From positions 5,014,501 to 5,078,500 of the forward strand of contig JBBCGG010000001.1 of NCBI GenBank assembly GCA_037200525.1: DNA of 64,000 nucleotides. The letters are read 5' to 3'. This document shows positions 1 to 64,000 of the stretch, in pieces. Each line of letters begins with the position of its first letter. Position 1 is the first letter of the stretch. A program made the position numbers and the translations under genes. The notes below the pieces were generated by a model that was not told the origin of the DNA, did no database searches, and saw nothing but the letters and a program-made list of their open reading frames with translations. This DNA is from Methylocella sp. (GTDB lineage Bacteria > Pseudomonadota > Alphaproteobacteria > Rhizobiales > Beijerinckiaceae).

Positions 1-366
1 AGGCGCGACGACGCGCGGAGCTCAGAAGTTTCCCGAGGCAGCCTCTTTCAGGATCAGCTTCTCAAGCGTCAAATCGGACACCGCTCGACGGAGCCGCGTA
101 TTCTCCGCCTCCAGCTCCTTCAGCCGCTTCACCTGATCGCCCTTCAGGCCGCCGTATTCCGACCGCCATCGATAGTATGTAACTTCCGTCACCCCTATCG
201 AGCGGATCGCCTCCGCGACCGGTCGCCCTTGCGCGCTAAGCACTTCGACTTGCCGTAGCTTCGCGACGATCTCTTCCGCCTTGTGTCTTTTCCTCGGCAT
301 TGCGCAGTCCTCCATCAGGCTCATAAGCTATACTTCACGGAGGATCACTTTTCAGGGGGCAGACCA
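1..366 (-). mobile_element. IS3-family element, copy 1 (left part cut by window edge)
   Basis: This is the orfA end of an IS3-family element (IS407/IS51-like) in reverse orientation; the rest lies outside the window. The terminal sequence TGGTCTGCCCCC, read on the minus strand from 366, is the same as the left end of the complete copy at 42155-43424. The internal sequence also matches that copy. The element interrupts a DUF1254 gene, whose reading frame runs a few codons into the IS before stopping. Confidence 0.9.
22..300 (-). CDS. IS3-family transposase OrfA
   Basis: A 92-residue helix-turn-helix protein that binds IS ends as the first reading frame of an IS3-type transposase. It starts MPRKRHKAEEIVAKLRQVE and carries the HTH around residues 30-50 (the VTEVTYYRWRSEYGG segment), followed by a leucine-zipper-like stretch (LKELEAENTRLRRAVSDL). 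The protein is identical to OrfA at 42222-42500. I chose the internal ATG because it is the usual OrfA start; an upstream in-frame start (MSLMEDCA) also exists. The catalytic OrfB frame is beyond the left edge. Confidence 0.85.
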   Translation of the reverse strand: MPRKRHKAEEIVAKLRQVEVLSAQGRPVAEAIRSIGVTEVTYYRWRSEYGGLKGDQVKRLKELEAENTRLRRAVSDLTLEKLILKEAASGNF

Positions 367-804
367 GATCAGGAATTTGACGCCAGCCCCCTTGTCAATC
401 CCGTACAGTCCAGCGTCCTCGAGCGGCGCTTGCCAGACGTCGACGAAGTTGGCGTTGAGTGAGCCGCCTCCGTCCGCGCGCGGCACCTCCACTACGATCG
501 GGCCAACGTCCTTTGTGTTGAAGAAAGCCATGAAATAGATTGCATCCGGATTGGGAGTCAGAGTCTGATTGTGCCAATCGAGCGGACGCGACCAATAGAT
601 GACTTGGTTCACCTCGCCGTCGGTCTTGTTGAGCATCTCCTGGAGCATCAGGTCGTAATTGACAGCTGACATGCCCCAGTTCACGGCCTCGATCGCGCGG
701 CGCTCCACCGTGCGGCGCTCAAGTTCATTCGGAGAGAGATTTTGCGCGTGCGCTGATGCTACGGCGCAGGTCAGTACAAGTGCTGAAACAATTGATCTTT
801 TCAT
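367..804 (-). pseudogene. DUF1254-family exported protein, 3' end lost to IS3
   Basis: N-terminal part of a DUF1254-family periplasmic protein. A signal peptide is visible (MKRSIVSALVLTCAVASAHA, cleavage probably after AHA). It is followed by the family pattern of alternating strands (SRPLDWHNQTLTPNPDAIYF, VVEVPRADGGGSLNANFVD). Members usually run to 350-450 residues; here about 146 remain before the sequence enters the IS at 366 and stops. Biochemical function is unknown for the family. It is probably non-functional. Confidence 0.75.
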
Positions 805-1048
805 AGCCCTAGCTGCCGGCTGGTGGCGCGACTGCCCGAGATCTTAGCACTTAATCGTCGCCGGAGCCGTAATTGACTTAGAACGACGTCCAATGCTGCA
901 AGGCAACATACAGCGTCGCGTCGAGTACGAACGTCACCTTTGTTTCGGGACCGGCCGACAAGGCATTGGCGGGGCAACGGCCGCGATGGGCGCGGGGCGG
1001 CTGACGGGATCGTTGGCAAAGAACTCGTCGGCTTTGAGGTCGAGGAGT
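805..1048. other. short non-coding stretch
   Basis: No convincing gene is visible. The open frames here lack start signals and family resemblance. Confidence 0.4.
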
Positions 1049-1688
1049 TCAATTAATCGCTAAACCTGTACCCTCGGAGAGAGCGAGCGCATCCTCGATG
1101 TCGACCCCGAGATAGCGAACGGTGCTTTCGATCTTCATGTGGCCAAGCAGGATCTGCACAGCGCGCAGGTTGCCCGTCTGTTTGTAAATGATCGACGCCT
1201 TGGTTCGGCGTAGCGAATGCGTCCCGTAGTCCTCGCGACGCAGTCCAATGCCGATCACCCACTCCTCGACCAACCGGCATACTGCCGCGTGCTGATATGG
1301 TCAGCGTGGTCGATCCGGCTCGGAAAGATGAAGTCGTCGAGCGTCCCGCCTCGACGTTCAAGCCAGGCCAGAATGCTGCCGCGAGGGGGCTCAAGGAGCT
1401 CGAACTGTACGGGCCGTCCTGTCTTCTGCTGAACGACGATCGCTCGCGAGCGAACCCGGCCGCCACTGGCAAGCTCCCTGATCTTGACCTTGACGACATC
1501 ACACCATGCAGCTTGCTGTCGATTGCGAGGTCAAACATCGCGCAATCGCACAGGCGGCGCTCGCGGTCGAGCCGGAATCTGATGGCCCATACTTGCTTCG
1601 GCTTCAGCGCCTGCTTGGCGCCAATCTTGCAGCCGGCGTTGCAAGCGGGTCGATTTTTGGCGCCCGTATCAAACTCTAAGTGTCCCAT
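1049..1688 (-). pseudogene. tyrosine recombinase/integrase, two frameshifts
   Basis: A tyrosine site-specific recombinase of the short (about 200-residue) type. On the minus strand, the N-terminal part (KQALKPKQVWAIRFRLDRER, then LFDLAIDSKLHG-like) breaks frame near 1503. A middle segment follows in a second frame (VKVKIRELASGGRVRSRAIV, RRGGTLDDFIFPSR). A second break near 1275 leads to the catalytic C-terminus (HSLRRTKASIIYKQTGNLR, LLGHMKIESTVRYLGVD). The HxLRR box, LGH and active-site tyrosine (TVRYLG) remain readable. Two frameshifts make it a likely dead gene, although sequencing error cannot be excluded. Confidence 0.75.
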
Positions 1689-2713
1689 AGCCTTTCTCCT
1701 CTCGAGCGCGCGATCTGGTCGATTGCTTCGGCGACAGTTCCATGCAGCGCGGGAGGTAGATCGTGCCCCATGCCATCGATCAGCATGAATTCGGCGTGTG
1801 GAATCGAGGATACCGTGTCCTCACCACACGCGGGATGGATGAGAGGATCATCCGCACCATGGACGACAAGTGTCGGCACCCGGATGGTCGCCAACCGTGA
1901 GCGGCGGTCGCCGGCGACGGCCATCGCAGCAATCTGCCGTCCGAGACCGTCGGGATCGTAGGCGCGCCGGACTTCTTCCAGAATAAGGGCGCGATATGCC
2001 CCTTCGTCAAACGGATGGCCGGTGCCTGTTATACGCCGCGTGAAGGCGATATTGTGCGTCAGAAACTCCGCCTCTTCTGAGGCGGGATTAGGCGCAGGGC
2101 GCGTCATCATCGCCATTACGTCCGGCGCTGCCGGTGGCAGTGTCGGATTGCCTGTGCTCGACATGAGCGACGTGAGCGATAAAACCCGTGTGGGATGCTC
2201 GCTCGCCAGTATTTGCGCGATCATGCCGCCCATTGAGCGACCAACGACGTGCGCCCGGCCGATGGATAGGGCATCGAGCAAACCGATGGCGTCGTTGGCC
2301 ATGTCGTCGAGGGTATAGGGCACGTCCGGTCGCTGTCCGGCCATAAGCATAGGCACCAGAAATCCGAATTCCGGCGTAGCGTGTTGGGTGAAATGCGTCG
2401 AGCATCCCGCGTCGCGATTGTCGAAACGGATGACGCGATAACCCAATGCTGACAAGTCTTGGCAAAACGGAACCGTCCAGCGGACCATCTGTGTTCCAAG
2501 CCCTGCGATCAGAAGGATGACCTCGGCGGTCTCGTCACCAAAACTGTCATAGGCAAGTTGATGCAATTGGCGTCCAGGATTTTCACCGTGGTTTTCCATC
2601 CGGATCAAACGAGCAGTGGCTGTTGAGTAAGTGTCTGCTTTTCGCGAGATGTCGCTCATAAGCGGACCAGCCGCTTCCCGCCCAAGCCCGTCATCAGCCT
2701 CTCTTGTCCGCAT
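1676..2713 (-). CDS. alpha/beta-hydrolase fold protein
   Basis: A soluble alpha/beta hydrolase of 345 residues. The oxyanion-forming strand (VILLIAGLGTQMVRW) is followed by the nucleophile elbow GRSMGG, the acidic residue in HGADDPLIHP and the catalytic histidine in DGMGHDLP, in the canonical order. The closest functional types are esterases and epoxide or lactone hydrolases; the substrate cannot be read from sequence. Starts further in (ATG at 2659 or 2599) are equally possible, since no strong ribosome binding site decides. The 3' end overlaps the decayed recombinase by 13 bases. It lies on the same strand as the tautomerase gene upstream, so a shared role in degrading a small organic acid or ring-cleavage product is possible. 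Confidence 0.8.
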   Translation of the reverse strand: MRTREADDGLGREAAGPLMSDISRKADTYSTATARLIRMENHGENPGRQLHQLAYDSFGDETAEVILLIAGLGTQMVRWTVPFCQDLSALGYRVIRFDNRDAGCSTHFTQHATPEFGFLVPMLMAGQRPDVPYTLDDMANDAIGLLDALSIGRAHVVGRSMGGMIAQILASEHPTRVLSLTSLMSSTGNPTLPPAAPDVMAMMTRPAPNPASEEAEFLTHNIAFTRRITGTGHPFDEGAYRALILEEVRRAYDPDGLGRQIAAMAVAGDRRSRLATIRVPTLVVHGADDPLIHPACGEDTVSSIPHAEFMLIDGMGHDLPPALHGTVAEAIDQIARSRGERLWDT

Positions 2714-2856
2714 GTCCGCTTCGGAGACATCGACCGGCTCGGCTGAATGACCAATATGGGCGCAAAGCGGCCGGGAGCAGTCATTCGATCATGCTCGCGC
2801 CTCCCGAAGGCGTCCGGCCACTTGCCGACCGGACGCTAGACGGTGGCGCGTCCGTC

Positions 2857-3081
2857 TTATGCGGCTTTGCTTGATGCGAGCGCATGAACGTCTGCGGCGG
2901 TGAGCGTCTTTCCGCCGATGGCCCAGTCGCCCCGTTGGATTTCCTGAACCCGGACCCAGGTCACGCTGCGCATCGCCTCGCCTTCAACGGAAATCATGGC
3001 TTCGGTGACCTTTTCGATCAGGTCTTGCTTTTGGCGGGGAGTGAACACGTCCTTGATGACGTCGATTGTTACGAGTGGCAT
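2857..3081 (-). CDS. 4-oxalocrotonate tautomerase family protein
   Basis: A small tautomerase of 74 residues. It begins [19 protein letters not shown], so that proline becomes the N-terminal catalytic residue after methionine removal, as the family requires. The rest ([34 protein letters not shown]) matches the beta-alpha-beta fold, which assembles as dimers or hexamers. A clear AGGAG-like site precedes the ATG (GGAGAGAAAGTCC). It is transcribed away from the regulator at 3223, across a 141-base intergenic region that should hold both promoters. Confidence 0.88.
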
Positions 3082-3222
3082 GGACTTTCTCTCCTAGACT
3101 TTCGCCGCGGACACCACGTCCGGCGTTGACGCGTTGAAATTAGCGAATGCCCCCAGCCTGCGTTTGGAGATGGTCTGGAGATTTTCCGGAGAAATGCGGG
3201 AGAAGTGCTATAATCCACCGCG

Positions 3223-4794
3223 ATGATTTACCATTTTGAAGACGTTGAACTGGATACGGCCAGGGTCGAACTTCGGATCAACGGCGGCGCGATCCTGATC
3301 GAGCCGCAAGTCTTCGCGCTGCTGAGCTTTCTTGTCGAAAACCGCGACCGCTTGGTCACGAAGGACGAGATCATCGGGCGGATTTGGAACGGGCGGATCA
3401 TCTCGGATTCCGCGGTCGCTAGTCGCATCAAGTCAGCGCGCCAAGCTCTTCGCGATGATGGTCGTTCACAGCGTCTCATACGCACAATCCATGGCGTTGG
3501 CTTCCGTTTCGTCGCGGACGTCACCACAATGGCGACGGCGTCAGGCCACGAAATCCTTGCGCGGACGGCCGATGCAACGGACGTGGGGCACGCGCAAGCT
3601 GCTGCGACATCGCGGCCGAGCATTGCGGTGCTTCCTTTTCGCCTCGTCGGAGCGGCGGGCCATCAATTCGCGATCGCCGACGCGCTGCCGCACGATCTCA
3701 TCACCGAACTGTCGAGGTTGCGCTGGCTGTTCGTCATCGCGCGGGGGACTTCCTTCCGCTTTCGCGGCGCGGAGGCGGAAATCGATCGTGTTCGGACGGC
3801 GCTGAACGTCCGCTATTGCCTTTCCGGCGTGGTGGAAATCCTCGACAGCGCAATGGCGGTTTCGGTCGAACTCTGCGACACGCAGGATAGAGGCGTCGTT
3901 TGGAGCGAAAGGTTTCGAGCCCAAGTCGGCGCAGTGCACGAGATCCGCGAAGAGATCGTCCGCGCCGTCATCAATTCGCTGGAACTGCAGATCCCACTCA
4001 ACGAGGCGCGTCGCGCGCGGCTAAAATCCCCGGAGCATCTCGACGCTTGGTCAGCTTATCACCTCGGGCTGCATCATATGTATCGGTTCAACAAAGCGGA
4101 CAATTTGGTCGCGACCTCGCTTTTTGAGCGCGCCGCTGTAATGGAGCCCGGTTTTGCGCGCGCATACGCCGGTCTTTCATTCACCCATTTTCAAAGCGCC
4201 TTTCTCCGCTACGCCGACGATGTTTCCGACGCAGCAAAGCTGGCGCAGCGCCACGCCGAACAGTGTTTGGAACATGACCCCGTCGATCCGTTCGGAAATT
4301 TTACCATGGGCCGCGCTTTCTGGCTTCGCGGCGATCTGGACGGTAGCCTTCCGTGGCTGGAGCGCGCCAACACGCTCAACCCGAACTATGCGCAGGCCAA
4401 GTATTCTCGGGCTTGGGCTGAAGCGCTGCTCGGCAGCGCTGCGGTGTGCCAATCAAACGTCGATGCAGCGCTTGCATTGAGCCCTCTCGACCCGCTTCTC
4501 TACGGCATGTTCGGCGTGCGTGCGTTCTCGCATATCGTGCTCGAAGAGTCCGCCCAAGCCGCAGATTGGGCCGAGCGTGCGGCAAGGTCTCCTGGGGCGC
4601 ACGCCCTGATCGAGATGATCGCCGTCGTCGCGCACGGGCTAAACGGGAATGATGCGCGCGCGAAAGCATGGGCTGAGTCCGCCCGTGCTCGGGTCCCCGA
4701 TCTCACCGACGCGGAGTTTTTCCGCGCGTTTCCGTTCCGCGACTCGCGCACGCATAAACGCATCTCTAAAACGCTTGAGAGGTTTGGCTTTTAG
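3223..4794 (+). CDS. winged-helix transcriptional regulator with TolB-like and TPR domains
   Basis: A 523-residue CadC/HilA-type regulator without a membrane segment. Residues 1-100 form an OmpR-like winged helix (DTARVELRINGG, QVFALLSFLVENRDRLVTKD, recognition segment SRIKSARQALRDDG, then the wing IRTIHGVGFRFVADV). Residues about 125-250 resemble the TolB-N/adenylate-cyclase-associated region (PSIAVLPFRLVG, LPHDLITELSRLRWLFVIAR). The C-terminal half is TPR-like (FARAYAGLSFTHFQSA, NPNYAQAKYSRAWAEALLG). It lies divergent to the tautomerase and hydrolase genes and is their likely regulator, which is an inference from layout only. Confidence 0.85.
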   Translation: MIYHFEDVELDTARVELRINGGAILIEPQVFALLSFLVENRDRLVTKDEIIGRIWNGRIISDSAVASRIKSARQALRDDGRSQRLIRTIHGVGFRFVADVTTMATASGHEILARTADATDVGHAQAAATSRPSIAVLPFRLVGAAGHQFAIADALPHDLITELSRLRWLFVIARGTSFRFRGAEAEIDRVRTALNVRYCLSGVVEILDSAMAVSVELCDTQDRGVVWSERFRAQVGAVHEIREEIVRAVINSLELQIPLNEARRARLKSPEHLDAWSAYHLGLHHMYRFNKADNLVATSLFERAAVMEPGFARAYAGLSFTHFQSAFLRYADDVSDAAKLAQRHAEQCLEHDPVDPFGNFTMGRAFWLRGDLDGSLPWLERANTLNPNYAQAKYSRAWAEALLGSAAVCQSNVDAALALSPLDPLLYGMFGVRAFSHIVLEESAQAADWAERAARSPGAHALIEMIAVVAHGLNGNDARAKAWAESARARVPDLTDAEFFRAFPFRDSRTHKRISKTLERFGF

Positions 4795-5271
4795 CATAAC
4801 GGCGGAAGCGCCACGCCGACGATGGCTCTCAATGTGAAAAGCCTGCATATATTGGACACGATCAACGTCCGCTTTGGGTCCAGAATGCGACGTTGGTCGT
4901 TGTCCTGCTAAATGTCCGGGAAGGGCGCGTTGGGGCCGAAAGCGGACTGGCAGTTTCTGGTTTCAGATTTAAGTGAGCGGACATTCAGTTCGGCGCGAGC
5001 ATTGTCCTGATCTGACTCACAGGCGACTTCCACGCCTCAAGTCGCGAATGTCGGCCATGCGTCCACAATAGGAAATGGGATCGTGTTGCAGGGTACATTG
5101 TGGTTTGGGTCGGGTGGCGGCAGCCTTTCGACCTAAGCGGCCCTTCGGAAGGCCATACCGGTTCTCGCGAGCCAACAGCCTCTAAGTGATGGCCCAGGTT
5201 GACGTCCTACAAGCGCGCGAAGGGCTCAACCATCGGGCCCTGCGATTCCACCATAAGCCAACACTTGAACG
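4795..5271. other. intergenic, no gene seen
   Basis: About 480 bases without a supportable gene. Short frames exist on both strands, but none has a start signal or recognisable motif. Confidence 0.4.
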
Positions 5272-6198
5272 CTACACTGTCGCCGCCGTCCGGGCGGCGA
5301 GGCTGGTCCCGACCCAGTTCCCTTTCGAATTGTCGGTGTTGGAGAGGACTGCTGCTGCCTGCACAATGAAGTCGTCAATTGGGTAGGCGTTGCCCGCACG
5401 CTCACAAAGAAGCAGAAACTTCGACATGACGTAGGTCGACCAGTCCGTCATGGTCACGAGGTGGATCACCATCGGCATGATGAGCCCAATCTCGCTCCAG
5501 TCGCCACACATAGCGCGCCGCACCGTTCGCGCGTTCGACCGCGACTACCAGCAGCGCGTCGATAAGTCGGGGCAGATCACGCCCTGACACTTCTCCGGCG
5601 CGGGGACTGCCAGACCGGAAGGCGGGATCACTAACAGCACGATCTGCGCACACCTCCAGCAGCTCGAACGTGCCGGGCGAGAGTTGATGGTTATCAAGAA
5701 CATGGCGTGCGATGGTCTTGTCCGCAAACTCCGCGACCACATCGAGCGCGTCGTCTCTGGTCAGGAATGGGAAGGAGCCGATTGACATAGCCAAGTTCGG
5801 AAAAGCGATGAAAGCGTGTTGGGGGCAGTTCGCCGACAAATCGCCCCGCGAAATAACTGGCCCAGTTGCTTTGGGAGGCGCGACGACCGGCGCCGGGATC
5901 GACTCGACAGGAACGGGCGCGACTTCTGGGGTCTTGGACGCGGGGACGAGAGTCCACGCCGGGGCGGCCGTTTTCCGGGGGCATCGGCCCGACGTTCGAC
6001 CGGTGTGGCGGGTTTGCCAGGTCCATAAGGCATGGGCGCTGGCGGCGGCTTGGTCGGCTCAGGTTGCACGACCGGCCTTACAATCTCCGTCGTGGGCTTG
6101 CTCGAGCTCCTTAGATTTTCAGTCAACATGCGGATCGTGGCGTCTGTGTCCGCCGGCGGTGTTTTCTTTTGTGGGAACGGGGTTGGTTCGATAGGCAC
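5272..6198 (-). pseudogene. hypothetical proline-rich protein, two frameshifts
   Basis: Three overlapping minus-strand frames join into one protein of about 300 residues. The N-terminus (MPIEPTPFPQKKTPPADTDA) and a proline-rich linker read in the first frame to about 5965. The second frame continues with more proline-rich linker (VAPVPVESIPAPVVAPP) and a globular part (HAFIAFPNLAMSIGSFPFLT) to about 5510. The third frame ends it (MPMVIHLVTMTDWSTYVMSK, GNAYPIDDFIVQAAAVLSN). The joins are where the composition of each frame turns from protein-like to arginine-rich noise. I do not recognise the family. It sits 50 bases downstream of 6249-6659 and was probably co-transcribed. Confidence 0.6.
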
Positions 6199-6248
6199 GT
6201 GAAATCTCCGATTTGATCGGCGGCTCGCTCGGCCGAGTACAGCGTCGA

Positions 6249-6659
6249 TCAGACGAAATAGTCGTCTTCGGGCGGCTGCTCTTTGCTTTGAGTTGCGAGA
6301 GCGTGCCCAGCTTCCGCGATGAGACTTTCACCTGCTTGGGGGTCGGTCGACATCTCAAAACGCTCATCCTCCTCGATCCATTTACTGCCGGACCGGCTCG
6401 CGAACCGCGCAAGGCTCTCTGCCGAGATCGCCAACCATCCGCCGTACAGCCAGACGCCGCATAACTCGCCGCTGACGGCGTGGGCGATGACGTAGCGCTC
6501 TGACCAACCGAAGAGCTCGGCGGCATCGCGGGCGAGAACGCAGCCGCGTGAATTGCACGCCTCGCGAACAGCGCTCAATGGTCCGGTCGGGAGAGGCGTT
6601 TCGAGGCCCCAGGCGAGGTCAAGCGCCGACGTGGCCGGCGTATGCGGACGGCGGCTCAT
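6249..6659 (-). CDS. hypothetical protein
   Basis: 136 residues, not recognised. The middle (LFGWSERYVIAHAVSGELCG, WLYGGWLAISAESLARFASR) looks like a compact globular domain and the C-terminus is acidic (EQPPEDDYFV). It sits between an HTH excisionase-like gene and the frameshifted gene at 5272-6198, on the same strand. That is a typical arrangement for island accessory genes. Confidence 0.55.
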   Translation of the reverse strand: MSRRPHTPATSALDLAWGLETPLPTGPLSAVREACNSRGCVLARDAAELFGWSERYVIAHAVSGELCGVWLYGGWLAISAESLARFASRSGSKWIEEDERFEMSTDPQAGESLIAEAGHALATQSKEQPPEDDYFV

Positions 6660-6708
6660 TGCAGGCGCCGGTCAGCGAGCGCCACAGCTCCCGAGCCGGC
6701 AAAGGCGG

Positions 6709-6927
6709 TCACGATGATGCGCTCGCGCATTTTGCGAAAAACGCATCCGCATCAACTTTTCGGATTAAAGTGCTGCCGCCGATGCGCGTGCGCGGGAGCT
6801 TCCCGCCTCGCAGCAACCGCCAAACGCCCGCTTTCGATATACGGAGGTAGAAGGCTGTTTCTTCAACTGCCAAGACGCCGGGCTGCGGAGCTGACGCCGC
6901 TTTGTAATTTGCAAAGGCATGAGACAT
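6709..6927 (-). CDS. excisionase/AlpA-like helix-turn-helix protein
   Basis: A 72-residue DNA-binding protein of the MerR/excisionase (helix_turn_helix_17) type. The core reads LAVEETAFYLRISKAGVWRL, LRGGKLPRTRIGGSTLIRK, VDADAFFAK. This is the usual 'choose a helix by its substrate site' pattern: HTH at residues 20-40, then a wing with R-I-G and IRK. Such proteins direct excision or regulate integrases. The start at 6927 gives MSHAFANYKAA; a longer in-frame extension upstream looks like noise from the neighbouring gene. Confidence 0.75.
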   Translation of the reverse strand: MSHAFANYKAASAPQPGVLAVEETAFYLRISKAGVWRLLRGGKLPRTRIGGSTLIRKVDADAFFAKCASASS

Positions 6928-7577
6928 GTTGCTTTCTCGCTCGACTGTTTGATTGTTGTCGAGGGAGAACCTAGTCGGGTTGAACGAGCAAAAAGAGCCG
7001 GAAAATAGGGCGTACTTTTTGCTCGCCCAAGACGCTGAGGCCTCAGCCGTTCCCACTGATCTTCTATGACGTCGAAAAAACGCGAGGCGTGTCGCGGACC
7101 TGCCGCAGCTCGCGCACTTTTGTACGCTCTCCTAATCGACTCCGGGGTCATAGGTTTAGGGGTCCTGCCGTTACCCAAAATCGGTGGGTTTTGCTCGCTG
7201 AGTTCTTTTGCAGCGATCTCCCATGCCCCCGGCGGGAGCTTGCCCGGAAAATCGTCTTCGCCATACCAGACCCGCAGGCTTTCGACTGCGTTGATGATCG
7301 CGTCTTCTCGCCCTGGATTGCGTGGCCTTTTTGCTGCGAGCAGTTCCGTCGCGCCCAGCAGCGCTATGAGTAATTTCCCCGCCTCGGTCTTGCGTTTGAC
7401 GGCTAACCAAACCCGCTCGGGCTGAAGGCCAAATTCAATGGCGAGGCGCTTGATTGCGGCCTCAAGGTCGGAGGGGCAGAAGATGCCGCCGCGGCTTGCG
7501 CGCTTTAACGCTTCGCCCGGTAGTGGGTCGCCAGCGTTTGCTTCGATCGGTGGTTTTTTCACGCTCAACCCCTGCAA
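6765..7577 (-). CDS. hypothetical island protein, probable frameshift near its end
   Basis: The open frame encodes up to 270 residues, but only the first 180 or so look like protein (PSDLEAAIKRLAIEFGLQPE, NAVESLRVWYGEDDFPGKLP, SRFFDVIEDQWERLR). Beyond about 7040 the frame is serine/arginine-rich and lies antiparallel in frame to the excisionase-like gene. In another frame the sequence reads GEQKVRPIFRLFLLVQPD and stops at 6971. I therefore think the original gene ended at 6971 and a one-base change near 7040 extended it. The start is TTG at 7577 or GTG slightly downstream. Function unknown. Confidence 0.55.
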   Translation of the reverse strand: MQGLSVKKPPIEANAGDPLPGEALKRASRGGIFCPSDLEAAIKRLAIEFGLQPERVWLAVKRKTEAGKLLIALLGATELLAAKRPRNPGREDAIINAVESLRVWYGEDDFPGKLPPGAWEIAAKELSEQNPPILGNGRTPKPMTPESIRRAYKSARAAAGPRHASRFFDVIEDQWERLRPQRLGRAKSTPYFPALFARSTRLGSPSTTIKQSSEKATCLMPLQITKRRQLRSPASWQLKKQPSTSVYRKRAFGGCCEAGSSRARASAAAL

Positions 7578-7627
7578 CGATTACGACAACGATTTGGCAG
7601 AGGTTAGCGGTAATTTGGGCTAACCAG

Positions 7628-7683
7628 TTGATTTCGTTGGCGCGCCCAAGGGGAATCGAACCCCTGTTTTCGCTGTGAAAGGG
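7628..7683 (-). repeat. attachment-site remnant: 3' half of tRNA-Glu(UUC), copy 1
   Basis: Read on the minus strand, this contains the T-arm AGGGGTTCGATTCCCCT, the acceptor strand TGGGCGC, discriminator G and CCA, preceded by a degraded anticodon arm with TTTCAC (anticodon UUC). The 5' half of the tRNA is missing, so it is not a functional gene. A nearly identical 56-base block occurs in the same orientation at 26625-26683. Each copy lies just upstream of a tyrosine integrase, as expected for an island attachment site in a tRNA gene. Confidence 0.85.
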
Positions 7684-7820
7684 GTATAACGAGCGATTTT
7701 TCATATTTCTGCGAACTGCGGTGAACGTTGATCTTCCTGTAAAGAGCTAACTTTCCGTTCTTGCGCGTTCGCCGAAGTTCGCATACACAAATTCCGTACA
7801 ATTTCCGTACGGAGCCGCCA

Positions 7821-9120
7821 ATGGCCAGAACCGTTCGCAATCCTAAAATCGACAGCCGCTCGGCGCGCCTCAAGCTGGCCGACCGGCGCGAACCGTACTG
7901 GACCTCTATTTCCGCAGGTTGCGCCCTCGGCTATCGGCGCGGAGCGAAAGGCGGGACTTGGATCGCCCGCCTTCGTGACGATGAAGGCAAGCAGCACTAT
8001 GAGGCGCTTGGCGCAGCTGATGACGCGCGCGATGCCGATGGCCTCACCTGTTTCGCTTTCGCGCACGCCCAAGAGAAGGCTCGAACATTCTTCGAGAAGA
8101 TGGCCCGCGTGCTCGCAGGCCATAACGAGACCCACGCAGGTCCGTACACAGTGAAAGCCGTTCTTGATGATTATCTGGCGGCTCGCGAACGGCGGGGCTC
8201 CAAGGGCGTGCGCGCGGATCGCTACGCCGCCGAGGCGCGGATCGTTCCGAGGCTCGGCGCGATCGACATCTCGAAGCTGACCACCAAGGCAATTCGAGAC
8301 TGGCACGAGACTGTCGCCTCGGCACCGAAGCTCGTTCGGACGAAGAAAGCTGCTGTCAAGCGCGCGACGAAGCCTTTGAACGCTAAAGACCCGGAAGAGG
8401 TCCGGCGCGCGGCGCTCGACAGCAAATCGTCTGCTGACGGTCCTTAAGGCAGCCCTAAACTACGCTTTCCACGAAGGGCGAGCCTCGGCGGATGAGCCAT
8501 GGCGCAAAGTGAAGCCGTTCCGCGAGGCGGACGCGGCCGTCGTGCATTTTCTCAAGGTCGACGAATGCCTCCGGCTCGTAAATGCCTGTGAACCGGCCTT
8601 CCGCGATCTGGTGCGCGGCGCCCTCGTCACCGGCTGTCGATATGGCGAACTGACGCGAATGCGCGGCGCGGATTTCAACGCCGAGGCCGGCATGATTTCG
8701 GTCAGGCTATCCAAGGCCGGCAAGCCTCGTCATGTCGCCCTTGCCGACGAAGGTCGCGCGCTTTTTGCTTCGCTTACTATCGGCCGGGCGCCGCAAGATT
8801 TGATATTCCACCGCCCCGACGGCTCCGCTTGGGGCGCGTCGCACCAACAGCGCCCGCTCGAGGAGGCGTCGAAAGCTGCGAAGCTTGATCCGCCCGCGAC
8901 ATTTCATATCCTGCGTCACACCTATGCCAGCGCGCTTGCCATGAAGGGAGTGCCGATGGGAGTCATAGCCGCCCAGTTGGGGCATTCCGACACTCGGATG
9001 ACTGAACGGCACTATGCGCACTTGGCTCCTTCGTATATTGCCGAGACGGTGCGGGCCGCGCTGCCGTCGCTTGGGGTTGTGGACAACACGAATGTTTTGC
9101 CCCTCAAGAAGCTGGCGTAA
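7821..9120 (+). pseudogene. tRNA-targeting tyrosine integrase, one frameshift
   Basis: A phage/island integrase of about 430 residues broken near 8424. The first frame gives the N-terminal arm-binding part (GCALGYRRGAKGGTWIARLR) and core-binding domain (YTVKAVLDDYLAARERRG). The second frame continues with NRLLTVLKAALNYAFHEG and the catalytic domain: arginine in GCRYGELTRMRG, HILRHTYAS, LGHSDTRMT, and tyrosine in HYAHLAPSY. The intact paralogue at 26839 reads RDTANRTLTTLKAALNWAF across the break, which shows that two bases are missing here. It starts at ATG 7821. All catalytic residues remain, but the protein should not be made as one chain. Confidence 0.88.
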
Positions 9121-9209
9121 AGGCATAATGGCCGCGCGGGGATAGGCGGGCGATAAGCCACGACCATCGATTGGTTTCCCCGCGTCCCTCTGATGCTCGC
9201 GGATGCGCA

Positions 9210-10244
9210 ATGAATGGTTTCAAAGAGCCCCAATGGAGCATCGCACAATTGCGGGCCTGGGCGTTATGGCGTGACCAAGAACTGGTGAATTTTGCAGCGG
9301 CAGGCCGATCCTGGGAAGCAATACGCGATCGCGCGCGAAAGAGCTCGCTCAATCAAAAGACCGAAGAATTGTGGACTGCCTCGGGTCTCGATCCGAAACG
9401 ATATGTCCAATTGACTACGGAGTTTCCGCGGTCGCCTGATCGGGTCGCTTTAGATTTCAAAATGGGGACGCTGCCGTTCCTCAATCTAGATCGTGCGCGA
9501 GCGCGATACGCTCTGAAGGAACACGGAAGTGAGAATGGCCGATCGGCGCTCAATCAGATCGTCGCCTCTGACTTGCGGCGACTGGTCGACGCCGTTCTGT
9601 CGTCAGCAGAAGTGCACGGGCCGTTTCAGCAAAAGACTGTTTCTCTCTTCCCGATAAACCAATACATTTTGCGCCTCCTTCGTTCTGGCGATCTCACAGC
9701 GACAGGCTGGCTGCCGGATGAACCACTCGCCCGAAAGGTTTTGCCGGCCGATTGGGCAGGGCTCGAAATCGCACGCAGTCATGACACAAATCGTTTTGGC
9801 GTGTGGCGCCTTGGCGTGCAGTCTCGATCGGGTAACGGGCGGCGACCTTGGCTCACTGCGCAGCACCCCGGGGGTGGCGATCTCGAAAACGTGCAGGTTC
9901 AACGCGAAGGGATTTTGAAGGTATTCCGACCGATTGAGCTGACCACCAGGGAAAGCGATCAAGATCGGCTTCGAAGCGCCCCACGAAGTAAAGGCGGCCG
10001 TCCACCTGGGTTCGACTGGAATATGATCCGTAGCGAGACGTTTCGCTTAATGGAGTACAATGACGAGTTTTCGCCCGACGACCCAAAATGGAACGCGCAG
10101 GCGCGGTTAGAAACAGCACTGCAAGAGTTCTGCAGCAAGACGTTCCACAGAGAGCCATCCGCCTCTTCACTGAGGAAAAGAATCAGCGGGTGGCTTAGCG
10201 AGTGGCGCAACCAAAAGACTCGCGGTCAAAAACTGAGTTCCTGA
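9210..10244 (+). CDS. hypothetical protein
   Basis: About 344 residues from ATG 9210; a longer upstream start is possible. I recognise no catalytic motif. The N-terminus (WSIAQLRAWALWRDQELVNF) is helical. The C-terminal 80 residues (SKGGRPPGFDWNMIRSETFR, ARLETALQEFCSKTFHREPS, SLRKRISGWLSEW) resemble the DNA-binding-like tail found in many hypothetical proteins beside Rhizobiales island integrases. Its position immediately after the integrase fits that. Confidence 0.65.
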   Translation: MNGFKEPQWSIAQLRAWALWRDQELVNFAAAGRSWEAIRDRARKSSLNQKTEELWTASGLDPKRYVQLTTEFPRSPDRVALDFKMGTLPFLNLDRARARYALKEHGSENGRSALNQIVASDLRRLVDAVLSSAEVHGPFQQKTVSLFPINQYILRLLRSGDLTATGWLPDEPLARKVLPADWAGLEIARSHDTNRFGVWRLGVQSRSGNGRRPWLTAQHPGGGDLENVQVQREGILKVFRPIELTTRESDQDRLRSAPRSKGGRPPGFDWNMIRSETFRLMEYNDEFSPDDPKWNAQARLETALQEFCSKTFHREPSASSLRKRISGWLSEWRNQKTRGQKLSS

Positions 10245-10335
10245 CCATTTCCGACCATTCCGGCCGACATAGCCCGTGGATGGGGAGCATTATCCGGACG
10301 ATCGCTGGTCTACCAGTGAGCATCGGAGAGACAAA

Positions 10336-10587
10336 ATGCTTAACACGAATTTCAATACATCGCCGCCGACCATCACCATTCGTGATCGTCTTGAAAATGG
10401 AAACCTTAGTATCGAAGAAGTCTGCGCCCTCGCCGACCGTAGCAAAACCGGATTTTACGCAGATCTGAAAGCGGGTCGCGTCTCAATCCGCAAGGTCGGA
10501 CGAAGAAGCGTTGTCTCCGGTCCCGTCGCCAAAGCTTATATTTCGGGCGAGCAGCGAACCTCCACGCCATCGAATGGGGAGGCTTAA
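10336..10587 (+). CDS. small HTH/excisionase-like protein
   Basis: 83 residues. SIEEVCALADRSKTGFYADL followed by KAGRVSIRKVGRRSVVSGPV is the compact helix-turn-helix plus wing of AlpA/excisionase-like proteins. It lacks only the usual lysine in the last strand. It is the first gene of a run of six genes with gaps of 3 bases or 4-base overlaps (10336-13736), so it may regulate that operon. Start ATG 10336 was chosen over an upstream start, as the upstream residues look like noise. Confidence 0.65.
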   Translation: MLNTNFNTSPPTITIRDRLENGNLSIEEVCALADRSKTGFYADLKAGRVSIRKVGRRSVVSGPVAKAYISGEQRTSTPSNGEA

Positions 10588-10590
10588 GCC

Positions 10591-10962
10591 ATGAGCAACA
10601 AGATCAAGATCATTCGAGCGCTGGAGCGGAAAGTCGCTGGCGGGTTAGTAAGATTGTCGGAAGAGGAAGTCCGGCGGGTGCTAGTCGATTTTCATGCAGC
10701 TGCGGGACGTGACGCAGCAGAAAAGCTATCCCTCAGCATCACAACATCGCCAGACATTTCGTACCAAGCAGCGCAAGATTACCGCGAGATATATCTAAAC
10801 GCCTGCGCTGAGGCGACTATGAAGATGTATGCCGAGAATGGCCTGGGCATAGCGCTTTTTGAAGTGGCTTTGGACGCTATCATTGCCGGCTTTAACAGCC
10901 GCATAATGGAACTGGGAGCTGCGTCGTTCTGTGGCTCACTCCTAAACGTGGGAGTTGCATAG
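10591..10962 (+). CDS. hypothetical protein
   Basis: 123 residues, mainly helical (KIIRALERKVAGGLVRLSEE, RRVLVDFHAAAGRDAAEKL, ALFEVALDAIIAGFNSRIM), not recognised. It starts 3 bases after the previous stop and ends 2 bases before the next start, so it is translated as part of the replication-like operon. Confidence 0.6.
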   Translation: MSNKIKIIRALERKVAGGLVRLSEEEVRRVLVDFHAAAGRDAAEKLSLSITTSPDISYQAAQDYREIYLNACAEATMKMYAENGLGIALFEVALDAIIAGFNSRIMELGAASFCGSLLNVGVA

Positions 10963-10964
10963 CC

Positions 10965-11180
10965 ATGTCCCATCAAAGCGAAACCCCGCCGGGGGCAACG
11001 GCAGGGTCCCGTGCGGTGTCGTGTTTTGACCGCATCGACACCCTCGTTCTTATCCCGCGAATCAATCATTTTCAAGACGTTCGCGGTCCGCAACGTCATG
11101 GAATTACTGAAAAATACCATTCCCCAGGTTTTGCCCTGCACGATGAGCGATGCGCGCTAAGGCCGGAGGATGGCCGATGA
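10965..11180 (+). CDS. small hypothetical protein
   Basis: 71 residues without recognisable motifs (MSHQSETPPGATAGSRAVSC at the start). The only support is position: it begins 2 bases after one stop codon and its TGA overlaps the ATG of the next gene (ATGA at 11177-11180). That matches the coupling seen through the whole operon. Confidence 0.45.
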   Translation: MSHQSETPPGATAGSRAVSCFDRIDTLVLIPRINHFQDVRGPQRHGITEKYHSPGFALHDERCALRPEDGR

Positions 11181-11977
11181 AGAAATCCACCTCGAAGACC
11201 GCCCAACATTACTCTCGCCGCGACAGGAAAGCTAACGGACCGCCTGCCGGCGAAAGCTTCGGCTGGTTCACTTTTACCCTGATGGGCAGCGCCGCTTTCA
11301 GAGCGCTTTCCAAACCCGCCCGGACGGTGCTCGATCGGATCTACATAGAGCACGGGTCCCAAGGCGGTAGGGAAAACGGCAGGCTCAAAGTGACGTGGCG
11401 TGATTTTGAGAGGGCCGGCGTCCAGCCTCGGCGCATAGTGGGAGCGATCGCAGAAGTCGAGGCTTTAGGACTAGCGATACGAACTCAACGCGGACGCCGC
11501 GCGTGCGGCGAAGATCGAGGCGCGCCGGCACAATTCCGCCTGACGTGGCTTCCCGTCTTCGAGCCTGACAATGTCACGCCAGCGACCAATGAATGGAAGT
11601 GCTTTGGCGAAGCCCTCACCGAGGCCAAGCGGGTCGCTAAGATCGCCTCTGGCCGCACCATGGATCAACGAAAGAGAGCGAGCATAATCAGCGCCCCCAG
11701 GCAAGATATAGAAGGTGCTGTGCAACGGGGGGTGCAGGAAAAAGCGGTACGGGGGGTGCAGAAAAAGATGCCCGCAAGCATTCGACGGGGGGGGGGGGTG
11801 CAGTCACTGCATTCCGTGGGGGGTGCAGAAGAAAAAGATTTTGAAGCGAACTTTGTACCCTGCAGAGCCCAAGTGCTTCCATTCCCAAGTTCTCCTTGGA
11901 CCCTGCGCAGGCCTCCCTCATCGATCGCCAAAATTGTCCGCACCCGCACCGCCATACCGCGCGAGATCAAGATATGA
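11177..11977 (+). CDS. replication-initiator-like winged-helix protein with repeated tail
   Basis: 266 residues from ATG 11177, preceded by GGAGGA. The N-terminal half matches the RepA/phage-replication-like family common in Rhizobiales islands: WFTFTLMGSAAFRALSKPAR, then VLDRIYIEHGSQGGRENGRL, KVTWRDFERAGVQPRRIVGA and IAEVEALGLAIRT, a winged-helix DNA-binding domain at residues 25-125. The C-terminal part contains RGVQ-type repeats created by four GGGGGGTGCAG repeats in the DNA (11727-11828), which may themselves be binding sites. The last 4 bases overlap the ParB-like gene. The role as initiator is inferred. Confidence 0.6.
   Translation: MKKSTSKTAQHYSRRDRKANGPPAGESFGWFTFTLMGSAAFRALSKPARTVLDRIYIEHGSQGGRENGRLKVTWRDFERAGVQPRRIVGAIAEVEALGLAIRTQRGRRACGEDRGAPAQFRLTWLPVFEPDNVTPATNEWKCFGEALTEAKRVAKIASGRTMDQRKRASIISAPRQDIEGAVQRGVQEKAVRGVQKKMPASIRRGGGVQSLHSVGGAEEKDFEANFVPCRAQVLPFPSSPWTLRRPPSSIAKIVRTRTAIPREIKI
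11727..11828 (+). repeat. four GGGGGGTGCAG direct repeats, iteron-like, one with 12 G
   Basis: TGCAG preceded by six G occurs at 11727, 11751 and 11818, and preceded by twelve G at 11787. The TGCAG starts are 24, 42 and 25 bases apart, close to multiples of two helical turns. They lie inside the replication-like gene. Confidence 0.7.
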
Positions 11978-13212
11978 CGCAGCTTGCATCCAACCCCACC
12001 AAAGAAACCTTTCCACCTGCCATCAGGTCCGAAGCGCCAAAGAGCATGAATCTCAATTGCATTGATTTCATTGAAATTGATCAGATCGAAATTCAAGATG
12101 GCCGGCGCCCGGTTCAACCCGAAGCGGTCGTCCATCTTGCAGCGTCCATAGCGAAGCTCGGTTTGAGAACACCGATCACGGTGCGGCAAAATATTTTGGA
12201 GAACACCGTCGTCTTGATTTCTGGCGCCCACCGGCTCGAGGCGGCAAAGCAGCTCGGCTTGGAAAGGATCCCGTGCTTCGTTCTCGGCGACGAACCGGAG
12301 GAGCAAGCACGCCTGTGGGAGATCGCGGAGAATTTGCACCGTGCCGAACTCACGGTGATCGAACGCTCCGAACATATCGCCGAATGGATGAGGCTGACGG
12401 GTGAAGTTCAATCGGCCCAACTTGGGCCGATTAAAAGCAAAAGAGAAGACGGTCGAGGCCACCGCCATAAAAGCGGCGTCAACGCCGTCGTCCGCGAACT
12501 CGGCGTCAAGCGCTCCGAGGCTCAGCGCTCCATAAGGATCGCCAGCCTTTCACCAGAGGCAAAGGCGACTGCCCGCGAAGTCGGGCTCGCCAACAACCAG
12601 AGCATGCTTCTCGTCGCCGCGCGAGAACCGCGAGAGCGCCAGGAGTCCTCGTTGAGGGAGTTTGCGGACAGGCGCGAAGCCAAGCTCGTCTCCCGCGGCG
12701 TTGCCGTCCCCGGCGGCACATCGCACCTAGCCGTATGGATCCTGACGAAGGCCCACCCCTTCGAAATCCCAGCGATTCTATCATGGCTGGAAACCGAGGA
12801 GCCAAAAGACGTCACCGCCGCTCTGCGAAGATCCAGCTGCATCGCGAGCGAAAAGACGGTGCAAACCTCCGGCCACGCCGTGCCATCACCCATTATGCCA
12901 GCTTCCAGCTTTGGAGTCGTCCCCTCACAGCCATTGCCGTCACGGCCCGAGCCGGGCGCGCCGCCCACGGCTCCATTCAAGCCGCTCGATTTAGAAGATA
13001 TTCCGCGAGGATACGAATACGAGGATGGCGAAAGATTTGTGTCTGCCGCCCCAATGGAATTTGACGGACCGCCGCTCGATTTCGACGACAACTCCGCACC
13101 TATTCGCGATCCTGAACAACTTTTAGAGGTCCGCAGAGCGATCGATGGCTTCGATGCCGAACCGAACTTAGCCTCTCCAACCGCTGCCGACGTTTGGGAG
13201 TGCGAGATATGA
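11974..13212 (+). CDS. ParB/Srx-fold nuclease-like partition protein
   Basis: 412 residues from ATG 11974, overlapping the previous stop by 4 bases. The ParB N-terminal domain is clear: IEIDQIEIQDGRRPVQPEAV, LAASIAKLGLRTPITVRQN, then box II-like ISGAHRLEAAKQLGLERIPC and WEIAENLHRAELTVIERSEH. A central helical part with HTH character follows (VRELGVKRSEAQRSIRIASL). The last 130 residues are proline/acidic and low complexity. Such proteins sit next to Rep-like genes on Rhizobiales islands and plasmids. Role in partition or in regulation of the island is inferred. Confidence 0.85.
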   Translation: MTQLASNPTKETFPPAIRSEAPKSMNLNCIDFIEIDQIEIQDGRRPVQPEAVVHLAASIAKLGLRTPITVRQNILENTVVLISGAHRLEAAKQLGLERIPCFVLGDEPEEQARLWEIAENLHRAELTVIERSEHIAEWMRLTGEVQSAQLGPIKSKREDGRGHRHKSGVNAVVRELGVKRSEAQRSIRIASLSPEAKATAREVGLANNQSMLLVAAREPRERQESSLREFADRREAKLVSRGVAVPGGTSHLAVWILTKAHPFEIPAILSWLETEEPKDVTAALRRSSCIASEKTVQTSGHAVPSPIMPASSFGVVPSQPLPSRPEPGAPPTAPFKPLDLEDIPRGYEYEDGERFVSAAPMEFDGPPLDFDDNSAPIRDPEQLLEVRRAIDGFDAEPNLASPTAADVWECEI

Positions 13213-13736
13213 GCGCCCGCGCGGCATTGAATGACGCGGCCGATTGCGGGGTACTTGTCCGCCTGAACGGCGACAACCTAGCGCTCAAGGCAGCCGCCAA
13301 ACCGTCGAGGGACCTGCTTGCCAAGCTCAGGAAACACAAACCCGAGATTATAGCGCTGCTTCAACACGAGCCGGCTCTACATTTCGGCAGAGCCATCCCG
13401 GCGACGACTGTTCCGGCTATCTATCGCGATGCCTGGAATCAACTCCGGCGCCAAAGATCAGGACCTTTTTCGGACCCCGAATCGCGACGGGCGTTCGACG
13501 CCGCCGGCAGGTTCCTGGCGGAATGGACAAGCCTCGCTTTGAGGTTCCAATGGGCGCCGGATGATCTATTCGATCTGCCGCGTGGAGACAAAACTTGCGG
13601 ATTGATCTGGTTCCTGAATGGTGAGGATGTGCGGGCGCTTGGACCAGAGCACGGCGTGACGATCTCAGGCCGAATCTTCGATAAGACGACGCGAGCCGAA
13701 TGGGTCTATTTACGTTCCGAGGGCGGAGACCGGTGA
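13209..13736 (+). CDS. hypothetical protein, last gene of the Rep/ParB-like operon
   Basis: 175 residues from ATG 13209, overlapping the ParB-like stop by 4 bases. The N-terminus (DNLALKAAAKPSRDLLAKLR, KHKPEIIALLQHE) resembles the TubC-like docking/DUF fold often found at the start of such island proteins. The rest (DAWNQLRRQRSGPFSDPESR, WTSLALRFQWAPDDLFDLPR, GLIWFLNGEDVRALGPEHGV) is unassigned. Confidence 0.65.
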   Translation: MSARAALNDAADCGVLVRLNGDNLALKAAAKPSRDLLAKLRKHKPEIIALLQHEPALHFGRAIPATTVPAIYRDAWNQLRRQRSGPFSDPESRRAFDAAGRFLAEWTSLALRFQWAPDDLFDLPRGDKTCGLIWFLNGEDVRALGPEHGVTISGRIFDKTTRAEWVYLRSEGGDR

Positions 13737-14744
13737 CGCAGAATGCTTACTCACGAGCTGATCGTTCATCAGGAAAACAGAGAAAAGGGACGATCTGGCT
13801 CTGCGTCATGTCGCCCAGTGTTGCTTTACGCCATGACAGTCTTGGCAAGATCCTCATTGGCTGCCTCACCGCTTGGCATGATTTCTAACTTCATGTTCCG
13901 CCTGTGATTTCTGCGCTTAGAGAATGTTTAAAAGGCTGGAAGCGGGTGATATTGGTTCGTTGCGCATCATCGACAACCCATGAGAGTAAGAACGGGTCGG
14001 ATTGGCTCATCTGAGGCAGCGGAACGCAACCCAGAAGGGGAAAAAATGTCCCCATGTCAGACGCAAAGGGAAGCGCCATACGGGCTGTTTCCAAACACCT
14101 TTTGCCGGAATAGGAACGGCACCCAATTTATAAAGATATCAGTAAGATAGGCCTAGGAGCTGCTCATATCCGCGCGCAAATTTTGGAGAGTTAGTAAACA
14201 CTTTTAGAATAAAACGAAAACAGGCGCGCCGATCATCGCGCGCACGCGGCGGATCGTCGAGGATTTGTGGGGCGAGCACTTCGATGAATGTCGAACCGTT
14301 CGGTCGTGTGGCGACGCTAATCGGGGACGCTCGGTTCAGCCTGTTTACAACACTGCGTGGTGCGGATGACGATCGTGATCTCCGCCAATGCGCTCGCCCG
14401 GGCTACGCGGCGCGCTGGGGAAAGGCTTGCTGGATCATCATATGCGACCTCACCCCCAATCAGCCGATTCTCTTCGATGATGTGAGTGTAACAAGCGAAG
14501 TAGTTCTGCTGACATCATCCCGGAACAATCTCGCATCAACGTGGCACCATAGCGCATAGTTCAGATGCAAGACGAGTTTTAGATCCGGCGCGCGGCCGAA
14601 GCGATCAGCGAGAAAAGAGATGAGATGTTCGAGTGAAAAGTTGCTTTGACAATCGGAGTCACTTCCGACCGCTGTTCCCGGTGAGGATAAGGTCACCGCT
14701 GATGTTATCATGGACGTTTTGTCGGCGGCCGCTGCGAGGTTAAG
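13737..14744. other. about 1 kb without intact gene
   Basis: Only fragments are visible. A minus-strand piece at 13891-14094 reads MALPFASDMGTFFPLLGCV and a minus-strand piece near 14540-14690 reads SLEHLISFLADRFGRAPDLK. Both look like parts of real proteins that I cannot name. The region looks decayed and includes an AT-richer stretch around 14130-14220. Confidence 0.4.
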
Positions 14745-15917
14745 ATGGACGCTTCCCCAAGGATCGCGAAGAAGGCCCAGTTCGACTCTCAACGTCTGGC
14801 ATCGATCGGTATTCGGCTTGAGCGAGATGTGGCGTCCGGCGTTATCCCCGGCGCCGCGATCATGATCGGGAGCAGCGAGCGGACCATATTCGAACAACAT
14901 GTTGGATTCCGTGAGCTGATGACGTCTGATCCCCTACGATCAGATGCGATCTGGCGTATTTATTCGATGACCAAGCCAATTGTGACCACGGCTGCGATGG
15001 TCTTCGTCGAAAACGGATTGTTGCGCCTTGATCAGGCTGTCGCCGAATTTATCCCCTCGTTTGCGAAGCTCCACGTGGCACAAAGCGGTGGCCCAGACGT
15101 GCTTGCGAGCCAACCGCCAACGATTCAGGATCTGATGCGACACACTGCTGGTCTATCTTATGGATATCTTGGCGACAGCACAGCGCAGCGAGCGTATGTC
15201 GCCGATGGATTTCTTAACGAAGATCTATCGAACGAAGCGTTCGTGGAGCGACTCGCAGCGCTTCCTCTTGAGCATCATCCTGGCGCCACTTGGCACTACA
15301 GCCACGCAACGGATGTCCTTGGTCGGGTTCTCGAGATAATTTCTGGTCGCAGCCTCGGGGACGTCTTGCATCAGACATTGTTCCAACCGCTTGGCATGCT
15401 GGAAACGTGCTTCGAGTTGCCCCCGGACAAACACGCGCGTGTCGCAGAGCCTTTACCTCAGCCTGGATGCTCAAGACCGCATTTTTTTGATCCTTGCTTA
15501 CGCCGTCGTCATCAGAGCGCCGGAGGAGGTCTTCTCTCCACCGTCGATGATTATGCCCGTTTCTTGCGCATGCTTCTGGGCAACGGAACCTACAATCGCA
15601 ACAGAATTCTGAGCGCCGCTACGGTATCGTATATGACCGCCGACCATCTTGGTAACGTTCGACGGGGAAACTACTATCCGCCTGGACCTGGCTACGGATT
15701 CGGATTGGGCGTTGCGGTCCGTCTCTCAACGGGGGTGGCTCCGTTTCCTGGGTCGCGTGGCGACTACTTCTGGAGCGGTGTCGGCGGCACCTATTTCTGG
15801 GTAGATCCAGCACGCCAATTCTTTGCTCTCTTTATGCTTCAGTCTTCGTTGGCGGAGCAGCGGCTTCATTATCGCACGTTAATGCGCAACATGATCTATG
15901 CAGCGATCGATGATTAA
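14745..15917 (+). CDS. class C beta-lactamase-fold serine hydrolase
   Basis: 390 residues of the beta-lactamase class C / EstB esterase / penicillin-binding-protein-like superfamily. The S-x-x-K motif is YSMTKPIV (residues about 74-77). The Tyr-x-Asn position is HYSHATDVLGRV, with His in place of Asn. The C-terminal sheet is GFGLGVAVRLSTG with GVGGTYFWVDP. No signal peptide is apparent, which favours a cytoplasmic esterase over a true beta-lactamase. It stands alone between decayed regions. Substrate unknown. Confidence 0.8.
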   Translation: MDASPRIAKKAQFDSQRLASIGIRLERDVASGVIPGAAIMIGSSERTIFEQHVGFRELMTSDPLRSDAIWRIYSMTKPIVTTAAMVFVENGLLRLDQAVAEFIPSFAKLHVAQSGGPDVLASQPPTIQDLMRHTAGLSYGYLGDSTAQRAYVADGFLNEDLSNEAFVERLAALPLEHHPGATWHYSHATDVLGRVLEIISGRSLGDVLHQTLFQPLGMLETCFELPPDKHARVAEPLPQPGCSRPHFFDPCLRRRHQSAGGGLLSTVDDYARFLRMLLGNGTYNRNRILSAATVSYMTADHLGNVRRGNYYPPGPGYGFGLGVAVRLSTGVAPFPGSRGDYFWSGVGGTYFWVDPARQFFALFMLQSSLAEQRLHYRTLMRNMIYAAIDD

Positions 15918-16307
15918 TTCCGGCCCTCGACGGCTGGAAGTGGAGTATTGATTTGCGAGCATTCTAAATGCGTATTGATTCGAGTTCAGTGCCCAGACCT
16001 TCGCCAATCCTTCCAAAGGGTCAGCAATTCAGTGGCCGCAAGGTCGAAAGGGGCCTTCCAAAGGGCTACTACAAGGCTTGTGCTTAACGACAAGGGAAGA
16101 GGTCGTCGATAGCGCACCCGTGGGAGCGCGGCCTCGACGGTCTATCCGCACGGCGTTGCCATCGATACTTCACGGAGGCGCAGTCTGCGGCCGCGACGCG
16201 GGTCACACCGTTCGAACCTGGCACCGGGCGAAGGATGCATTGAGGGTACGCTCGGTGAAAAACGGACCCAGTGGAAAACGGGGTGTCTCGCTTGCCCTCC
16301 GGCGACA
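15918..16307. other. intergenic with an 85-base remnant of the 28.2-kb lipoprotein gene
   Basis: Bases about 16105-16190 resemble 28310-28395 (GTCGATAGCGC, GCGTTGCCATCGATA and TTTCAC/CTTCAC followed by GGAGGCG) and represent a fragment of the small lipoprotein gene found intact at 28154. Nothing else is seen. Confidence 0.5.
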
Positions 16308-16574
16308 ATGGCCAACGTGGCCAAAGCCCATCCTACCCTGAAAACCTTGGCCATCTTGGACGCCTTCGAAGGTCGCCAAAACGGCAAAAGGTTGGACCCC
16401 TTCAAACACGGCCAAGATGGCCAAGATTTCAAGGATGAGAGCAGTGGACAGCTTCAGAAATCTGTCCAGATTGGCGGCGAAACCGACTACGCAGCGATGA
16501 GGCCTGCCATGGCTGCGAGGGCGAAATATGAGCGCCAGGCCTTTGGGGCGACGACTAGGCTCAGGACCTATTAA
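16308..16574 (+). pseudogene. hypothetical protein cut by IS5
   Basis: A frame beginning MANVAKAHPTLKTLAILDAF and continuing as a low-complexity, polar protein to 16557, where the IS5 element starts; the last residues come from the IS. The ANVAK/LKTLAIL type of N-terminus is common in uncharacterised proteins on alphaproteobacterial plasmids and islands. Probably truncated. Coding status is uncertain. Confidence 0.4.
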
Positions 16575-17390
16575 ATTTGCCTGAGATGTGATTCCTGGTC
16601 TCCGCATGGGGAGGCTGGGATGAGTGATTTGTTTTTGTTGGGCGAGCGGCAGATGGCGCGGCTTGCGCCGCATTTTCCTCTGTCGCATGGCGTTCCGCGG
16701 GTTGACGACCGTCGGGTGGTCAGCGGAATCGTCTATGTGATCCGCAACGGCCTGCAATGGAAAGATGCGCCCAAGGATTACGGGCCGCACAAGACGCTTT
16801 ACAATCGCTTCATCCGCTGGAGCCGGCTCGGCGTCTTCGACCGCATATTCGCCGCGCTCGCTGGCGAAGGTCCAAAGCCCGAGCGCATCATGATCGACGC
16901 CACGCATCTGAAGGCGCATCGCACAGCGGTGAGCCTGCTCAAAAAGGGGCTCTTCCCCGCCGTATCGGGCGCACGAAAGGCGGACTGAACTCGAAGCTCC
17001 ACGTCGTTTGCGACGGCGCCGGCAAGCCCCTCGTCATGTTGCTCTCGGAGGGCCAGATGAGCGACCACAAGGGCGCGCGGCTGATGCTCAAGGCTTTACC
17101 GCCTGCTTCAATGTTGATCGCCGACAGGGGCTACGACAGCAACTGGTTCCGCGCCGCGCTGAAGGCCAGGGGCGTCGAGCCCTGCATCCCGCCAACCAGA
17201 AGCCGCAAGCTTCCCATTGCCTATGACAAGACGCTCTACCGCCAGCGTCACAAAATCGAGAACATGTTCGCCAAGCTCAAGGACTGGCGGCGCATCGCAA
17301 CCCGCTATGATCGATGCGCCCACACCTTCTTCTCCGCCATCTGCATCGCAGCCGCCGTCCTCTTCTATCTCAATCAATGAGTCCTGAGCC
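16558..17390 (+). mobile_element. IS5-family element (IS427 group), complete
   Basis: 833 bases with inverted ends GGCTCAGGAC at the left (16558-16567) and GTCCTGAGCC at the right (17381-17390), flanked by a TA on both sides (16556-16557, 17391-17392), the target duplication expected for this group. It carries a two-frame transposase. Confidence 0.93.
16620..17380 (+). CDS. IS5-family (IS427 group) transposase, two frames
   Basis: A DDE transposase in two overlapping frames. OrfA (16620-16988) begins MSDLFLLGERQMARLAPHF and includes VVSGIVYVIRNGLQWKDAP and the first catalytic Asp in IMIDATHLKAH. OrfB (to 17380) continues GGLNSKLHVVCDGAGKPLVM, with the second Asp in LIADRGYDSNWF and the final Glu in YRQRHKIENMFAKLKDWRRI. 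The switch to the -1 frame should occur in the AAAAAGGGG/TTCCCC region near 16940-16965, as in programmed frameshifting of this group. Both frames look intact. Confidence 0.92.
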
Positions 17391-17468
17391 TAGGCCACCC
17401 TCCGCCCACGGTCCGACAAGGCCGGCGAATTCCGCCGGAAGCGCGCGCAGAAAATTTCGCCAAGTTGG
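17391..17468 (+). repeat. 78-base repeat also found upstream of cassette B
   Basis: Nearly the same sequence occurs inverted at 39203-39281, in the same orientation relative to the phage cassette. The common part runs from TAGGCCACCCTCCGCCC to CGCCAAGTTGGAA with a few differences. In both places one frame reads GHPPPTVRQGRRIP and ends with RAENFAKLE, so this may be the tail of an old phage gene. Here the IS5 element abuts it. Confidence 0.75.
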
Positions 17469-17525
17469 AAATCGGGCTTTGCAACCCGACGCCTCGGCCA
17501 TGCAATCCCTTGGGGCGCGCATCAA

Positions 17526-17966
17526 TTACCAGTGGAAAGTCACTCCCTCACCCATGCTGCAATCAAATTCCGCCTCATGGAAAATGGCGTAGGTGAGTGG
17601 GTTGAGTGAGAGTGAAAGCACATCGATTTTTCCCGTCGGCGCAACCTTAAACGAAAGAAGCCCGTTCACCGGCGTATTGTCGCTCCTGACAGTTAACCGC
17701 GTCGCCGAGAACGCGATGGTTTGATCACTTTGAATCATGAAACCATCTAAGTGCAGGCCTCCGCGAATCGAGGGACCTGGAGTGTTGGCGCCATGAACGA
17801 GGCATCTGGAAAGATCGAACGTCGCGCCGATGTCTCTGCCCTCCAGCGCCGCCTTTTCTAATTCTGCATAATTTCGACTGTCATCCGCAGCTGCGTCGCG
17901 GATAACGCCGAAGCTAGCCAACCCAGCCAGAAAGAAGACCCCGAAGGGAAAAACACGTGACCGCAT
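17526..17966 (-). CDS. VirK-family secreted protein
   Basis: 146 residues with a signal peptide (MRSRVFPFGVFFLAGLASFG, cleavage after DAAA). The mature part has the VirK family pattern: LEKAALEGRDIGATFDLSRC, then GPSIRGGLHLDGFMIQSDQT, IAFSATRLTVRSDNTPVNGL and FDCSMGEGVTFHW, with two conserved cysteines. VirK is known from Agrobacterium vir regulons and other host-associated bacteria; its function is poorly defined. The first 42 or so codons and the upstream region are part of the stretch duplicated at copy C, where the gene is truncated (49912-50061). Confidence 0.75.
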   Translation of the reverse strand: MRSRVFPFGVFFLAGLASFGVIRDAAADDSRNYAELEKAALEGRDIGATFDLSRCLVHGANTPGPSIRGGLHLDGFMIQSDQTIAFSATRLTVRSDNTPVNGLLSFKVAPTGKIDVLSLSLNPLTYAIFHEAEFDCSMGEGVTFHW

Positions 17967-18161
17967 ATATCATTACCTCGTCGATTTTATAGCCGACGCG
18001 GACCCCAGAGCGACGCCATCGGCTCCGATGCGTCTATGTCGTCGCCTTGTGCATTAGCAGTAGGGAACTGTCCACGTTTGCACGAAGCTGGCAGCTCGCT
18101 TTCCACAGACTTAGGGTTACGGCTGAAATTGATCATGGCTCCGCGGAGGGGCCTTTAGCGC

Positions 18162-18197
18162 TTGACTTTTCGCCTATCTAAACGTACGCTCAGTACG
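18162..18197 (+). promoter_or_regulatory. cassette A promoter with palindromic operator
   Basis: TTGACT (18162), a 17-base spacer and TACGCT (18185) form a sigma-70-like promoter 35-60 bases before the first gene. CGTAC-N5-GTACG (18183-18197) is a perfect dyad overlapping the -10 box. The same sequence is present in all three copies, and the shared part of copy B begins just upstream of it. Confidence 0.65.
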
Positions 18198-18223
18198 CGA
18201 GCGACCACAGGAAAGAGGCGCAA

Positions 18224-18925
18224 ATGGACAGTTCAATGCACACCCCCTTCATGCGCGCTCTGACGCGGGCGCTTAATCTCAACGAGGGGCAGCGGCTCAC
18301 GAAGGCGAAGCTCGAAGCAGTCCAAGGCTGCGCGACGCCGATTGAGGCATTCGCTGAAGCGGTCGACGCGATCATCGAGCATTCAGCGGGGCCGCGCATC
18401 CCTCAGGACGCCTCCGACCGAAAAGTGGGCGAGCACACCGATTACGAAGAAATCATCGAACTGCTCGGCAGGATACGGCCAGTTGTCGCGGCGGAACTTG
18501 ACGAGAGCTACGAGCCAGCGCTCGAGTCCGGCTTCGCCAATCTCAAAGCGCTTGTTCTTTGCTGGACGCACTTCATCGGAGGTCCCGCCGCTCCCGCTTA
18601 TCACGAATATAGCGCGTACGACCTGGCGGCCAACGAGCGCATTTGTCGGATGGCGGAGGCGACGTATCCGCATAGTTTGGCGCTCGTGAAAGTGCTCCGC
18701 GCCCAACTGGAAGTCATCATTAATGCGCGGCTGGCGGTCCGCCTAAATTCGAAACTCAAACTCGCTGCCGCGCAGGCTGAGCTCGACCGCCGGCAGTGGA
18801 ACGACCGATACCCGGATATGAAGCTCCTTTGGGCGCAGCGACAAACCCCTCCGAAGCTATCGCCGTTCATGCAAAGTCTCATGGACGCGCTTGGCCTTAA
18901 CGATTGTAAGGCGGCCATAAAATGA
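18224..18925 (+). CDS. phage-cassette protein 1 (unknown), copy A
   Basis: 233 residues, largely helical, no family recognised. Two short similar segments frame it: MHTPFMRALTRALNLNEGQ near the start and SPFMQSLMDALGLNDCKAA at the end, each an FM..L..ALGLN-type motif. The middle includes ANLKALVLCWTHFIGGPAAP and AHWQ-free helical stretches (RAQLEVIINARLAVRLNSKL). It has a good ribosome site (GGAAAGAGG). Its stop overlaps the next start (ATGA). Its place before a gp13/gp14-like pair suggests a virion or assembly protein, but this is inference. Confidence 0.85.
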   Translation: MDSSMHTPFMRALTRALNLNEGQRLTKAKLEAVQGCATPIEAFAEAVDAIIEHSAGPRIPQDASDRKVGEHTDYEEIIELLGRIRPVVAAELDESYEPALESGFANLKALVLCWTHFIGGPAAPAYHEYSAYDLAANERICRMAEATYPHSLALVKVLRAQLEVIINARLAVRLNSKLKLAAAQAELDRRQWNDRYPDMKLLWAQRQTPPKLSPFMQSLMDALGLNDCKAAIK

Positions 18926-19416
18926 AACTTGAAATTGATCTGCCTCAAGCCGTCTACGACGTCGCGCTAAAAATGCGTGCGCGGGACTTCGAAGAGCTCG
19001 AAGCCGTATCGCACATGAACACGCGAGAAGACCTGGCGCGTCTGCTGTCAGAGCGCTACGGCTCGCGCGCCGACGTGTTCGCCGTTGGGCTCGACGGCAA
19101 GCCGATCGCCATCTGTGGCCTCATCGGATTTCGGCCGAACGTCGTTTCGCTGCTCTTCTTTGCGACCGAAGAGTTTCCCGCGATCGTTGCGCCGCTGACT
19201 GAATACGTCCAACGCGAGGTTTTCGCGCCGGCTGTTGCCGCTGGCGTGCATCGGATCGAATGCGGATCGATGACGTCCTATCACGGCATCCATAGTTGGA
19301 TTGAAGCGCTTGGCCTCTCTCGCGAAGCAACGGTCAAAAAATGGGGCAAGGCCGGGCAGGATTTCGACATATACGCATGGGTTTCGAATGCCGACGCGCC
19401 GAACACGATTAACTGA
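18922..19416 (+). CDS. GNAT-fold phage protein (T7 gp13-like position), copy A
   Basis: 164 residues resembling the GNAT-like 'internal virion protein / acyltransferase' that precedes the gp14-like gene in T7-type and related podoviruses. Visible features are MRARDFEELEAVSHMNTRED, then DGKPIAICGLIGFRPNVVSL and FFATEEFPAIVAPLTEYVQR. The helix-strand tail HRIECGSMTSYHGIHSWIEA and LGLSREATVKKWGKAGQDFD matches the second half of a GNAT fold. The usual acetyl-CoA loop (Q/RxxGxG/A) is not evident, so a structural role is as likely as an enzymatic one. Confidence 0.8.
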   Translation: MKLEIDLPQAVYDVALKMRARDFEELEAVSHMNTREDLARLLSERYGSRADVFAVGLDGKPIAICGLIGFRPNVVSLLFFATEEFPAIVAPLTEYVQREVFAPAVAAGVHRIECGSMTSYHGIHSWIEALGLSREATVKKWGKAGQDFDIYAWVSNADAPNTIN

Positions 19417-19456
19417 CTCGGCAAATCCAACGGTCCGCGACACGGGAGAGGTTTAG

Positions 19457-20167
19457 ATGTGCGATCCAGTCACCATTGCAGGAATAGCCCTCAGTGGCGC
19501 CGGCGCTGCAGCGAAAACGATCGGCGCTGGACAGGTGGCCGACGCCACGGCAGCTTCGCTCTCCCAAAACCTCGCCGCGCAAAATGCTCTTAATCAAGAG
19601 GCGGCGGGCGTCAACTCTCATTCGCTCGGCCTCTATAGCAATCTACAGGGCCAACAGGACGCCAAAGCTAAGTCGCTCGGCGACATGTTCGTGCAGGACG
19701 TCGCGCCAACGCAGGCCAATCCAGAGAACGAAGCGCCGGGAGGCTCGGCCAATACGCAAGCCAATGAGGCGGCGGCGCGCGCTGTGACGCAGGGTTACTC
19801 CAATCAGCAGGCTCTTTCCGGCGCTAAGCTGCGATCGTTCGGCGATGTGCTGCAGAACGATACGTTGGCCCAGCAACAGGACGCCGCGAAGATCGGCCAA
19901 ATCAACAATTTCAAGCAAGGCGATACGAGCGTCTTGGGCCTCGAGCTCAATCAAGATAGCCACGCCGGCGACGGTTGGGATCTGGCCGGTTCGCTGGCGG
20001 AAGGCCTCGGCAGTCTCGGCGTAAAGGGCGCCGCGGCCTGGAAGCTCGCTAACCCCGGCGTGACGATGCCGTTCACGCCGGGCGGCGTCGGCAGCCCCGG
20101 TTTTAGTCTATTCGGGCTTCAGGGCGGAACGCCGCCACAGTCATCTAACCCATTCGCGATCGTTTAA
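19457..20167 (+). CDS. T7 gp14-like internal virion protein, copy A
   Basis: 236 residues. The N-terminus MCDPVTIAGIALSGAGAAAK is the characteristic start of gp14-like internal virion (ejection) proteins of podoviruses. It is followed by an Ala/Gln-rich helical body (SLSQNLAAQNALNQEAAGVN, LQGQQDAKAKSLGDMF) and a C-terminal part ELNQDSHAGDGWDLAGSLAE. In phages the protein is carried in the head and helps form the DNA channel through the envelope. The last 35 residues (from GVTMPFTPGG) differ from copies B and C, although all end SNPFAIV. No other phage structural gene adjoins it here. Confidence 0.85.
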   Translation: MCDPVTIAGIALSGAGAAAKTIGAGQVADATAASLSQNLAAQNALNQEAAGVNSHSLGLYSNLQGQQDAKAKSLGDMFVQDVAPTQANPENEAPGGSANTQANEAAARAVTQGYSNQQALSGAKLRSFGDVLQNDTLAQQQDAAKIGQINNFKQGDTSVLGLELNQDSHAGDGWDLAGSLAEGLGSLGVKGAAAWKLANPGVTMPFTPGGVGSPGFSLFGLQGGTPPQSSNPFAIV

Positions 20168-20365
20168 AACGGTCGCGTTCCCGACGCTCCCTGCCCGGCG
20201 ACCGGTTTGACCGGACAGGATGTCAGCTCCGCGATTGGAATGGCCAGCCCGCCGTTCGGCATTCCGGTTGAAATCGACGCAGAGGTCGGCATTGTTGCGT
20301 AAGTGCTCCGGACATTTCGCTATCCGCCCGGCTGGAATCAACCCGCGTGGGACCGAAACCGGCCG
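20168..20365. other. intergenic, no gene seen
   Basis: The first 30 bases continue the similarity with copy C; the rest has no recognisable content. Confidence 0.4.
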
Positions 20366-20842
20366 TTAGCTCGCAGTCGTCGCATTTAGCTGTACGCGGT
20401 TGGCGACCATCTCGCGAAAGCAGTCCGCTGGCATAGTCTTTCGAGCCTCGGTAAATTTCTTTGCCATATCCCCGACGACGATTCGAAGCGGCGGGGCGTC
20501 ACTTTCGATCGCCAATGCCACCCCCTGTGCAAAGTGCTCGGATCGTTGCCATGCTCGCGGGTACCGGCCTCAAGCTCACCGAGGAGCATTTTGCGGATGC
20601 TGAAAGCCGATCTCCGTTCGCATTCCGTCGGGCTCCATGAGCGTCACCGCGATTCCTGTGCCGATCAGTTCATATTCGAGCGCTTCGGAGATCGCCTCGA
20701 GCGCATGTTTGCTCGCGCCGTAGACGCCGAGGAAGGGAAAAGGGACGGCGCCCGCGTATTGGCTGGCCGACGCGATAGTCAAGGAGCGGGCCTCTAATCG
20801 GCTCATGGCGGCGCGCCGAGCGGATGATGTCAAGTTCGCCAA
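20366..20842 (-). pseudogene. short-chain dehydrogenase/reductase remnant
   Basis: The C-terminal half of an SDR oxidoreductase. The active-site segment reads SASQYAGAVPFPFLGVYGAS followed by KHALEAISEALEYEL, giving the YxxxK motif as YGASK, then VTLMEPDGMRTEI. After a frame change near 20570 the tail reads GVALAIESDAPPLRIVVGDM and FREMVANRVQLNA to a stop at 20366. The Rossmann N-terminus with the NAD(P) glycine motif is missing. Non-functional. Confidence 0.7.
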
Positions 20843-20892
20843 AACAGCGCACCGATGGGCCTGCGCGTTGTTGGTGTGCGTGCCGCTCTTGA

Positions 20893-21204
20893 TCCTGTGG
20901 CTGCTTTGGGATTACCGGCACGACTGGCGCGGGCTATGAATTTCAAAATGATCATGGGAAGCGCCGCAGGCTGGTTACGGCAGAGGAAAACGCGCGGCTC
21001 TCGGAAGACGAAGAGCCAGTTATCGCCAGTCTTAAAGCCGACATCCCTAAGGTGATTGCGGCGTCATCTGCCGAATCTGTCCCTCGTTTGCAAGCGATTG
21101 CCGCTGACCCCAACATAGACCTCACTGCGGATTTTGCGTCCAAGGAGGCCAAGGCCCGAAGCGATGCGATCATGGCGGCTAGGGCACGCCAAACCGCGGT
21201 CTAA
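20893..21204 (+). pseudogene. possible gene fragment
   Basis: An open stretch without a start codon reads GITGTTGAGYEFQNDHGKRR, then ENARLSEDEEPVIASLKADI and PNIDLTADFASKEAKARSDA and stops at 21204. It is protein-like in composition and would need an upstream start that is lost. Family unknown. Confidence 0.35.
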
Positions 21205-21299
21205 CAGCATATTTGCGCTGTGTCCGCAGTCGCGCAGGCGAGCGTGCGATCTTTTAATCGCCTTCGAGTCCAAACTCTCTGCGCCAGTCCCGAGTCGGA

Positions 21300-22154
21300 T
21301 TAAGATGGCTTTCGCTTGAGGCCGACAGCCAAAAAGCGTTCAAGCATAGCGTTGATCTGATCGGGAACCTCAAGTGTTGAGAAATGTCCGGCGGCAAGAG
21401 TCTTCGCAATGACAACTTGCGGACAGAGCTCCCGTAAGCGATTCAGATCCCGCGCCATTTCTATTATCGGAACATCAGCAGATATATATGCCATCGGAAT
21501 CTTGCAGGCCTCCGCTGCGGGGGTCGGGTCGTAGTTTAACACAGCATTGGCTAAGGCGGAGAAGGCCACATGCTGCGGCGTTTTCTCCATCGGAGGCAGA
21601 ATGTTTTTTGTAAACATTTCCTCCGTCCGCGCCGGATCGTCGAAGGCGCCGCATAGATCCCAAGCCGACGCCCTCTCGACCGCTTTGTAGTCGGGTCCTT
21701 TGATTCCCTCCAACAAACTTCGTATGCCGTCGGCCTCCTTCAACGCTGGCGGCGACATGACGATAGAGTCTATCATCACGATCCCCGAGAAGAGAGCGGG
21801 GTGACGCCCAGTTAGTTCGAGAGCGATCGCACCACCCAGGCTATGACCGATCACCACGGGCTTTTCCAGCTTGAGCTGGCGGCATTGCCAGGCGATGTCG
21901 TCGGCGAACCCAGCCATGGTATATTCCTGCTTGGGAGCGTCGCTGGCGCCATGCCCGCGCAAGTTAATGGCGACGACGCGACGGGATTTGGCAAAGTGAG
22001 CGATCTGAGGTGTGAAGATTGTGTGATCGCCGGTCCAACCGTTGACCAGGACAATCGGCGGGCTTTCTGGAGTCTCCGGGCCGGCCTCGAAATGTGCGAG
22101 ACGGACACCATCGCGATTCAAAAGAACCGCCTTTAGTTCGCAGTCAGCAGCCAT
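21300..22154 (-). CDS. alpha/beta-hydrolase fold protein
   Basis: 284 residues from ATG 22154, which has GAGGAG 8 bases upstream; the longer frame to 22220 is less likely. The fold markers are in order: PPIVLVNGWTGDHTIFTPQI, VVAINLRGHGASDAPKQEYT, nucleophile GHSLGG, an acidic residue in YISADVPIIEMARDL, and catalytic His in AAGHFSTLEVPDQ. Similar proteins include haloalkane dehalogenase-like and acyl-esterase enzymes; substrate unknown. It is adjacent to and co-directional with the efflux gene at 22368. Confidence 0.85.
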   Translation of the reverse strand: MAADCELKAVLLNRDGVRLAHFEAGPETPESPPIVLVNGWTGDHTIFTPQIAHFAKSRRVVAINLRGHGASDAPKQEYTMAGFADDIAWQCRQLKLEKPVVIGHSLGGAIALELTGRHPALFSGIVMIDSIVMSPPALKEADGIRSLLEGIKGPDYKAVERASAWDLCGAFDDPARTEEMFTKNILPPMEKTPQHVAFSALANAVLNYDPTPAAEACKIPMAYISADVPIIEMARDLNRLRELCPQVVIAKTLAAGHFSTLEVPDQINAMLERFLAVGLKRKPS

Positions 22155-22367
22155 ATGCAAACTCCTCAAATTAAACTTCAGATGCGAATGTCCGTGGTTG
22201 ATCAGGAAAAACCGCGACAATAAGAGGCGGGATGCACTTCGCGTTGCCTACAACTGCCCATCGAGTTTTCTTTCGTGATTGATCCGCCTGGAAATCACAA
22301 TTTGGCTTAGCGAGCGGCTGCACAGATCTGTCAGTGCGATGAGCTTGGGTTTTTGCCATGAAATATA

Positions 22368-23603
22368 TCAGCGCCGGTCTGTTTGAGCTGAAACGGTGAA
22401 AGGTTCGCTCGGGCGGGCAACAAAAAGGTAAGAAATCACGGAAAGAAGCGAGAAGAGCATCATGAACGCGGCCATTGAGAGCGCCGAATGTCCATCAAAA
22501 AGAACTGTAACAAGTGCGCTAGAGCCCGCAGCCGCCGTCATCTGGAGGCATATGGCCGCGGCGCTGACAAAGCCTGCAATCTGTGGCAATGGCTGCATAG
22601 CCCCGTTCATCGCGTTCGGCGAAATCAGTCCAAAGGAGAGGGCGACCACAATCATAACTGACATGACAAGAGGGATCGGCGTCCAGCCCGCTAGCGACAC
22701 GGTCAGCAGAAGCGTTGCAGCGACGGATGAGAGCGTCAATCCGATCGTGAGCACGTGACCAGGCGATGCTCCCCAAGCGCTGAATCGGCCATCTAGGAAC
22801 GCGCCACCCATAACCGCAATTGAGCTCGCTCCGAAGATCAGGCCATACTGATCGGGCCTTAGCCCCATGACGTTCATGAAGAACAGGGAGGAGCCGGTAA
22901 TGTAGGCGAAGACAGCCCCCGCGCCGGCGGCGTTGACGAGGATATACCCGAGACAGGCACGATGCGTCAGGACGCGAAGATAGTTGCGGGCGATCACCGA
23001 GGGCATCAGGCGGTTGGCTGGATCGATTTTGGCGCTCTCGGCGAATCCCAGCGACATTGCCAACAGTAGAACGCATGCCGCGCCAAGGAAGACCAAATAT
23101 ACGATGCGCCAACCGCCAAGCGCAAGCAACGCGGCGCCAACCGTTGGCGAGATCATTGGAACAACATTTACGGCGATGACGACATAGGACATCTTAGCAC
23201 GCGCGGCCTTTCCATCGAACAGGTCCCGAACAATGGCCATGGGCATCATGCCCGCGGCACCGGCGCCTTGGACGACGCGCCAAGCTAAGAGAGCCGGCAG
23301 CGACTGGGCAAGCGCACAGCCGATGCTGGCAGTAATAACAAGCAGGCAACCGAACACCACGACGGGCTTGCGGCCAAATCGATCGGAGACGGGTCCGTAG
23401 ATGGAAAGGGCCGCGCCCAGGCTCAGCAGATAGACACTCATAGTCAAACCAACCTCTGATGGGGACGCGCCGAGTGCGGCGCCAGTGGCGGACAGGGTTG
23501 GCAAAATCATGTCGATGCCAAAGGTTGGAAGAGTAGCGAGAAGTCCCAGCAACAAAGTGAACGCAAAGGAGTTAGGATTAATACGCACGGATCCAACGTC
23601 CAA
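22368..23603 (-). CDS. Bcr/CflA-family MFS drug efflux transporter
   Basis: 411 residues with about 12 hydrophobic segments. The loop between helices 2 and 3 carries the MFS motif A as GPVSDRFGRKPVVVFG. LARRVVQG-like ARRVQ is present as LAWRVVQGAGAAGMMPMAI. GGWRIVYLVFLGAACVLLL marks the family's helix 6. Such pumps export drugs or small peptides by proton antiport. The gene is upstream of and co-directional with the hydrolase, 147 bases apart after start choice, so they may be one unit. Confidence 0.87.
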   Translation of the reverse strand: MDVGSVRINPNSFAFTLLLGLLATLPTFGIDMILPTLSATGAALGASPSEVGLTMSVYLLSLGAALSIYGPVSDRFGRKPVVVFGCLLVITASIGCALAQSLPALLAWRVVQGAGAAGMMPMAIVRDLFDGKAARAKMSYVVIAVNVVPMISPTVGAALLALGGWRIVYLVFLGAACVLLLAMSLGFAESAKIDPANRLMPSVIARNYLRVLTHRACLGYILVNAAGAGAVFAYITGSSLFFMNVMGLRPDQYGLIFGASSIAVMGGAFLDGRFSAWGASPGHVLTIGLTLSSVAATLLLTVSLAGWTPIPLVMSVMIVVALSFGLISPNAMNGAMQPLPQIAGFVSAAAICLQMTAAAGSSALVTVLFDGHSALSMAAFMMLFSLLSVISYLFVARPSEPFTVSAQTDRR

Positions 23604-23852
23604 TCACAAGCGACCCTCCTGGCATCGCCTGATGGCGAGACCGCCCGCTTTTTTTAAAGCAACGAAGGGTCGGAGTCTTAGGTTACGACTTGATGTCGCA
23701 AGGCGAATGATTGGTTACGGTCGTAATTTCAGAAATTTGAAATCCAGAACGCTGAGCGGCGGAGTTCGCCGAGGCCGTCGAAAAAGTGTTAAGTCCAAAT
23801 AAGCGCGACGGCGCTCCGCGCTAAAACGCCAGTTCGCGAAGCCGCTCAAGCG

Positions 23853-24164
23853 CTATGGCGCGAAGATTGGCGACCCCGAGCGCTGGGCCTTTTGCGGGGA
23901 GGCGCGCGGCCGCGTCTGTGACGGCCGGGAAAGAGCGGCGTGGAATGCGCAATAGCTTTCTGCGGCGCAGCCATGCCTCGCGCTCTGCCGCGTCGCGGGC
24001 TCCGCGCAAAACAGATGCCTTCGCCGATCGCCTTCATCGACTGGCCATTTGCATCGCCCCTCGCCGAGCGCCGTCAGCACCTTGAGCGGCCCGACCGCGT
24101 CCGGGTTGAAAAGACGCGTTGACGGCAGGCTCCATTGCTGTCTGTTCGGTTGATCATCGAGCAT
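23853..24164 (-). CDS. GcrA-like small regulator
   Basis: 103 residues. The Cys/His-containing core GRCKWPVDEGDRRRHLFCAE followed by SYCAFHAALS follows the C-terminal pattern of GcrA-type cell-cycle regulators (C-x-WP ... FC ... YC-x-x-H). That domain helps sigma-70 RNA polymerase recognise methylated promoters in alphaproteobacteria. The N-terminal HTH of full GcrA is absent, as in short phage-borne versions. It starts 3 bases after the stop of 24168-24860, so the two are co-translated. Confidence 0.6.
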   Translation of the reverse strand: MLDDQPNRQQWSLPSTRLFNPDAVGPLKVLTALGEGRCKWPVDEGDRRRHLFCAEPATRQSARHGCAAESYCAFHAALSRPSQTRPRASPQKAQRSGSPIFAP

Positions 24165-24167
24165 CGG

Positions 24168-24860
24168 TTACCTCCCCGCCAATAAAGCCCCTACCGAGCT
24201 GCCCGGCGTCTCTCGCTTCGTGCCGAGCAGCGCCGCAATGGCGCTCCCGACCGTCGGAGGGTTGAACCCGTGCTGCAGCCATTGGTTGCCGAGATAGGCC
24301 TGAATCGGACGGGACATGATAAGTCGTCCGATCGCCGCGGGTGCGGCTAAGGCAGCCGCAACGCTGACGGGACCGGCCACCGCCAGCCCGCCGGCACCCA
24401 AACCGCCGGAAAGAAGATGCATTGCATAAGCGCGACCAGCCGTGCTCGAATCGGGCAGCGGCTTGAGCGCAGCTTCGCCCGAGCGCGCCAAATCAGCAAA
24501 ACCGCCGATGCCTTGAGCGTAATCTAGCCGGCTGTGGCCTTTCGCCACGACGCTCTTGATCTGTGTCGGCGAGACGTAGCCTTGCGCGCCGCCGAAAATC
24601 TCGCCCATGCCCGCGCCGCGGCTGGCGTCGGGTAGCACTTGCGGCAAATTCGTATAGTCCGGCGAGCTCACGGCGCCATCGCCCTGCTCGGTAGCATCGG
24701 CTTTCCTAATAATCAGACTATGAGTCGCAATGGTCTGACTTTGATCCACATGGCTTTCCTGCGCCCGCGCAATGAACACCGGGAAAGAAAACGCCGCGGC
24801 GACGCCCGATACGACCAAACATCGCGTCATCTGACGGACCATTACTTTATGTGTCGTCAT
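24168..24860 (-). CDS. chimeric protein: signal peptide joined to phage structural-protein tail
   Basis: 230 residues. Residues 1-35 look like a signal peptide (MTRCLVVSGVAAAFSFPVFI). From about residue 80 the sequence resembles the C-terminus of large podovirus internal-virion/tape proteins: RGAGMGEIFGGAQGYVSPTQ, KGHSRLDYAQGIGGFADLAR, SGEAALKPLPDSSTAGRAYA, then a glycine/alanine-rich membrane-like stretch and SRPIQAYLGNQWLQ. The join suggests a rearrangement that fused an exported protein start to a truncated phage gene. Whether it is expressed is unknown. Confidence 0.55.
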   Translation of the reverse strand: MTTHKVMVRQMTRCLVVSGVAAAFSFPVFIARAQESHVDQSQTIATHSLIIRKADATEQGDGAVSSPDYTNLPQVLPDASRGAGMGEIFGGAQGYVSPTQIKSVVAKGHSRLDYAQGIGGFADLARSGEAALKPLPDSSTAGRAYAMHLLSGGLGAGGLAVAGPVSVAAALAAPAAIGRLIMSRPIQAYLGNQWLQHGFNPPTVGSAIAALLGTKRETPGSSVGALLAGR

Positions 24861-24895
24861 AATTCCTCATGTGTCGTCATAATTTCTCCGTATAA
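24858..24895 (-). repeat. 20-base tandem duplication containing the start codon
   Basis: On the minus strand ATTATGACGACACAT occurs twice, 20 bases apart. The first ATG (24880) opens a 7-codon frame whose TGA overlaps the second ATG (24860), preceded by GAGGA. Confidence 0.6.
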
Positions 24896-25177
24896 GAGTC
24901 GATCTGTTCACTCGGTGAGTGGAAATCACTGAATTACAGTTTTCACGAATCGCGTTTCATTGTTGAAAAACAGTCTAGCGAGCGGGGGGGGGCTGGTTAA
25001 AGCAAACAAGTTACGAATAAATGTCAATTACAAAAATACTCGTTACATGCGTAATACAACAACAAAAATCAGAAGATCCGTGGGAGTAGACCCTCTCAGG
25101 CCGGGAGTGCTCTTTGGTTTCTGAGCGATGCAGCATTTATAACGGAAGCACAGCAGCATGGATGTATTGAAAAGCTA
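24896..25177. other. AT-richer intergenic region
   Basis: About 280 bases with no gene. It includes a run of nine G near 24984 and a marked drop in GC, so it may be recently acquired or regulatory. Confidence 0.4.
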
Positions 25178-25540
25178 TGCGACTGAAAACCCTTGAGAAC
25201 GAGAACGCGCGGCTAAAGAGGCTTCTGGTGGACGCCATGCGTTGACAATGCTGCGCTGAAAGATTGCTTAAAAAATGGTGATGCCTGCGGCTGAGCGAGA
25301 AGCAGTTGGCAGCTTCGATCAGTCTTAGAAATGAGCGAAGGGCGAGTGGCAGTCAAATGTTCCGCGCGCGACGCGATGGAACGAAGGCTCGAGCCGATCG
25401 ACTGCTGCCGGATGGTGGTTCGCTACTCGATGACCCGCATGGATGACGCCAGACTGCGCGAGCGAACGAAGGCCATGGCCGCCGAGCGCGGCCCGCTCAG
25501 GGCGATGCTTTCCCTGGGATTTTCGCAAACCGAAAATTAA
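25178..25540 (+). pseudogene. IS3-family transposase remnant
   Basis: Fragments of OrfA (TLENENARLKRLLVDAMR) and OrfB (MEERRLEPIDCC-like region, then RMDDARLRERTKAMAAERG) in broken frames with several stops. They follow the IS407-type pattern (LKxLExENAxLKKLLAEAM, RPDDAELRxRLKxIAAERR). Different from the intact IS3 copies in this window. Dead. Confidence 0.6.
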
Positions 25541-25742
25541 TCGCGCGGGGCAACGCCAATCAGAGGGTGACCGGTTAGGGGAGGCTGGAGTGAGTACCGG
25601 CCTTCCCGGCCACAGCGGCCAAGGTGACGACATTTTGCGGCAGAGCCCTCGCTGTCCGCCCCAATAGCTGATGCCAAAGCGCCAAATTACTGTGTTTGCT
25701 AGAAAGAACCGAACTGCAGACCTCACCATTACTAATGGCGCG

Positions 25743-25880
25743 TCAGGGCTTCTGAACGGAATACGTCTCCGCGTGTCCTTCCAGGACATACCAGCAGTCG
25801 GCCAACAGCCCGGTCTTCGTCTTCTCGACGTGGAAGACGCGAATGACATCTGCGCCTTGGCCATAAGCGGCGGAGGGAAA
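25743..25880 (-). pseudogene. remnant of small lipoprotein gene
   Basis: On the minus strand the sequence reads AAYGQGADVIRV, then KTKTGLLADCWYVLEGHAET and YSVQKP to a stop at 25743. This corresponds to the last 40 residues of the lipoprotein at 28154-28564 (GQGADVIRLLGVEKKTGLLA, DCWYVLEGHAEIY). The N-terminus is missing. Confidence 0.7.
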
Positions 25881-26006
25881 CCCCGTGCGTCAGCGAAAGC
25901 TCTCAAATCCTAACCGGCGCGACGCGCATCACGGTGTCATCGTGTCAGGGGAGATCGCTGGTGCAAGCGGCAGGCACCCGACAAAACGCGCGCTTTTTGC
26001 TGCGCG

Positions 26007-26312
26007 TCAAAAATCAGTCTCGGCCGACGCGAGCTCGAAATGAGAGCGCCGGCGATAATCTGATCCGCTGATTTTCGTGCTTCGATCCACCGTCGATAGT
26101 GTCTCGGGAAATCTACAAAAGAAGTCTTGGGCCTTTTCAATCACGCGCAAGCGGATGGGATTGTACTTGTTGTCTAGCCCCGCGGCTATCTCATCAGAGG
26201 AGGCGCTGACAGTCGCAAATGCGACTATCCACCCCCTCGTCGACTGCTCAAACCATTTCACCTCGACTACAGCGGTCTGCTCGTTTTCGAAGAGTTTCAC
26301 AGTAAATTCCAT
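26007..26312 (-). CDS. hypothetical protein
   Basis: 101 residues from ATG 26312, which has GGAGGG upstream. The core MEFTVKLFENEQTAVVEVKW, FATVSASSDEIAAGLDNKYN and IRLRVIEKAQDFFCR looks like a small alpha-beta protein, not recognised. It is the last gene before the second attachment site. Confidence 0.55.
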   Translation of the reverse strand: MEFTVKLFENEQTAVVEVKWFEQSTRGWIVAFATVSASSDEIAAGLDNKYNPIRLRVIEKAQDFFCRFPETLSTVDRSTKISGSDYRRRSHFELASAETDF

Positions 26313-26624
26313 GCGCCCTCCGATCTCTGACTGATGGGCGAATGAGGGCGAATGCGCATAGTTCCAAAACGAGGGCGCCCAAAAAGACGCCATATTCCCG
26401 TTTGCCGTGAACGCAACCGGGTGGGCAACTATAGCCTTGCGCACCCCGGGTGAAAAATATGCTGGGAACGGAGCGCTTCACGAAGCGCGACATACAATGG
26501 ATGATCAATCTGAACGAGGCATCGATGCTCGGCGCCGACGGCAAATCATGGAGCCTCACATTAAAGATGCCGACGCTTGTGTGAGACGACTATGTGAGAC
26601 GAAACCAAAAATCAGGCTAGCTTA
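26313..26624. other. intergenic with a possible coding fragment
   Basis: A plus-strand stretch near 26461-26585 reads GTERFTKRDIQWMINLNEAS and MLGADGKSWSLTLKMP, protein-like but without a start. Otherwise nothing is seen. Confidence 0.35.
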
Positions 26625-26683
26625 TTGATTTCATTGGCGCGCCCAAGGGGAATCGAACCCCTGTTTTCGCCGTGAAAGGGCGA
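26625..26683 (-). repeat. attachment-site remnant: 3' half of tRNA-Glu(UUC), copy 2
   Basis: Same block as 7628-7683, in the same orientation. It is better preserved: on the minus strand the anticodon arm CGCCCTTTCACGGCG is present, followed by the T-arm and acceptor end with CCA. The 5' half is absent. It lies 155 bases upstream of the intact integrase. Confidence 0.87.
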
Positions 26684-26838
26684 TTACTGCCATTGGCTGC
26701 TCCTGCCTGATACCGTCCTTATCCGTATTAACATATTGCAAAATAACGTACTTGTGTTACTCTGTCTAGATCGGTATCGGCGGCTGTCGTGCAAAACATA
26801 GCAACGAACTCGTCAACGATTTTTGAGAGGTAGTCCTG

Positions 26839-28140
26839 TTGGCTCGCCAGAGCTCTTTCAGCAGTCGTGCCAGCCGGTGCGCCCTGCCTGCTTCCGACGC
26901 CCCACAATGGGAGGTGATCAGCCCAGGTCTTCGCCTTGGGTATCGTCGCGGGCGCGGGACGCAAGGGCGCGGCGGAACATGGCTTGCCGCCGGCCGCGGC
27001 GCTGACGGCGATAGAAAGCAAGTTAAGCTTGGGCGAGCGGATGACCTTCTGCCAGCAGATGGAAAGCGCGTGCTTTCCTGCGAACAGGCAAAAGACGCGG
27101 CGCGCCTCTGGCTTAAGAAATTGCGCGCTGGCGGTCCGACTGCCGCCGGACTGACCGTCGCCGGCGTCCTCGATCAATATTTCGACGCTCGAGCCGCCTC
27201 CGGCATGAAGTCGATCTATGACGCCAAGTCGCGCGCCGGCGTGCACATCCTGCCAAAGCTTGGGAAGTCGCTTGTCGCCGAGCTTACCGTCGATCAGGTG
27301 CGAAAGTGGCGCGACAGCATGGTTGCGGCGCCAAAGACGCTTCGTACCGGCAAATTCGCGACGAAAACCAACACTCGCACGGTTGATCTTTCGGACCCTG
27401 AGACCGCACGCCGACGGCGCGACACTGCGAACCGGACGCTTACAACTCTGAAGGCAGCTCTCAATTGGGCGTTCGATCACAGGCTAGTCGATGACGACAG
27501 CGCGTGGCGCCTCGTCAAACCATACCGAAGCACGACCTCGTCCCGTATTCGGTTTCTGACCTCGGCTGAACAGCAAGTCCTTGTCGACAACGCGGAGGGC
27601 GAATTGCGCGATCTGATCGCCGCGGCCCTCATGACTGGAGCGCGTTTTGGGGAGCTTGCGCGGCTATCTGTCCGCGACTTCGACCCCGTCAACGCATCGG
27701 TCTTTATCGCCGAGAGCAAGAGCGGCAAGGCGCGTCATATCCCGCTGACGGCCGGGTGCGTCGCGCTTTTCACTCGGCTTTCGGCCGACAGAGACAGGAC
27801 AGACCCTTTGCTTCGTCACGTTGACGGCAGATGGAAGCCCGCAGCCTACCATCGAGAGTTTAAGGCGGCCGTCGCGCGAGCCGAACTCAATGACATAACG
27901 CTTCACGAACTGCGCCACTCATACGCCAGCACAATGGTCAGGGCCGGCGCGCCGCTGATTGTCGTGGCGGAGGCACTCGGCCATTCCGGCACCCGGATGG
28001 TTGAGATGCACTACGCGCACCTCGCGCCGTCCTATGTCGCCGATACGATCCGGCGTACCGCTCCAGACCTGACAGAGAACGCCAATGAAAAATCCAAACA
28101 GGGTAACGAAATCCAACGCGGCGAGCGCAGCGCTGATTAA
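26839..28140 (+). CDS. tRNA-targeting tyrosine integrase, intact
   Basis: 433 residues from a TTG start. The N-terminal arm-binding domain contains GLRLGYRRGRGTQGRGGTWL. The core-binding domain contains GLTVAGVLDQYFDARAASGM. The catalytic domain has Arg in GARFGELARLSV, the HELRHSYAS box, LGHSGTRMVEM and nucleophile Tyr in HYAHLAPSY. It is paralogous to the broken integrase at 7821 and probably uses the same tRNA-Glu site. It should catalyse insertion and excision of the element that begins at 26625. Confidence 0.93.
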   Translation: MARQSSFSSRASRCALPASDAPQWEVISPGLRLGYRRGRGTQGRGGTWLAAGRGADGDRKQVKLGRADDLLPADGKRVLSCEQAKDAARLWLKKLRAGGPTAAGLTVAGVLDQYFDARAASGMKSIYDAKSRAGVHILPKLGKSLVAELTVDQVRKWRDSMVAAPKTLRTGKFATKTNTRTVDLSDPETARRRRDTANRTLTTLKAALNWAFDHRLVDDDSAWRLVKPYRSTTSSRIRFLTSAEQQVLVDNAEGELRDLIAAALMTGARFGELARLSVRDFDPVNASVFIAESKSGKARHIPLTAGCVALFTRLSADRDRTDPLLRHVDGRWKPAAYHREFKAAVARAELNDITLHELRHSYASTMVRAGAPLIVVAEALGHSGTRMVEMHYAHLAPSYVADTIRRTAPDLTENANEKSKQGNEIQRGERSAD

Positions 28141-28153
28141 CGGGACGCGTGAA

Positions 28154-28564
28154 TTGAAGTGGATCAAATACCCCGCGCTCCTCGCCGCCATGCTCGCGAC
28201 GGCCGCCTGCGTTTCGCCAGGCGGCGGCGGAACTGAAGCGAACTTCATTGATCCTTCCACTGGTTCGCTCTCGGAGCGTCGCGCGGCTCTGAAGGCTGTA
28301 GATGTTGTCGATAGCGCGCCTGCAGGAGCGCGCGACCTCGGCGGCGTGTCCGCCCGGCGTTGCCATCGATATTTCACAGAGGCGGAGCCCTCCGCCTCGA
28401 GCCTGATACCGGATTTGCAGATCGCCGCCTATGGGCAAGGCGCAGACGTCATCCGCCTCCTCGGCGTCGAAAAGAAAACGGGACTGCTGGCCGACTGCTG
28501 GTACGTGCTGGAAGGGCATGCTGAAATATATAGCCTGCCAAAGCCTCAAGCGGAGCTCAAGTGA
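28154..28564 (+). CDS. small lipoprotein
   Basis: 136 residues from TTG 28154; an ATG at 28085 overlapping the integrase is an alternative. A lipoprotein signal is visible: KWIKYPALLAAMLATAAC, with cysteine as the lipidated residue, then a Gly-rich linker. The mature part (SERRAALKAVDVVDSAPAGA, GQGADVIRLLGVEKKTGLLA, DCWYVLEGHAEIY) is a small conserved domain of unknown function. Two remnants of the same gene lie at about 16105 and 25743, so it seems to travel with these islands. Confidence 0.7.
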   Translation: MKWIKYPALLAAMLATAACVSPGGGGTEANFIDPSTGSLSERRAALKAVDVVDSAPAGARDLGGVSARRCHRYFTEAEPSASSLIPDLQIAAYGQGADVIRLLGVEKKTGLLADCWYVLEGHAEIYSLPKPQAELK

Positions 28565-28659
28565 GCAATATTCTGAAGAGTGCCGCCTTTCAAATTCATT
28601 GGGTGTCTAACCCTTTAGAATTATTGTTTACTCATTCGGAAAAATCGGATGAGGCAGCT

Positions 28660-29142
28660 CTATTTCGTGTTGAAGCCGAGCAATTTATATAAATCAAAAT
28701 CTTTCATCCAGGAGACGCTGACACTGTTGCAAACATCGGGAACTTTTCGATTGGCGCGCTGCTTGCTCGGCGCGGAAACCTCCTTGGTGACTACAATACG
28801 GCCTTGCCGGGCCAAGCCGTATGCAACCAGAAACGGGTCCTGCCCAACCTTCTCCAACTCACTATCTGTAAGGTTCGGGCCGTAGCCTGTCGTGAGGATG
28901 TGCTCGACCAAATCCTGATCTACCTCCTCATCAAGTACGAAGTACTGTTTCACGGCAGCACTGCAAATCCAGTCACGCAACGGCCCTTTCGAGACCGCGA
29001 TTTCCTGATGAATTTCGAATGGCAGCTTTACCAGATCGGCAGTCGCCTGTACCAGCAACCAGTCCCAGAATTGCGGAACCTGGTCGATGCCGTAATAGTC
29101 TTCCTGGGCACGGATCAGCACGTTTGCGTCAAGGAGATGCAC
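28660..29142 (-). CDS. DUF4411 PIN-like protein (putative toxin)
   Basis: 160 residues starting at GTG 29142, whose codon overlaps the preceding TAG (TAGTG). The start MHLLDANVLIRAQEDYYGID gives the first acidic residue of a PIN-like nuclease. Later acidic residues lie in LEKVGQDPFLVAYGLARQGR, and VVTKEVSAPSKQRANRKVPD, VCNSVSVSWMKDFDLYKLLG are DUF4411 signatures. Family members pair with HTH-ImmA/IrrE proteins as toxin-antitoxin-like modules, as here. Nuclease activity is inferred from the fold. Confidence 0.8.
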   Translation of the reverse strand: MHLLDANVLIRAQEDYYGIDQVPQFWDWLLVQATADLVKLPFEIHQEIAVSKGPLRDWICSAAVKQYFVLDEEVDQDLVEHILTTGYGPNLTDSELEKVGQDPFLVAYGLARQGRIVVTKEVSAPSKQRANRKVPDVCNSVSVSWMKDFDLYKLLGFNTK

Positions 29143-30413
29143 TAATATTTTCTCCTGAAGCCGGGTACGACGGCCCCGCGGCTGCTTTCGAACCGTCGGA
29201 GAAGAGGCTCCACTGAACCGGGGTTAACGCCGAGGACCTTCGCGGCCTTAGTGTGGCTCAGTTCATTGTTCCTCACGGTCCGGCGTACAAAATCGATCAG
29301 CGCGTTGCCGAGCTTAAATTGTTTGACGACGTAATAGGACGGCCCCCCTTCTGTCTCTCTGGCACTGTCCTTATCTCGCAGCTTTAGAGAGCGCCAGCGC
29401 GCGGCATAGGTCGCCTGCAGCTCGCGGTAGACTGCCGGCGTGATCCACCCACGCCGGTTGAGCCGGTGCGCCACCATCGGTTCGCTGACGCTCCACGTCG
29501 CGGCAATCCTGGCGATCGTACGCATAGCAGCGTCTTTGTCAGCACTATCGAAATCGTCCGGCTTGGCCAGTGGAACGGCGCTGTCCGGTAGCAAGAAGGC
29601 GCCGGCCACGTCGTTACAGAATTGCTCAACTTGCCCGACCGGAGTTCGCGGTTCAACCGCATCCGGGTTGCCACTCACGCCAGTCTCGCCAAGCCAGATA
29701 TGGGTCAATTCGTGGAGTAGCGTAAAGGCGCGTGCCGATTTGGCGTCCTGGTCGTTGATAACGACAAAGGGGGCAATCTTGTCCGCTATCGCGAAGCCCC
29801 TGAATACGGTCTCGCTAATAGCTGAGTGATGCGATCCAAGATCGCCGACCAGCAGAACAAACACACCGATTTGCTCGGTCCGGTTGCGCAGCTCGCGGAA
29901 AAGATCGTCTGGCGAGCTATTTCTTCCTCGCCGCCGGCGTTCTTCCTCGACGCCGAGGACCTCCGCAATACTGCTGACGACGGCCCCGACGCCGTCCCTG
30001 ATAGTCATAGAGGCGACGAAAGACAGGGGCTCGGCTTCCTCTTCGTCCTGCAGAAGGCTTTTGACCATCTCTTGCCGGGCACGGATATCGCGCAACAAGG
30101 CGTCGAGCATCGCATTTTCGCGGTCCGAGACGGTGTCAGTCAGTGTGCGGAAATCCTCGCCTCTGGCTCCCTTCTGAGGCGGCTGCTTCATGTAGAAGGT
30201 GATGAGAGGTCGCCGGTAAACAGTCGCGAACTTAGCAAGCTGGTTCCGCGTTGGAAACTTCGCGCCGGATTCCAGTTCTTCAAGCTTTTCGGCAGCGGAA
30301 ACCGTCTCGCTCGATGCTATACCAAGCCGAACGGCCGCATCATCGAGAGAAAGGCCTGCGGATTTTCTCGCCCATGCGAGAATGCCCGGATTGATGTTTT
30401 CAGCTCTCGCCAT
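29142..30413 (-). CDS. XRE-HTH / ImmA-IrrE metallopeptidase regulator
   Basis: 423 residues from ATG 30413. The N-terminal XRE helix-turn-helix is NPGILAWARKSAGLSLDDAA ... ELESGAKFPTRNQLAKFATV. The central M78 peptidase domain has the zinc motif HELTHIWLG (HExxH) and GQVEQFCNDVAGAFLLPDSA, whose Glu is the third-ligand type. A C-terminal extension, ALIDFVRRTVRNNELSHTKA with AKVLGVNPGSVEPLL, looks like a second HTH. It overlaps both neighbours by a few bases and is probably the antitoxin or regulator of DUF4411, cleaving or sensing a signal. Confidence 0.87.
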   Translation of the reverse strand: MARAENINPGILAWARKSAGLSLDDAAVRLGIASSETVSAAEKLEELESGAKFPTRNQLAKFATVYRRPLITFYMKQPPQKGARGEDFRTLTDTVSDRENAMLDALLRDIRARQEMVKSLLQDEEEAEPLSFVASMTIRDGVGAVVSSIAEVLGVEEERRRRGRNSSPDDLFRELRNRTEQIGVFVLLVGDLGSHHSAISETVFRGFAIADKIAPFVVINDQDAKSARAFTLLHELTHIWLGETGVSGNPDAVEPRTPVGQVEQFCNDVAGAFLLPDSAVPLAKPDDFDSADKDAAMRTIARIAATWSVSEPMVAHRLNRRGWITPAVYRELQATYAARWRSLKLRDKDSARETEGGPSYYVVKQFKLGNALIDFVRRTVRNNELSHTKAAKVLGVNPGSVEPLLRRFESSRGAVVPGFRRKY

Positions 30414-30703
30414 CAAGGCATAACCTTACCAAACTTGGATTTAAGCATCCCAACTGTGGGCGAAGCCGCCGTCCCGTCCAGGCCCCTCTTAATAGTTCTG
30501 CCCTTCCCGTCCGCAGGGTTAGCGACGCGGACCTTAGCTTTCGGCACTTTCACAGGAAACGGCAGCGCCTTCTCCGCCGCCACTTGTATTAACAGAATTC
30601 GAATGGCGTCCGAAACCGTCAGGCCCATGTCGGCCAGCACACTCGCCGCTGCATCCTTGACTTGCGCGTCAATCCGAGCGCGCACTACGCTGTCTGTCGG
30701 CAA
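30413..30703 (-). CDS. RelB/DinJ-family antitoxin-like protein
   Basis: 96 residues from TTG 30703, supported by AAGGAG 8 bases upstream. The ribbon-helix-helix pattern is SVVRARIDAQVKDAAASVLA, DMGLTVSDAIRILLIQVAAE, KALPFPVKVP, typical of RelB/DinJ antitoxins. Its TGA overlaps the start of the HTH-ImmA gene (TGATG). A perfect palindrome just upstream (30729-30740) may be its operator. No RelE/YafQ-type toxin is adjacent, which is odd; DUF4411 may be the partner. Confidence 0.82.
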   Translation of the reverse strand: MPTDSVVRARIDAQVKDAAASVLADMGLTVSDAIRILLIQVAAEKALPFPVKVPKAKVRVANPADGKGRTIKRGLDGTAASPTVGMLKSKFGKVMP

Positions 30704-30728
30704 AGCCGGCTCCTTCCTCGTAGTTCCA

Positions 30729-30740
30729 TTGTAGCTACAA
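30729..30740 (-). promoter_or_regulatory. palindromic operator candidate
   Basis: TTGTAGCTACAA is a perfect 12-base palindrome 26 bases before the RelB-like start. It contains TACAAT as a possible -10 on the minus strand. Autorepression by the ribbon-helix-helix protein would fit. Confidence 0.5.
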
Positions 30741-31088
30741 AGGATCAAGGAAGTCCACGCCTCACACGACACTTGCCTGTGATCCTTCCTGACGCGATGG
30801 TGCCCGTGATCCGCGTCGCACCTGACAGCAAGCGCGAGAGCTCTCGCTGAAGCACTGAGGCCCCGGCGCCTCTCTGTCACGGCAAGTCCCCGTAACCGAC
30901 GTTCGGAACATGCCCTTGCTCCCCCAGCATGGTTGGCTCAAGGAGCACTTTTGCCGGCGACGTCATTTTGCGAATGGATTGACAACGGGACAAAGGTGCC
31001 GAACTACTTCGCGCTTGACGAAACCTAGCCGTAAGAGAAGCTGACGAAGCGTTAAAAGCACCGATCACACGCGCGCCGGGAGGGGTTT
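30741..31088. other. intergenic between divergent operons
   Basis: About 350 bases separating the toxin-antitoxin-like operon from the LprI/vWA operon. It should carry the promoter of the latter; I see no clear sigma-70 match and no gene. Confidence 0.4.
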
Positions 31089-31790
31089 ATGGCAGGAAGA
31101 AGAAGGACTTACGGGTTCTCGTTTTCCTGGAGGCGCGCGGTGGGAATATCGGCCGCTAAGGGGCGCCTATCACGAAAAATCGGCATTCCGCTGACGAGAT
31201 CGGGCCGAGAGCGCAAGGCTGGTCGAGCGCTTGGTCCGGCGATTATTGCGGCCTTCGCGGTCGGCATCGCCGTCGCGCCCAAATTCAGCAGCGGTGAGCA
31301 GACCTCAGCGACCGAGGCAACCCCTAACAGTCAATTCGTTGAAAAATCAACGGATATCCCGGACACACCTGCCGCCAACGCTGAAGCACCTAATCGGGAT
31401 ATTTCACCTCCCGCGTCTGCTTTGGCGGCACTTCCCACCAGCATCATGCCCTCCACATCGCGCCCTTCTTTCAATTGTGAGAAAGCCTCGAAGCGCATCG
31501 ACAGGGCGATTTGTGCCGATCCGGAGCTAGCTCGATGGGATTGGCGCTTGGGCGAGGCCTTGAATCGCGTATACGCTCAGCTTGACAAAAACGCGCGGCG
31601 ACGACTGCGTGACGAGCAACGCCGCTGGATTGTTGCCAGAGAAGTTCGGTGTCAGTCGTCCGCCGCTATGCCAGTTAACGACTGTCTCCTGCAGGAGACA
31701 AAGACGCGGACCTCAGCGCTGGAAACGCTCTCAACAAACGCATCGACGCTCGCGCGTGGAGCGCCCGACGTGAAAGATCGCCAGCGGTAA
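31089..31790 (+). CDS. LprI-type (DUF1311) protein with basic N-terminus
   Basis: 233 residues. The N-terminus YGFSFSWRRAVGISAAKGRL, then SRKIGIPLTRSGRERKAGRA is a distinctive basic motif that I recall from proteins near vWA/PP2C/kinase loci. A transmembrane helix follows (LGPAIIAAFAVGIAVAP), then a Pro/Ala/Ser-rich linker. The C-terminal domain, FNCEKASKRIDRAICADPEL ... LRDEQRRWIVAREVRC with four cysteines, is the LprI/DUF1311 lysozyme-inhibitor-type fold, here facing the periplasm. It is on the same strand and 134 bases upstream of the vWA gene, so it probably belongs to the triad. Confidence 0.75.
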   Translation: MAGRRRTYGFSFSWRRAVGISAAKGRLSRKIGIPLTRSGRERKAGRALGPAIIAAFAVGIAVAPKFSSGEQTSATEATPNSQFVEKSTDIPDTPAANAEAPNRDISPPASALAALPTSIMPSTSRPSFNCEKASKRIDRAICADPELARWDWRLGEALNRVYAQLDKNARRRLRDEQRRWIVAREVRCQSSAAMPVNDCLLQETKTRTSALETLSTNASTLARGAPDVKDRQR

Positions 31791-31924
31791 GAGAACGCCG
31801 CGCGCGCACAAACCCCCTGCTCGGAGTCTAGAACAAATATTGTTCGCCCCCAGCCAAGAATTTGCAATTGTATTGCGGATAATTGTATTCTGGAGGAGGT
31901 TCTTGGCGCGGGGGAAAGTCACGA

Positions 31925-32608
31925 ATGAGCGAGACCACATTCGACCAACGTCCATTCGGCGACGCCGTTTTCGCGGAAAACCCGGAGAACCGATGTCCAG
32001 TGCTTCTCCTGCTCGACAACTCGATGTCCATGCGGGGCCAGCCAATCAGCGAGTTGAACGGCGGCCTTCAACTCTTCCGCGACGAATTGTTTGCAGACTC
32101 GCTTGCCGCCAAGCGCGTCGAGGTTGCAATCGTGACATTCGGGCCTGTCAAGGTCGAAACCGACTTCACCGGCATCCAACATTTCTATGCCCCAACGCTC
32201 GCAGTCGCCGGGGACACACCTATGGGCGCTGCGATCGAGCAAGGTCTGGCACTGTTACATGGACGCAAGGATGCCTACAAAGCGAACGGCATTTCCTACT
32301 ACCGTCCTTGGGTGTTCTTAATAACCGACGGAGGGCCGACAGACTCCGTTTCCCGTGCGTCGCAGCTTGTTCGCCAGGGCGAAAACGAGAAATCGTTCGT
32401 TTTTTATACCGTCGGCGTCGAGGGCGCAAACTTCGAAATCTTGAAACAGATCAGCGTTCGTGAGCCTCTCAAGCTCCAGGGCCTTCGGTTCCGTGACCTT
32501 TTCCAATGGTTGTCGGCATCGTTGTCTTCCGTCTCCCGCTCAAATCCAGGCGATGCCGTGCCTCTTGCGAACCCCACCGCACCGAACGGCTGGGCGACCG
32601 TGGAATGA
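31925..32608 (+). CDS. vWA domain protein, TerY-like
   Basis: 227 residues from ATG 31925. A single von Willebrand A domain with a complete MIDAS metal site: DxSxS in [13 protein letters not shown], the threonine in [13 protein letters not shown], and the acidic residue in [16 protein letters not shown]. This is the TerY-type first component of vWA-phosphatase-kinase triads described in tellurite/stress-type loci. It probably acts as a metal-dependent protein-binding partner. It overlaps the phosphatase gene by 4 bases. Confidence 0.9.
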
Positions 32609-33378
32609 CGTCGCGCCGGTGGAGCTGGGTTGGAGCCTGCTCGACCGGCACGTCGCACCTGAAAGCCGGAACTGGTTGCGACGATGCAGGGGCGTGCCTT
32701 GAAGTCGTTACTCCGAACGGCCCGATCTTGGTTGCGGTGGTGTCCGATGGTGCCGGCAGCGCACACCTATCTAGCTTCGGAGCCCGCATCGTCTCGCGCA
32801 GTTTCTGCCGATCGGCCCTCGCGTTCGTCGGTCGAGGAGGACGGCCGCACGAAGTCGGCGCCGAGGTCGTGGCGGAATGGCTTGACGACCTGCGCGACAG
32901 GGTCGACCAAGCCGCTCGGCGACGAGCGGAGCATCCTCGGTCCTTTGCGGCAACCCTGATTGGGTGCCTAGTTCACGAGGACCGCGCCGCCATCGTCCAC
33001 ATTGGGGATGGGGCTTGCGCTCTCCGTTTGACCGGAGAACGCGAATGGCGCGTCCCGAGCTGGCCAGCGCAAGGTGAGTACGCTTCCACCACGTACTTCG
33101 TGACAGATGACCCCCAGCCGCGGACGACGATTGCCCATGTCGCGGGAAAAGTTGCAGAAATCGCTTTATTTTCTGATGGCCTCGAGCGTCTTGCCCTCGA
33201 TTTCGCCACAGTGACTGCGTTCGCGCCTTTCTTTGAATCTATGTTCCCTGCCTTGCGCAAGGCTCCGCCCGGGCGGAATCGACTGCTGTCGGCTGACTTA
33301 CGGGCCTTCCTTGATGGGCCGACGGTTATCGCGCGAACCGACGACGACAAGACTCTAGTTATGGCGCGGCGCACGTGA
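32605..33378 (+). CDS. PP2C-type serine/threonine protein phosphatase
   Basis: 257 residues from ATG 32605. Metal-binding and catalytic motifs of the PP2C fold are visible: an Asp in [49 protein letters not shown] and [15 protein letters not shown] near the end. It belongs to the compact TerY-associated phosphatase group without a regulatory tail. It overlaps both neighbours by 4 bases (ATGA and GTGA), so stoichiometric co-synthesis with vWA and kinase is likely. It is expected to reverse the kinase's phosphorylation. Confidence 0.9.
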
Positions 33379-36300
33379 GCGTCTACACTACCGGCATCGG
33401 CGGCACGATCCGGCTCGGCGCAACTCTCGGCAAAGGCGGCGAGGGAACCGTTTACGCTGTCGAAGGCGATCCAAAGCGTGCAGCCAAAATCTATTTGCAG
33501 GGCTTCGCCCCAGAGCGCCATGGCAAGGTTGTCGCGATGGTTGACGCCAAGCTGCACGCGTCCACCGACTTTGTGGCCTTTCCTGTCGACACCTTGTTCG
33601 ACAGGTCGGGGTCGTTCGCGGGTTTCGCCATGCGAAAGGTCGGCGGCCGCAAACCGGTTCATGAGCTCTACTCCCCGACCAGTCGTAAGACTGCCTTTCC
33701 GAGCGCAACTTATCCCCTGCTGATCCGCGCCGCTTCGAACGTCGCGCGGGCCATGGCAAGCGTGCACGCGGCGGGCTGCGTAGTTGGCGATATCAACCAC
33801 TCCGGCGTCCTCATCTCTGATGATGCGACCGCGGTCCTCATAGATAGTGATTCATTCCAGTTCTCCCGCGCCGGTCGCCTCTATCCTTGCGCGGTCGGGG
33901 TTCCAGAATTCACTCCGCCAGAGCTACAGGGAAAATCTCTTGGCAAGATCATCCGAACGACTAACCACGATGCGTTCGGACTTGCTGTCCTCATTTTCTA
34001 CGCGCTGATCATGGGCCGACATCCGTTCGCGGGGCTTGATCGCGGACCCGAAGTTATGCCCATGGACCGAGCGATTGCGGAGTTTCGCTTCGCGTACTCT
34101 ACGCGGCGGGCAACGACCAAAATGGAGCCTCCGCCAAACGTACCGACACTTGCCGACCTGCCGCAGGCTATCGGCGACGCTTTCGAGCTGGCGTTCGGAC
34201 CGGCCGGGTTGAGCAGCGCTAGACCGTCTGCCGCGGAGTGGATCGCACTGCTCGACAAGGCCGAAGCGGAGATCGTTCAGTGTTCCCATAGCCAGGCACA
34301 CCACTATTTCCGTGCTGGTCCCGCGTGCCCTTGGTGCCGGATGGAGGGTGCATATCCTGGTTTCCAGGCGTTCGCGCCGACCTTACCGGTGCGACCGGAC
34401 GGAATTCCGCTTAATCTTGGGCAACTTATAGCGGCCGTGCGAGGGGTGGTAGACCCGGGTCCCGCACCCGATCTTATGTTGCTGATGCCCCCGGTGGTGG
34501 GCTTACGACCGAGCCAATCTATAATCGACTTGCGCAAGGCTCGGTTGATGCGCCGGGCGGGCGCGATCATCGGAGCGTCCATCGCGCTCGCCTTGCTCGC
34601 GTCCCCAGGCGTAGGGCCTGTGATTGGTCTTTTTGGCTTAGTGGCGAGCGCCGTGGTCGGCTTCCAAGCGCCGGCAGCGCAAGCGCCGATTCGAAAATCC
34701 GCGGAGCAAGCTCGGGCTCGCTGGCGCGACGCCGAGCGCTCGTTTGACCATACCGCGGGCAACGAGCTGTTCCACAAAGTCCGTCAAGACGCCGAGAGCC
34801 TAATCCAACAGCTTCAAAAGATTCCAGGCGAAGAAACTCGCCTTCTCGCTGAGCTCGACTCCAAGCGACATACCGCCCAGATGCGCCGCCACCTCGAACG
34901 GCACCCCATCGACCGCGTAAAGATAACGGGCGTCGGTAACGCGCGAAAGCTGATACTCAAATCATATGGAATCGAGACGGCCGCAGACGTCGATTATCAC
35001 CGAATCGTCGCCATTCGCGGCTTCGGACCGTCAAGCGCCTGCACCCTTCTGGCCTGGCGCAGACAGGTCGAGACCGCATTCCGCTTCGACGCCAATCAAG
35101 GCGTGAGCCCCCTTGATATAGCAGCTGTGAAATCCGACATCGCTCGGCGGCACGCAGACATGGAAGCGCGCTTGCGTCAGACGACCGCCGCGCTTCAAAA
35201 AGCAAGCTCGGATGCGTTCGCGCTGCGGGCCAATCCCCCCAACGCCTCGATCACAACTTGGACGGCCTGGAAGCAGGCGGAGACTGACGAAAAGGAGCTC
35301 TCCTCGTCGTCCGCGGAAATCAAGCCACTGGTGGTGTTCACTATCGGAGGCTTGGTCTTTCTGACAGTTGCGTCACAAGTCGGCCGGACGCCGGGGCAAT
35401 CGGCGGCGGTGCCAACCGCCGCGGTCCCTAGCCAACCGGCGCGGAAGTTTGCGCTCGCCGTGCCCGAGGTGCAGACTCTCAACATGACGCCGGAGCAAGC
35501 GAAGTCCGCCTCGCCTAGTCAAGCGGCGCGGGTCACGTCCGTTCCTCTGAACTCGCTTTCGATAAACCCAAGTACGGCAGTCCCCCAACCATCCACCCGC
35601 ACAGTGGAGGCTCCGTCCGTTGCTCCAGCGCTGCCCGCTCCAGTCGAGGTCAGCGTTATACCCGCAGGGGGCGTCCCAGCGATAGAATCGCCGCCAGCCG
35701 CGGCCTCGCTAAACCTGCTCGCGCGAGGTGATGCCGGGCGGGTCCAGGAGCGGCTTAGGGCTCTTGGCTATTTTAACGGCGTCACCGATGGCGTGTGGGG
35801 CCCCAGATCACGCGCCGCTTTGGGCGAGTTCCGGCGGACGCAAGGCTTGGGCAACGACGATCTGTGGGACCTAGAGACCCAAGCCGCCTTGATATCAGAT
35901 CGAGCCGTCCGGGCCGGAAGCGCCCCACTAGGCTCGGGTGTAACCGCAGCCTCCCTCCCTCCACCATCAGGGGCGACGCGCAACCCTCTGAACCGGCCCG
36001 ATGCCCTTTGGGCGCAGAGCCGCCTTCGCGAGCTCGGCTTCTACTCTGCCGACGGCGACGGCGTCTGGGGGGTCACATCCCGCGACGCACTAAGAGATTT
36101 TAAGGCGGTGAACGGTCTGAATGCTGACGACACGTGGGACGCGCCGACGGAGCAGATTCTTTCCGATTCTGAGCAGATACGGGCCGACCAAACATTCCTC
36201 GGCGGATGGGCCTCCAACCTTGGAGATTGTGGGAGCGACGGGAGCGCGGCGCCAGTGAGGATCTCATCTCGCCGAGCAGAGGCATTCGGCGGCGTCTGTG

Positions 36301-36461
36301 AGTTCGACGAGGTGCGACGAGACGGCGCCGGCTGGCGAGCACGCGGCCGTTGCAGCGCCCAGGGCAAGAGTTGGCAGGCCAACATCCAGCTCGCCCTGAA
36401 CGGCCCGACGCTCACTTGGTCGAGCGAACGGGGCGTAGCTAAGTATTTTCGTTGTCGCTGA
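33375..36461 (+). CDS. giant membrane Ser/Thr kinase with HhH and peptidoglycan-binding repeats
   Basis: 1028 residues from GTG 33375. Kinase domain residues 10-295: glycine loop LGKGGEGTVY (18-27), Lys38 in AAKIY, catalytic-loop Asp139 in VVGDINHSGVLI, and DSD (157-159) where DFG is usual. A zinc-ribbon-like C303 ... C318-P-W-C321 follows. A hydrophobic hairpin lies at 395-430, a coiled region at 440-500 and a helix-hairpin-helix segment at 505-565 (KITGVGNARKLILKSYGIET, VAIRGFGPSSACTLLAW). A transmembrane helix at 651-668 leads to a Pro/Ser linker and two peptidoglycan-binding repeats, 786-840 and 876-930 (LRALGYFNGVTDGVWGPRSR; LRELGFYSADGDGVWGVTSR). A Cys-containing C-terminal domain ends it. 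This is the TerY-P-type kinase of the triad, extended into the periplasm. Confidence 0.9.
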   Translation: MSVYTTGIGGTIRLGATLGKGGEGTVYAVEGDPKRAAKIYLQGFAPERHGKVVAMVDAKLHASTDFVAFPVDTLFDRSGSFAGFAMRKVGGRKPVHELYSPTSRKTAFPSATYPLLIRAASNVARAMASVHAAGCVVGDINHSGVLISDDATAVLIDSDSFQFSRAGRLYPCAVGVPEFTPPELQGKSLGKIIRTTNHDAFGLAVLIFYALIMGRHPFAGLDRGPEVMPMDRAIAEFRFAYSTRRATTKMEPPPNVPTLADLPQAIGDAFELAFGPAGLSSARPSAAEWIALLDKAEAEIVQCSHSQAHHYFRAGPACPWCRMEGAYPGFQAFAPTLPVRPDGIPLNLGQLIAAVRGVVDPGPAPDLMLLMPPVVGLRPSQSIIDLRKARLMRRAGAIIGASIALALLASPGVGPVIGLFGLVASAVVGFQAPAAQAPIRKSAEQARARWRDAERSFDHTAGNELFHKVRQDAESLIQQLQKIPGEETRLLAELDSKRHTAQMRRHLERHPIDRVKITGVGNARKLILKSYGIETAADVDYHRIVAIRGFGPSSACTLLAWRRQVETAFRFDANQGVSPLDIAAVKSDIARRHADMEARLRQTTAALQKASSDAFALRANPPNASITTWTAWKQAETDEKELSSSSAEIKPLVVFTIGGLVFLTVASQVGRTPGQSAAVPTAAVPSQPARKFALAVPEVQTLNMTPEQAKSASPSQAARVTSVPLNSLSINPSTAVPQPSTRTVEAPSVAPALPAPVEVSVIPAGGVPAIESPPAAASLNLLARGDAGRVQERLRALGYFNGVTDGVWGPRSRAALGEFRRTQGLGNDDLWDLETQAALISDRAVRAGSAPLGSGVTAASLPPPSGATRNPLNRPDALWAQSRLRELGFYSADGDGVWGVTSRDALRDFKAVNGLNADDTWDAPTEQILSDSEQIRADQTFLGGWASNLGDCGSDGSAAPVRISSRRAEAFGGVCEFDEVRRDGAGWRARGRCSAQGKSWQANIQLALNGPTLTWSSERGVAKYFRCR

Positions 36462-36498
36462 GAGTTCCTTCGGACTTCTCGTCGGCTGGTGACGGGAA

Positions 36499-36825
36499 CT
36501 AATTGTTGTTTTTGTCCCACCCAACCACGATGCCATTTTCTACCCGAACGCGGCTTCCAAAGCGGTTCTTTCCTATCTGATCATACTTGAATGTTTCCGC
36601 AGTCTTTGTCTTGTAAACTCTGTTGTCTTTCGCAACAGGAATTCCCCACGAATCGATCAGCTGGTCCTCGGACATTCCTTGCCAGATCATTTTACCCATT
36701 ATTTTATCGACGATCGACTCATCTTGATATTTGTCGAAGAGATATCGACGGCGTTTGCTGGTGCGATATTTATTCCAAACTACTATACCGACGACAACTG
36801 CGATGATTGCCCCTACGATTTCCAC
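36499..36825 (-). CDS. small membrane-anchored hypothetical protein
   Basis: 108 residues. An N-terminal membrane helix (MEIVGAIIAVVVGIVVW) is followed by a basic stretch. The globular part IWQGMSEDQLIDSWGIPVAK, then VYKTKTAETFKYDQIGKNRF recalls the small BamE/SmpA-like 'GMSxxQVxxxxGxP' domain. It lies convergent to the kinase gene, 38 bases away. AT-richer than its neighbours, so probably acquired separately. Confidence 0.6.
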   Translation of the reverse strand: MEIVGAIIAVVVGIVVWNKYRTSKRRRYLFDKYQDESIVDKIMGKMIWQGMSEDQLIDSWGIPVAKDNRVYKTKTAETFKYDQIGKNRFGSRVRVENGIVVGWDKNNN

Positions 36826-36882
36826 GCCCAGGCCCCCGTCTCCGTTGGCAAGATTTCATTGGTAGTCCTGGATTGCAAGCGA

Positions 36883-37071
36883 TCAAGTGCGTTCGGTCAG
36901 GTCTGCGGTTAAAAAGGCGCCCAGTTCGTCGAGCGAACGTTTTTGAAACAGGTAAGGTGGCCTCTCTGGATCGCGAGAAAATCGACACGGCAGGCAAGCG
37001 CGCTGCAGATCGCCGTTTAGACGAGCAACCGCGTCGGAAATTCTCCAAAGCAACAATGGTGGAGCTTCCAA
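36883..37071 (-). CDS. possible small gene downstream of cassette B
   Basis: 62 residues from a TTG start (PPLLLWRISDAVARLNGDLQ, RPPYLFQKRSLDELGAFLTA). It is co-directional with cassette B and begins 42 bases after its last stop. The composition is protein-like but no family is recognised and the start is weak. Confidence 0.35.
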   Translation of the reverse strand: MEAPPLLLWRISDAVARLNGDLQRACLPCRFSRDPERPPYLFQKRSLDELGAFLTADLTERT

Positions 37072-37112
37072 GCGCGGCGAATGCGTAACCGCGCCGGTCG
37101 TGAGATTCGCCT

Positions 37113-37826
37113 TTATACGATCGCGAATGGATTGGAGGCGGGCGCAGCCGTATCGGCCGTGCGCGCTGACCCGAATGGATTGAAACCGTTTGCGACGCCG
37201 CCCGGCGAGAATGGAGGCGTTATGCCGGGGTTAGCGAGCTTCCAGGCCGCGGCGCCCTTTACGCCGAGACTGCCGAGGCCTTCCGCCAGCGAACCGGCCA
37301 GATCCCAACCGTCGCCGGCGTGGCTATCTTGATTGAGCTCGAGGCCCAAGACGCTCGTATCGCCTTGCTTGAAATTGTTGATTTGGCCGATCTTCGCGGC
37401 GTCCTGTTGCTGGGCCAACGTATCGTTCTGCAGCACATCGCCGAACGATCGCAGCTTAGCGCCGGAAAGAGCCTGCTGATTGGAGTAACCCTGCGTCACA
37501 GCGCGCGCCGCCGCCTCATTGGCTTGCGTATTGGCCGAGCCTCCCGGCGCTTCGTTCTCTGGATTGGCCTGCGTTGGCGCGACGTCCTGCACGAACATGT
37601 CGCCGAGCGACTTAGCTTTGGCGTCCTGTTGGCCCTGTAGATTGCTATAGAGGCCGAGCGAATGAGAGTTGACGCCCGCCGCCTCTTGATTAAGAGCATT
37701 TTGCGCGGCGAGGTTTTGGGAGAGCGAAGCTGCCGTGGCGTCGGCCACCTGTCCAGCGCCGATCGTTTTCGCTGCAGCGCCGGCGCCACTGAGGGCTATT
37801 CCTGCAATGGTGACTGGATCGCACAT
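37113..37826 (-). CDS. T7 gp14-like internal virion protein, copy B
   Basis: 237 residues, same as copy A up to LANPG (residue about 200). The C-terminal tail then reads GITPPFSPGGVANGFNPFGS and ARTADTAAPASNPFAIV, close to copy C at protein level but with many synonymous base differences from it. The gene ends with TAA, directly at the end of the repeat. Role as for copy A. Confidence 0.85.
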   Translation of the reverse strand: MCDPVTIAGIALSGAGAAAKTIGAGQVADATAASLSQNLAAQNALNQEAAGVNSHSLGLYSNLQGQQDAKAKSLGDMFVQDVAPTQANPENEAPGGSANTQANEAAARAVTQGYSNQQALSGAKLRSFGDVLQNDTLAQQQDAAKIGQINNFKQGDTSVLGLELNQDSHAGDGWDLAGSLAEGLGSLGVKGAAAWKLANPGITPPFSPGGVANGFNPFGSARTADTAAPASNPFAIV

Positions 37827-37866
37827 CTAAACCTCTCCCGTGTCGCGGACCGTTGGATTTGCCGAG

Positions 37867-38361
37867 TCAGTTAATCGTGTTCGGCGCGTCGGCATTCGAA
37901 ACCCATGCGTATATGTCGAAATCCTGCCCGGCCTTGCCCCATTTTTTGACCGTTGCTTCGCGAGAGAGGCCAAGCGCTTCAATCCAACTATGGATGCCGT
38001 GATAGGACGTCATCGATCCGCATTCGATCCGATGCACGCCAGCGGCAACAGCCGGCGCGAAAACCTCGCGTTGGACGTATTCAGTCAGCGGCGCAACGAT
38101 CGCGGGAAACTCTTCGGTCGCAAAGAAGAGCAGCGAAACGACGTTCGGCCGAAATCCGATGAGGCCACAGATGGCGATCGGCTTGCCGTCGAGCCCAACG
38201 GCGAACACGTCGGCGCGCGAGCCGTAGCGCTCTGACAGCAGACGCGCCAGGTCTTCTCGCGTGTTCATGTGCGATACGGCTTCGAGCTCTTCGAAGTCCC
38301 GCGCACGCATTTTTAGCGCGACGTCGTAGACGGCTTGAGGCAGATCAATTTCAAGTTTCAT
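37867..38361 (-). CDS. GNAT-fold phage protein, copy B
   Basis: 164 residues, identical in sequence to the copy A protein at 18922-19416, and overlapping gene 1 of the cassette by 4 bases. No disabling change, so this copy should be functional if transcribed. Confidence 0.8.
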   Translation of the reverse strand: MKLEIDLPQAVYDVALKMRARDFEELEAVSHMNTREDLARLLSERYGSRADVFAVGLDGKPIAICGLIGFRPNVVSLLFFATEEFPAIVAPLTEYVQREVFAPAVAAGVHRIECGSMTSYHGIHSWIEALGLSREATVKKWGKAGQDFDIYAWVSNADAPNTIN

Positions 38362-39059
38362 TTTATGGCCGCCTTACAATCGTTAAGGCCAAGCGCGTCC
38401 ATGAGACTTTGCATGAACGGCGATAGCTTCGGAGGGGTTTGTCGCTGCGCCCAAAGGAGCTTCATATCCGGGTATCGGTCGTTCCACTGCCGGCGGTCGA
38501 GCTCAGCCTGCGCGGCAGCGAGTTTGAGTTTCGAATTTAGGCGGACCGCCAGCCGCGCATTAATGATGACTTCCAGTTGGGCGCGGAGCACTTTCACGAG
38601 CGCCAAACTATGCGGATACGTCGCCTCCGCCATCCGACAAATGCGCTCGTTGGCCGCCAGGTCGTACGCGCTATATTCGTGATAAGCGGGAGCGGCGGGA
38701 CCTCCGATGAAGTGCGTCCAGCAAAGAACAAGCGCTTTGAGATTGGCGAAGCCGGACTCGAGCGCTGGCTCGTAGCTCTCGTCAAGTTCCGCCGCGACAA
38801 CTGGCCGTATCCTGCCGAGCAGTTCGATGATTTCTTCGTAATCGGTGTGCTCGCCCACTTTTCGGTCGGAGGCGTCCTGAGGGATGCGCGGCCCCGCTGA
38901 ATGCTCGATGATCGCGTCGACCGCTTCAGCGAATGCCTCAATCGGCGTCGCGCAGCCTTGGACTGCTTCGAGCTTCGCCTTCGTGAGCCGCTGCCCCTCG
39001 TTGAGATTAAGCGCCCGCGTCAGAGCGCGCATGAAGGGGGTGTGCATTGAACTGTCCAT
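38358..39059 (-). CDS. phage-cassette protein 1 (unknown), copy B
   Basis: 233 residues, identical to copies A and C. It has the same ribosome binding site and the same promoter/dyad upstream. A transcription terminator for upstream genes lies about 80 bases before it, which insulates the cassette. Confidence 0.85.
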   Translation of the reverse strand: MDSSMHTPFMRALTRALNLNEGQRLTKAKLEAVQGCATPIEAFAEAVDAIIEHSAGPRIPQDASDRKVGEHTDYEEIIELLGRIRPVVAAELDESYEPALESGFANLKALVLCWTHFIGGPAAPAYHEYSAYDLAANERICRMAEATYPHSLALVKVLRAQLEVIINARLAVRLNSKLKLAAAQAELDRRQWNDRYPDMKLLWAQRQTPPKLSPFMQSLMDALGLNDCKAAIK

Positions 39060-39085
39060 TTGCGCCTCTTTCCTGTGGTCGCTCG

Positions 39086-39121
39086 CGTACTGAGCGTACG
39101 TTTAGATAGGCGAAAAGTCAA
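39086..39121 (-). promoter_or_regulatory. cassette B promoter with palindromic operator
   Basis: Same TTGACT-N17-TACGCT and CGTAC-N5-GTACG dyad as in copy A, read on the minus strand. Confidence 0.65.
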
Positions 39122-39140
39122 GCGCTAGGCCCGAGGCAAA

Positions 39141-39168
39141 TAAAAAGCCCGAGCGTGCGCTCAGGCTT
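39141..39168 (-). terminator. Rho-independent terminator upstream of cassette B
   Basis: On the minus strand AGCCTGAGC-loop-GCTCGGGCT followed by TTTTTAT. One G-T pair in a 9-base stem. A possible coding tail (GHPPPTVRQGRRIP ... IQA) ends with TGA inside the stem. Confidence 0.75.
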
Positions 39169-39202
39169 GGATGTTCTCCGGCTTGGATGAAGGGGCAGTT
39201 TC

Positions 39203-39281
39203 CAACTTGGCGAAATTTTCTGCGCGCACTCCCAGCGGAATTCGCCGGCCTTGTCGGACCGTGGGCGGAGGGTGGCCTAGC
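39203..39281 (-). repeat. 78-base repeat, copy upstream of cassette B
   Basis: Reverse-complement match to 17391-17468 with a few substitutions. It lies between the gene at 39331-39699 and the terminator. Possible frame GHPPPTVRQGRRIP without its own start. Confidence 0.75.
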
Positions 39282-39330
39282 CCTCGCGGCCGCGCGGCGT
39301 GGCGGGAGGTCGCCGCCTAGACCCCCGCAA

Positions 39331-39699
39331 TTAGGCGGCGCCCGCTAACGCGGCGGCATCGCTCTCTTTCGACGCAAGGAAACCTTTTTCGAAGTTCGAT
39401 CTTTGGCTTGCCGACAGGCCCGCGCCGGAGAACGCCGATAGGGCGATCCCCGCCTCAGCGGCGTGAAAGCCAGCGGAGAAAGCGGAAGAGTCGCGCTTTT
39501 CGGCGAACACCGCTTGCAATGCCTCTATGATTGAGCCGCCATAGTACTCCCACGAGGCACCCTGTGAGGCATCAGTCAAAAGCACTCGTCTGGTTCCATC
39601 AGGTAGTTCTCCGATATCGAGATCGAGGCATTGGGCGGAGATTTCCCGGATCATGGCCTCGAAGCTAATTCGATCCGCATTGCTTTGAATATCAGTCAT
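39331..39699 (-). CDS. hypothetical protein
   Basis: 122 residues, unrecognised (MTDIQSNADRISFEAMIREI, CLDLDIGELPDGTRRVLLTD, FAEKRDSSAFSAGFHAAEAG). It is transcribed toward cassette B and ends before the 78-base repeat and the terminator. The upstream region holds the GACCTACA repeats at 39822-39913, its likely regulatory sites. Confidence 0.6.
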   Translation of the reverse strand: MTDIQSNADRISFEAMIREISAQCLDLDIGELPDGTRRVLLTDASQGASWEYYGGSIIEALQAVFAEKRDSSAFSAGFHAAEAGIALSAFSGAGLSASQRSNFEKGFLASKESDAAALAGAA

Positions 39700-39821
39700 T
39701 GCGAAACTCTCCTTACGATGAAGCGATTTATCTGGTGTGCAACGGCGATATAATGCGCATTAGTTATGCTATTCGTCAAGCCTTCAAACTAATGTTCTAT
39801 TATTCACTCAAGTATGTCGTC

Positions 39822-39913
39822 TGTAGGTCTGCTGTATGTTGACCTACAATACTTAGACGTAAGTTGAGCATCGCATTGATTTACATTGATTGTTGGCGGT
39901 ATGTTGACCTACA
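39822..39913. promoter_or_regulatory. GACCTACA repeats with inverted pair
   Basis: TGTAGGTC (39822-39829) and GACCTACA (39841-39848) form an inverted pair. A third GACCTACA at 39906-39913 lies within a 17-base direct repeat, TATGTTGACCTACAATA. Placed in a 574-base gene-free, AT-rich region between 39699 and 40274, upstream of the hypothetical gene. Confidence 0.55.
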
Positions 39914-40273
39914 ATATCCTCGGCACACGTGGCCTCTGGCGCTCTGCCGGCGCACGAGGCGATCAGCTCGACTGACCAAGGCTTAGGCGCCAAACGTAAG
40001 GCCCTTATCCGCGCCGCCCTGCGGGTGGGGATGATAACGCACATCGATCGCCGGCGCGCCCAATCGCGCCCGTATCATGCGTGGGTTCGACAGCGCAGGG
40101 GTGCCCCTACCGCCGGATGTTTGTCCTCTGAACACCTTGGCTTAAAGTCTCGTCGGCGACCGGCTGACTTGCGCCGGAATCCACTTTCGCCTTGCCGCGT
40201 CTCTCCGATCATCGGCGGAGAGACGGCGGTGCGGTCATCGGCGGGCTGCCTCCGAACTCGATTTGCTCGGCGC

Positions 40274-40858
40274 TCACATCAGCCGGTAGACGTGTTGCCT
40301 CGAAATCCCGAGAGCTTTTGCGATAGCGCTGGCCCCCATGCCCTCGGCCTTCATCTGCTTTGCCCGATCGACGTCCGTCGTCGCTGGCCGTCCCCGATAC
40401 TTCGAAGGATCATTGGCCTTTGCGTGCGCAATTCCCGCGCGCTGGGCTTCCCTCGTCGCTTCTGCCTGGGCTTCGCCCATCGCGGCCATGAAACCGATCA
40501 GCGCATCGCGCACGGCTTTCTGCATTGGGTCAGTAATCGCCCCGTCGAAAGTCATGTTGTTGATCACGGTTTTGACGATAACACCCCGCGCCAAGAGCTC
40601 GCGGATCGTTTTAGTCACATCCGCATAATTCCTTCCGAGCCGGTCAATCCAACGCACAATCAGCACGTCTCCGGGCCGCAGTACATCGAGGACGCGGCCC
40701 CCTCCGGGACGGTCTGCAAAGAGCGTGTTCACGCCCGAGACGCCCTCGTCTTCGATCGTTCGGTCTATCTTGAAGCCGGCTTGCTCGGCTTGCTGGCGTT
40801 GCAGGCCGACGGTCTGATCGCTTGTGCTCACTCGAGCGTAAAGGATGGTCTGGCTCAT
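40274..40858 (-). CDS. serine recombinase, resolvase/invertase family
   Basis: 194 residues. The catalytic serine is in ILYARVSTSDQTVGLQRQQA. Active-site arginines lie in LIVRWIDRLGRNYADVTKTI and FMAAMGEAQAEATREAQRAG. The C-terminal DNA-binding HTH is KQMKAEGMGASAIAKALGIS followed by RQHVYRLM. It is of Tn3 resolvase / DNA invertase size. A large dyad lies directly upstream (40868-40934). No Tn3 transposase is in the window, so the partner transposon may be lost. Confidence 0.92.
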   Translation of the reverse strand: MSQTILYARVSTSDQTVGLQRQQAEQAGFKIDRTIEDEGVSGVNTLFADRPGGGRVLDVLRPGDVLIVRWIDRLGRNYADVTKTIRELLARGVIVKTVINNMTFDGAITDPMQKAVRDALIGFMAAMGEAQAEATREAQRAGIAHAKANDPSKYRGRPATTDVDRAKQMKAEGMGASAIAKALGISRQHVYRLM

Positions 40859-40867
40859 GGCGTCTCT

Positions 40868-40934
40868 CGTCGCATTAGGATGGTGTAACCATTACATATC
40901 GTCACATATGTCCATAGTCAATCCTAATGCGACG
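40868..40934. promoter_or_regulatory. recombination-site-like dyad upstream of the resolvase
   Basis: CGTCGCATTAGGAT (40868-40881) and ATCCTAATGCGACG (40921-40934) are perfect 14-base inverted repeats. Between them ACATAT occurs twice. The position next to the start codon suits a res/crossover site or the resolvase's own operator. Confidence 0.6.
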
Positions 40935-41248
40935 TTTTTCCGTGTTTTTGTCACGTCGCGAGAGGGCATGCCCTAATATGACACTTACCGGCAGCGTGAC
41001 GCCGGCGCGGTTGACATCGAAGATTGCGAGCGGATTGGGGTTGGACGCGCCAGGGCCGATCGGGGCTTGGGTTCACCGGCGCCATGAAGTAAGCGATAAT
41101 CCGCCAAATGCTTGGCTACCATCGCGGATCGGTCTAGTGGCCAAAATCTGACATTGTATCCAAGGGCGAGATGTTCGCTCGCGCTCAATTCGCGGCCGTT
41201 CAAGACCGACCGGCACTCGGTACAAAGCGGTCATTCCGAACCCGCACA
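40935..41248. other. intergenic, no gene seen
   Basis: About 310 bases without supportable features. Confidence 0.4.
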
Positions 41249-41653
41249 TCAGCCAAGGATCCGAGCCTCCTGCACATAGCCGAAGGCGCCCTTGCCCGAC
41301 CAAGCCCGTCCGTCAGGATAGCGCAATTCTGTTCCGGCGAGGGCCTTCTCATCCGCAAGGCGCACATTGACGCCCATCTGGCTGTTCCCGAACTTCGATA
41401 TGGCGCTTGCGGTTAAAGTGAAATGTGTCGTTGAACCACAATCTGCACAGAAATGGATTTCTGCAGCCGGGTCTTCCTTGTCTTCCCGGCTATATCCCTT
41501 CGTCGTTCCCACGACGCTGACTTCCGAGGGATGGAAATAGGCCCAGCGGGCGCCCGACTTTCTACAAAGAGTGCAGTTGCACTCGTTGATGAAGTCCGGT
41601 CGCTTTGGGATTTCGATGCGGACCTGGCCGCAAAGGCAGGAGAGCTTCAACAT
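41249..41653 (-). CDS. GFA-family (CENP-V/GFA) zinc protein
   Basis: 134 residues from ATG 41653. Zinc ligands of the glutathione-dependent formaldehyde-activating-enzyme fold are visible: LSCLCGQVRIEIP, CNCTLCRKSGARWAYF and FCADCGSTTHFTL. Most members of this family do not act on formaldehyde, so a specific enzyme role should not be assumed. Isolated between intergenic stretches. Confidence 0.85.
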   Translation of the reverse strand: MLKLSCLCGQVRIEIPKRPDFINECNCTLCRKSGARWAYFHPSEVSVVGTTKGYSREDKEDPAAEIHFCADCGSTTHFTLTASAISKFGNSQMGVNVRLADEKALAGTELRYPDGRAWSGKGAFGYVQEARILG

Positions 41654-41887
41654 TCCCAAGTTATATCAGCAGAGCCGATCGCCTGGTAGAGTCCGTTCGA
41701 TTTCCCACACTGATTACGCTTCCAGCTCGGCTGCGCCAGGATACCAAGCGCCAGGTTTTCACCACTAGCGCGGCGGTATAAGTCTTCGCGCCTCAAACCT
41801 CATATCCGCGGCGGCGAGGGAGGCGATCCCCAATGCTGTTCGCGCCGCCTCGCTCCCAATTAGCGCGCGCGCCCATCGGTAGCTCCC

Positions 41888-42154
41888 TCACTCAAACGCG
41901 TCGACCTCATCCTCGTCCGGCGCGCCGCGCTCGGCCCGCGGAGCGCTGGAGGTTGTCGGCGCCCTTTGATGGCGACGGACAATCCGGTTTAGTTCCTCCG
42001 CAGTTAATTCCGACAAAGGCTTGTCATCGGCCGCGGCGTCGGTCTTGTCGAACAGTCCCGCCGCCCTGAAAATTGATGTCGCGGCAGTCGCGCGCGCCGG
42101 CGCCGGGGCTTTTGGATCATTGCAGACGGAGCGCAAGGCGGCGAAGGCCTCTTC
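41888..42154 (-). pseudogene. hypothetical protein, 5' end lost at IS3
   Basis: The C-terminal 88 residues of a protein: ALRSVCNDPKAPAPARATAA, SIFRAAGLFDKTDAAADDKP, LSELTAEELNRIVRRHQRAP and an acidic tail. The helix-rich part resembles small accessory proteins near phage terminases, which I cannot confirm. The N-terminus is missing where the IS3 copy begins at 42155. Confidence 0.55.
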
Positions 42155-42221
42155 TGGTCTGCCCCCTGAAAAGTGATCCTCCGTGAAGTATGGGCTTATG
42201 AGCCTGATGGAGGACTGCGCA

Positions 42222-42500
42222 ATGCCGAGGAAAAGACACAAGGCGGAAGAGATCGTCGCGAAGCTACGGCAAGTCGAAGTGCTTAGCGCGCAAGGGCGAC
42301 CGGTCGCGGAGGCGATCCGCTCGATAGGGGTGACGGAAGTTACATACTATCGATGGCGGTCGGAATACGGCGGCCTGAAGGGCGATCAGGTGAAGCGGCT
42401 GAAGGAGCTGGAGGCGGAGAATACGCGGCTCCGTCGAGCGGTGTCCGATTTGACGCTTGAGAAGCTGATCCTGAAAGAGGCTGCCTCGGGAAACTTCTGA
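42222..42500 (+). CDS. IS3-family transposase OrfA
   Basis: 92 residues, identical to the protein at 22-300: HTH domain and leucine-zipper-like end. The last codons contain the heptamer G-GGA-AAC (42488-42494) just before the stop, a standard -1 slippage site. OrfA and the OrfAB fusion are therefore both expected. Confidence 0.92.
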   Translation: MPRKRHKAEEIVAKLRQVEVLSAQGRPVAEAIRSIGVTEVTYYRWRSEYGGLKGDQVKRLKELEAENTRLRRAVSDLTLEKLILKEAASGNF

Positions 42501-42523
42501 GCTCCGCGCGTCGTCGCGCCTGC

Positions 42524-43390
42524 GTGGAGCATGTGATCGCCGAACATGGCGTTCCCGAGCGGTTCGCTTGCCGGGTTCTCGGTCAGCATCGCTCCACGCA
42601 GCGCAAGGTTCCGACCAAGCCCGATGACGAAGCGGCATTGACCGCCGACATCACGGCGCTCGCCATCCAGTACGGCCGCTATGGCTACCGCCGCATCACG
42701 GCGATGTTGTGGGAGCGAGGCTGGAAGGTCAACGTCAAACGGGTCGAGCGGATCTGGCGACGCGAGGGGCTGAAAGTTCCGGCCAGACAACCCAAGCGCG
42801 GGCGTCTCTGGCTCAATGACGGCTCGTGCGTCCGGCTGCGCCCGCAATGCCCCAACCACGTCTGGTCCTATGACTTCGTCGAGGACCGCACTCATGATGG
42901 CAGGAAATATCGCATGCTGAATATCATCGACGAATTTACCCGCGAATGCATCGCGATCAGGATTAACCGGAAGCTGAAGGCAGCGGACGTCATCGACGTT
43001 CTCTCGGACCTCTTCATCTTGCGAGGGGTTCCGATCCACATTCGTTCCGACAACGGCCCGGAGTTCATCGCCAAGGCGTTGCGTGACTGGATTGCCGCCG
43101 TCGGCGCGAAGACCGCCTACATCATGCCGGGCAGTCCCTGGGAGAACGGCTATTGCGAGAGCTTCAACTCGAAGCTGCGCGACGAGCTTTTGAATGGTGA
43201 AATCTTCTACACTCTCAAGGAGGCGAAGGTCGTCATTGAGCGATGGCGACGCCACTACAACACCGTGCGCCCGCACTCATCGCTGGGCTACAAGCCGCCA
43301 GCCCCGAAGACCCTGCAATGGCCGGCTTCGCAATCCGGACCAGCTTCGCCCGCCACGCCAGCAATAGCGCCAGGGCCGACAATGCACTAA
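42524..43390 (+). CDS. IS3-family transposase OrfB
   Basis: 288 residues of the rve-type DDE integrase domain. In the fusion it is preceded by LSSARRRACV. Catalytic Asp lies in VWSYDFVEDRTHDGRKYRML, the second Asp in IRSDNGPEFIAKALRDWIAA and the Glu in PGSPWENGYCESFNSKLRDE. The frame is intact, so this copy may be able to transpose, and to act on copy 1. Confidence 0.93.
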   Translation: MEHVIAEHGVPERFACRVLGQHRSTQRKVPTKPDDEAALTADITALAIQYGRYGYRRITAMLWERGWKVNVKRVERIWRREGLKVPARQPKRGRLWLNDGSCVRLRPQCPNHVWSYDFVEDRTHDGRKYRMLNIIDEFTRECIAIRINRKLKAADVIDVLSDLFILRGVPIHIRSDNGPEFIAKALRDWIAAVGAKTAYIMPGSPWENGYCESFNSKLRDELLNGEIFYTLKEAKVVIERWRRHYNTVRPHSSLGYKPPAPKTLQWPASQSGPASPATPAIAPGPTMH

Positions 43391-43424
43391 CATTCAAACT
43401 GGATCACCCCATGGGGGCAGGCCA

Positions 43425-43869
43425 GCTGCACCTGGAGTATGCAAAACGGTCAGCTTCAAATGGTTCCGGAGAATACGCCTCTTCCGGGTTCCGCGTTTAT
43501 CGTCAATTCAAAGACTCGCATGATCGGGATGTCGATTGAAACCCCCGGCGGAATCATTGTTCGGACGCTGATTAACTCACGCGTCAAAGTGAACACGCTG
43601 CTTCAGATTAATGACCAGGATATCCAGCGCGCCCAGCTAAGCCAACTGCATAACTGCGCCCAAGCAAACGATCAGGTTCTCCGTCTGGGCACCAATGATG
43701 GGATTTATAAGGTCCTTTATTTGACCCGTACTGCGATACACGAGGGGACGAGTGGTATCAAGATATGACCTGCATCGGCGCTTTGCCGGGCTCGGCCCCT
43801 CCTGATGCTTTGACGCAAAAGCTAACTGGCGACCCCAGCAACGCCCCGCCAACGACGCCCAGCCCCTAA
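43425..43869 (+). pseudogene. phage baseplate/tail hub-like protein remnant
   Basis: The C-terminal part of a phage tail hub-type protein. GQLQMVPENTPLPGSAFIVN, MIGMSIETPGGIIVRTLINS, RVKVNTLLQINDQDI reads to about 43735. After a one-base shift DTRGDEWYQDMTCIGALPGS and a Pro-rich end run to TAA 43867. Comparable phage proteins share the 'GI.V..LLNP.IKV...I.I' and 'GDTRG.EWY' patterns. The N-terminus is removed by the IS3 element. It is a remnant of a prophage that once lay here. Confidence 0.65.
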
Positions 43870-43903
43870 GCAATCGCTCAACCCTCACACAAAGGAATTA
43901 ACA

Positions 43904-44110
43904 ATGAAACTGTCCGAAAGCGAAACCGCTCTTATTGAGTTTCTGAGGTCCGATGCGGTGGACCGCCCCGAGCATTTCATCATTACGCGCAATGCCAAGA
44001 ATCATTGGCGAGTGCAATACTTCGCGAACGGCGAAAAGCTCATGCCTATCGACGCGGACGGCGGAAGTTTCGACGAAGCATGGGACTCACTTAATTTGGG
44101 TTGCAAATGA
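43904..44110 (+). CDS. small hypothetical protein
   Basis: 68 residues, MKLSESETALIEFLRSDAVD and WRVQYFANGEKLMPIDADGG. AAGGAA precedes the ATG at a good distance. Follows the phage hub remnant by 34 bases, on the same strand, and may be another phage accessory gene. Confidence 0.55.
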   Translation: MKLSESETALIEFLRSDAVDRPEHFIITRNAKNHWRVQYFANGEKLMPIDADGGSFDEAWDSLNLGCK

Positions 44111-44261
44111 AGAGACCCGACAAGCGGATGAGTCAGCATCTTCGAGGCCTATGCGAATAATCCGCAAGGGTCCGCGCAGTTTGCGGCGATGGCGGCGGCC
44201 AACCAGTGAAGGATCTTTACTTCGGGGTCCTTGCGCGCTCAATCATACCCGCATCATTACC

Positions 44262-44417
44262 TTAGAACACTACTATGGCGAGACCGCCGCCGAAGCCCAG
44301 TGTCAGACCAAGCAATGCAGCCTCGACCGATGTATCGGTTGCGCCCAGATTGATGCCCAGGAGAAGGCCAGCTCCAGCGGACAAGACGATAGTACCTAAA
44401 AGCCGTATGTAACGCAT
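44262..44417 (-). CDS. possible small membrane protein
   Basis: 51 residues with two hydrophobic helices (LLGTIVLSAGAGLLLGINLG and ALLGLTLGFGGGLAIVVF). No homologue recognised; support comes from composition only. Confidence 0.35.
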   Translation of the reverse strand: MRYIRLLGTIVLSAGAGLLLGINLGATDTSVEAALLGLTLGFGGGLAIVVF

Positions 44418-44901
44418 GCTCACAGTCTTTACTGAAAATAGTCGCCAGCGATCTTGGCGATCGCGAACGACACGATAAGTTGAGTGGAAGCGCCGCATAA
44501 TAGGCAGGTGTTGCTACATATCGACTACGAAAACCGAGCGAAATGATTACAAACGAATGTTATAAGTTAAAGCCTGAGCTTGGGCGTTATGCTCAACTGA
44601 TCTGAGGGTCGCGGTTACAGGACTTGTGCTGACGACGGTCTATGGGGCTGATGCTCTGCTGCCGACGCGGGCGCCTCATCATGGCGGCTACGCCATGTAT
44701 GGGCCGCCGCACATGAATGCGGCAATTGTCGCGTCTGCAGAAGCGGACGCCCGCGAAAATTCAATTGCAACCAATTCGCTCGCCGCGGTGAAATCACTAA
44801 GTAACATCGCTGGCTTATTTTGCCGGCCGTTGATCAGTTGGCTAGGCGGCCCTTCATTTCCGAGCCCAACGGTCGTGAATTTCCTTAGAAAGGAGCCCGC
44901 G
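44418..44901. other. intergenic upstream of def
   Basis: About 480 bases. The def frame stays open upstream to 44626, but the added residues look unlike the family and a good ribosome site selects 44902. No other feature is seen. Confidence 0.4.
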
Positions 44902-45444
44902 ATGACCGCGCGCGATATCACATTGATCGGAAACCCGATTCTATCGACCAAAGCCGCCGCGGTCGCCGACCCCACCACCTCCGAGATCCGCGTACTCGCC
45001 GCAGACATGATTGAAACGATGCAAACCGCTGGAGGCATCGGAATCGCCGCCCCACAAGTCAACGCAAGCCTCCGGCTAATTGTGGCTATGCCGATAGCCT
45101 TGCGCGAAGAATGGCGCGATTTACCACCCGTCGTGCTGGTAAATCCCGCGTTGGAACCGATTGGCGACGAGCGCGAAGACGCCATCGAAGGCTGCCTGTC
45201 ATTCCCGGGCGTTCGAGGGATTGTGCCGCGCTGGTCGAAGGTTGCATGGCGCGCCCAGGACCTTGATGGGCAACCCATTAGTGGCGTGGCGCAAGGGTTG
45301 TTCGCGCGCGTCCTGCAGCATGAGGTTGATCATCTGGACGGCATTCTGTTTTTGAGCCGCATGACGGATCTCACCCGACTGGCTATGGATAGTGAGGCGC
45401 ACCATCTGACCAAGACCATTGGCGAAGTTGAAGACCGCACATAA
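44902..45444 (+). CDS. def: peptide deformylase (accessory paralogue)
   Basis: 180 residues from ATG 44902, with AAAGGAG 7 bases upstream. It removes the formyl group from the initiator methionine of new proteins. The three family motifs are present: GIGIAAPQV (motif 1, GxGxAAPQ), EGCLSFPG with the metal-binding cysteine (motif 2), and QHEVDHLDG with HExxH (motif 3). The surroundings are accessory genes, with no fmt or rsm gene beside it, so this is probably a second deformylase carried by mobile DNA. Such copies can change sensitivity to deformylase inhibitors; that role is speculative here. Confidence 0.93.
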   Translation: MTARDITLIGNPILSTKAAAVADPTTSEIRVLAADMIETMQTAGGIGIAAPQVNASLRLIVAMPIALREEWRDLPPVVLVNPALEPIGDEREDAIEGCLSFPGVRGIVPRWSKVAWRAQDLDGQPISGVAQGLFARVLQHEVDHLDGILFLSRMTDLTRLAMDSEAHHLTKTIGEVEDRT

Positions 45445-45507
45445 TCGTTTTGGTTATGGACCGAATTCGAGGCCGGCGGAACCCAAGGGCTTATTGCCGC
45501 AGTCTGA

Positions 45508-45560
45508 CTCTGGCCCCTCCACCGTTCTTCGCGATGAACTCGACGCCGACGGTCAAAGCC
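45508..45560 (-). pseudogene. remnant of an XRE-regulator C-terminus
   Basis: On the minus strand this reads VGVEFIAKNGGGARVRLRQ and stops, the typical tail of small XRE-family regulators. A second such remnant is at 46714-46770. Confidence 0.5.
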
Positions 45561-45564
45561 CTCG

Positions 45565-45819
45565 TCACCGCAGAAATACTTTCACTCCGCCATGGCGCGA
45601 GCACGTGCCTGAGTGATGTTGCGAATATGAATAGTCCCCGTCGTTGCAAATGGCGGTCGCCGCGCCGTGATCGTTGTACGGAGTCGGATGCTCTACGCAC
45701 TTGTGGTCAGAATTTTGATAATAGTCCGGCGGACACTCGCCATTCGTCGGAGAGTCGATGATTTGTGCTGCAGCGGGGATCGACAGTAAGAGGAACATAG
45801 CGGCAGCTCGGCGCAGCAT
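45565..45819 (-). CDS. DUF3761 secreted protein
   Basis: 84 residues with a signal peptide (MLRRAAAMFLLLSIPAAA). The mature part ends ATAICNDGDYSYSQHHSGTC followed by SRHGGVKVFL, the DUF3761 signature with paired cysteines and an HHSGTCSxHGG motif. Function of the family is unknown; members are small exported proteins. Confidence 0.82.
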   Translation of the reverse strand: MLRRAAAMFLLLSIPAAAQIIDSPTNGECPPDYYQNSDHKCVEHPTPYNDHGAATAICNDGDYSYSQHHSGTCSRHGGVKVFLR

Positions 45820-46026
45820 TGCGTCCTCCTAAGTGTCTGTGCGCTTCGTCTGTCTATCGCCGGTGCTGCGTCGCAATTAGTGATTTGACAGTTGTAACAT
45901 TCCGCCTAGAAATTGCCACATTATATAACGGCCAAATTTGCAGTAGTGGGGGGCGGTGGCCGAGCGTACGGCGGTCATCCCCTCCACCCGTCGTCTTGAC
46001 GGAAACCTCGCGGCGCCGCGAGGCCC

Positions 46027-46239
46027 TTAGGGCCGTTCGAACGGTATGCCGGTCGCTTCGAGGTACTCAGTGAACCGTTTATCGAAGAGTTTTCTGATCT
46101 TCCGATTGGTGTTGGGATCGGGGATAAACATCTGATGATCTTCTCTAATTGGATCATCAGGCGGCATCTGCGCTTTCCACGCCTGATACGCTTCGTCCAC
46201 CCGACCAGTCAGATCGGCATCAAATCTGACCCACTGCAT
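46027..46239 (-). CDS. small hypothetical protein
   Basis: 70 residues (MQWVRFDADLTGRVDEAYQA, DHQMFIPDPNTNRKIRKLFD, KRFTEYLEATGIPFERP). Soluble, charged, GGAG-like site upstream of the ATG. Not recognised. Confidence 0.55.
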   Translation of the reverse strand: MQWVRFDADLTGRVDEAYQAWKAQMPPDDPIREDHQMFIPDPNTNRKIRKLFDKRFTEYLEATGIPFERP

Positions 46240-46276
46240 CTGTTATCTCCTGACGACTTTCAATAGGGGGATTCGA

Positions 46277-46600
46277 TCATCGTCGTGTCCAGCCTCCAGG
46301 GACGCCTCCTTGGCTTCTTCGGATAGGGCGGCGGCCTTTGGGACGCCCTGACCAATCCTTGACTATCTCTTGCGATCTTCGGGCGATTTCCCTATGGGAG
46401 CCGTCCGCTGGCAAGTCCAGAGTAAGTTGGACTCGTGCGATTATGTCATAGAGCGCCAAATAGGTATCGCCGACTTCAATTCGTCGAAACAGTTCATATG
46501 CCCATTCATCCAGGACCGCTTGATGCTGTGGGGCCGTTAGATTCCAAACGTCCCTCATCACCACGACAATTCTGTCAGTGAGCTCGGCGCTCTTTTTCAT
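46277..46600 (-). CDS. hypothetical protein
   Basis: 107 residues, helical in the first 75 (SAELTDRIVVVMRDVWNLTA, VLDEWAYELFRRIEVGDTYL) with a very basic Gly/Arg tail. Co-directional with the neighbours at 46027 and 46762. Not recognised. Confidence 0.55.
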   Translation of the reverse strand: MKKSAELTDRIVVVMRDVWNLTAPQHQAVLDEWAYELFRRIEVGDTYLALYDIIARVQLTLDLPADGSHREIARRSQEIVKDWSGRPKGRRPIRRSQGGVPGGWTRR

Positions 46601-46713
46601 CGTCGTGACCGCCAGCGGAAAGATTAGCGGTTTTAACGGCGTGGATTACTTCTCGTCCAGCAGATCCCTGAACTTTAGAATCTTTCGCAACTACAATAGC
46701 TTTCATTTCCTCA

Positions 46714-46770
46714 GCCTGACCCCAGCCCCTCCGCCGTTCTCCGCGATGAATTCGCTGCTGGTCAGTTCTC
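46714..46770 (-). pseudogene. second XRE C-terminal remnant
   Basis: Minus strand reads ELTSSEFIAENGGGAGVRLR and stops, directly after the end of the XRE gene at 46762. A leftover of a regulator replaced by the present gene. Confidence 0.5.
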
Positions 46771-47328
46771 TTCCCTTGTTCCAGTGGGCGGACCGAACGC
46801 GCGAGCCGCTTTCCCGCGCTGAGCATCCCGGACCATCATCTCCGATACCCACAAATGCAAATCCGATGGCGTTGCTTTGTCAGGGATGGGACGATGGACA
46901 TCGGGGTCAAATGTCGATACCGGATCCTCGCGTCGGCCGGCCAACACTCTTCCGATGACTTCGCCGTGCTGGTTCTTGCATTCAAGTCCGAAAGGGGTCG
47001 CGCGGATGTTCCAGAAGTCCCCGCGTCCCTTCAGTCTGAGGACCGCATCGAGGTTTGAACGCTCGGCGACGCGGTGGAGCATCCATAGCGGAGTCACTCT
47101 TACGCCCGGGTGGTCGCCATTCGTAAATTCCACGCCCACTGCCTCAAGCGCGGAGCGCACAGCTGCGACGTTGTTGAGTAGCCCAGACGCTGCTCCGTCG
47201 CTGGCTTCCATCCGCCGGAGCGTCGGGATAGAGATATTTGCCGCCGCCGCCAAATCAGCTTGATTTATCCCCGCAAGCGCTCGGGCAGCTGCGATCTGCC
47301 GCCCCGATATTTGATTGCTTTCGCTCAT
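46762..47328 (-). CDS. XRE-family transcriptional regulator
   Basis: 188 residues from ATG 47328. The helix-turn-helix is at residues 8-60: ISGRQIAAARALAGINQADL, AAAANISIPTLRRMEASDGA, with VRSALEAVGVEFTNGDHPGV ending the regulator-like part. The C-terminal 110 residues (ERSNLDAVLRLKGRGDFWNI, LECKNQHGEVIGRVLAGRRE) are an additional domain I do not recognise. It is divergent from the genes at 47412 onward and may control them. Confidence 0.8.
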   Translation of the reverse strand: MSESNQISGRQIAAARALAGINQADLAAAANISIPTLRRMEASDGAASGLLNNVAAVRSALEAVGVEFTNGDHPGVRVTPLWMLHRVAERSNLDAVLRLKGRGDFWNIRATPFGLECKNQHGEVIGRVLAGRREDPVSTFDPDVHRPIPDKATPSDLHLWVSEMMVRDAQRGKAARAFGPPTGTREEN

Positions 47329-47411
47329 TTTAATCAAAACCTATTGACAGCAAGCGTGGCGTGATCAATAAATATCGCATTGATAGCTTCAGATCAATGG
47401 GAGCAACCACA

Positions 47412-47729
47412 ATGCCGAACAGCACAGTTCCGGCACCCGATACCGGCTTGCCAAATCTCAATCACGGAACGAAAGACCAAAAGCCGTCTATGTCCGAACC
47501 CGCACCGCCCGCGCGTCAATGGCCCGATCACATTGACGCCGAGCTCGCCATCGACCGCACTCAATCGCTAATGCTCATCGGTGGGCTCGCTGCACGAAGC
47601 CTTGAAACCGCTTTCGGCGGCGAGCGGGAGGCGCTGGAAGAACTCTTCACCATGGCGCTGGACCAAATCACGACCGTGCACACCTGGTTCCACGCCTTCG
47701 TGCCGGAAGCCAAACGGGAGGGGCTATAA
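47412..47729 (+). CDS. hypothetical protein
   Basis: 105 residues from ATG 47412, chosen for the GGAG 8 bases upstream. A polar N-terminus with TGLPNLNHGTKDQKPSMSEP is followed by a helical part (DAELAIDRTQSLMLIGGLAA, EREALEELFTMALDQITTVH). The phrase 'TxLPNLN' recurs at the start of the next gene. Not recognised. Confidence 0.6.
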   Translation: MPNSTVPAPDTGLPNLNHGTKDQKPSMSEPAPPARQWPDHIDAELAIDRTQSLMLIGGLAARSLETAFGGEREALEELFTMALDQITTVHTWFHAFVPEAKREGL

Positions 47730-47731
47730 CC

Positions 47732-48425
47732 ATGGCGAAGAACATTGAAACGGCCGATACCCGCTTGCCAAATCTCAACCGCAGATCAGCGCTTGCCGCG
47801 CTTGCAATGGGGATCGCTGGCGGCGCCACACTCGCCACAGGCGCCAGCGCAGAGACACCGGTCTCGCACGAACTTACTCGGCTGATCGAACGACCATCGT
47901 GTGGCTCATGCTGCTCTCCAAGCCATTATTGCGAAGGAGGGTGAAGCAGAGGCGGTCTATCAAACAATCCGTTGGAAGGGGCCCTTACCTGTAAAGGGGC
48001 ATGCCAAATCAGTGCCATTAACATTGGATATGGGTATCGAGAAATGCAGGAAGGAGTTGGCGGCCGGCCTTGAGTTTTCCGGTATGATGTTCGAAATTCT
48101 TATGAGTCGGGCATCTCCGAAGCTCCAGAAGCGAGGAAAAAATTTCGCTAAAGCCGTCGAGGAGGAAAATAAGGAGATCCTTGAGAAAATCTTCGCCGAC
48201 GATGACGCGGCGAGGGAACGCAGCGGCCTCAAGTCTCTAGAGCTCGACAATGATCGCGCCGATGACGCCGAACAGGACGCCTTGATGGCGCTATGCGCTT
48301 ACCGGTGCACGACGCCCCACGAGGCGCTCAGCAGGCTTCAATATCTAGCGTCGCACGATCCAGAGACGCGGACCGTGGATCACGTCAGTGTGCTTTTCGA
48401 GGCCACCCGCGACGTGGAGGCCTGA
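47732..48425 (+). pseudogene. hypothetical protein with RR signal, one frameshift
   Basis: Two frames join near 47892. The first gives MAKNIETADTRLPNLNRRSA and a hydrophobic, twin-arginine-like stretch (LAALAMGIAGGATLATGASA). One base later in the second frame HRVAHAALQAIIAKEGEAEA continues it through a long helical body to 48425 (KNFAKAVEEENKEILEKIFA, YRCTTPHEALSRLQYLASHD). Proteins with this layout, an RRSxLA start then a helical domain, are common uncharacterised island proteins. The extra C at the joint could be a sequencing error. Confidence 0.6.
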
Positions 48426-48426
48426 C

Positions 48427-48753
48427 ATGGCGAAGAAAGCCCCAGCAGCCCGCGCCATCGCGGCGACCGATCCAATCTTCGATATAAACAAGCGGGTTGA
48501 ATGGCTGATGCTCACACTCGCCGACGAGCTCGTCGAATTGGGCATAAGTCAGATCGAAACCCTTCCAGCTTGGCATCCCGATAGAAAACTCCTCCTTGAA
48601 TACTATGCTAAGCGCGGCAAGGGCAGGGCTATGCTCGCCGGCACCCATCAAGCCCCGCCCGGCTGCGTGAGACCTCAGGTTCGTAGGCACCGAAAACGAA
48701 AGCCCGACCTGGAGGACTTTGAACTGCCGGGTGCGATTTGGGGAAGGGCATAG
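48427..48753 (+). CDS. hypothetical protein
   Basis: 108 residues from ATG 48427, beginning 1 base after the previous stop codon. MAKKAPAARAIAATDPIFDI, then NKRVEWLMLTLADELVELGI and a basic C-terminus. It probably forms one transcriptional unit with 47412-48425. Not recognised. Confidence 0.55.
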   Translation: MAKKAPAARAIAATDPIFDINKRVEWLMLTLADELVELGISQIETLPAWHPDRKLLLEYYAKRGKGRAMLAGTHQAPPGCVRPQVRRHRKRKPDLEDFELPGAIWGRA

Positions 48754-48833
48754 CAATGACCCAGCCGCTTCACCGCACGCTATGGGCGCGCATTCGGATC
48801 TGAGACCCGCGCTTTGCCGCAAGATCATCAGAT

Positions 48834-49676
48834 CTATTGGGTTTTGCGGTGAGCCATATGGGCGAGATAATCGAGGATCAAATCGATCTCGCGATCGCTC
48901 AGTTGCTCTGATTTAAAAGCCGGCATCTGCTGCGCTGGCCAATGGCGGACGGAAGTCGGATCGCGGATATAGCGATGCAGGGCTGCCGGTTGGAAATACT
49001 CGACTGGATTCATAGGTAGGTTCAGATCCGGCCCAATCTCAGAGCTTCCCGCATGATTGAGCTTGTGGCAGACTAGGCACTGAGTGACGAAGAGGCTCTG
49101 CCCCGCCCGAACTGGATCAGTAGCCGGCAGCACGGTGTCAACCGCCAACGACGGCCAGCGTTTTGCCGGCGTCGTTTGCGTCGCCAGATGCGCCATCTGA
49201 AAGGGCCATTGTTCGCTGCGGATAGAGCCCACGTCCTTGCCTATCCAGACAAGATAGAACGGTCCCGCAGTCACCTGCTTGTCGGGTAGTTTCGGCCAAG
49301 GTCGCGAAGGCTCTTCCAACGCGACATATGCGACGGCCTTGGCAGGATCGCGATTGCTGACAAGATCCATCGGCAATTGTGCGACGAAACCATCGCTTGC
49401 CACCGCTTCGAGCACGCTGTCTGCCGGAACGCTGAGGCCGCTTAGCAGGTCCGGGAGGGGCACAGCGCGATAGGTCATCGTCGCGCCATAACTGACATCA
49501 TGAGGTACGGTGATCTCGACAGCATCATCGCGGGCTAGCAGCTCTCCCTCAGTGAAGGATCGCGTTTCTCCACCGATCGTTAAATCGAATTTAGCATCGT
49601 TGCCCGCGATGGCGCTCTGCAACTCCGCATTCGCGGCTAGCAGCAAAACAGCCAGCCAAACGTGTTTCAACATCAT
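48834..49676 (-). CDS. exported c-type cytochrome with N-terminal oxidoreductase-like domain
   Basis: 280 residues from ATG 49676. The signal peptide is MMLKHVWLAVLLLAANAELQ. Residues 30-190 resemble the molybdopterin-oxidoreductase-like beta domain (DDAVEITVPHDVSYGATMTY, YVALEEPSRPWPKLPDKQVT, GPFYLVWIGKDVG). The C-terminal 90 residues are a class I cytochrome c: heme site CLVCHKLNHAG, and QQMPAFKSEQLSDREIDLIL with the axial methionine. A periplasmic electron-transfer role is likely; the partner is not in the window. Confidence 0.85.
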   Translation of the reverse strand: MMLKHVWLAVLLLAANAELQSAIAGNDAKFDLTIGGETRSFTEGELLARDDAVEITVPHDVSYGATMTYRAVPLPDLLSGLSVPADSVLEAVASDGFVAQLPMDLVSNRDPAKAVAYVALEEPSRPWPKLPDKQVTAGPFYLVWIGKDVGSIRSEQWPFQMAHLATQTTPAKRWPSLAVDTVLPATDPVRAGQSLFVTQCLVCHKLNHAGSSEIGPDLNLPMNPVEYFQPAALHRYIRDPTSVRHWPAQQMPAFKSEQLSDREIDLILDYLAHMAHRKTQ

Positions 49677-49911
49677 TTCTCGGTCAGTCTTTCTCGGGTT
49701 GCGCATGTAATCGACCGATGACCTCGAAAGGACGGGCAGCTGGCGCTGATTTCGGCGGATACGGACGGCACCCCCGCCAGCGCTAAGAGACGCGGCGGGC
49801 AACCAGACACAAGCTACCCCCGTATAGTATGTACGCTATAACGTTACCGACGTCTTAAGATTTCGCTGGTTAGAAATAAAACTGCATTCTGAGTGGTTTA
49901 CGAGGGAAACA
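49677..49911. other. intergenic, no gene seen
   Basis: Short AT-richer gap between the cytochrome gene and the truncated VirK gene of copy C. Confidence 0.4.
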
Positions 49912-50061
49912 TTAAGGTGGTTGGCCGGTGCCTTCATCCAACACAGCCTTTTCCAGTTCCGCATAATTTCGACTGTCATCCGCAGCTGCGTCGCGGATAA
50001 CGCCGAAGCTAGCCAACCCAGCCAGAAAGAAGACCCCGAAGGGAAAAACACGTGACCGCAT
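49912..50061 (-). pseudogene. VirK-family gene truncated at cassette C edge
   Basis: The first 40 or so residues match the VirK-family protein at 17526-17966 (signal peptide, then DDSRNYAELEKA). The sequence then departs (VLDEGTGQPP) and stops at 49912. The break coincides with the left edge of the repeat shared with copy A, so the fragment was carried along when the region was duplicated. Confidence 0.85.
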
Positions 50062-50256
50062 ATATCATTACCTCGTCGATTTTATAGCCGACGCGGACCC
50101 CAGAGCGACGCCATCGGCTCCGATGCGTCTATGTCGTCGCCTTGTGCATTAGCAGTAGGGAACTGTCCACGTTTGCACGAAGCTGGCAGCTCGCTTTCCA
50201 CAGACTTAGGGTTACGGCTGAAATTGATCATGGCTCCGCGGAGGGGCCTTTAGCGC

Positions 50257-50292
50257 TTGACTTTTCGCCTATCTAAACGTACGCTCAGTACG
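50257..50292 (+). promoter_or_regulatory. cassette C promoter with palindromic operator
   Basis: Same TTGACT-N17-TACGCT with CGTAC-N5-GTACG dyad as in copies A and B. Confidence 0.65.
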
Positions 50293-50318
50293 CGAGCGAC
50301 CACAGGAAAGAGGCGCAA

Positions 50319-51020
50319 ATGGACAGTTCAATGCACACCCCCTTCATGCGCGCTCTGACGCGGGCGCTTAATCTCAACGAGGGGCAGCGGCTCACGAAGG
50401 CGAAGCTCGAAGCAGTCCAAGGCTGCGCGACGCCGATTGAGGCATTCGCTGAAGCGGTCGACGCGATCATCGAGCATTCAGCGGGGCCGCGCATCCCTCA
50501 GGACGCCTCCGACCGAAAAGTGGGCGAGCACACCGATTACGAAGAAATCATCGAACTGCTCGGCAGGATACGGCCAGTTGTCGCGGCGGAACTTGACGAG
50601 AGCTACGAGCCAGCGCTCGAGTCCGGCTTCGCCAATCTCAAAGCGCTTGTTCTTTGCTGGACGCACTTCATCGGAGGTCCCGCCGCTCCCGCTTATCACG
50701 AATATAGCGCGTACGACCTGGCGGCCAACGAGCGCATTTGTCGGATGGCGGAGGCGACGTATCCGCATAGTTTGGCGCTCGTGAAAGTGCTCCGCGCCCA
50801 ACTGGAAGTCATCATTAATGCGCGGCTGGCGGTCCGCCTAAATTCGAAACTCAAACTCGCTGCCGCGCAGGCTGAGCTCGACCGCCGGCAGTGGAACGAC
50901 CGATACCCGGATATGAAGCTCCTTTGGGCGCAGCGACAAACCCCTCCGAAGCTATCGCCGTTCATGCAAAGTCTCATGGACGCGCTTGGCCTTAACGATT
51001 GTAAGGCGGCCATAAAATGA
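50319..51020 (+). CDS. phage-cassette protein 1 (unknown), copy C
   Basis: 233 residues, identical to copies A and B, same ribosome binding site, stop overlapping the next start. All three copies lack nonsense changes, which speaks for recent duplication or continued selection. Confidence 0.85.
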   Translation: MDSSMHTPFMRALTRALNLNEGQRLTKAKLEAVQGCATPIEAFAEAVDAIIEHSAGPRIPQDASDRKVGEHTDYEEIIELLGRIRPVVAAELDESYEPALESGFANLKALVLCWTHFIGGPAAPAYHEYSAYDLAANERICRMAEATYPHSLALVKVLRAQLEVIINARLAVRLNSKLKLAAAQAELDRRQWNDRYPDMKLLWAQRQTPPKLSPFMQSLMDALGLNDCKAAIK

Positions 51021-51511
51021 AACTTGAAATTGATCTGCCTCAAGCCGTCTACGACGTCGCGCTAAAAATGCGTGCGCGGGACTTCGAAGAGCTCGAAGCC
51101 GTATCGCACATGAACACGCGAGAAGACCTGGCGCGTCTGCTGTCAGAGCGCTACGGCTCGCGCGCCGACGTGTTCGCCGTTGGGCTCGACGGCAAGCCGA
51201 TCGCCATCTGTGGCCTCATCGGATTTCGGCCGAACGTCGTTTCGCTGCTCTTCTTTGCGACCGAAGAGTTTCCCGCGATCGTTGCGCCGCTGACTGAATA
51301 CGTCCAACGCGAGGTTTTCGCGCCGGCTGTTGCCGCTGGCGTGCATCGGATCGAATGCGGATCGATGACGTCCTATCACGGCATCCATAGTTGGATTGAA
51401 GCGCTTGGCCTCTCTCGCGAAGCAACGGTCAAAAAATGGGGCAAGGCCGGGCAGGATTTCGACATATACGCATGGGTTTCGAATGCCGACGCGCCGAACA
51501 CGATTAACTGA
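51017..51511 (+). CDS. GNAT-fold phage protein, copy C
   Basis: 164 residues, identical to copies A and B; see copy A for the fold and its likely role next to the gp14-like gene. Confidence 0.8.
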   Translation: MKLEIDLPQAVYDVALKMRARDFEELEAVSHMNTREDLARLLSERYGSRADVFAVGLDGKPIAICGLIGFRPNVVSLLFFATEEFPAIVAPLTEYVQREVFAPAVAAGVHRIECGSMTSYHGIHSWIEALGLSREATVKKWGKAGQDFDIYAWVSNADAPNTIN

Positions 51512-51551
51512 CTCGGCAAATCCAACGGTCCGCGACACGGGAGAGGTTTAG

Positions 51552-52265
51552 ATGTGCGATCCAGTCACCATTGCAGGAATAGCCCTCAGTGGCGCCGGCG
51601 CTGCAGCGAAAACGATCGGCGCTGGACAGGTGGCCGACGCCACGGCAGCTTCGCTCTCCCAAAACCTCGCCGCGCAAAATGCTCTTAATCAAGAGGCGGC
51701 GGGCGTCAACTCTCATTCGCTCGGCCTCTATAGCAATCTACAGGGCCAACAGGACGCCAAAGCTAAGTCGCTCGGCGACATGTTCGTGCAGGACGTCGCG
51801 CCAACGCAGGCCAATCCAGAGAACGAAGCGCCGGGAGGCTCGGCCAATACGCAAGCCAATGAGGCGGCGGCGCGCGCTGTGACGCAGGGTTACTCCAATC
51901 AGCAGGCTCTTTCCGGCGCTAAGCTGCGATCGTTCGGCGATGTGCTGCAGAACGATACGTTGGCCCAGCAACAGGACGCCGCGAAGATCGGCCAAATCAA
52001 CAATTTCAAGCAAGGCGATACGAGCGTCTTGGGCCTCGAGCTCAATCAAGATAGCCACGCCGGCGACGGTTGGGATCTGGCCGGTTCGCTGGCGGAAGGC
52101 CTCGGCAGTCTCGGCGTAAAGGGCGCCGCGGCCTGGAAGCTCGCTAACCCCGGCATAACGCCTCCATTCTCGCCGGGCGGCATTGCGAACGGCTTTAATC
52201 CGTTCGGCTCAGCACGCACGGCCGACACAACCGCGCCGGCCTCCAATCCGTTCGCGATCGTTTGA
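51552..52265 (+). CDS. T7 gp14-like internal virion protein, copy C
   Basis: 237 residues with the MCDPVTIAG start. The tail reads GITPPFSPGGIANGFNPFGS, ARTADTTAPASNPFAIV: nearly copy B's tail in amino acids, although this copy's outer flanks match copy A. Ends TGA at 52265. Confidence 0.85.
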   Translation: MCDPVTIAGIALSGAGAAAKTIGAGQVADATAASLSQNLAAQNALNQEAAGVNSHSLGLYSNLQGQQDAKAKSLGDMFVQDVAPTQANPENEAPGGSANTQANEAAARAVTQGYSNQQALSGAKLRSFGDVLQNDTLAQQQDAAKIGQINNFKQGDTSVLGLELNQDSHAGDGWDLAGSLAEGLGSLGVKGAAAWKLANPGITPPFSPGGIANGFNPFGSARTADTTAPASNPFAIV

Positions 52266-52451
52266 AGCAATCGCGTTCCCGACGCTCACTGCCTTGAGGA
52301 CGGGTGATTCCTTGGCAATGCCCTGAATTAAAGCCGCCTTCGGCTCGACGCTCGATCGCGCAGTCGGTTCGGTCATACCAGGCGCGGGTTTACTCGGCCA
52401 TGTGTAGGGGCGATCCTGCTCGTTGGGAGGTAAGCGCTTAGCCGAGGCCGT

Positions 52452-54053
52452 TCAGGCGGCGTATTTCCAGGGCATGAGGGCATCGATTTCGGCATTGGGC
52501 CAGCCGTTTGCGACGCGCTCGAGTGTCTGGGTGAGCCAGGCCTGAGGATCGATGTCGTTCATTTTTGCAGTTTGCAGCAATGTGGCTATGGATGCCCAAG
52601 TACGGCCTCCACCATCGCTGCCGGCGAAGAGTGAGTTTTTTCGTGTGATTGTTTGCGGCCGGATTGCACGCTCTACGATGTTGGAGTCGATCTCGATGCG
52701 GCCATCATTCAGGAAGCGTTCGAGCGTCGCCCGGCGTGAGATGGCGTAACGTATCGCCTCGGCGAGCTTAGACTTGCCGGAGATACGTGGGAGCGCATCT
52801 TGCCAAAGCCTGAACAGATCAGCGACGATCGCCACCGCAGTTTCTTGCCGGGCCGCAGCGCGCACTTCTGGCTCTTTGCCCCGGACGTTTTCCTCGACCT
52901 CCCATAGATGGGTCATGCGTTCAATCGTAGCCGTGGCAAGCTCGGAGCTGCCATTGACGTGCAGTTCGTAAAATCGTCTCCGGACATGGCTCCAACATCC
53001 CGCGAGCGTGACGGCGTCATTGCCGCGGTCTGGCCTCGCGAGGCGATTGTAGGCCGTATATCCGTCGACCTGCAGAATGCCCCTATAACCACCGAGATGA
53101 CGGGCGACACAATCGCCAGACCGGCTATCTTCGAAGCGATAGGCAACCATCGGCGGGCCGCTGCCGCCAAAGGGGCGATCGTCTCTCGCATAGGCCCAGA
53201 GATAGGCTGTCTTTGTGCTGCCGGAACCGGGCGCCAAGGTCGGCAAGGTCGTTTCGTCGGCGAAGATTCTTTCCGCCTGTTTGATCCGGGTGAGGACGTG
53301 TTCAGAGAGGATCTCAAGTTCAAACCCGAGCCGGCCCATCCATTGGGCCATCAGGGCGCGATTGAGTTCCACCTTGTCGCGCGTGTAGATGGCCTCTTGC
53401 CGGTAAAGCGGCAGGCCATCGGCATATTTGGAAACGGCAATAAGCGCCAGGAGAGCTTCCGTCGGAACGCCGCCCTCGATGATATGGGCCGGCGCTGGAG
53501 CCTGGATGACACCATCCTCATTCTTGAATGCGTATTTAGGCCGGCGCGTGACGATGACGCGGAACTTGGCCGGCGTGACATCGAGCCGCTCGGAGACATC
53601 TTCGCCGATCAGGATCTTCTGTTTGCCTTCATTCTCGGGAAGAGTGTCCGGTTCGATGACGATTTCGAGCCGCTCGAGATGGGCGGCAAAACCTTTGCGG
53701 GGACGTGCGGCTCGTTTGGCCTTATCGGGACTGGGCCGCTTGTCGAGTTCGGCCTGGATGGCTCCGATCCCCGTTTCAATCTCGTCGAAGACGAAGGCAC
53801 TCTGTTCGTCATCAAGAGCTTTCGAGCCAAGCTTCTCGGAGCGGCGCCCGAACCTTGCCCGTTCCAATGCCTTGAGGATGGAGGTCAGTCGCGCGATGCG
53901 TTCGTCGGCGCTCGCATTCAAGGCTTTGAGATCGGCAACTTCGGCTTCAAGAGCTTCCGCGCGAGCCGCTTTTTCAGTCATGGCCAACACCATGGCCTTG
54001 AGCGCATCAACGTCGTCGGGGAGCTTGGAGCCAGGCACTACCATGGGGCTCAT
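52452..54053 (-). CDS. tnpC: IS66 transposase TnpC
   Basis: 533 residues, the DDE transposase of IS66. The N-terminal leucine-rich and zinc-region part (LKALERARFGRRSEKLGSKA) comes first. The IS66 core includes AERIFADETTLPTLAPGSGS, LQVDGYTAYNRLARPDRGND, LAGCWSHVRRRFYELHVNGS, and the tail region RIEIDSNIVERAIRPQTITR and KNSLFAGSDGGGRTWASIAT with the final acidic residue. The frame is complete, so the element may be active. Confidence 0.95.
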   Translation of the reverse strand: MSPMVVPGSKLPDDVDALKAMVLAMTEKAARAEALEAEVADLKALNASADERIARLTSILKALERARFGRRSEKLGSKALDDEQSAFVFDEIETGIGAIQAELDKRPSPDKAKRAARPRKGFAAHLERLEIVIEPDTLPENEGKQKILIGEDVSERLDVTPAKFRVIVTRRPKYAFKNEDGVIQAPAPAHIIEGGVPTEALLALIAVSKYADGLPLYRQEAIYTRDKVELNRALMAQWMGRLGFELEILSEHVLTRIKQAERIFADETTLPTLAPGSGSTKTAYLWAYARDDRPFGGSGPPMVAYRFEDSRSGDCVARHLGGYRGILQVDGYTAYNRLARPDRGNDAVTLAGCWSHVRRRFYELHVNGSSELATATIERMTHLWEVEENVRGKEPEVRAAARQETAVAIVADLFRLWQDALPRISGKSKLAEAIRYAISRRATLERFLNDGRIEIDSNIVERAIRPQTITRKNSLFAGSDGGGRTWASIATLLQTAKMNDIDPQAWLTQTLERVANGWPNAEIDALMPWKYAA

Positions 54054-54118
54054 AAGAGCACATTTTGCCCGCGATTGCCGCCCTATTGAAACGCCCGATT
54101 CACTCTGTCGCAGGCGTT

Positions 54119-54463
54119 TTATCCAGCAAACTCCGGCCGTTTCACTGCCACCGCGTGAACGCGTTTCCAGTCCATCCCATCGACCAGCGCCATTAACTGA
54201 GCCTGGTTGAGTTGAATCCGGCTATGCCCGATCTTCGGCCAGCAAAACTGCGCTTTCTCAAGACGTTTCGCATAAAGACAAACGCCGGATCCATCCCAAA
54301 ATACAATTTTGATTCTGTCGGCCCTTTTTGCACGGAAGACGTAAAGCGCGCCATCGAATGGATCGCTGCCGCTGTCACGGACCAGGGACAGCAAACCGTC
54401 TACGCCCTTGCGAAAATCGATCGGGTGACTTGCCAGAAACACTTTGACGCCCGATGGGATCAT
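54119..54463 (-). CDS. tnpB: IS66 accessory protein TnpB
   Basis: 114 residues of the IS66 Orf2 (YhgA-like) family: MIPSGVKVFLASHPIDFRKG, VDGLLSLVRDSGSDPFDGAL, YVFRAKRADRIKIVFWDGSG. Needed for transposition in IS66 elements, exact function unclear. Starts at ATG 54463, overlapping the tnpA stop by 4 bases. Confidence 0.95.
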   Translation of the reverse strand: MIPSGVKVFLASHPIDFRKGVDGLLSLVRDSGSDPFDGALYVFRAKRADRIKIVFWDGSGVCLYAKRLEKAQFCWPKIGHSRIQLNQAQLMALVDGMDWKRVHAVAVKRPEFAG

Positions 54464-54849
54464 GCCGAACGAACCGCGCGGATCACGCGCCGCAAATGTG
54501 TTTCGTCGGCCGTCGCATCCGCGCGGATGACAACGCCGCCGACAACAATTTCGATAACGCAAGGCGTGGGCTGCGTGACTTCAAGAGATGCATCCGCCGG
54601 TGGCGCTGGCAGGCTGGCCGATCCCTTACGTAAGGCCATGCGCCGCCAATCAAAAAGCTGCGCGGGACTGATGCCGATGCCTCGGGCGATCGCCGAGACA
54701 TTCGCTCCAGGCACCAGAGATGCAGCTACGGCCTGTTCTTTGATCTCGTCCGACCATCGCCGCCGCAGCTGCGACGGTGCTCCCTCAAGACGATCAGGAA
54801 GCACCTCGATCATATGGAAGCTTCTATCCCTAGACCTATGCGCAGACAT
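54460..54849 (-). CDS. tnpA: IS66 accessory protein TnpA
   Basis: 129 residues. The N-terminal helix-turn-helix RRRWSDEIKEQAVAASLVPG, then ANVSAIARGIGISPAQLFDW is the DNA-binding part that recognises the IS ends; the C-terminus (PCVIEIVVGGVVIRADATAD) is the conserved small beta domain. A shorter start around 54813 (MIEVLPDRLEGAPS) is possible. Confidence 0.9.
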   Translation of the reverse strand: MSAHRSRDRSFHMIEVLPDRLEGAPSQLRRRWSDEIKEQAVAASLVPGANVSAIARGIGISPAQLFDWRRMALRKGSASLPAPPADASLEVTQPTPCVIEIVVGGVVIRADATADETHLRRVIRAVRSA

Positions 54850-54936
54850 AGAAGTTCAAACCAGCATTTATTGCAGCTCCCGCATAAATACCTGCTCGTC
54901 AGACGCTCCGCCATATGGGTCCAGCTTGGCGCTTAC

Positions 54937-55354
54937 AGATGTCCGTCGAACCAGGCCTGCCGGGCCGCCTTCACATCCGCGCGCTGCTGCTCGGCCGCAT
55001 GCGCCGTCTTTTTTTGTATGTCAGGTCGCGTTGATCGAGGAACTTCCACACGGTTGTGGGACCGACGCAGACGCCGTGGTCGGCGGCGAGACGCTCGGCG
55101 ATCTCGGCAAGGGAGATGTCCTTCGTCTCTTCAACCAGCTTCAGAATGAAAGCCTCGTGCGGATCGAGCCGAGAACCGCGGGGCTTGCCTTGTCGGCGGG
55201 CGCAACATTCACCGCTCTCCCGAAAGCGCCGGACCCAGACGATCGCCGTCGAAATCCCCACGCCAAATCGTTCAGCGGCGGATCGAGCCGATAGGCCCTT
55301 CGCTGCGGCTTGGATCACTCGACTGCGAAGGTCCGCGCTGTAGGCCTGCGTCAT
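54937..55354 (-). pseudogene. IS630-family transposase remnant
   Basis: N-terminal part of an IS630-type transposase: [77 protein letters not shown]. After a run of A the other frame gives [26 protein letters not shown], so the two-frame structure is normal for this family. The catalytic DDE half is missing at the IS66 end (54936). Dead. Confidence 0.85.
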
Positions 55355-55444
55355 TCCCTGCCTCCTATCATGAGCCAGCAGAGAATCATGCTTATTCAGA
55401 TCGGGGAATCCCCAAATCTTGAATCGGAGTTCCGCGAAACCGCT

Positions 55445-57073
55445 CTAGAGGTCGGACACCACCATTCCATCCTCGAGCTTGATCACGCAATCCGCGCAAC
55501 TGAAATAAGCATCGTCATGTGAGATGACGATGACTGTCTTGCCGCACTTTTTCAATTCGGGAAGCAGTTCCAGATAAAAAATGCGTTTGAAAACGGGGTC
55601 TTGGTCTGCGGCCCATTCGTCGAAAAGATGGATCGGTCGGTCTTCGAGATATGAAGAAACGAGTGCCATACGCTTGCGCTGTCCCTGCGACAAACTAGTG
55701 GTCGAATAGCGTCCCGCCTCGGCCTTGACCTTGTGTCCAATGCGAAGCTTGCTCAGGTACTCGTTAGCCTGTGCTGCAAGCCGCTGCTCGTCAGCACCCA
55801 GGATCTCGTCGAAAAGAAAGAAATCGGCGAAGACTGCAGAGAAATACTGACGGTAGCGGCTTCTGCTTACATCATCGACCTGCACTCCGTTGAGCTTGAT
55901 CGCTCCGCCCTCCGGTTTGTATAAACCAAGCAGCAACATAGCAAGAGTGGTTTTTCCGCTGCCGTTTCCGCCGACGATAAATAGGGTCTCGCCGCGCTGA
56001 ATAGATAAGTCGATAGGGCCTAAGTTGAACGGTTTATCGTCTGTGAGGCCCGGAAACTGGTGTCGGACTTGTATCAGTTGAAGAAGTGGGGTGTCAGGAT
56101 AGGCGACCGCAAAAGGGTCGTGCCGGTGTTGATGGGGCGCTTCAGGTGCAATTTGCGTCAAATCAGCATTCAGTTGCCGAATCCTGGACAAAGCGATGGA
56201 AGACTGGCGCAAATTGGGTAAGGCCCCCATTACGCTGCTCACTGGCTGGATCAGATAGAACAACAAAAAGGTGATGGCTGTCATCGTCGCAGCGGGCTGC
56301 GGCGCCCATACAGGTATGACGAACAGAGCAACGCCTAGGGCAATAAAAAAATACGAGCTACCCATGTTGTTAACAATGGTATACCCGGTCATAGTTCGCA
56401 CGAAAAGTTTGCGAAAATTCTGTGCCGAAGGGGCGATGACGTTATCTATAAAATAGACGCTCCTAGCACTATTAAGTTTGAGCTCTCTTGTACCTTCCAG
56501 CAACGAGCGGAAATTTCGATAAATGATGTCCATTTGACCACGAACCTTTCGCATCTGTCTTAAGGGGCGTTGTTCGGAAAAATGGTAGGCCGTCACGCCG
56601 AACGCCAAAAACAGCGTCGACGACAAAAAGATCGGCCATGACAGGAACGCCATGTAACCCAGGCAGACTATCGTCACAATGCAATTGCCGAACACCGCTG
56701 GCAGCAACTGAGCTGCCTGAGTGAACATATTCACATCGCCGGTCAAAATAGCTAAGAGTCGCGGCTTCCCCATCCCCTCTAGTACATTATAAGGCGTCGC
56801 CAACAGCTTGCGGCTTAGATCGATTCGCAACTGGCAAACCATTTCCTGTGTCAACCGCACCAGAGTAATTTCGGAGCACGCCTTGTTTAATAATTGAAAT
56901 ATGCAAAGCCCAAAAAACAACGAGGCATACGAGAGCAGATGCGCTTTATCGGCTACCCCCTTGCTAACAACCGCCACCAGGCCGGCGCCAGAAAAACCGC
57001 CCAACAGACCTGTACAGGTTGCAACAGAAAATCCCAGCCAGGATTGCCGATATAGGTAAAACAACATCTTCAT
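55445..57073 (-). CDS. cyclic/lipopeptide ABC exporter, SyrD/PvdE type
   Basis: 542 residues, membrane and ATPase domains in one chain. Six hydrophobic segments lie in residues 1-300. The nucleotide-binding domain has Walker A in VGGNGSGKTTLAML, signature TSLSQGQRKRMALV, and Walker B followed by IHLFDEWAADQDPVF, the DEWAADQDP variant typical of exporters of non-ribosomal peptides. It is the last gene of the NRPS operon, 61 bases after the hydroxylase, and should export the product to the periplasm or outside. Confidence 0.93.
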   Translation of the reverse strand: MKMLFYLYRQSWLGFSVATCTGLLGGFSGAGLVAVVSKGVADKAHLLSYASLFFGLCIFQLLNKACSEITLVRLTQEMVCQLRIDLSRKLLATPYNVLEGMGKPRLLAILTGDVNMFTQAAQLLPAVFGNCIVTIVCLGYMAFLSWPIFLSSTLFLAFGVTAYHFSEQRPLRQMRKVRGQMDIIYRNFRSLLEGTRELKLNSARSVYFIDNVIAPSAQNFRKLFVRTMTGYTIVNNMGSSYFFIALGVALFVIPVWAPQPAATMTAITFLLFYLIQPVSSVMGALPNLRQSSIALSRIRQLNADLTQIAPEAPHQHRHDPFAVAYPDTPLLQLIQVRHQFPGLTDDKPFNLGPIDLSIQRGETLFIVGGNGSGKTTLAMLLLGLYKPEGGAIKLNGVQVDDVSRSRYRQYFSAVFADFFLFDEILGADEQRLAAQANEYLSKLRIGHKVKAEAGRYSTTSLSQGQRKRMALVSSYLEDRPIHLFDEWAADQDPVFKRIFYLELLPELKKCGKTVIVISHDDAYFSCADCVIKLEDGMVVSDL

Positions 57074-57134
57074 TCAGATTTCGCCATTGACATTGAGTGG
57101 TATGGAACCGGTGTTCCTGGGCGACGTAGAACTG

Positions 57135-58079
57135 CTACATGCTCATCGAAACGAGAATTTTTCGCTCGCCCGAATATGGGGACCTACCATGTGCAGTCAG
57201 CATGTTATCGATCACCATCAAATCGCCACGCATCCAGGAAAACGCGACTTCATGCTGTTCCAGCGTCGCCCTTACTTCGTCCAAAATGTTGGCGGAGATC
57301 GGAGAGCCGTCGCCGAAACAACTATATTGAGGCATTCCGAACGGATCGTCGCCGTATAATTCTTGCAGCGCTTCGTAAACTTCCGGTGGATTGGTGGAAG
57401 GGTGAAATTGGTCCGCCTGGTTGAACCAGACTTTTTCGCCAGTTTCAGGATGGATCGCGATGGCCGGCCGCACTTGGACAAGGCGCAGTCCTCCACCGGA
57501 CGTCCACTTATAGCGAATGTTGCGGTCCCCGCAGTAAGTTTCGACATCACCCTGTCGCGTCGTCTCGAACGTTTGCTGCCACGATTTGCCAACTCCTACG
57601 CCCGCATCGCTGCGTAGATTGCGCACATAGATGACACCCTTCTCCTCGTATATTTTTACAATTTCGGGCGGCAGATTTTTGAGAATCGAGCGGCTGTTGG
57701 CAATGGTTGTACTGCCGCCGGTATGAGCAGGCGTCACGCAGCAAAAGTACAATCGAGCCGGCCAAATTTCGCTGTACGATAATTCGTTGTGGAGAGAGAT
57801 TGGGGCATCGGCTGGATATTCCGTGGAAGTGTAGACGCCGCCCGTCAATTTCAGTCGTGGGGAATTTCCGTCTATATAATTCGCCAGCTTTACCGATGCG
57901 TTGCCCATGAAGTCATCAAATTTCAAGATCGAATCGACGCTGAAATTCTTCAATAAAATAGCGCCATGCTCAAGCAAGGCCCTGTCGATAGCGGCACGAT
58001 TAGACTGCCAGAACGGCTTAATTTCAGGTTCGCGGTTATCGTTCGCATCCAACACATAGGGAAACGCATCCAGTTTCAT
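57135..58079 (-). CDS. SyrP/TauD-like Fe(II)/2-oxoglutarate hydroxylase
   Basis: 314 residues from ATG 58079, preceded by GGAG and overlapping the previous stop by 4 bases. Iron ligands: HNE in APISLHNELSYSEIWPARLY and the distal His in DNMLTAHGRSPYSGERKILV; the nearby Arg pair binds 2-oxoglutarate. SyrP in syringomycin biosynthesis beta-hydroxylates aspartate on its carrier protein; this protein has the same overall layout. It probably hydroxylates an amino acid held on the NRPS. The amino acid concerned is not determined by the sequence. Confidence 0.9.
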   Translation of the reverse strand: MKLDAFPYVLDANDNREPEIKPFWQSNRAAIDRALLEHGAILLKNFSVDSILKFDDFMGNASVKLANYIDGNSPRLKLTGGVYTSTEYPADAPISLHNELSYSEIWPARLYFCCVTPAHTGGSTTIANSRSILKNLPPEIVKIYEEKGVIYVRNLRSDAGVGVGKSWQQTFETTRQGDVETYCGDRNIRYKWTSGGGLRLVQVRPAIAIHPETGEKVWFNQADQFHPSTNPPEVYEALQELYGDDPFGMPQYSCFGDGSPISANILDEVRATLEQHEVAFSWMRGDLMVIDNMLTAHGRSPYSGERKILVSMSM

Positions 58080-59113
58080 CTCACGCTCCAAATTTGTCTA
58101 GGTTTTGAGTCGATCAACGAGCAGCCGAGCATTTCGGCGTCTACATTGCCGCCGCTTACTATCACACCAACCCGGGCGCCGGATAAGTCGACAACATGAT
58201 TCAGCGCCGCTGCAGCCGCAAGGCAGCCGGTCGGCTCGACTACCATCTTCATGCGCTCAGCAAAGAATCGCATCTGCACCATCAACTGGTCGTCCGACAC
58301 GGTGATTATTTTGTTCACATATGCCTGCAACAGCGGCAGTACGAGAGACCCTATATGCCGATTCCGTGCGCCATCCGCGATCGTTTTAGGCGTTGCGATG
58401 TGAACGATCGTCCCGGCGGAAAGCGACTGTTGCGCGTCATTGGCCGCTTCAGGTTCTACGCCGATTACAGAGCAGCCCGGAGACAAATGCATGGCGGCAA
58501 TCGCGCTGCCCGCGAGCAGCCCACCACCACCAACGGGCGCTATTACATAATCGAGACGCCCCACTGCCTCTATCAACTCTTTGATGACTGTCCCTTGTCC
58601 TGCTATGACGTGCGGATGGTCCGAAGGAGGAATCAGTACGGCGCCAATCTTCTCCGCTAGCCGAGCTGCAATGGCTTCGCGATCGTCGCATTCAGGGGCG
58701 TATAGGACCACCTCGGCACCGAAAGCCCGCGCGGCCGCCAACTTGGTGTCCGGTGTGTTGTTGGGCATCACCACGGTTGCCCGCACTCCAAGCAGTCGAG
58801 ATGCCAATGCCACCCCTTGCGCGTGATTGCCTGACGAATAAGCGACTACTCCGCAGCGCTTGCGCTTCTCACTCAAGCGGCTGATCGCGTTGTACGCGCC
58901 GCGGAATTTAAATGCTCCTCCATGCTGGAAGTTTTCACATTTAAAGAAAAGTTGCGCCCCAGTATCCTTGTCTGCGTCGCGAGATGTGAATACCGGCGTC
59001 CGATGTGCGACGTCGGCGAGCGTCCGCGCGGCCGCCGCTATGTCTGAAAATTTGACAGAGAGAGTTTCGTTGGCCATTTCGCTTTTGGTGGGCTGGAAAG
59101 CGAGAGGCGTCAT
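58076..59113 (-). CDS. PLP ammonia-lyase/racemase (threonine dehydratase family)
   Basis: 345 residues of fold-type II PLP enzymes. The PLP lysine is in GGAFKFRGAYNAI, the phosphate/substrate loop in VAYSSGNHAQGVALASRLLG, and the glycine-rich phosphate site in YVIAPVGGGGLLAGSAIAAM. ADGARNRHIGSLVLP and EPTGCLAAAAALNH follow serine racemase and threo-3-hydroxyaspartate dehydratase more than biosynthetic threonine deaminase, and there is no C-terminal ACT domain. It overlaps both neighbours by 4 bases. It could supply D-serine or a dehydro/keto acid, or remove excess 3-hydroxyaspartate. Confidence 0.88.
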   Translation of the reverse strand: MTPLAFQPTKSEMANETLSVKFSDIAAAARTLADVAHRTPVFTSRDADKDTGAQLFFKCENFQHGGAFKFRGAYNAISRLSEKRKRCGVVAYSSGNHAQGVALASRLLGVRATVVMPNNTPDTKLAAARAFGAEVVLYAPECDDREAIAARLAEKIGAVLIPPSDHPHVIAGQGTVIKELIEAVGRLDYVIAPVGGGGLLAGSAIAAMHLSPGCSVIGVEPEAANDAQQSLSAGTIVHIATPKTIADGARNRHIGSLVLPLLQAYVNKIITVSDDQLMVQMRFFAERMKMVVEPTGCLAAAAALNHVVDLSGARVGVIVSGGNVDAEMLGCSLIDSKPRQIWSVR

Positions 59114-62100
59114 TTGTAGTCACCGTTGCCTTTGACTGCTATTGTGCCACCGCCGTCGGCACACAGCACGTCGCTCAATATTCGCGCAATCGTGTCAGCG
59201 TTGTCGCCGTTGATAAAAGTCTCGTGTCCCCCGGGCAATATATGGATGGTACAACATGGCCCGTTTTCCGAATACGAGAGCCATGCGTTCTCGTCATAGC
59301 CTTGCGCAAGTGTCCGTTCTGCCCAAAAGCTGTGGATCGGGGCCTTTATTAATCCCGGCTCGAATGACATCATCAGCCTGTTGTGAATGTCCATGGCCCG
59401 GTGTATTTCTAATAAAAGATTCTGATGGGGTTTACTGAAACCTAACACGTCGTCTAAGTCATTTTGCTCCACGCATAACCTGTCAACGAACGCTTGGAGC
59501 CCGATCTTGTTTATCAGCGCATTTATCTTGGCATGGACCAGTACGAGATCCGCCCCGAACAGACCCTCGATGTTTTGCGGCGATCGATTCACCATCGATT
59601 GAATGAAGTCTGAGAGGGATGTCTCGGCGTGAGCATCTGCATCGTTTTTTCGGATCACGGTATCCAACAATACTACGGCGGCCACCTCATGGTGGTCTCG
59701 TTCGAGACTCCGTGCGACTTGGAATGCGAGTCCGCCACCCAACGAATATCCGCCTAAGTAGAACGGACCACTCGGTTGCAAAGCGAGAAGTTCTGCAACG
59801 TATGCGTTGCAGACTGTTTCGAGGTCATAGGGCTCGATCGAAATGCCTGTACGGTGCGCTGATCGTATGCCGTACACGGGACGCGTTTCATCAAGCGCAT
59901 TCGCCAACTGCGAGTAACAGAATATTCCGCCGCCGCTCGGGTGAAACAAGAAAAGCGGTGGCTCGCAGCTTCCTCCCTTTATCGGCACCAGCAGACGTTG
60001 AAGCGGCCGATTGGCAGCGATTTCTTGACTCAGCGCTGCGACAGTCGGGGATACAAATAGTTGTGACAAGGGCAACTCGAAATCGAAGCGATGCTTGACG
60101 GCGGCTGTCAGTTTGACCGCCAGCATCGAGTGGCCGCCAAGTTCGAAGAAGTTGTCGTGGATGCCGACGCGATCCAGCTTGAGCACCTCCGCCCAGATCT
60201 GCGCCATCGCCGCCTCAGCTGGCGTGCGCGGAGCCGCATAGCCGCCCTCGCCGCGCTGCGCGCCCGGAGCCGGCAACGCCTTGCGGTCGATCTTGCCGTT
60301 CGGCGTCAGCGGCAGCCGATCAAGCGCCACAAAATGCGACGGAACCATATAGTCGGGCAGCACGCGCAGCAGCGCGGCGCGCAGCGCGCCGGCCTCCAGC
60401 CCATCCCCTTCGCCGCCATCCTCGCCGCGTTCCGTTCCCTCTCGCGCCTCGGCGGCCTCATGCGCCCGCGGCGTCACGTAAGCCACAAGCCGACGCTCGC
60501 CAGGCTCGTCCTCGCGCGCCGCCACGATCGCTTCGCCCACCCCCGGCAGAGCCGCCAGGACGGCCTCGACCTCGCCCAGCTCGATCCGGAAACCCCGGAT
60601 CTTCACCTGATCGTCCAGCCGACCCAGATACTCGATCGCGCCATCAGGCAAGTAGCGCGCCAGGTCTCCAGACTTGTACATGCGCGCGCCGGGCGGCCCG
60701 AACGGATTGGCGATGAACTTCTCGGCGGTCAGATCCGGGCGCTGCAGATATCCGCGCGCCAGGCCCGCACCCGCAATGTGCAGCTCCCCCGCCACCCCCA
60801 CTGGCGCCGGGTTCAGCAACTCGTCCAGGATGTACAGCTGCGTGTTGGCGATCGGCCGACCGATCGGCACGCTCAGGTTCAGATTCTCCGGCGTGAGGCG
60901 CTGAAGCGCGCACCAGATCGTGGCCTCCGTGGGCCCATATAGGTTCCACACCTGCGACGTATGTTGCAGCAGTCGTCGGGCTAGTTCGAGCGGCAAAGCC
61001 TCGCCGCCGCACAAGGCCTTTAGCGGCTTTTGCCGGCTCGGCCATCGATAAGTTGCTAGCGCGCGCCAAGTCGCAGGCGTCGCCTGCATGACTGAGACTT
61101 GACAGCGCTCCATCAGCGCAACAAGTTGCATCGGATCGCCGACCACGTCGCGGCTCGGCAGAAGCGTGCTAGCCCCGACCAGCAGCGGCAGAAAAAGCTC
61201 GAGCGCCGCAATATCGAACGATAGCGACGTCACGCTTAACAACACGTCATGCCGGTCCAGTTCGAGCGCTTGTTGCGTCGCGTGCACAAAATTGACCAGT
61301 CCACTCTGCGGCACGCCGACCCCTTTGGGGCGGCCGGTTGAGCCGGAGGTGTAGATCACATAGGCGAGGTGATCTGCTTCACTGAGGCGCGCCGGATTGG
61401 CGGCCGAGCACTCGGCGAGCGCGGGCCATTGGACGTCCAGGCACAGCACCGCGATCTCGACGCCCGGCAGCCTGGGCAGCACCGCCGCTTGCGTAAGCAG
61501 CACCGCCGGACGCGCATCGTCGAGCATGTACGCCAGGCGCTCCGGCGGATAGCTTGGGTCCAGCGGCACATAGGCTCCGCCGGCCTTCAGAACGCCGAGC
61601 AGCCCAACCACCATCTCCAGCGAGCGTTCAACGCACAGGCCGACCAGAACCTCAGGCCCCACCCCACATTGCCGCAGGTAATGCGCAAGCTGGTTCGAGC
61701 GCGCATTCAGCTCGCCATAGGTCAGCTCGCGTCCTTCGAACGCCACCGCCACCGCGTCCGGAGCCTCCGCCACCTGCGCTTCGAACAGCTCGTGCAGCGT
61801 CTGCGCCCCCTCGTAGTCCACGGCCGTCGCGTTCCACTCCGCCACGACTTGATGGCGTTCCGCCGCGCTCAACATCGGCAGCTGCGCGATCCTCGTCTCC
61901 GGCGCTTCGACAATGCCGTCCAACAACCGCGTGAAGTGCTCCGCCATCCGCTCAATCGTCGGCGCATCGAACAGAGACGTGTTGTACGTCAACGTCGCCC
62001 GAAGCTCATCCTCGCGCTCGGCCGCCATCAGCGTCAGGTCGAATTTGGCGGTCTCGCTGCCCGCCTCAACACCCTCCAACCGCAGTCCCGGCAGCCGCAA

Positions 62101-64000
62101 CGCCTCCATCGGCGCGTTCTGCAACACCAGCATCACCTGGAACAGCGGCGCATGACTGAGATGCCGTTGCGGCTTCAGCTCCTCGACAAGCTGCTCAAAC
62201 GGCACATCCTGATGCGCATAGGCCGCCAGCGCCGTGCTCCGCACCTGCATCAGCAGATCCTTGAAGCTCGGGTTGCCCGCAAGCCGCGTGCGCAGCACCA
62301 GCGTGTTCACAAAGAAGCCGATCAGCCCCTCGACCTCGGGGCGCGGGCGGTTGGCGATCGACGTGCCGACGCAAATGTCGTCCTGACCCGCGTAGCGCGA
62401 GAGCAGCACGTTGAACGCCGCAGCCAGCGTCATGAACAACGTCGCCTGCGCTTGCCGCGCCAGCGCGTTGAGCCCAGTCGTGGTCTGCCGCGACACCGCA
62501 AAACGCAGCGTGCCGCCGTCATAGCGCTGCACCGCCGGGCGCGGCCGGTCAGTGGGCAGGGCGAGCAGCGTCGGGGCGTCCGCGAGTTGCTCCTTCCAGT
62601 AGCCGAGCTGGCCTTCGAGCGCCGCCCCCTGCAGCCACTGGCGCTGCCAATGCGCGTAGTCCGCATACTGGATCAAAAGCTCCGGCAGCGGCGACGGCCG
62701 CCCCTGGCTATAGGCGGCGTAAAGCGCCGCGATCTCTTTGATCAGCACCCCAATCGACCAACCATCCGACACAATATGATGCATCGTCAGCAGTGCGATG
62801 TGCTCGCGGTCGCCCAACCGGATCAGCTGCGCGCGGATCAGCGGCCCATGCTCCAGATCGAACGGCGTACGGGCTTCGTCTTGCGCGCTCTGCTGCGCGC
62901 GGCCCTCGGCCTCCGCCGCGGGGAGTTCGCTCAGATCCGTCAGCGGCAGCGCCAACTCCAGCGCCGCGGCGATGATTTGCGTCGGCGCGCCGTCGACCGA
63001 CGCAAAGCGCGTGCGCAGCGCCTCATGCCGCCGCACGATCTCGTTGAGCGTGCGCCTCAGCGCCTCGACGTCCAGCTTCCCGGTCAACCGCACCGCGGCC
63101 GGCATGTTGTAAAACGCGCTGCCCGCCTCAAGCTGGTTCAAAAACCACAAACGCTGCTGCGCAAACGACAGCGGCATGTCTTCGCCGCGCCCCACAGGAG
63201 CCAGCGCCGGCAACTGCAAACCTGTCCGTTCGCGCTGCTCCTGCTCGACCTGCTGCGCCAATTGCGCCACGGTCGGCGCTTCGAACAGCGCACGCAAAGG
63301 TAGCTCCACATCGAAGATGCTCTGCACTCGGGCAATCGCTTGCATCGCCAGCATCGAGTGGCCGCCATGTTCGAAGAAGTCGTCGTGGATGCCGACGCGA
63401 TCCAGCTTGAGCACCTTCGCCCAGATCTGCGCCATCGCCGTCTCAGCCGGCGTGCGCGGAGCCGCATAGCCGCCCTCGCCGCGCTGCGCGCCCGGAGCCG
63501 GCAACGCCTTGCGGTCGATCTTGCCGTTCGGCGTCAGCGGCAGCCGATCAAGCGCCACAAAATGCGACGGAACCATATAGTCGGGCAGCACGCGCAGCAG
63601 CGCGGCGCGCAGCGCGCCAGCCTCCTCCAGCCCATCCCCTTCGCCGCCATCCTCGCCGCGTTCCGTTCCCTCTCGCGCCTCGGCGGCCTCATGCGCCCGC
63701 GGCGTCACGTAAGCCACAAGCCGACGCTCGCCGGGCTCGTCCTCGCGCGCCGCCACGATCGCTTCGCCCACCCCCGGCAGAGCCGCCAGGACGGCCTCGA
63801 CCTCGCCCAGCTCGATCCGGAAACCCCGGATCTTCACCTGATCGTCCAGCCGACCCAGATAGTCCAGCTGCCCCTGCGCCGTCCATCGGGCGCGATCTCC
63901 GCTTCGATACAGCCGCTCACCGGCCGCGAACGGGTTCGGCACGAAACGCTCCGCCGTCAAATCCGGCCGATTCAGATATCCTCGGCTCAGGCCCGCTCCC
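59110..64000 (-). CDS. non-ribosomal peptide synthetase, 5' part beyond window
   Basis: At least 1629 residues, open across the right edge. Domain order in the visible part: end of A1 (from GAGLSRGYLNRPD), PCP1 (FFEHGGHSML, Ser near 63355), C domain (63190 to about 61900; HHIVSDGW near 62770, LCL-like), A2 (about 61800-60290; YTSGSTGRPKGVG), PCP2 (FFELGGHSML near 60130) and thioesterase (GYSLGGG near 59745, His in PGGHETF). The A2 specificity residues read D-I-L-Q-L-G-L-I-W-K, which I recall as a glycine code. The TE makes this the final module; it releases the chain by hydrolysis or cyclisation. Confidence 0.95.
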   Translation of the reverse strand, partial: GAGLSRGYLNRPDLTAERFVPNPFAAGERLYRSGDRARWTAQGQLDYLGRLDDQVKIRGFRIELGEVEAVLAALPGVGEAIVAAREDEPGERRLVAYVTPRAHEAAEAREGTERGEDGGEGDGLEEAGALRAALLRVLPDYMVPSHFVALDRLPLTPNGKIDRKALPAPGAQRGEGGYAAPRTPAETAMAQIWAKVLKLDRVGIHDDFFEHGGHSMLAMQAIARVQSIFDVELPLRALFEAPTVAQLAQQVEQEQRERTGLQLPALAPVGRGEDMPLSFAQQRLWFLNQLEAGSAFYNMPAAVRLTGKLDVEALRRTLNEIVRRHEALRTRFASVDGAPTQIIAAALELALPLTDLSELPAAEAEGRAQQSAQDEARTPFDLEHGPLIRAQLIRLGDREHIALLTMHHIVSDGWSIGVLIKEIAALYAAYSQGRPSPLPELLIQYADYAHWQRQWLQGAALEGQLGYWKEQLADAPTLLALPTDRPRPAVQRYDGGTLRFAVSRQTTTGLNALARQAQATLFMTLAAAFNVLLSRYAGQDDICVGTSIANRPRPEVEGLIGFFVNTLVLRTRLAGNPSFKDLLMQVRSTALAAYAHQDVPFEQLVEELKPQRHLSHAPLFQVMLVLQNAPMEALRLPGLRLEGVEAGSETAKFDLTLMAAEREDELRATLTYNTSLFDAPTIERMAEHFTRLLDGIVEAPETRIAQLPMLSAAERHQVVAEWNATAVDYEGAQTLHELFEAQVAEAPDAVAVAFEGRELTYGELNARSNQLAHYLRQCGVGPEVLVGLCVERSLEMVVGLLGVLKAGGAYVPLDPSYPPERLAYMLDDARPAVLLTQAAVLPRLPGVEIAVLCLDVQWPALAECSAANPARLSEADHLAYVIYTSGSTGRPKGVGVPQSGLVNFVHATQQALELDRHDVLLSVTSLSFDIAALELFLPLLVGASTLLPSRDVVGDPMQLVALMERCQVSVMQATPATWRALATYRWPSRQKPLKALCGGEALPLELARRLLQHTSQVWNLYGPTEATIWCALQRLTPENLNLSVPIGRPIANTQLYILDELLNPAPVGVAGELHIAGAGLARGYLQRPDLTAEKFIANPFGPPGARMYKSGDLARYLPDGAIEYLGRLDDQVKIRGFRIELGEVEAVLAALPGVGEAIVAAREDEPGERRLVAYVTPRAHEAAEAREGTERGEDGGEGDGLEAGALRAALLRVLPDYMVPSHFVALDRLPLTPNGKIDRKALPAPGAQRGEGGYAAPRTPAEAAMAQIWAEVLKLDRVGIHDNFFELGGHSMLAVKLTAAVKHRFDFELPLSQLFVSPTVAALSQEIAANRPLQRLLVPIKGGSCEPPLFLFHPSGGGIFCYSQLANALDETRPVYGIRSAHRTGISIEPYDLETVCNAYVAELLALQPSGPFYLGGYSLGGGLAFQVARSLERDHHEVAAVVLLDTVIRKNDADAHAETSLSDFIQSMVNRSPQNIEGLFGADLVLVHAKINALINKIGLQAFVDRLCVEQNDLDDVLGFSKPHQNLLLEIHRAMDIHNRLMMSFEPGLIKAPIHSFWAERTLAQGYDENAWLSYSENGPCCTIHILPGGHETFINGDNADTIARILSDVLCADGGGTIAVKGNGDYK
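60122..60632 (-). repeat. NRPS internal direct repeat, copy 2 (A2 end - PCP2)
   Basis: About 511 bases nearly identical to 63349-63862. Codes for the A8-A10 part of the adenylation domain, an acidic/Gly-rich insert and the PCP. Differs by one Glu codon and some substitutions. Confidence 0.9.
63349..63862 (-). repeat. NRPS internal direct repeat, copy 1 (A1 end - PCP1)
   Basis: About 514 bases; counterpart of 60122-60632. Sequence outside the block is less similar, so the boundary is sharp. Confidence 0.9.

Follow-up and report, generated by a model that had tools for sequence, protein, structure and literature searches.

The three-gene cassettes found in a 64,000-nucleotide stretch of the Methylocella sp. 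genome (hereafter the window) are probably, at roughly 60%, the virion-protein end of phage-satellite-like islands, which would equip the virions they hijack with DNA-ejection proteins of their own. A first-pass annotation of the same DNA had considered a domesticated role, a satellite-type element or spare genes maintained by recombination for these cassettes, which it regarded as standing alone. This interpretation holds in part, as the satellite-type element is the best supported of the three guesses and the domesticated role is without specific support, while isolation of the cassettes does not apply to copies B, D and E.

Cassette copies and their proteins

All three cassettes assigned to the window are real, with all nine reading frames open. 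Copy A (18149-20197, plus strand) encodes P0001 at 18224-18925, a GNAT-like protein at 18922-19416 and a gp14-like protein at 19457-20167; copy B (37109-39132, minus strand) carries the same genes at 38358-39059, 37867-38361 and 37113-37826, respectively, and copy C (50244-52293, plus strand) at 50319-51020, 51017-51511 and 51552-52265. The count of three, however, is valid for the window only, as the genome, a single contig of 5.24 Mb (G000), harbors a full fourth copy D (G000:3986544-3988591) and a fifth copy E (G000:4188707-4189585) cut by an insertion sequence (IS). As had been proposed, P0001 and the GNAT-like protein are identical in all copies, with 0 DNA differences in either gene. Base-by-base alignment of copies A to D (four segments of 702, 495, 40 and 594 columns) likewise gave 0 differences in any pair across a body of 1,827 bp (18224-20050 in copy-A numbering). 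The ends are diverged, with 4 variable positions in the 75 bp preceding P0001 and 5 to 31 differing positions from copy to copy in the last 112-120 columns of the gp14-like gene, the product of which is one residue shorter in A (236 aa) than in B and C (237 aa). An identical body lying between diverged ends fits the suggested maintenance by recombination. Copies A and C share an upstream flank of about 300 bp (17842-18149 and 49937-50236) that is missing from B, D and E and has, on its own (300 bp), a relative at G000:3059167 with 83% identity. Copies B and E are 98.7% alike across 1,884 bp beyond the cassette as well; hence, the cassette is not exceptional for this pair. Assembly duplication as the source of the copies is unlikely in view of the single contig, the distinct flanks and the distinct gene ends. 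A conserved promoter could not be substantiated, since the consensus scan around copy A resulted in 1 site on the opposite strand versus 0.9 expected.

The GNAT-like label is corroborated by an AF2 model (pLDDT 91.8) with GNAT acetyltransferases as top PDB matches, and the protein matches phrog_308 (‘internal virion protein’, 5e-5) as well as phrog_4177; by predicted fold and family membership, it is thus a GNAT-fold internal virion protein. The third protein is probably gp14-like, as judged from its homologs and their gene order in phages of the podovirus type, for example, Rhizobium phage RHph_N65, where this family sits ahead of gp15/gp16-like genes; its AF2 model is unusable (pLDDT 47). 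P0001 gave 0 matches in Pfam, PHROGs, NCBIfam, phage records and viral contigs, and a single remote relative (34%) is encoded in island G011. A P0001-like place is occupied by a 209-aa protein in islands G008, G009 and G003, but profile comparison does not unite it with P0001 in one family (probability 1.5%), and neither protein matches the 205-aa gene of RHph_N65.

Islands at tRNA-Glu genes and their remains in the window

The anatomy of the islands follows a general plan. They span 14.7-22.7 kb between direct att repeats at the 3' end of a tRNA-Glu gene, with the integrase beside the tRNA-distal att, a primase, an HGGxSTG-type protein with a 112-residue protein after it, a serine recombinase and then podovirus-type internal-virion/DNA-ejection genes, plus cargo that is partly defence-like. 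Island D, holding copy D, has a size of 22.7 kb, with tRNA-Glu(CTC) at attL, 1 mismatch in attR, a tyrosine integrase adjoining attR (G000:3999008-4000309) and a DUF5906/VapE primase. Related islands bounded by att repeats are G003 (17.9 kb, with a broken integrase), G009 (21.7 kb, 4 mismatches in attR), G011 (20.4 kb) and G366 (14.7 kb, 52-bp exact repeat), while att ends were not found for G008. Integrase and both att ends are present in islands D, G009, G011 and L145. An own primase is encoded in the genus islands and, according to tblastn, in 4 of 7 outgroup loci. The ejection genes (GNAT-fold internal virion, gp14-, gp15- and gp16-like) occur in differing subsets, namely P0001, GNAT and gp14 in D, gp16-like, GNAT and gp14 in G008 and G009, P0001, a 588-aa gene and gp16-like in G011, and gp14, gp15 and gp16 without GNAT in L147; the whole GNAT-gp14-gp15-gp16 set was seen in none of the islands.

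A pattern scan of viral contigs gave 0 relatives of the 112-residue protein and of the genus-type ejection protein. The idea that the former is a small terminase subunit, suggested by its look alone, was supported by no search and was dropped. Among the other island proteins, a 116-aa protein of G009 has a weak match to HTH_17 (4.5e-4, below the Pfam cut-off), and the excisionase/regulator family phrog_66 accounts for 3 of 111.

Remains of such islands are scattered over the window. An att repeat corresponding to the 3' end of tRNA-Glu(TTC) lies at 26635..26671 (minus strand; exact over 50 bp versus G000:4198487-4198562) and a second one with 1 mismatch at 7638..7674 (minus strand), the two enclosing 19,034 bp (island Y) with copy A inside. 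Adjoining the former is an open tyrosine integrase gene (26839..28140, plus strand, 433 aa) with 99% identity to the integrase of island D, and adjoining the latter a broken one (7836..9111, plus strand) in two pieces and different frames. In addition, a remnant of the start of a D-type island primase (6064..6412, minus strand) and a fragment with similarity to the ejection protein of the islands (24168..24860, minus strand; profile 9e-25) were found. A serine recombinase gene (40274..40858, minus strand), of a kind present in all six compared islands (D, E, G003, G008, G009 and G011), is located between the 112-residue gene and P0001, the same as in D and E. The 112-residue gene (41891..42154, minus strand) is cut at 42155 by an IS of 1,270 bp (42155..43424, with HTH_21 and rve integrase core), further copies of which abut the break in copy E, reside inside island D and cross the left edge of the window (L010 19098 to window 366). 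Copies D and E, and B by its neighbors, are embedded in integrated-island features (att at tRNA-Glu, integrase, primase, recombinase) and do not stand alone; A and C are without adjoining island core. Possible island cargo near the integrase is a gene for an HTH and Peptidase_M78 protein (29142..30416, minus strand; RmrA-like in PADLOC, 4e-13) beside a DUF4411 gene (28660-29142), with the far end of the respective island not found. As a link between island E and the window, an IS-mediated inversion was reasoned through and rejected, as the predicted order mismatched the observed one.

Virion gene content, distribution and alternative explanations

In six frames of 14 regions, profiles built from RHph_N65-type phages for MCP, TerL, portal, scaffold, two tail and two lysis proteins gave 0 matches, while the corresponding profiles for GNAT, gp14, gp15-like and gp16-like proteins matched in the same regions. 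A PHROG census of the 111 island proteins, covering 25 of 34 families, is in line with this, showing internal virion protein and DNA ejection protein as the only virion families. Hence, neither with the RHph_N65-type profiles nor among the 25 PHROG families were head, tail, packaging or lysis genes found between the att sites, and no complete prophage was found around the cassettes, as no capsid, terminase, portal or tail genes surround them by the RHph_N65-type profiles. An RHph_N65-type terminase is absent from the host genome, in which Terminase_6 has one match, bearing an internal stop, at 4208511, beyond the tRNA as seen from island E. Of the 10 island-bearing genomes searched for the RHph_N65-type terminase, 9 lack it, indicating that no helper of that type is resident there.

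Relatives were found in 5 of 15 genus members. With the 112-residue core protein as sole bait, 10 of 396 other genomes of the order were matched, and 6 of the 7 contexts examined carry gp14-, gp15- or gp16-like podovirus ejection genes. The GNAT search across the order matched 30 of 397 genomes, own genome included; among 12 contexts examined, none of which was counted as island, GNAT is alone in 10 (tblastn), while L151 is an RHph_N65-like prophage region and L160 combines a partial GNAT with a primase match. As control, eight other primase loci of the host genome were inspected, seven of which (20-kb stretches L049-L055) are without ejection or capsid profile match, whereas an ejection-type gene is present in the eighth (L045).

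A rather unlikely alternative is that the islands are decayed podovirus prophages in which the ejection genes survived by chance after those for head, tail and packaging had disappeared. Phage descent would suit the homology of the ejection genes to those of RHph_N65-type phages, including the matching order, the relatedness of the primases of six islands (G008, G009, L145, L146, L147 and L149) to the RHph_N65 helicase/primase (4e-21 to 1e-85), the one weak match of the 112-residue profile in RHph_N65 (1.1e-4) and a window full of broken pieces. However, the ejection-only core is met repeatedly, both within the genus and across other families of its order, and by the RHph_N65-type profiles, the 14 regions gave no sign of capsid, portal, terminase or tail genes. 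Moreover, the frames are intact and under purifying selection within the genus, with NG86 omega values of 0.05-0.16 for GNAT, 0.06-0.27 for gp14 and 0.09-0.29 for the genus ejection protein, compared to 0.50 in a single pair of primases; constraint is weak on the gp15-like genes found in outgroup islands (0.42-0.81). The four GNATs from islands cluster in a single clade, separate from 16 phage GNATs (97/99), and the gp14s of the genus likewise form their own clade(s).

The islands might also serve as an anti-phage weapon, their ejection proteins poisoning or outcompeting the ones brought by an infecting podovirus, with no packaging of the island itself. Such a function, which we consider unlikely, would agree with defence-like genes in G003 (PDC-S65, 2e-203), G011 (type IV restriction-like, 6e-27) and G008 (DUF626_VIII, 3e-20), and incomplete ejection sets would fit spoiling better than replacement; alone, it leaves integrase, att sites and replication core unexplained, and L145, L146, L147 and L149 retain gp15- and gp16-like genes of normal length. 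It is quite improbable that the cassette itself is the mobile unit, or a set of host-domesticated genes, spread by transposition or duplication independently of islands. The missing island core next to A and C with their common 300-bp flank and the total identity of the body might be taken that way, but the ends of A, B, C and D do not show inverted or direct terminal repeats above chance (longest 6-8 bp, shuffles mostly 6-8), B, D and E have retained their island neighbors, and the gp14 3' ends diverge, as expected if older copies got overwritten.

Possible mode of action and relation to known satellites

From the anatomy, we infer satellite behavior of the islands and, likewise, use of their ejection proteins. 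Upon infection by a short-tailed helper phage, an island would excise and replicate by its own primase, its ejection proteins would enter helper procapsids, and the packaged island would then be delivered via a conduit made partly or wholly of island proteins. In this way, it might choose the envelope route, evade superinfection exclusion aimed at the helper conduit or spoil helper particles. That satellites at tRNA-Glu of Rhizobiales indeed hijack podovirus heads and tails, install their own ejection conduit and decide the route of DNA across the envelope is a tentative proposal, to which we would give slightly less than even odds. In the strain studied here, several islands may have gathered and then been broken up, at least partly by insertion sequences, with recombination keeping the cassettes identical. 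Phage P22 is described as packaging foreign ejection proteins, some changes in which lift SieA exclusion, and some single swaps with Sf6 gp16 or gp20 alone gave no plaques (PMC10883804); hence, partial island ejection sets may not work.

Known satellites are described as free of virion genes or as elements that shrink, redirect or replace the capsid (PMC11389934, PMC13376191, PMC10690885). The definition of having ‘no virion genes at all’ given in PMC13376191 does not apply to the islands, which carry internal virion and ejection proteins. Among the systems compared, the PICMIs of Vibrionaceae share integrase, DUF5906 primase, defence or defence-like genes, the lack of capsid-remodelling genes and possibly an AlpA-type regulator, but are located at fis with a type element of 6.1 kb, in contrast to 15-23 kb at tRNA-Glu (PMC10803314), and the podovirus-type ejection genes found here have no counterpart in the main text of that paper, where ‘ejection’ occurs 0 times. 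Similar to the islands, cf-PICIs and Mulch/Flayer encode part of the virion, namely capsid and packaging genes (PMC10690885), whereas here ejection-type genes only were found. P4-like elements, PICIs and PLEs are also chromosomal islands that depend on helper phages, as those described here probably do, and ‘ejection’ occurs 0 times in the main text of the source (PMC11389934). In PMC13216270, PMC6893505 and PMC12926258, the term is confined to the reference lists.

RHph_N65 and related phages possess GNAT, gp14, gp15-like and gp16-like relatives in matching order but are full phages; within the stretch examined, 15 of 22 GNAT-bearing viral contigs encode a major head protein relative and 5 more have tail-region genes, while L075 begins within GNAT and L081 has GNAT alone. 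The gene order of L147 resembles the gp14-gp15-gp16 ejectosome of T7 and the gp7-gp20-gp16 one of P22. Its gp15- and gp16-like proteins (465 and 675 aa) and the third protein of the window (236-237 aa) fall within the ranges published in PMC8954989, but its gp14-like protein (268 aa) exceeds the 181-240 listed there. In contrast to these ejectosomes, with which they were compared by sequence and gene order, the island genes reside outside a phage genome.

In the literature searched, the islands would be the first to have retained genes solely for delivery to the next cell. The marker set (tRNA-Glu att, primase, the pair of HGGxSTG and 112-residue proteins, serine recombinase) gives a handle for finding more of them. 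As natural mixes of ejection proteins, they may reveal which parts must match head or tail and which the recipient. If the proposal is true, satellite and helper would have a battleground in the ejection conduit, a structure in which changes can lift superinfection exclusion in the case of P22 (PMC10883804).

Cassette copies with an identical body and the associated islands

The cassette, encoding a 233-aa protein (P0001), a 164-aa GNAT-like protein and a gp14-like third protein, is found at the three places reported in the first-pass annotation, with every frame open (copy A, 18149-20197, forward; B, 37109-39132, reverse; C, 50244-52293, forward), and a genome-wide look for further copies revealed two additional sites in this one-contig genome, the complete D and E, which stops within the GNAT gene at a 1,270-bp insertion sequence. 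In base-by-base alignments, the apparent identity of the cassette body proved exact, with 0 differences in every pairwise comparison of the four complete copies over the stretch that begins at the first start codon and ends at window position 20050 (702, 495, 40 and 594 columns compared, 0 differing in each), and the part retained by E differs from the other copies at 0/702 and 0/108 columns. The final 112-120 columns of the third gene show 5 to 31 differing positions between copies, and the 75 bp ahead of the first gene four variable ones. Such an identical block flanked by diverged ends would be the trace expected of recent recombination or gene conversion. Beyond the cassette and the sequence just upstream of it, the alignable parts of islands D and E are 73-83% alike; B and E are 98.7% alike across 1,884 bp outside the cassette. 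Copies A and C share an upstream flank (17842-18149 and 49937-50236), an 84% relative of which lies without a cassette at a third place (L009:9153-9476), about 1.5 kb from a further occurrence of the IS66 element located after copy C.

Island D comprises 22,680 bp, starting at the 3' end of a tRNA-Glu(CTC) gene and finishing at a repeat of that end with one mismatch, with an open integrase frame adjoining this terminal att repeat and with a DUF5906/VapE primase, an HGGxSTG protein and a 112-residue protein encoded ahead of the cassette. Scanning for the 37-base att pattern at ≤2 mismatches gave six sites genome-wide, namely two at D, one in the tRNA-Glu(TTC) gene at E, window positions 26635 and 7638, and position 5224559. 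From the two window sites and an integrase 99% like that of D at 26839-28140, it follows that A sits between two att repeats, which span 19,034 bp, and B beyond the second. B is surrounded by a serine recombinase, a 112-residue fragment and an integrase; a right-hand att of its island was looked for and not found. A and C are without an adjoining island core. Next to copy B, 31089-36461 encodes LprI-domain and VWA proteins, a PP2C phosphatase and a protein of 1,028 aa that has peptidoglycan-binding domains and weakly matches a kinase, possibly a signalling or defence cargo. At the window edge, a reverse-strand frame of 4,674 aa (59110-64000, continuing in the fetched locus L011) has internal repeats about 3.2 kb apart and may encode a non-ribosomal peptide synthetase.

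Ejection-type proteins and other phage genes

The 164-aa protein, confidently predicted to adopt a GNAT fold, has matches to phrog_308 (internal virion protein) and to phrog_4177, and its relative in the podovirus-type Rhizobium phage RHph_N65 is encoded between the tail-region and ejection genes. In RHph_N65, a homologue of the third protein is encoded by the gene preceding the 'putative injection protein', and a profile from RHph_N65-type phages detects the third protein at about 1e-44. The size and place of this protein agree with gp14 as described in a review (PMC8954989), while its predicted structure gives no usable support for this label. P0001 has one remote relative by alignment, in the genus member G011, where it is followed by a 588-aa gene and a DNA ejection protein (phrog_26400). 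The 588-aa gene is not matched by the injection-protein profile, but has a 24% match to a gene of a phage contig (L070) which itself matches the RHph_N65 injection protein.

Six-frame searches of seven island-bearing chromosome regions and seven outgroup loci with profiles from RHph_N65-type phages (E 0.01) gave matches for GNAT, gp14, gp15-like and gp16-like proteins, one gp16-like match in the genus member G003 (6430-8658) falling outside its island. Matches were also seen for the helicase/primase of RHph_N65, to which six islands have related primases. In the same 14 regions and at the same threshold, no match was obtained for major capsid (16 sequences), terminase (11), portal (12), scaffold (14), two tail genes (19 and 49), four more genes of that region, endolysin (3) and lysin (4), nor with single-sequence queries for DNA polymerase and three others. 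A PHROG census started from 149 genes called in ten islands or loci, excluding the window's broken islands and E; one gene was removed since it ran across two loci, and a further 37 were left out (primases, integrases, recombinases, insertion sequences and some cargo). The 111 proteins scanned matched 34 PHROG families, and among the 25 listed the virion families are internal virion protein, with 4 members, and DNA ejection protein, with 3. With the RHph_N65-type profiles, capsid, terminase, portal and tail genes went unmatched in the other loci of the own genome (L045-L055); L045 and L047 have ejection-type genes, for which L049-L055 gave no match.

Relatives in the genus and order

In searches of 99 genomes, P0001 is present in two (own and G011) and the third protein in four (own, G003, G008 and G009), so that 5 of the 15 members of the genus among these genomes have one or both. 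Islands between tRNA-Glu att repeats measure 17,890 bp in G003, 21,693 bp in G009 and 20,376 bp in G011; the ends of the G008 island were looked for and not found. G009 carries in tandem at the same site a second, different 18.5-kb stretch between att repeats (3386095-3404599) with its own integrase and several genes without known function. The G003 island encodes a 526-aa SIR2-like protein (L030:7423-9000; PADLOC PDC-S65 at 2e-203) beside its ejection genes and, at L030:1728-6487, two large genes that, from their first residues, may be an error-prone polymerase pair. In two islands, NACHT-pentapeptide and alpha/beta-hydrolase-TPR proteins adjoin the gp14-like gene (L027:14767-18003 and L031:1064-4054), perhaps marking a cargo slot beside the ejection genes.

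With the 112-residue protein alone as bait, 11 of 397 order genomes (own included) and, among 385 class genomes, the own genome alone were matched. Contexts were fetched for seven of the ten other order genomes. All seven loci hold an HGGxSTG protein relative beside the 112-residue gene; four have a primase match (tblastn) and the other three, in primase position, an unassigned frame of 814-913 aa. At these loci, first residues alone suggest a serine recombinase. Ejection genes occur in six of the seven: gp15- and gp16-like in L145, L146 and L149, gp14-, gp15- and gp16-like in L147, a truncated gp16-like gene in L144 and gp14 in L148; in L143, their place is taken by a 1,099-aa gene without family. 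A 52-bp exact repeat at tRNA-Glu(TTC) delimits L145 (14.7 kb). Weak matches to the 112-residue protein were seen within 303-aa frames of two order genomes of 1.5-1.6 Mb (L138 and L139, from G423 and G218) and in RHph_N65 itself (L163:22172-22993, 1.1e-4). In another order genome (G171), L160:3290-9582 holds, within about 6 kb, an incomplete GNAT relative together with a primase match and might represent a further island type.

NG86 omega values are 0.05-0.16 for GNAT, 0.06-0.27 for gp14, 0.09-0.29 for the genus ejection protein, 0.50 for the primase (one pair) and, in outgroups, 0.20-0.52 for gp16-like and 0.42-0.81 for gp15-like genes, all rough because many pairs have a dS close to or above 1; as evidence, the gp15-like values are weak. 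The four island GNATs form a single clade (support 97/99), as do the seven genus gp14s (93/93). The gp14s of L147 and L148 are placed among phage gp14s, in an open part of the tree, and hence capture may have occurred more than once.

Satellite-like islands with ejection genes

Literature searches in open-licence PMC yielded, judged from titles and abstracts, no satellite that carries ejection genes. In the main texts of PMC11389934, PMC10803314, PMC13376191 and PMC10690885, the word 'ejection' has 0 occurrences, and in PMC13216270, PMC6893505 and PMC12926258 it is confined to the reference lists. The islands are filed as a variant of satellite-like islands, new relative to that literature and counted as members of neither the PICMI nor the cf-PICI type.

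In short-tailed phages, ejection proteins precede the DNA and form a conduit through the envelope (PMC8954989). For P22, PMC10883804 describes that foreign ejection proteins can be packaged and some changes in these proteins lift SieA exclusion, and that some single ejection-protein swaps result in no plaques. Excision, replication and packaging of the islands, and such a use of their ejection proteins, are inferred. An RHph_N65-type terminase is present in one of ten island-bearing genomes (G187), so that a helper would usually come from outside. Inside the particles of such a helper, an island making its own ejection proteins would govern delivery.
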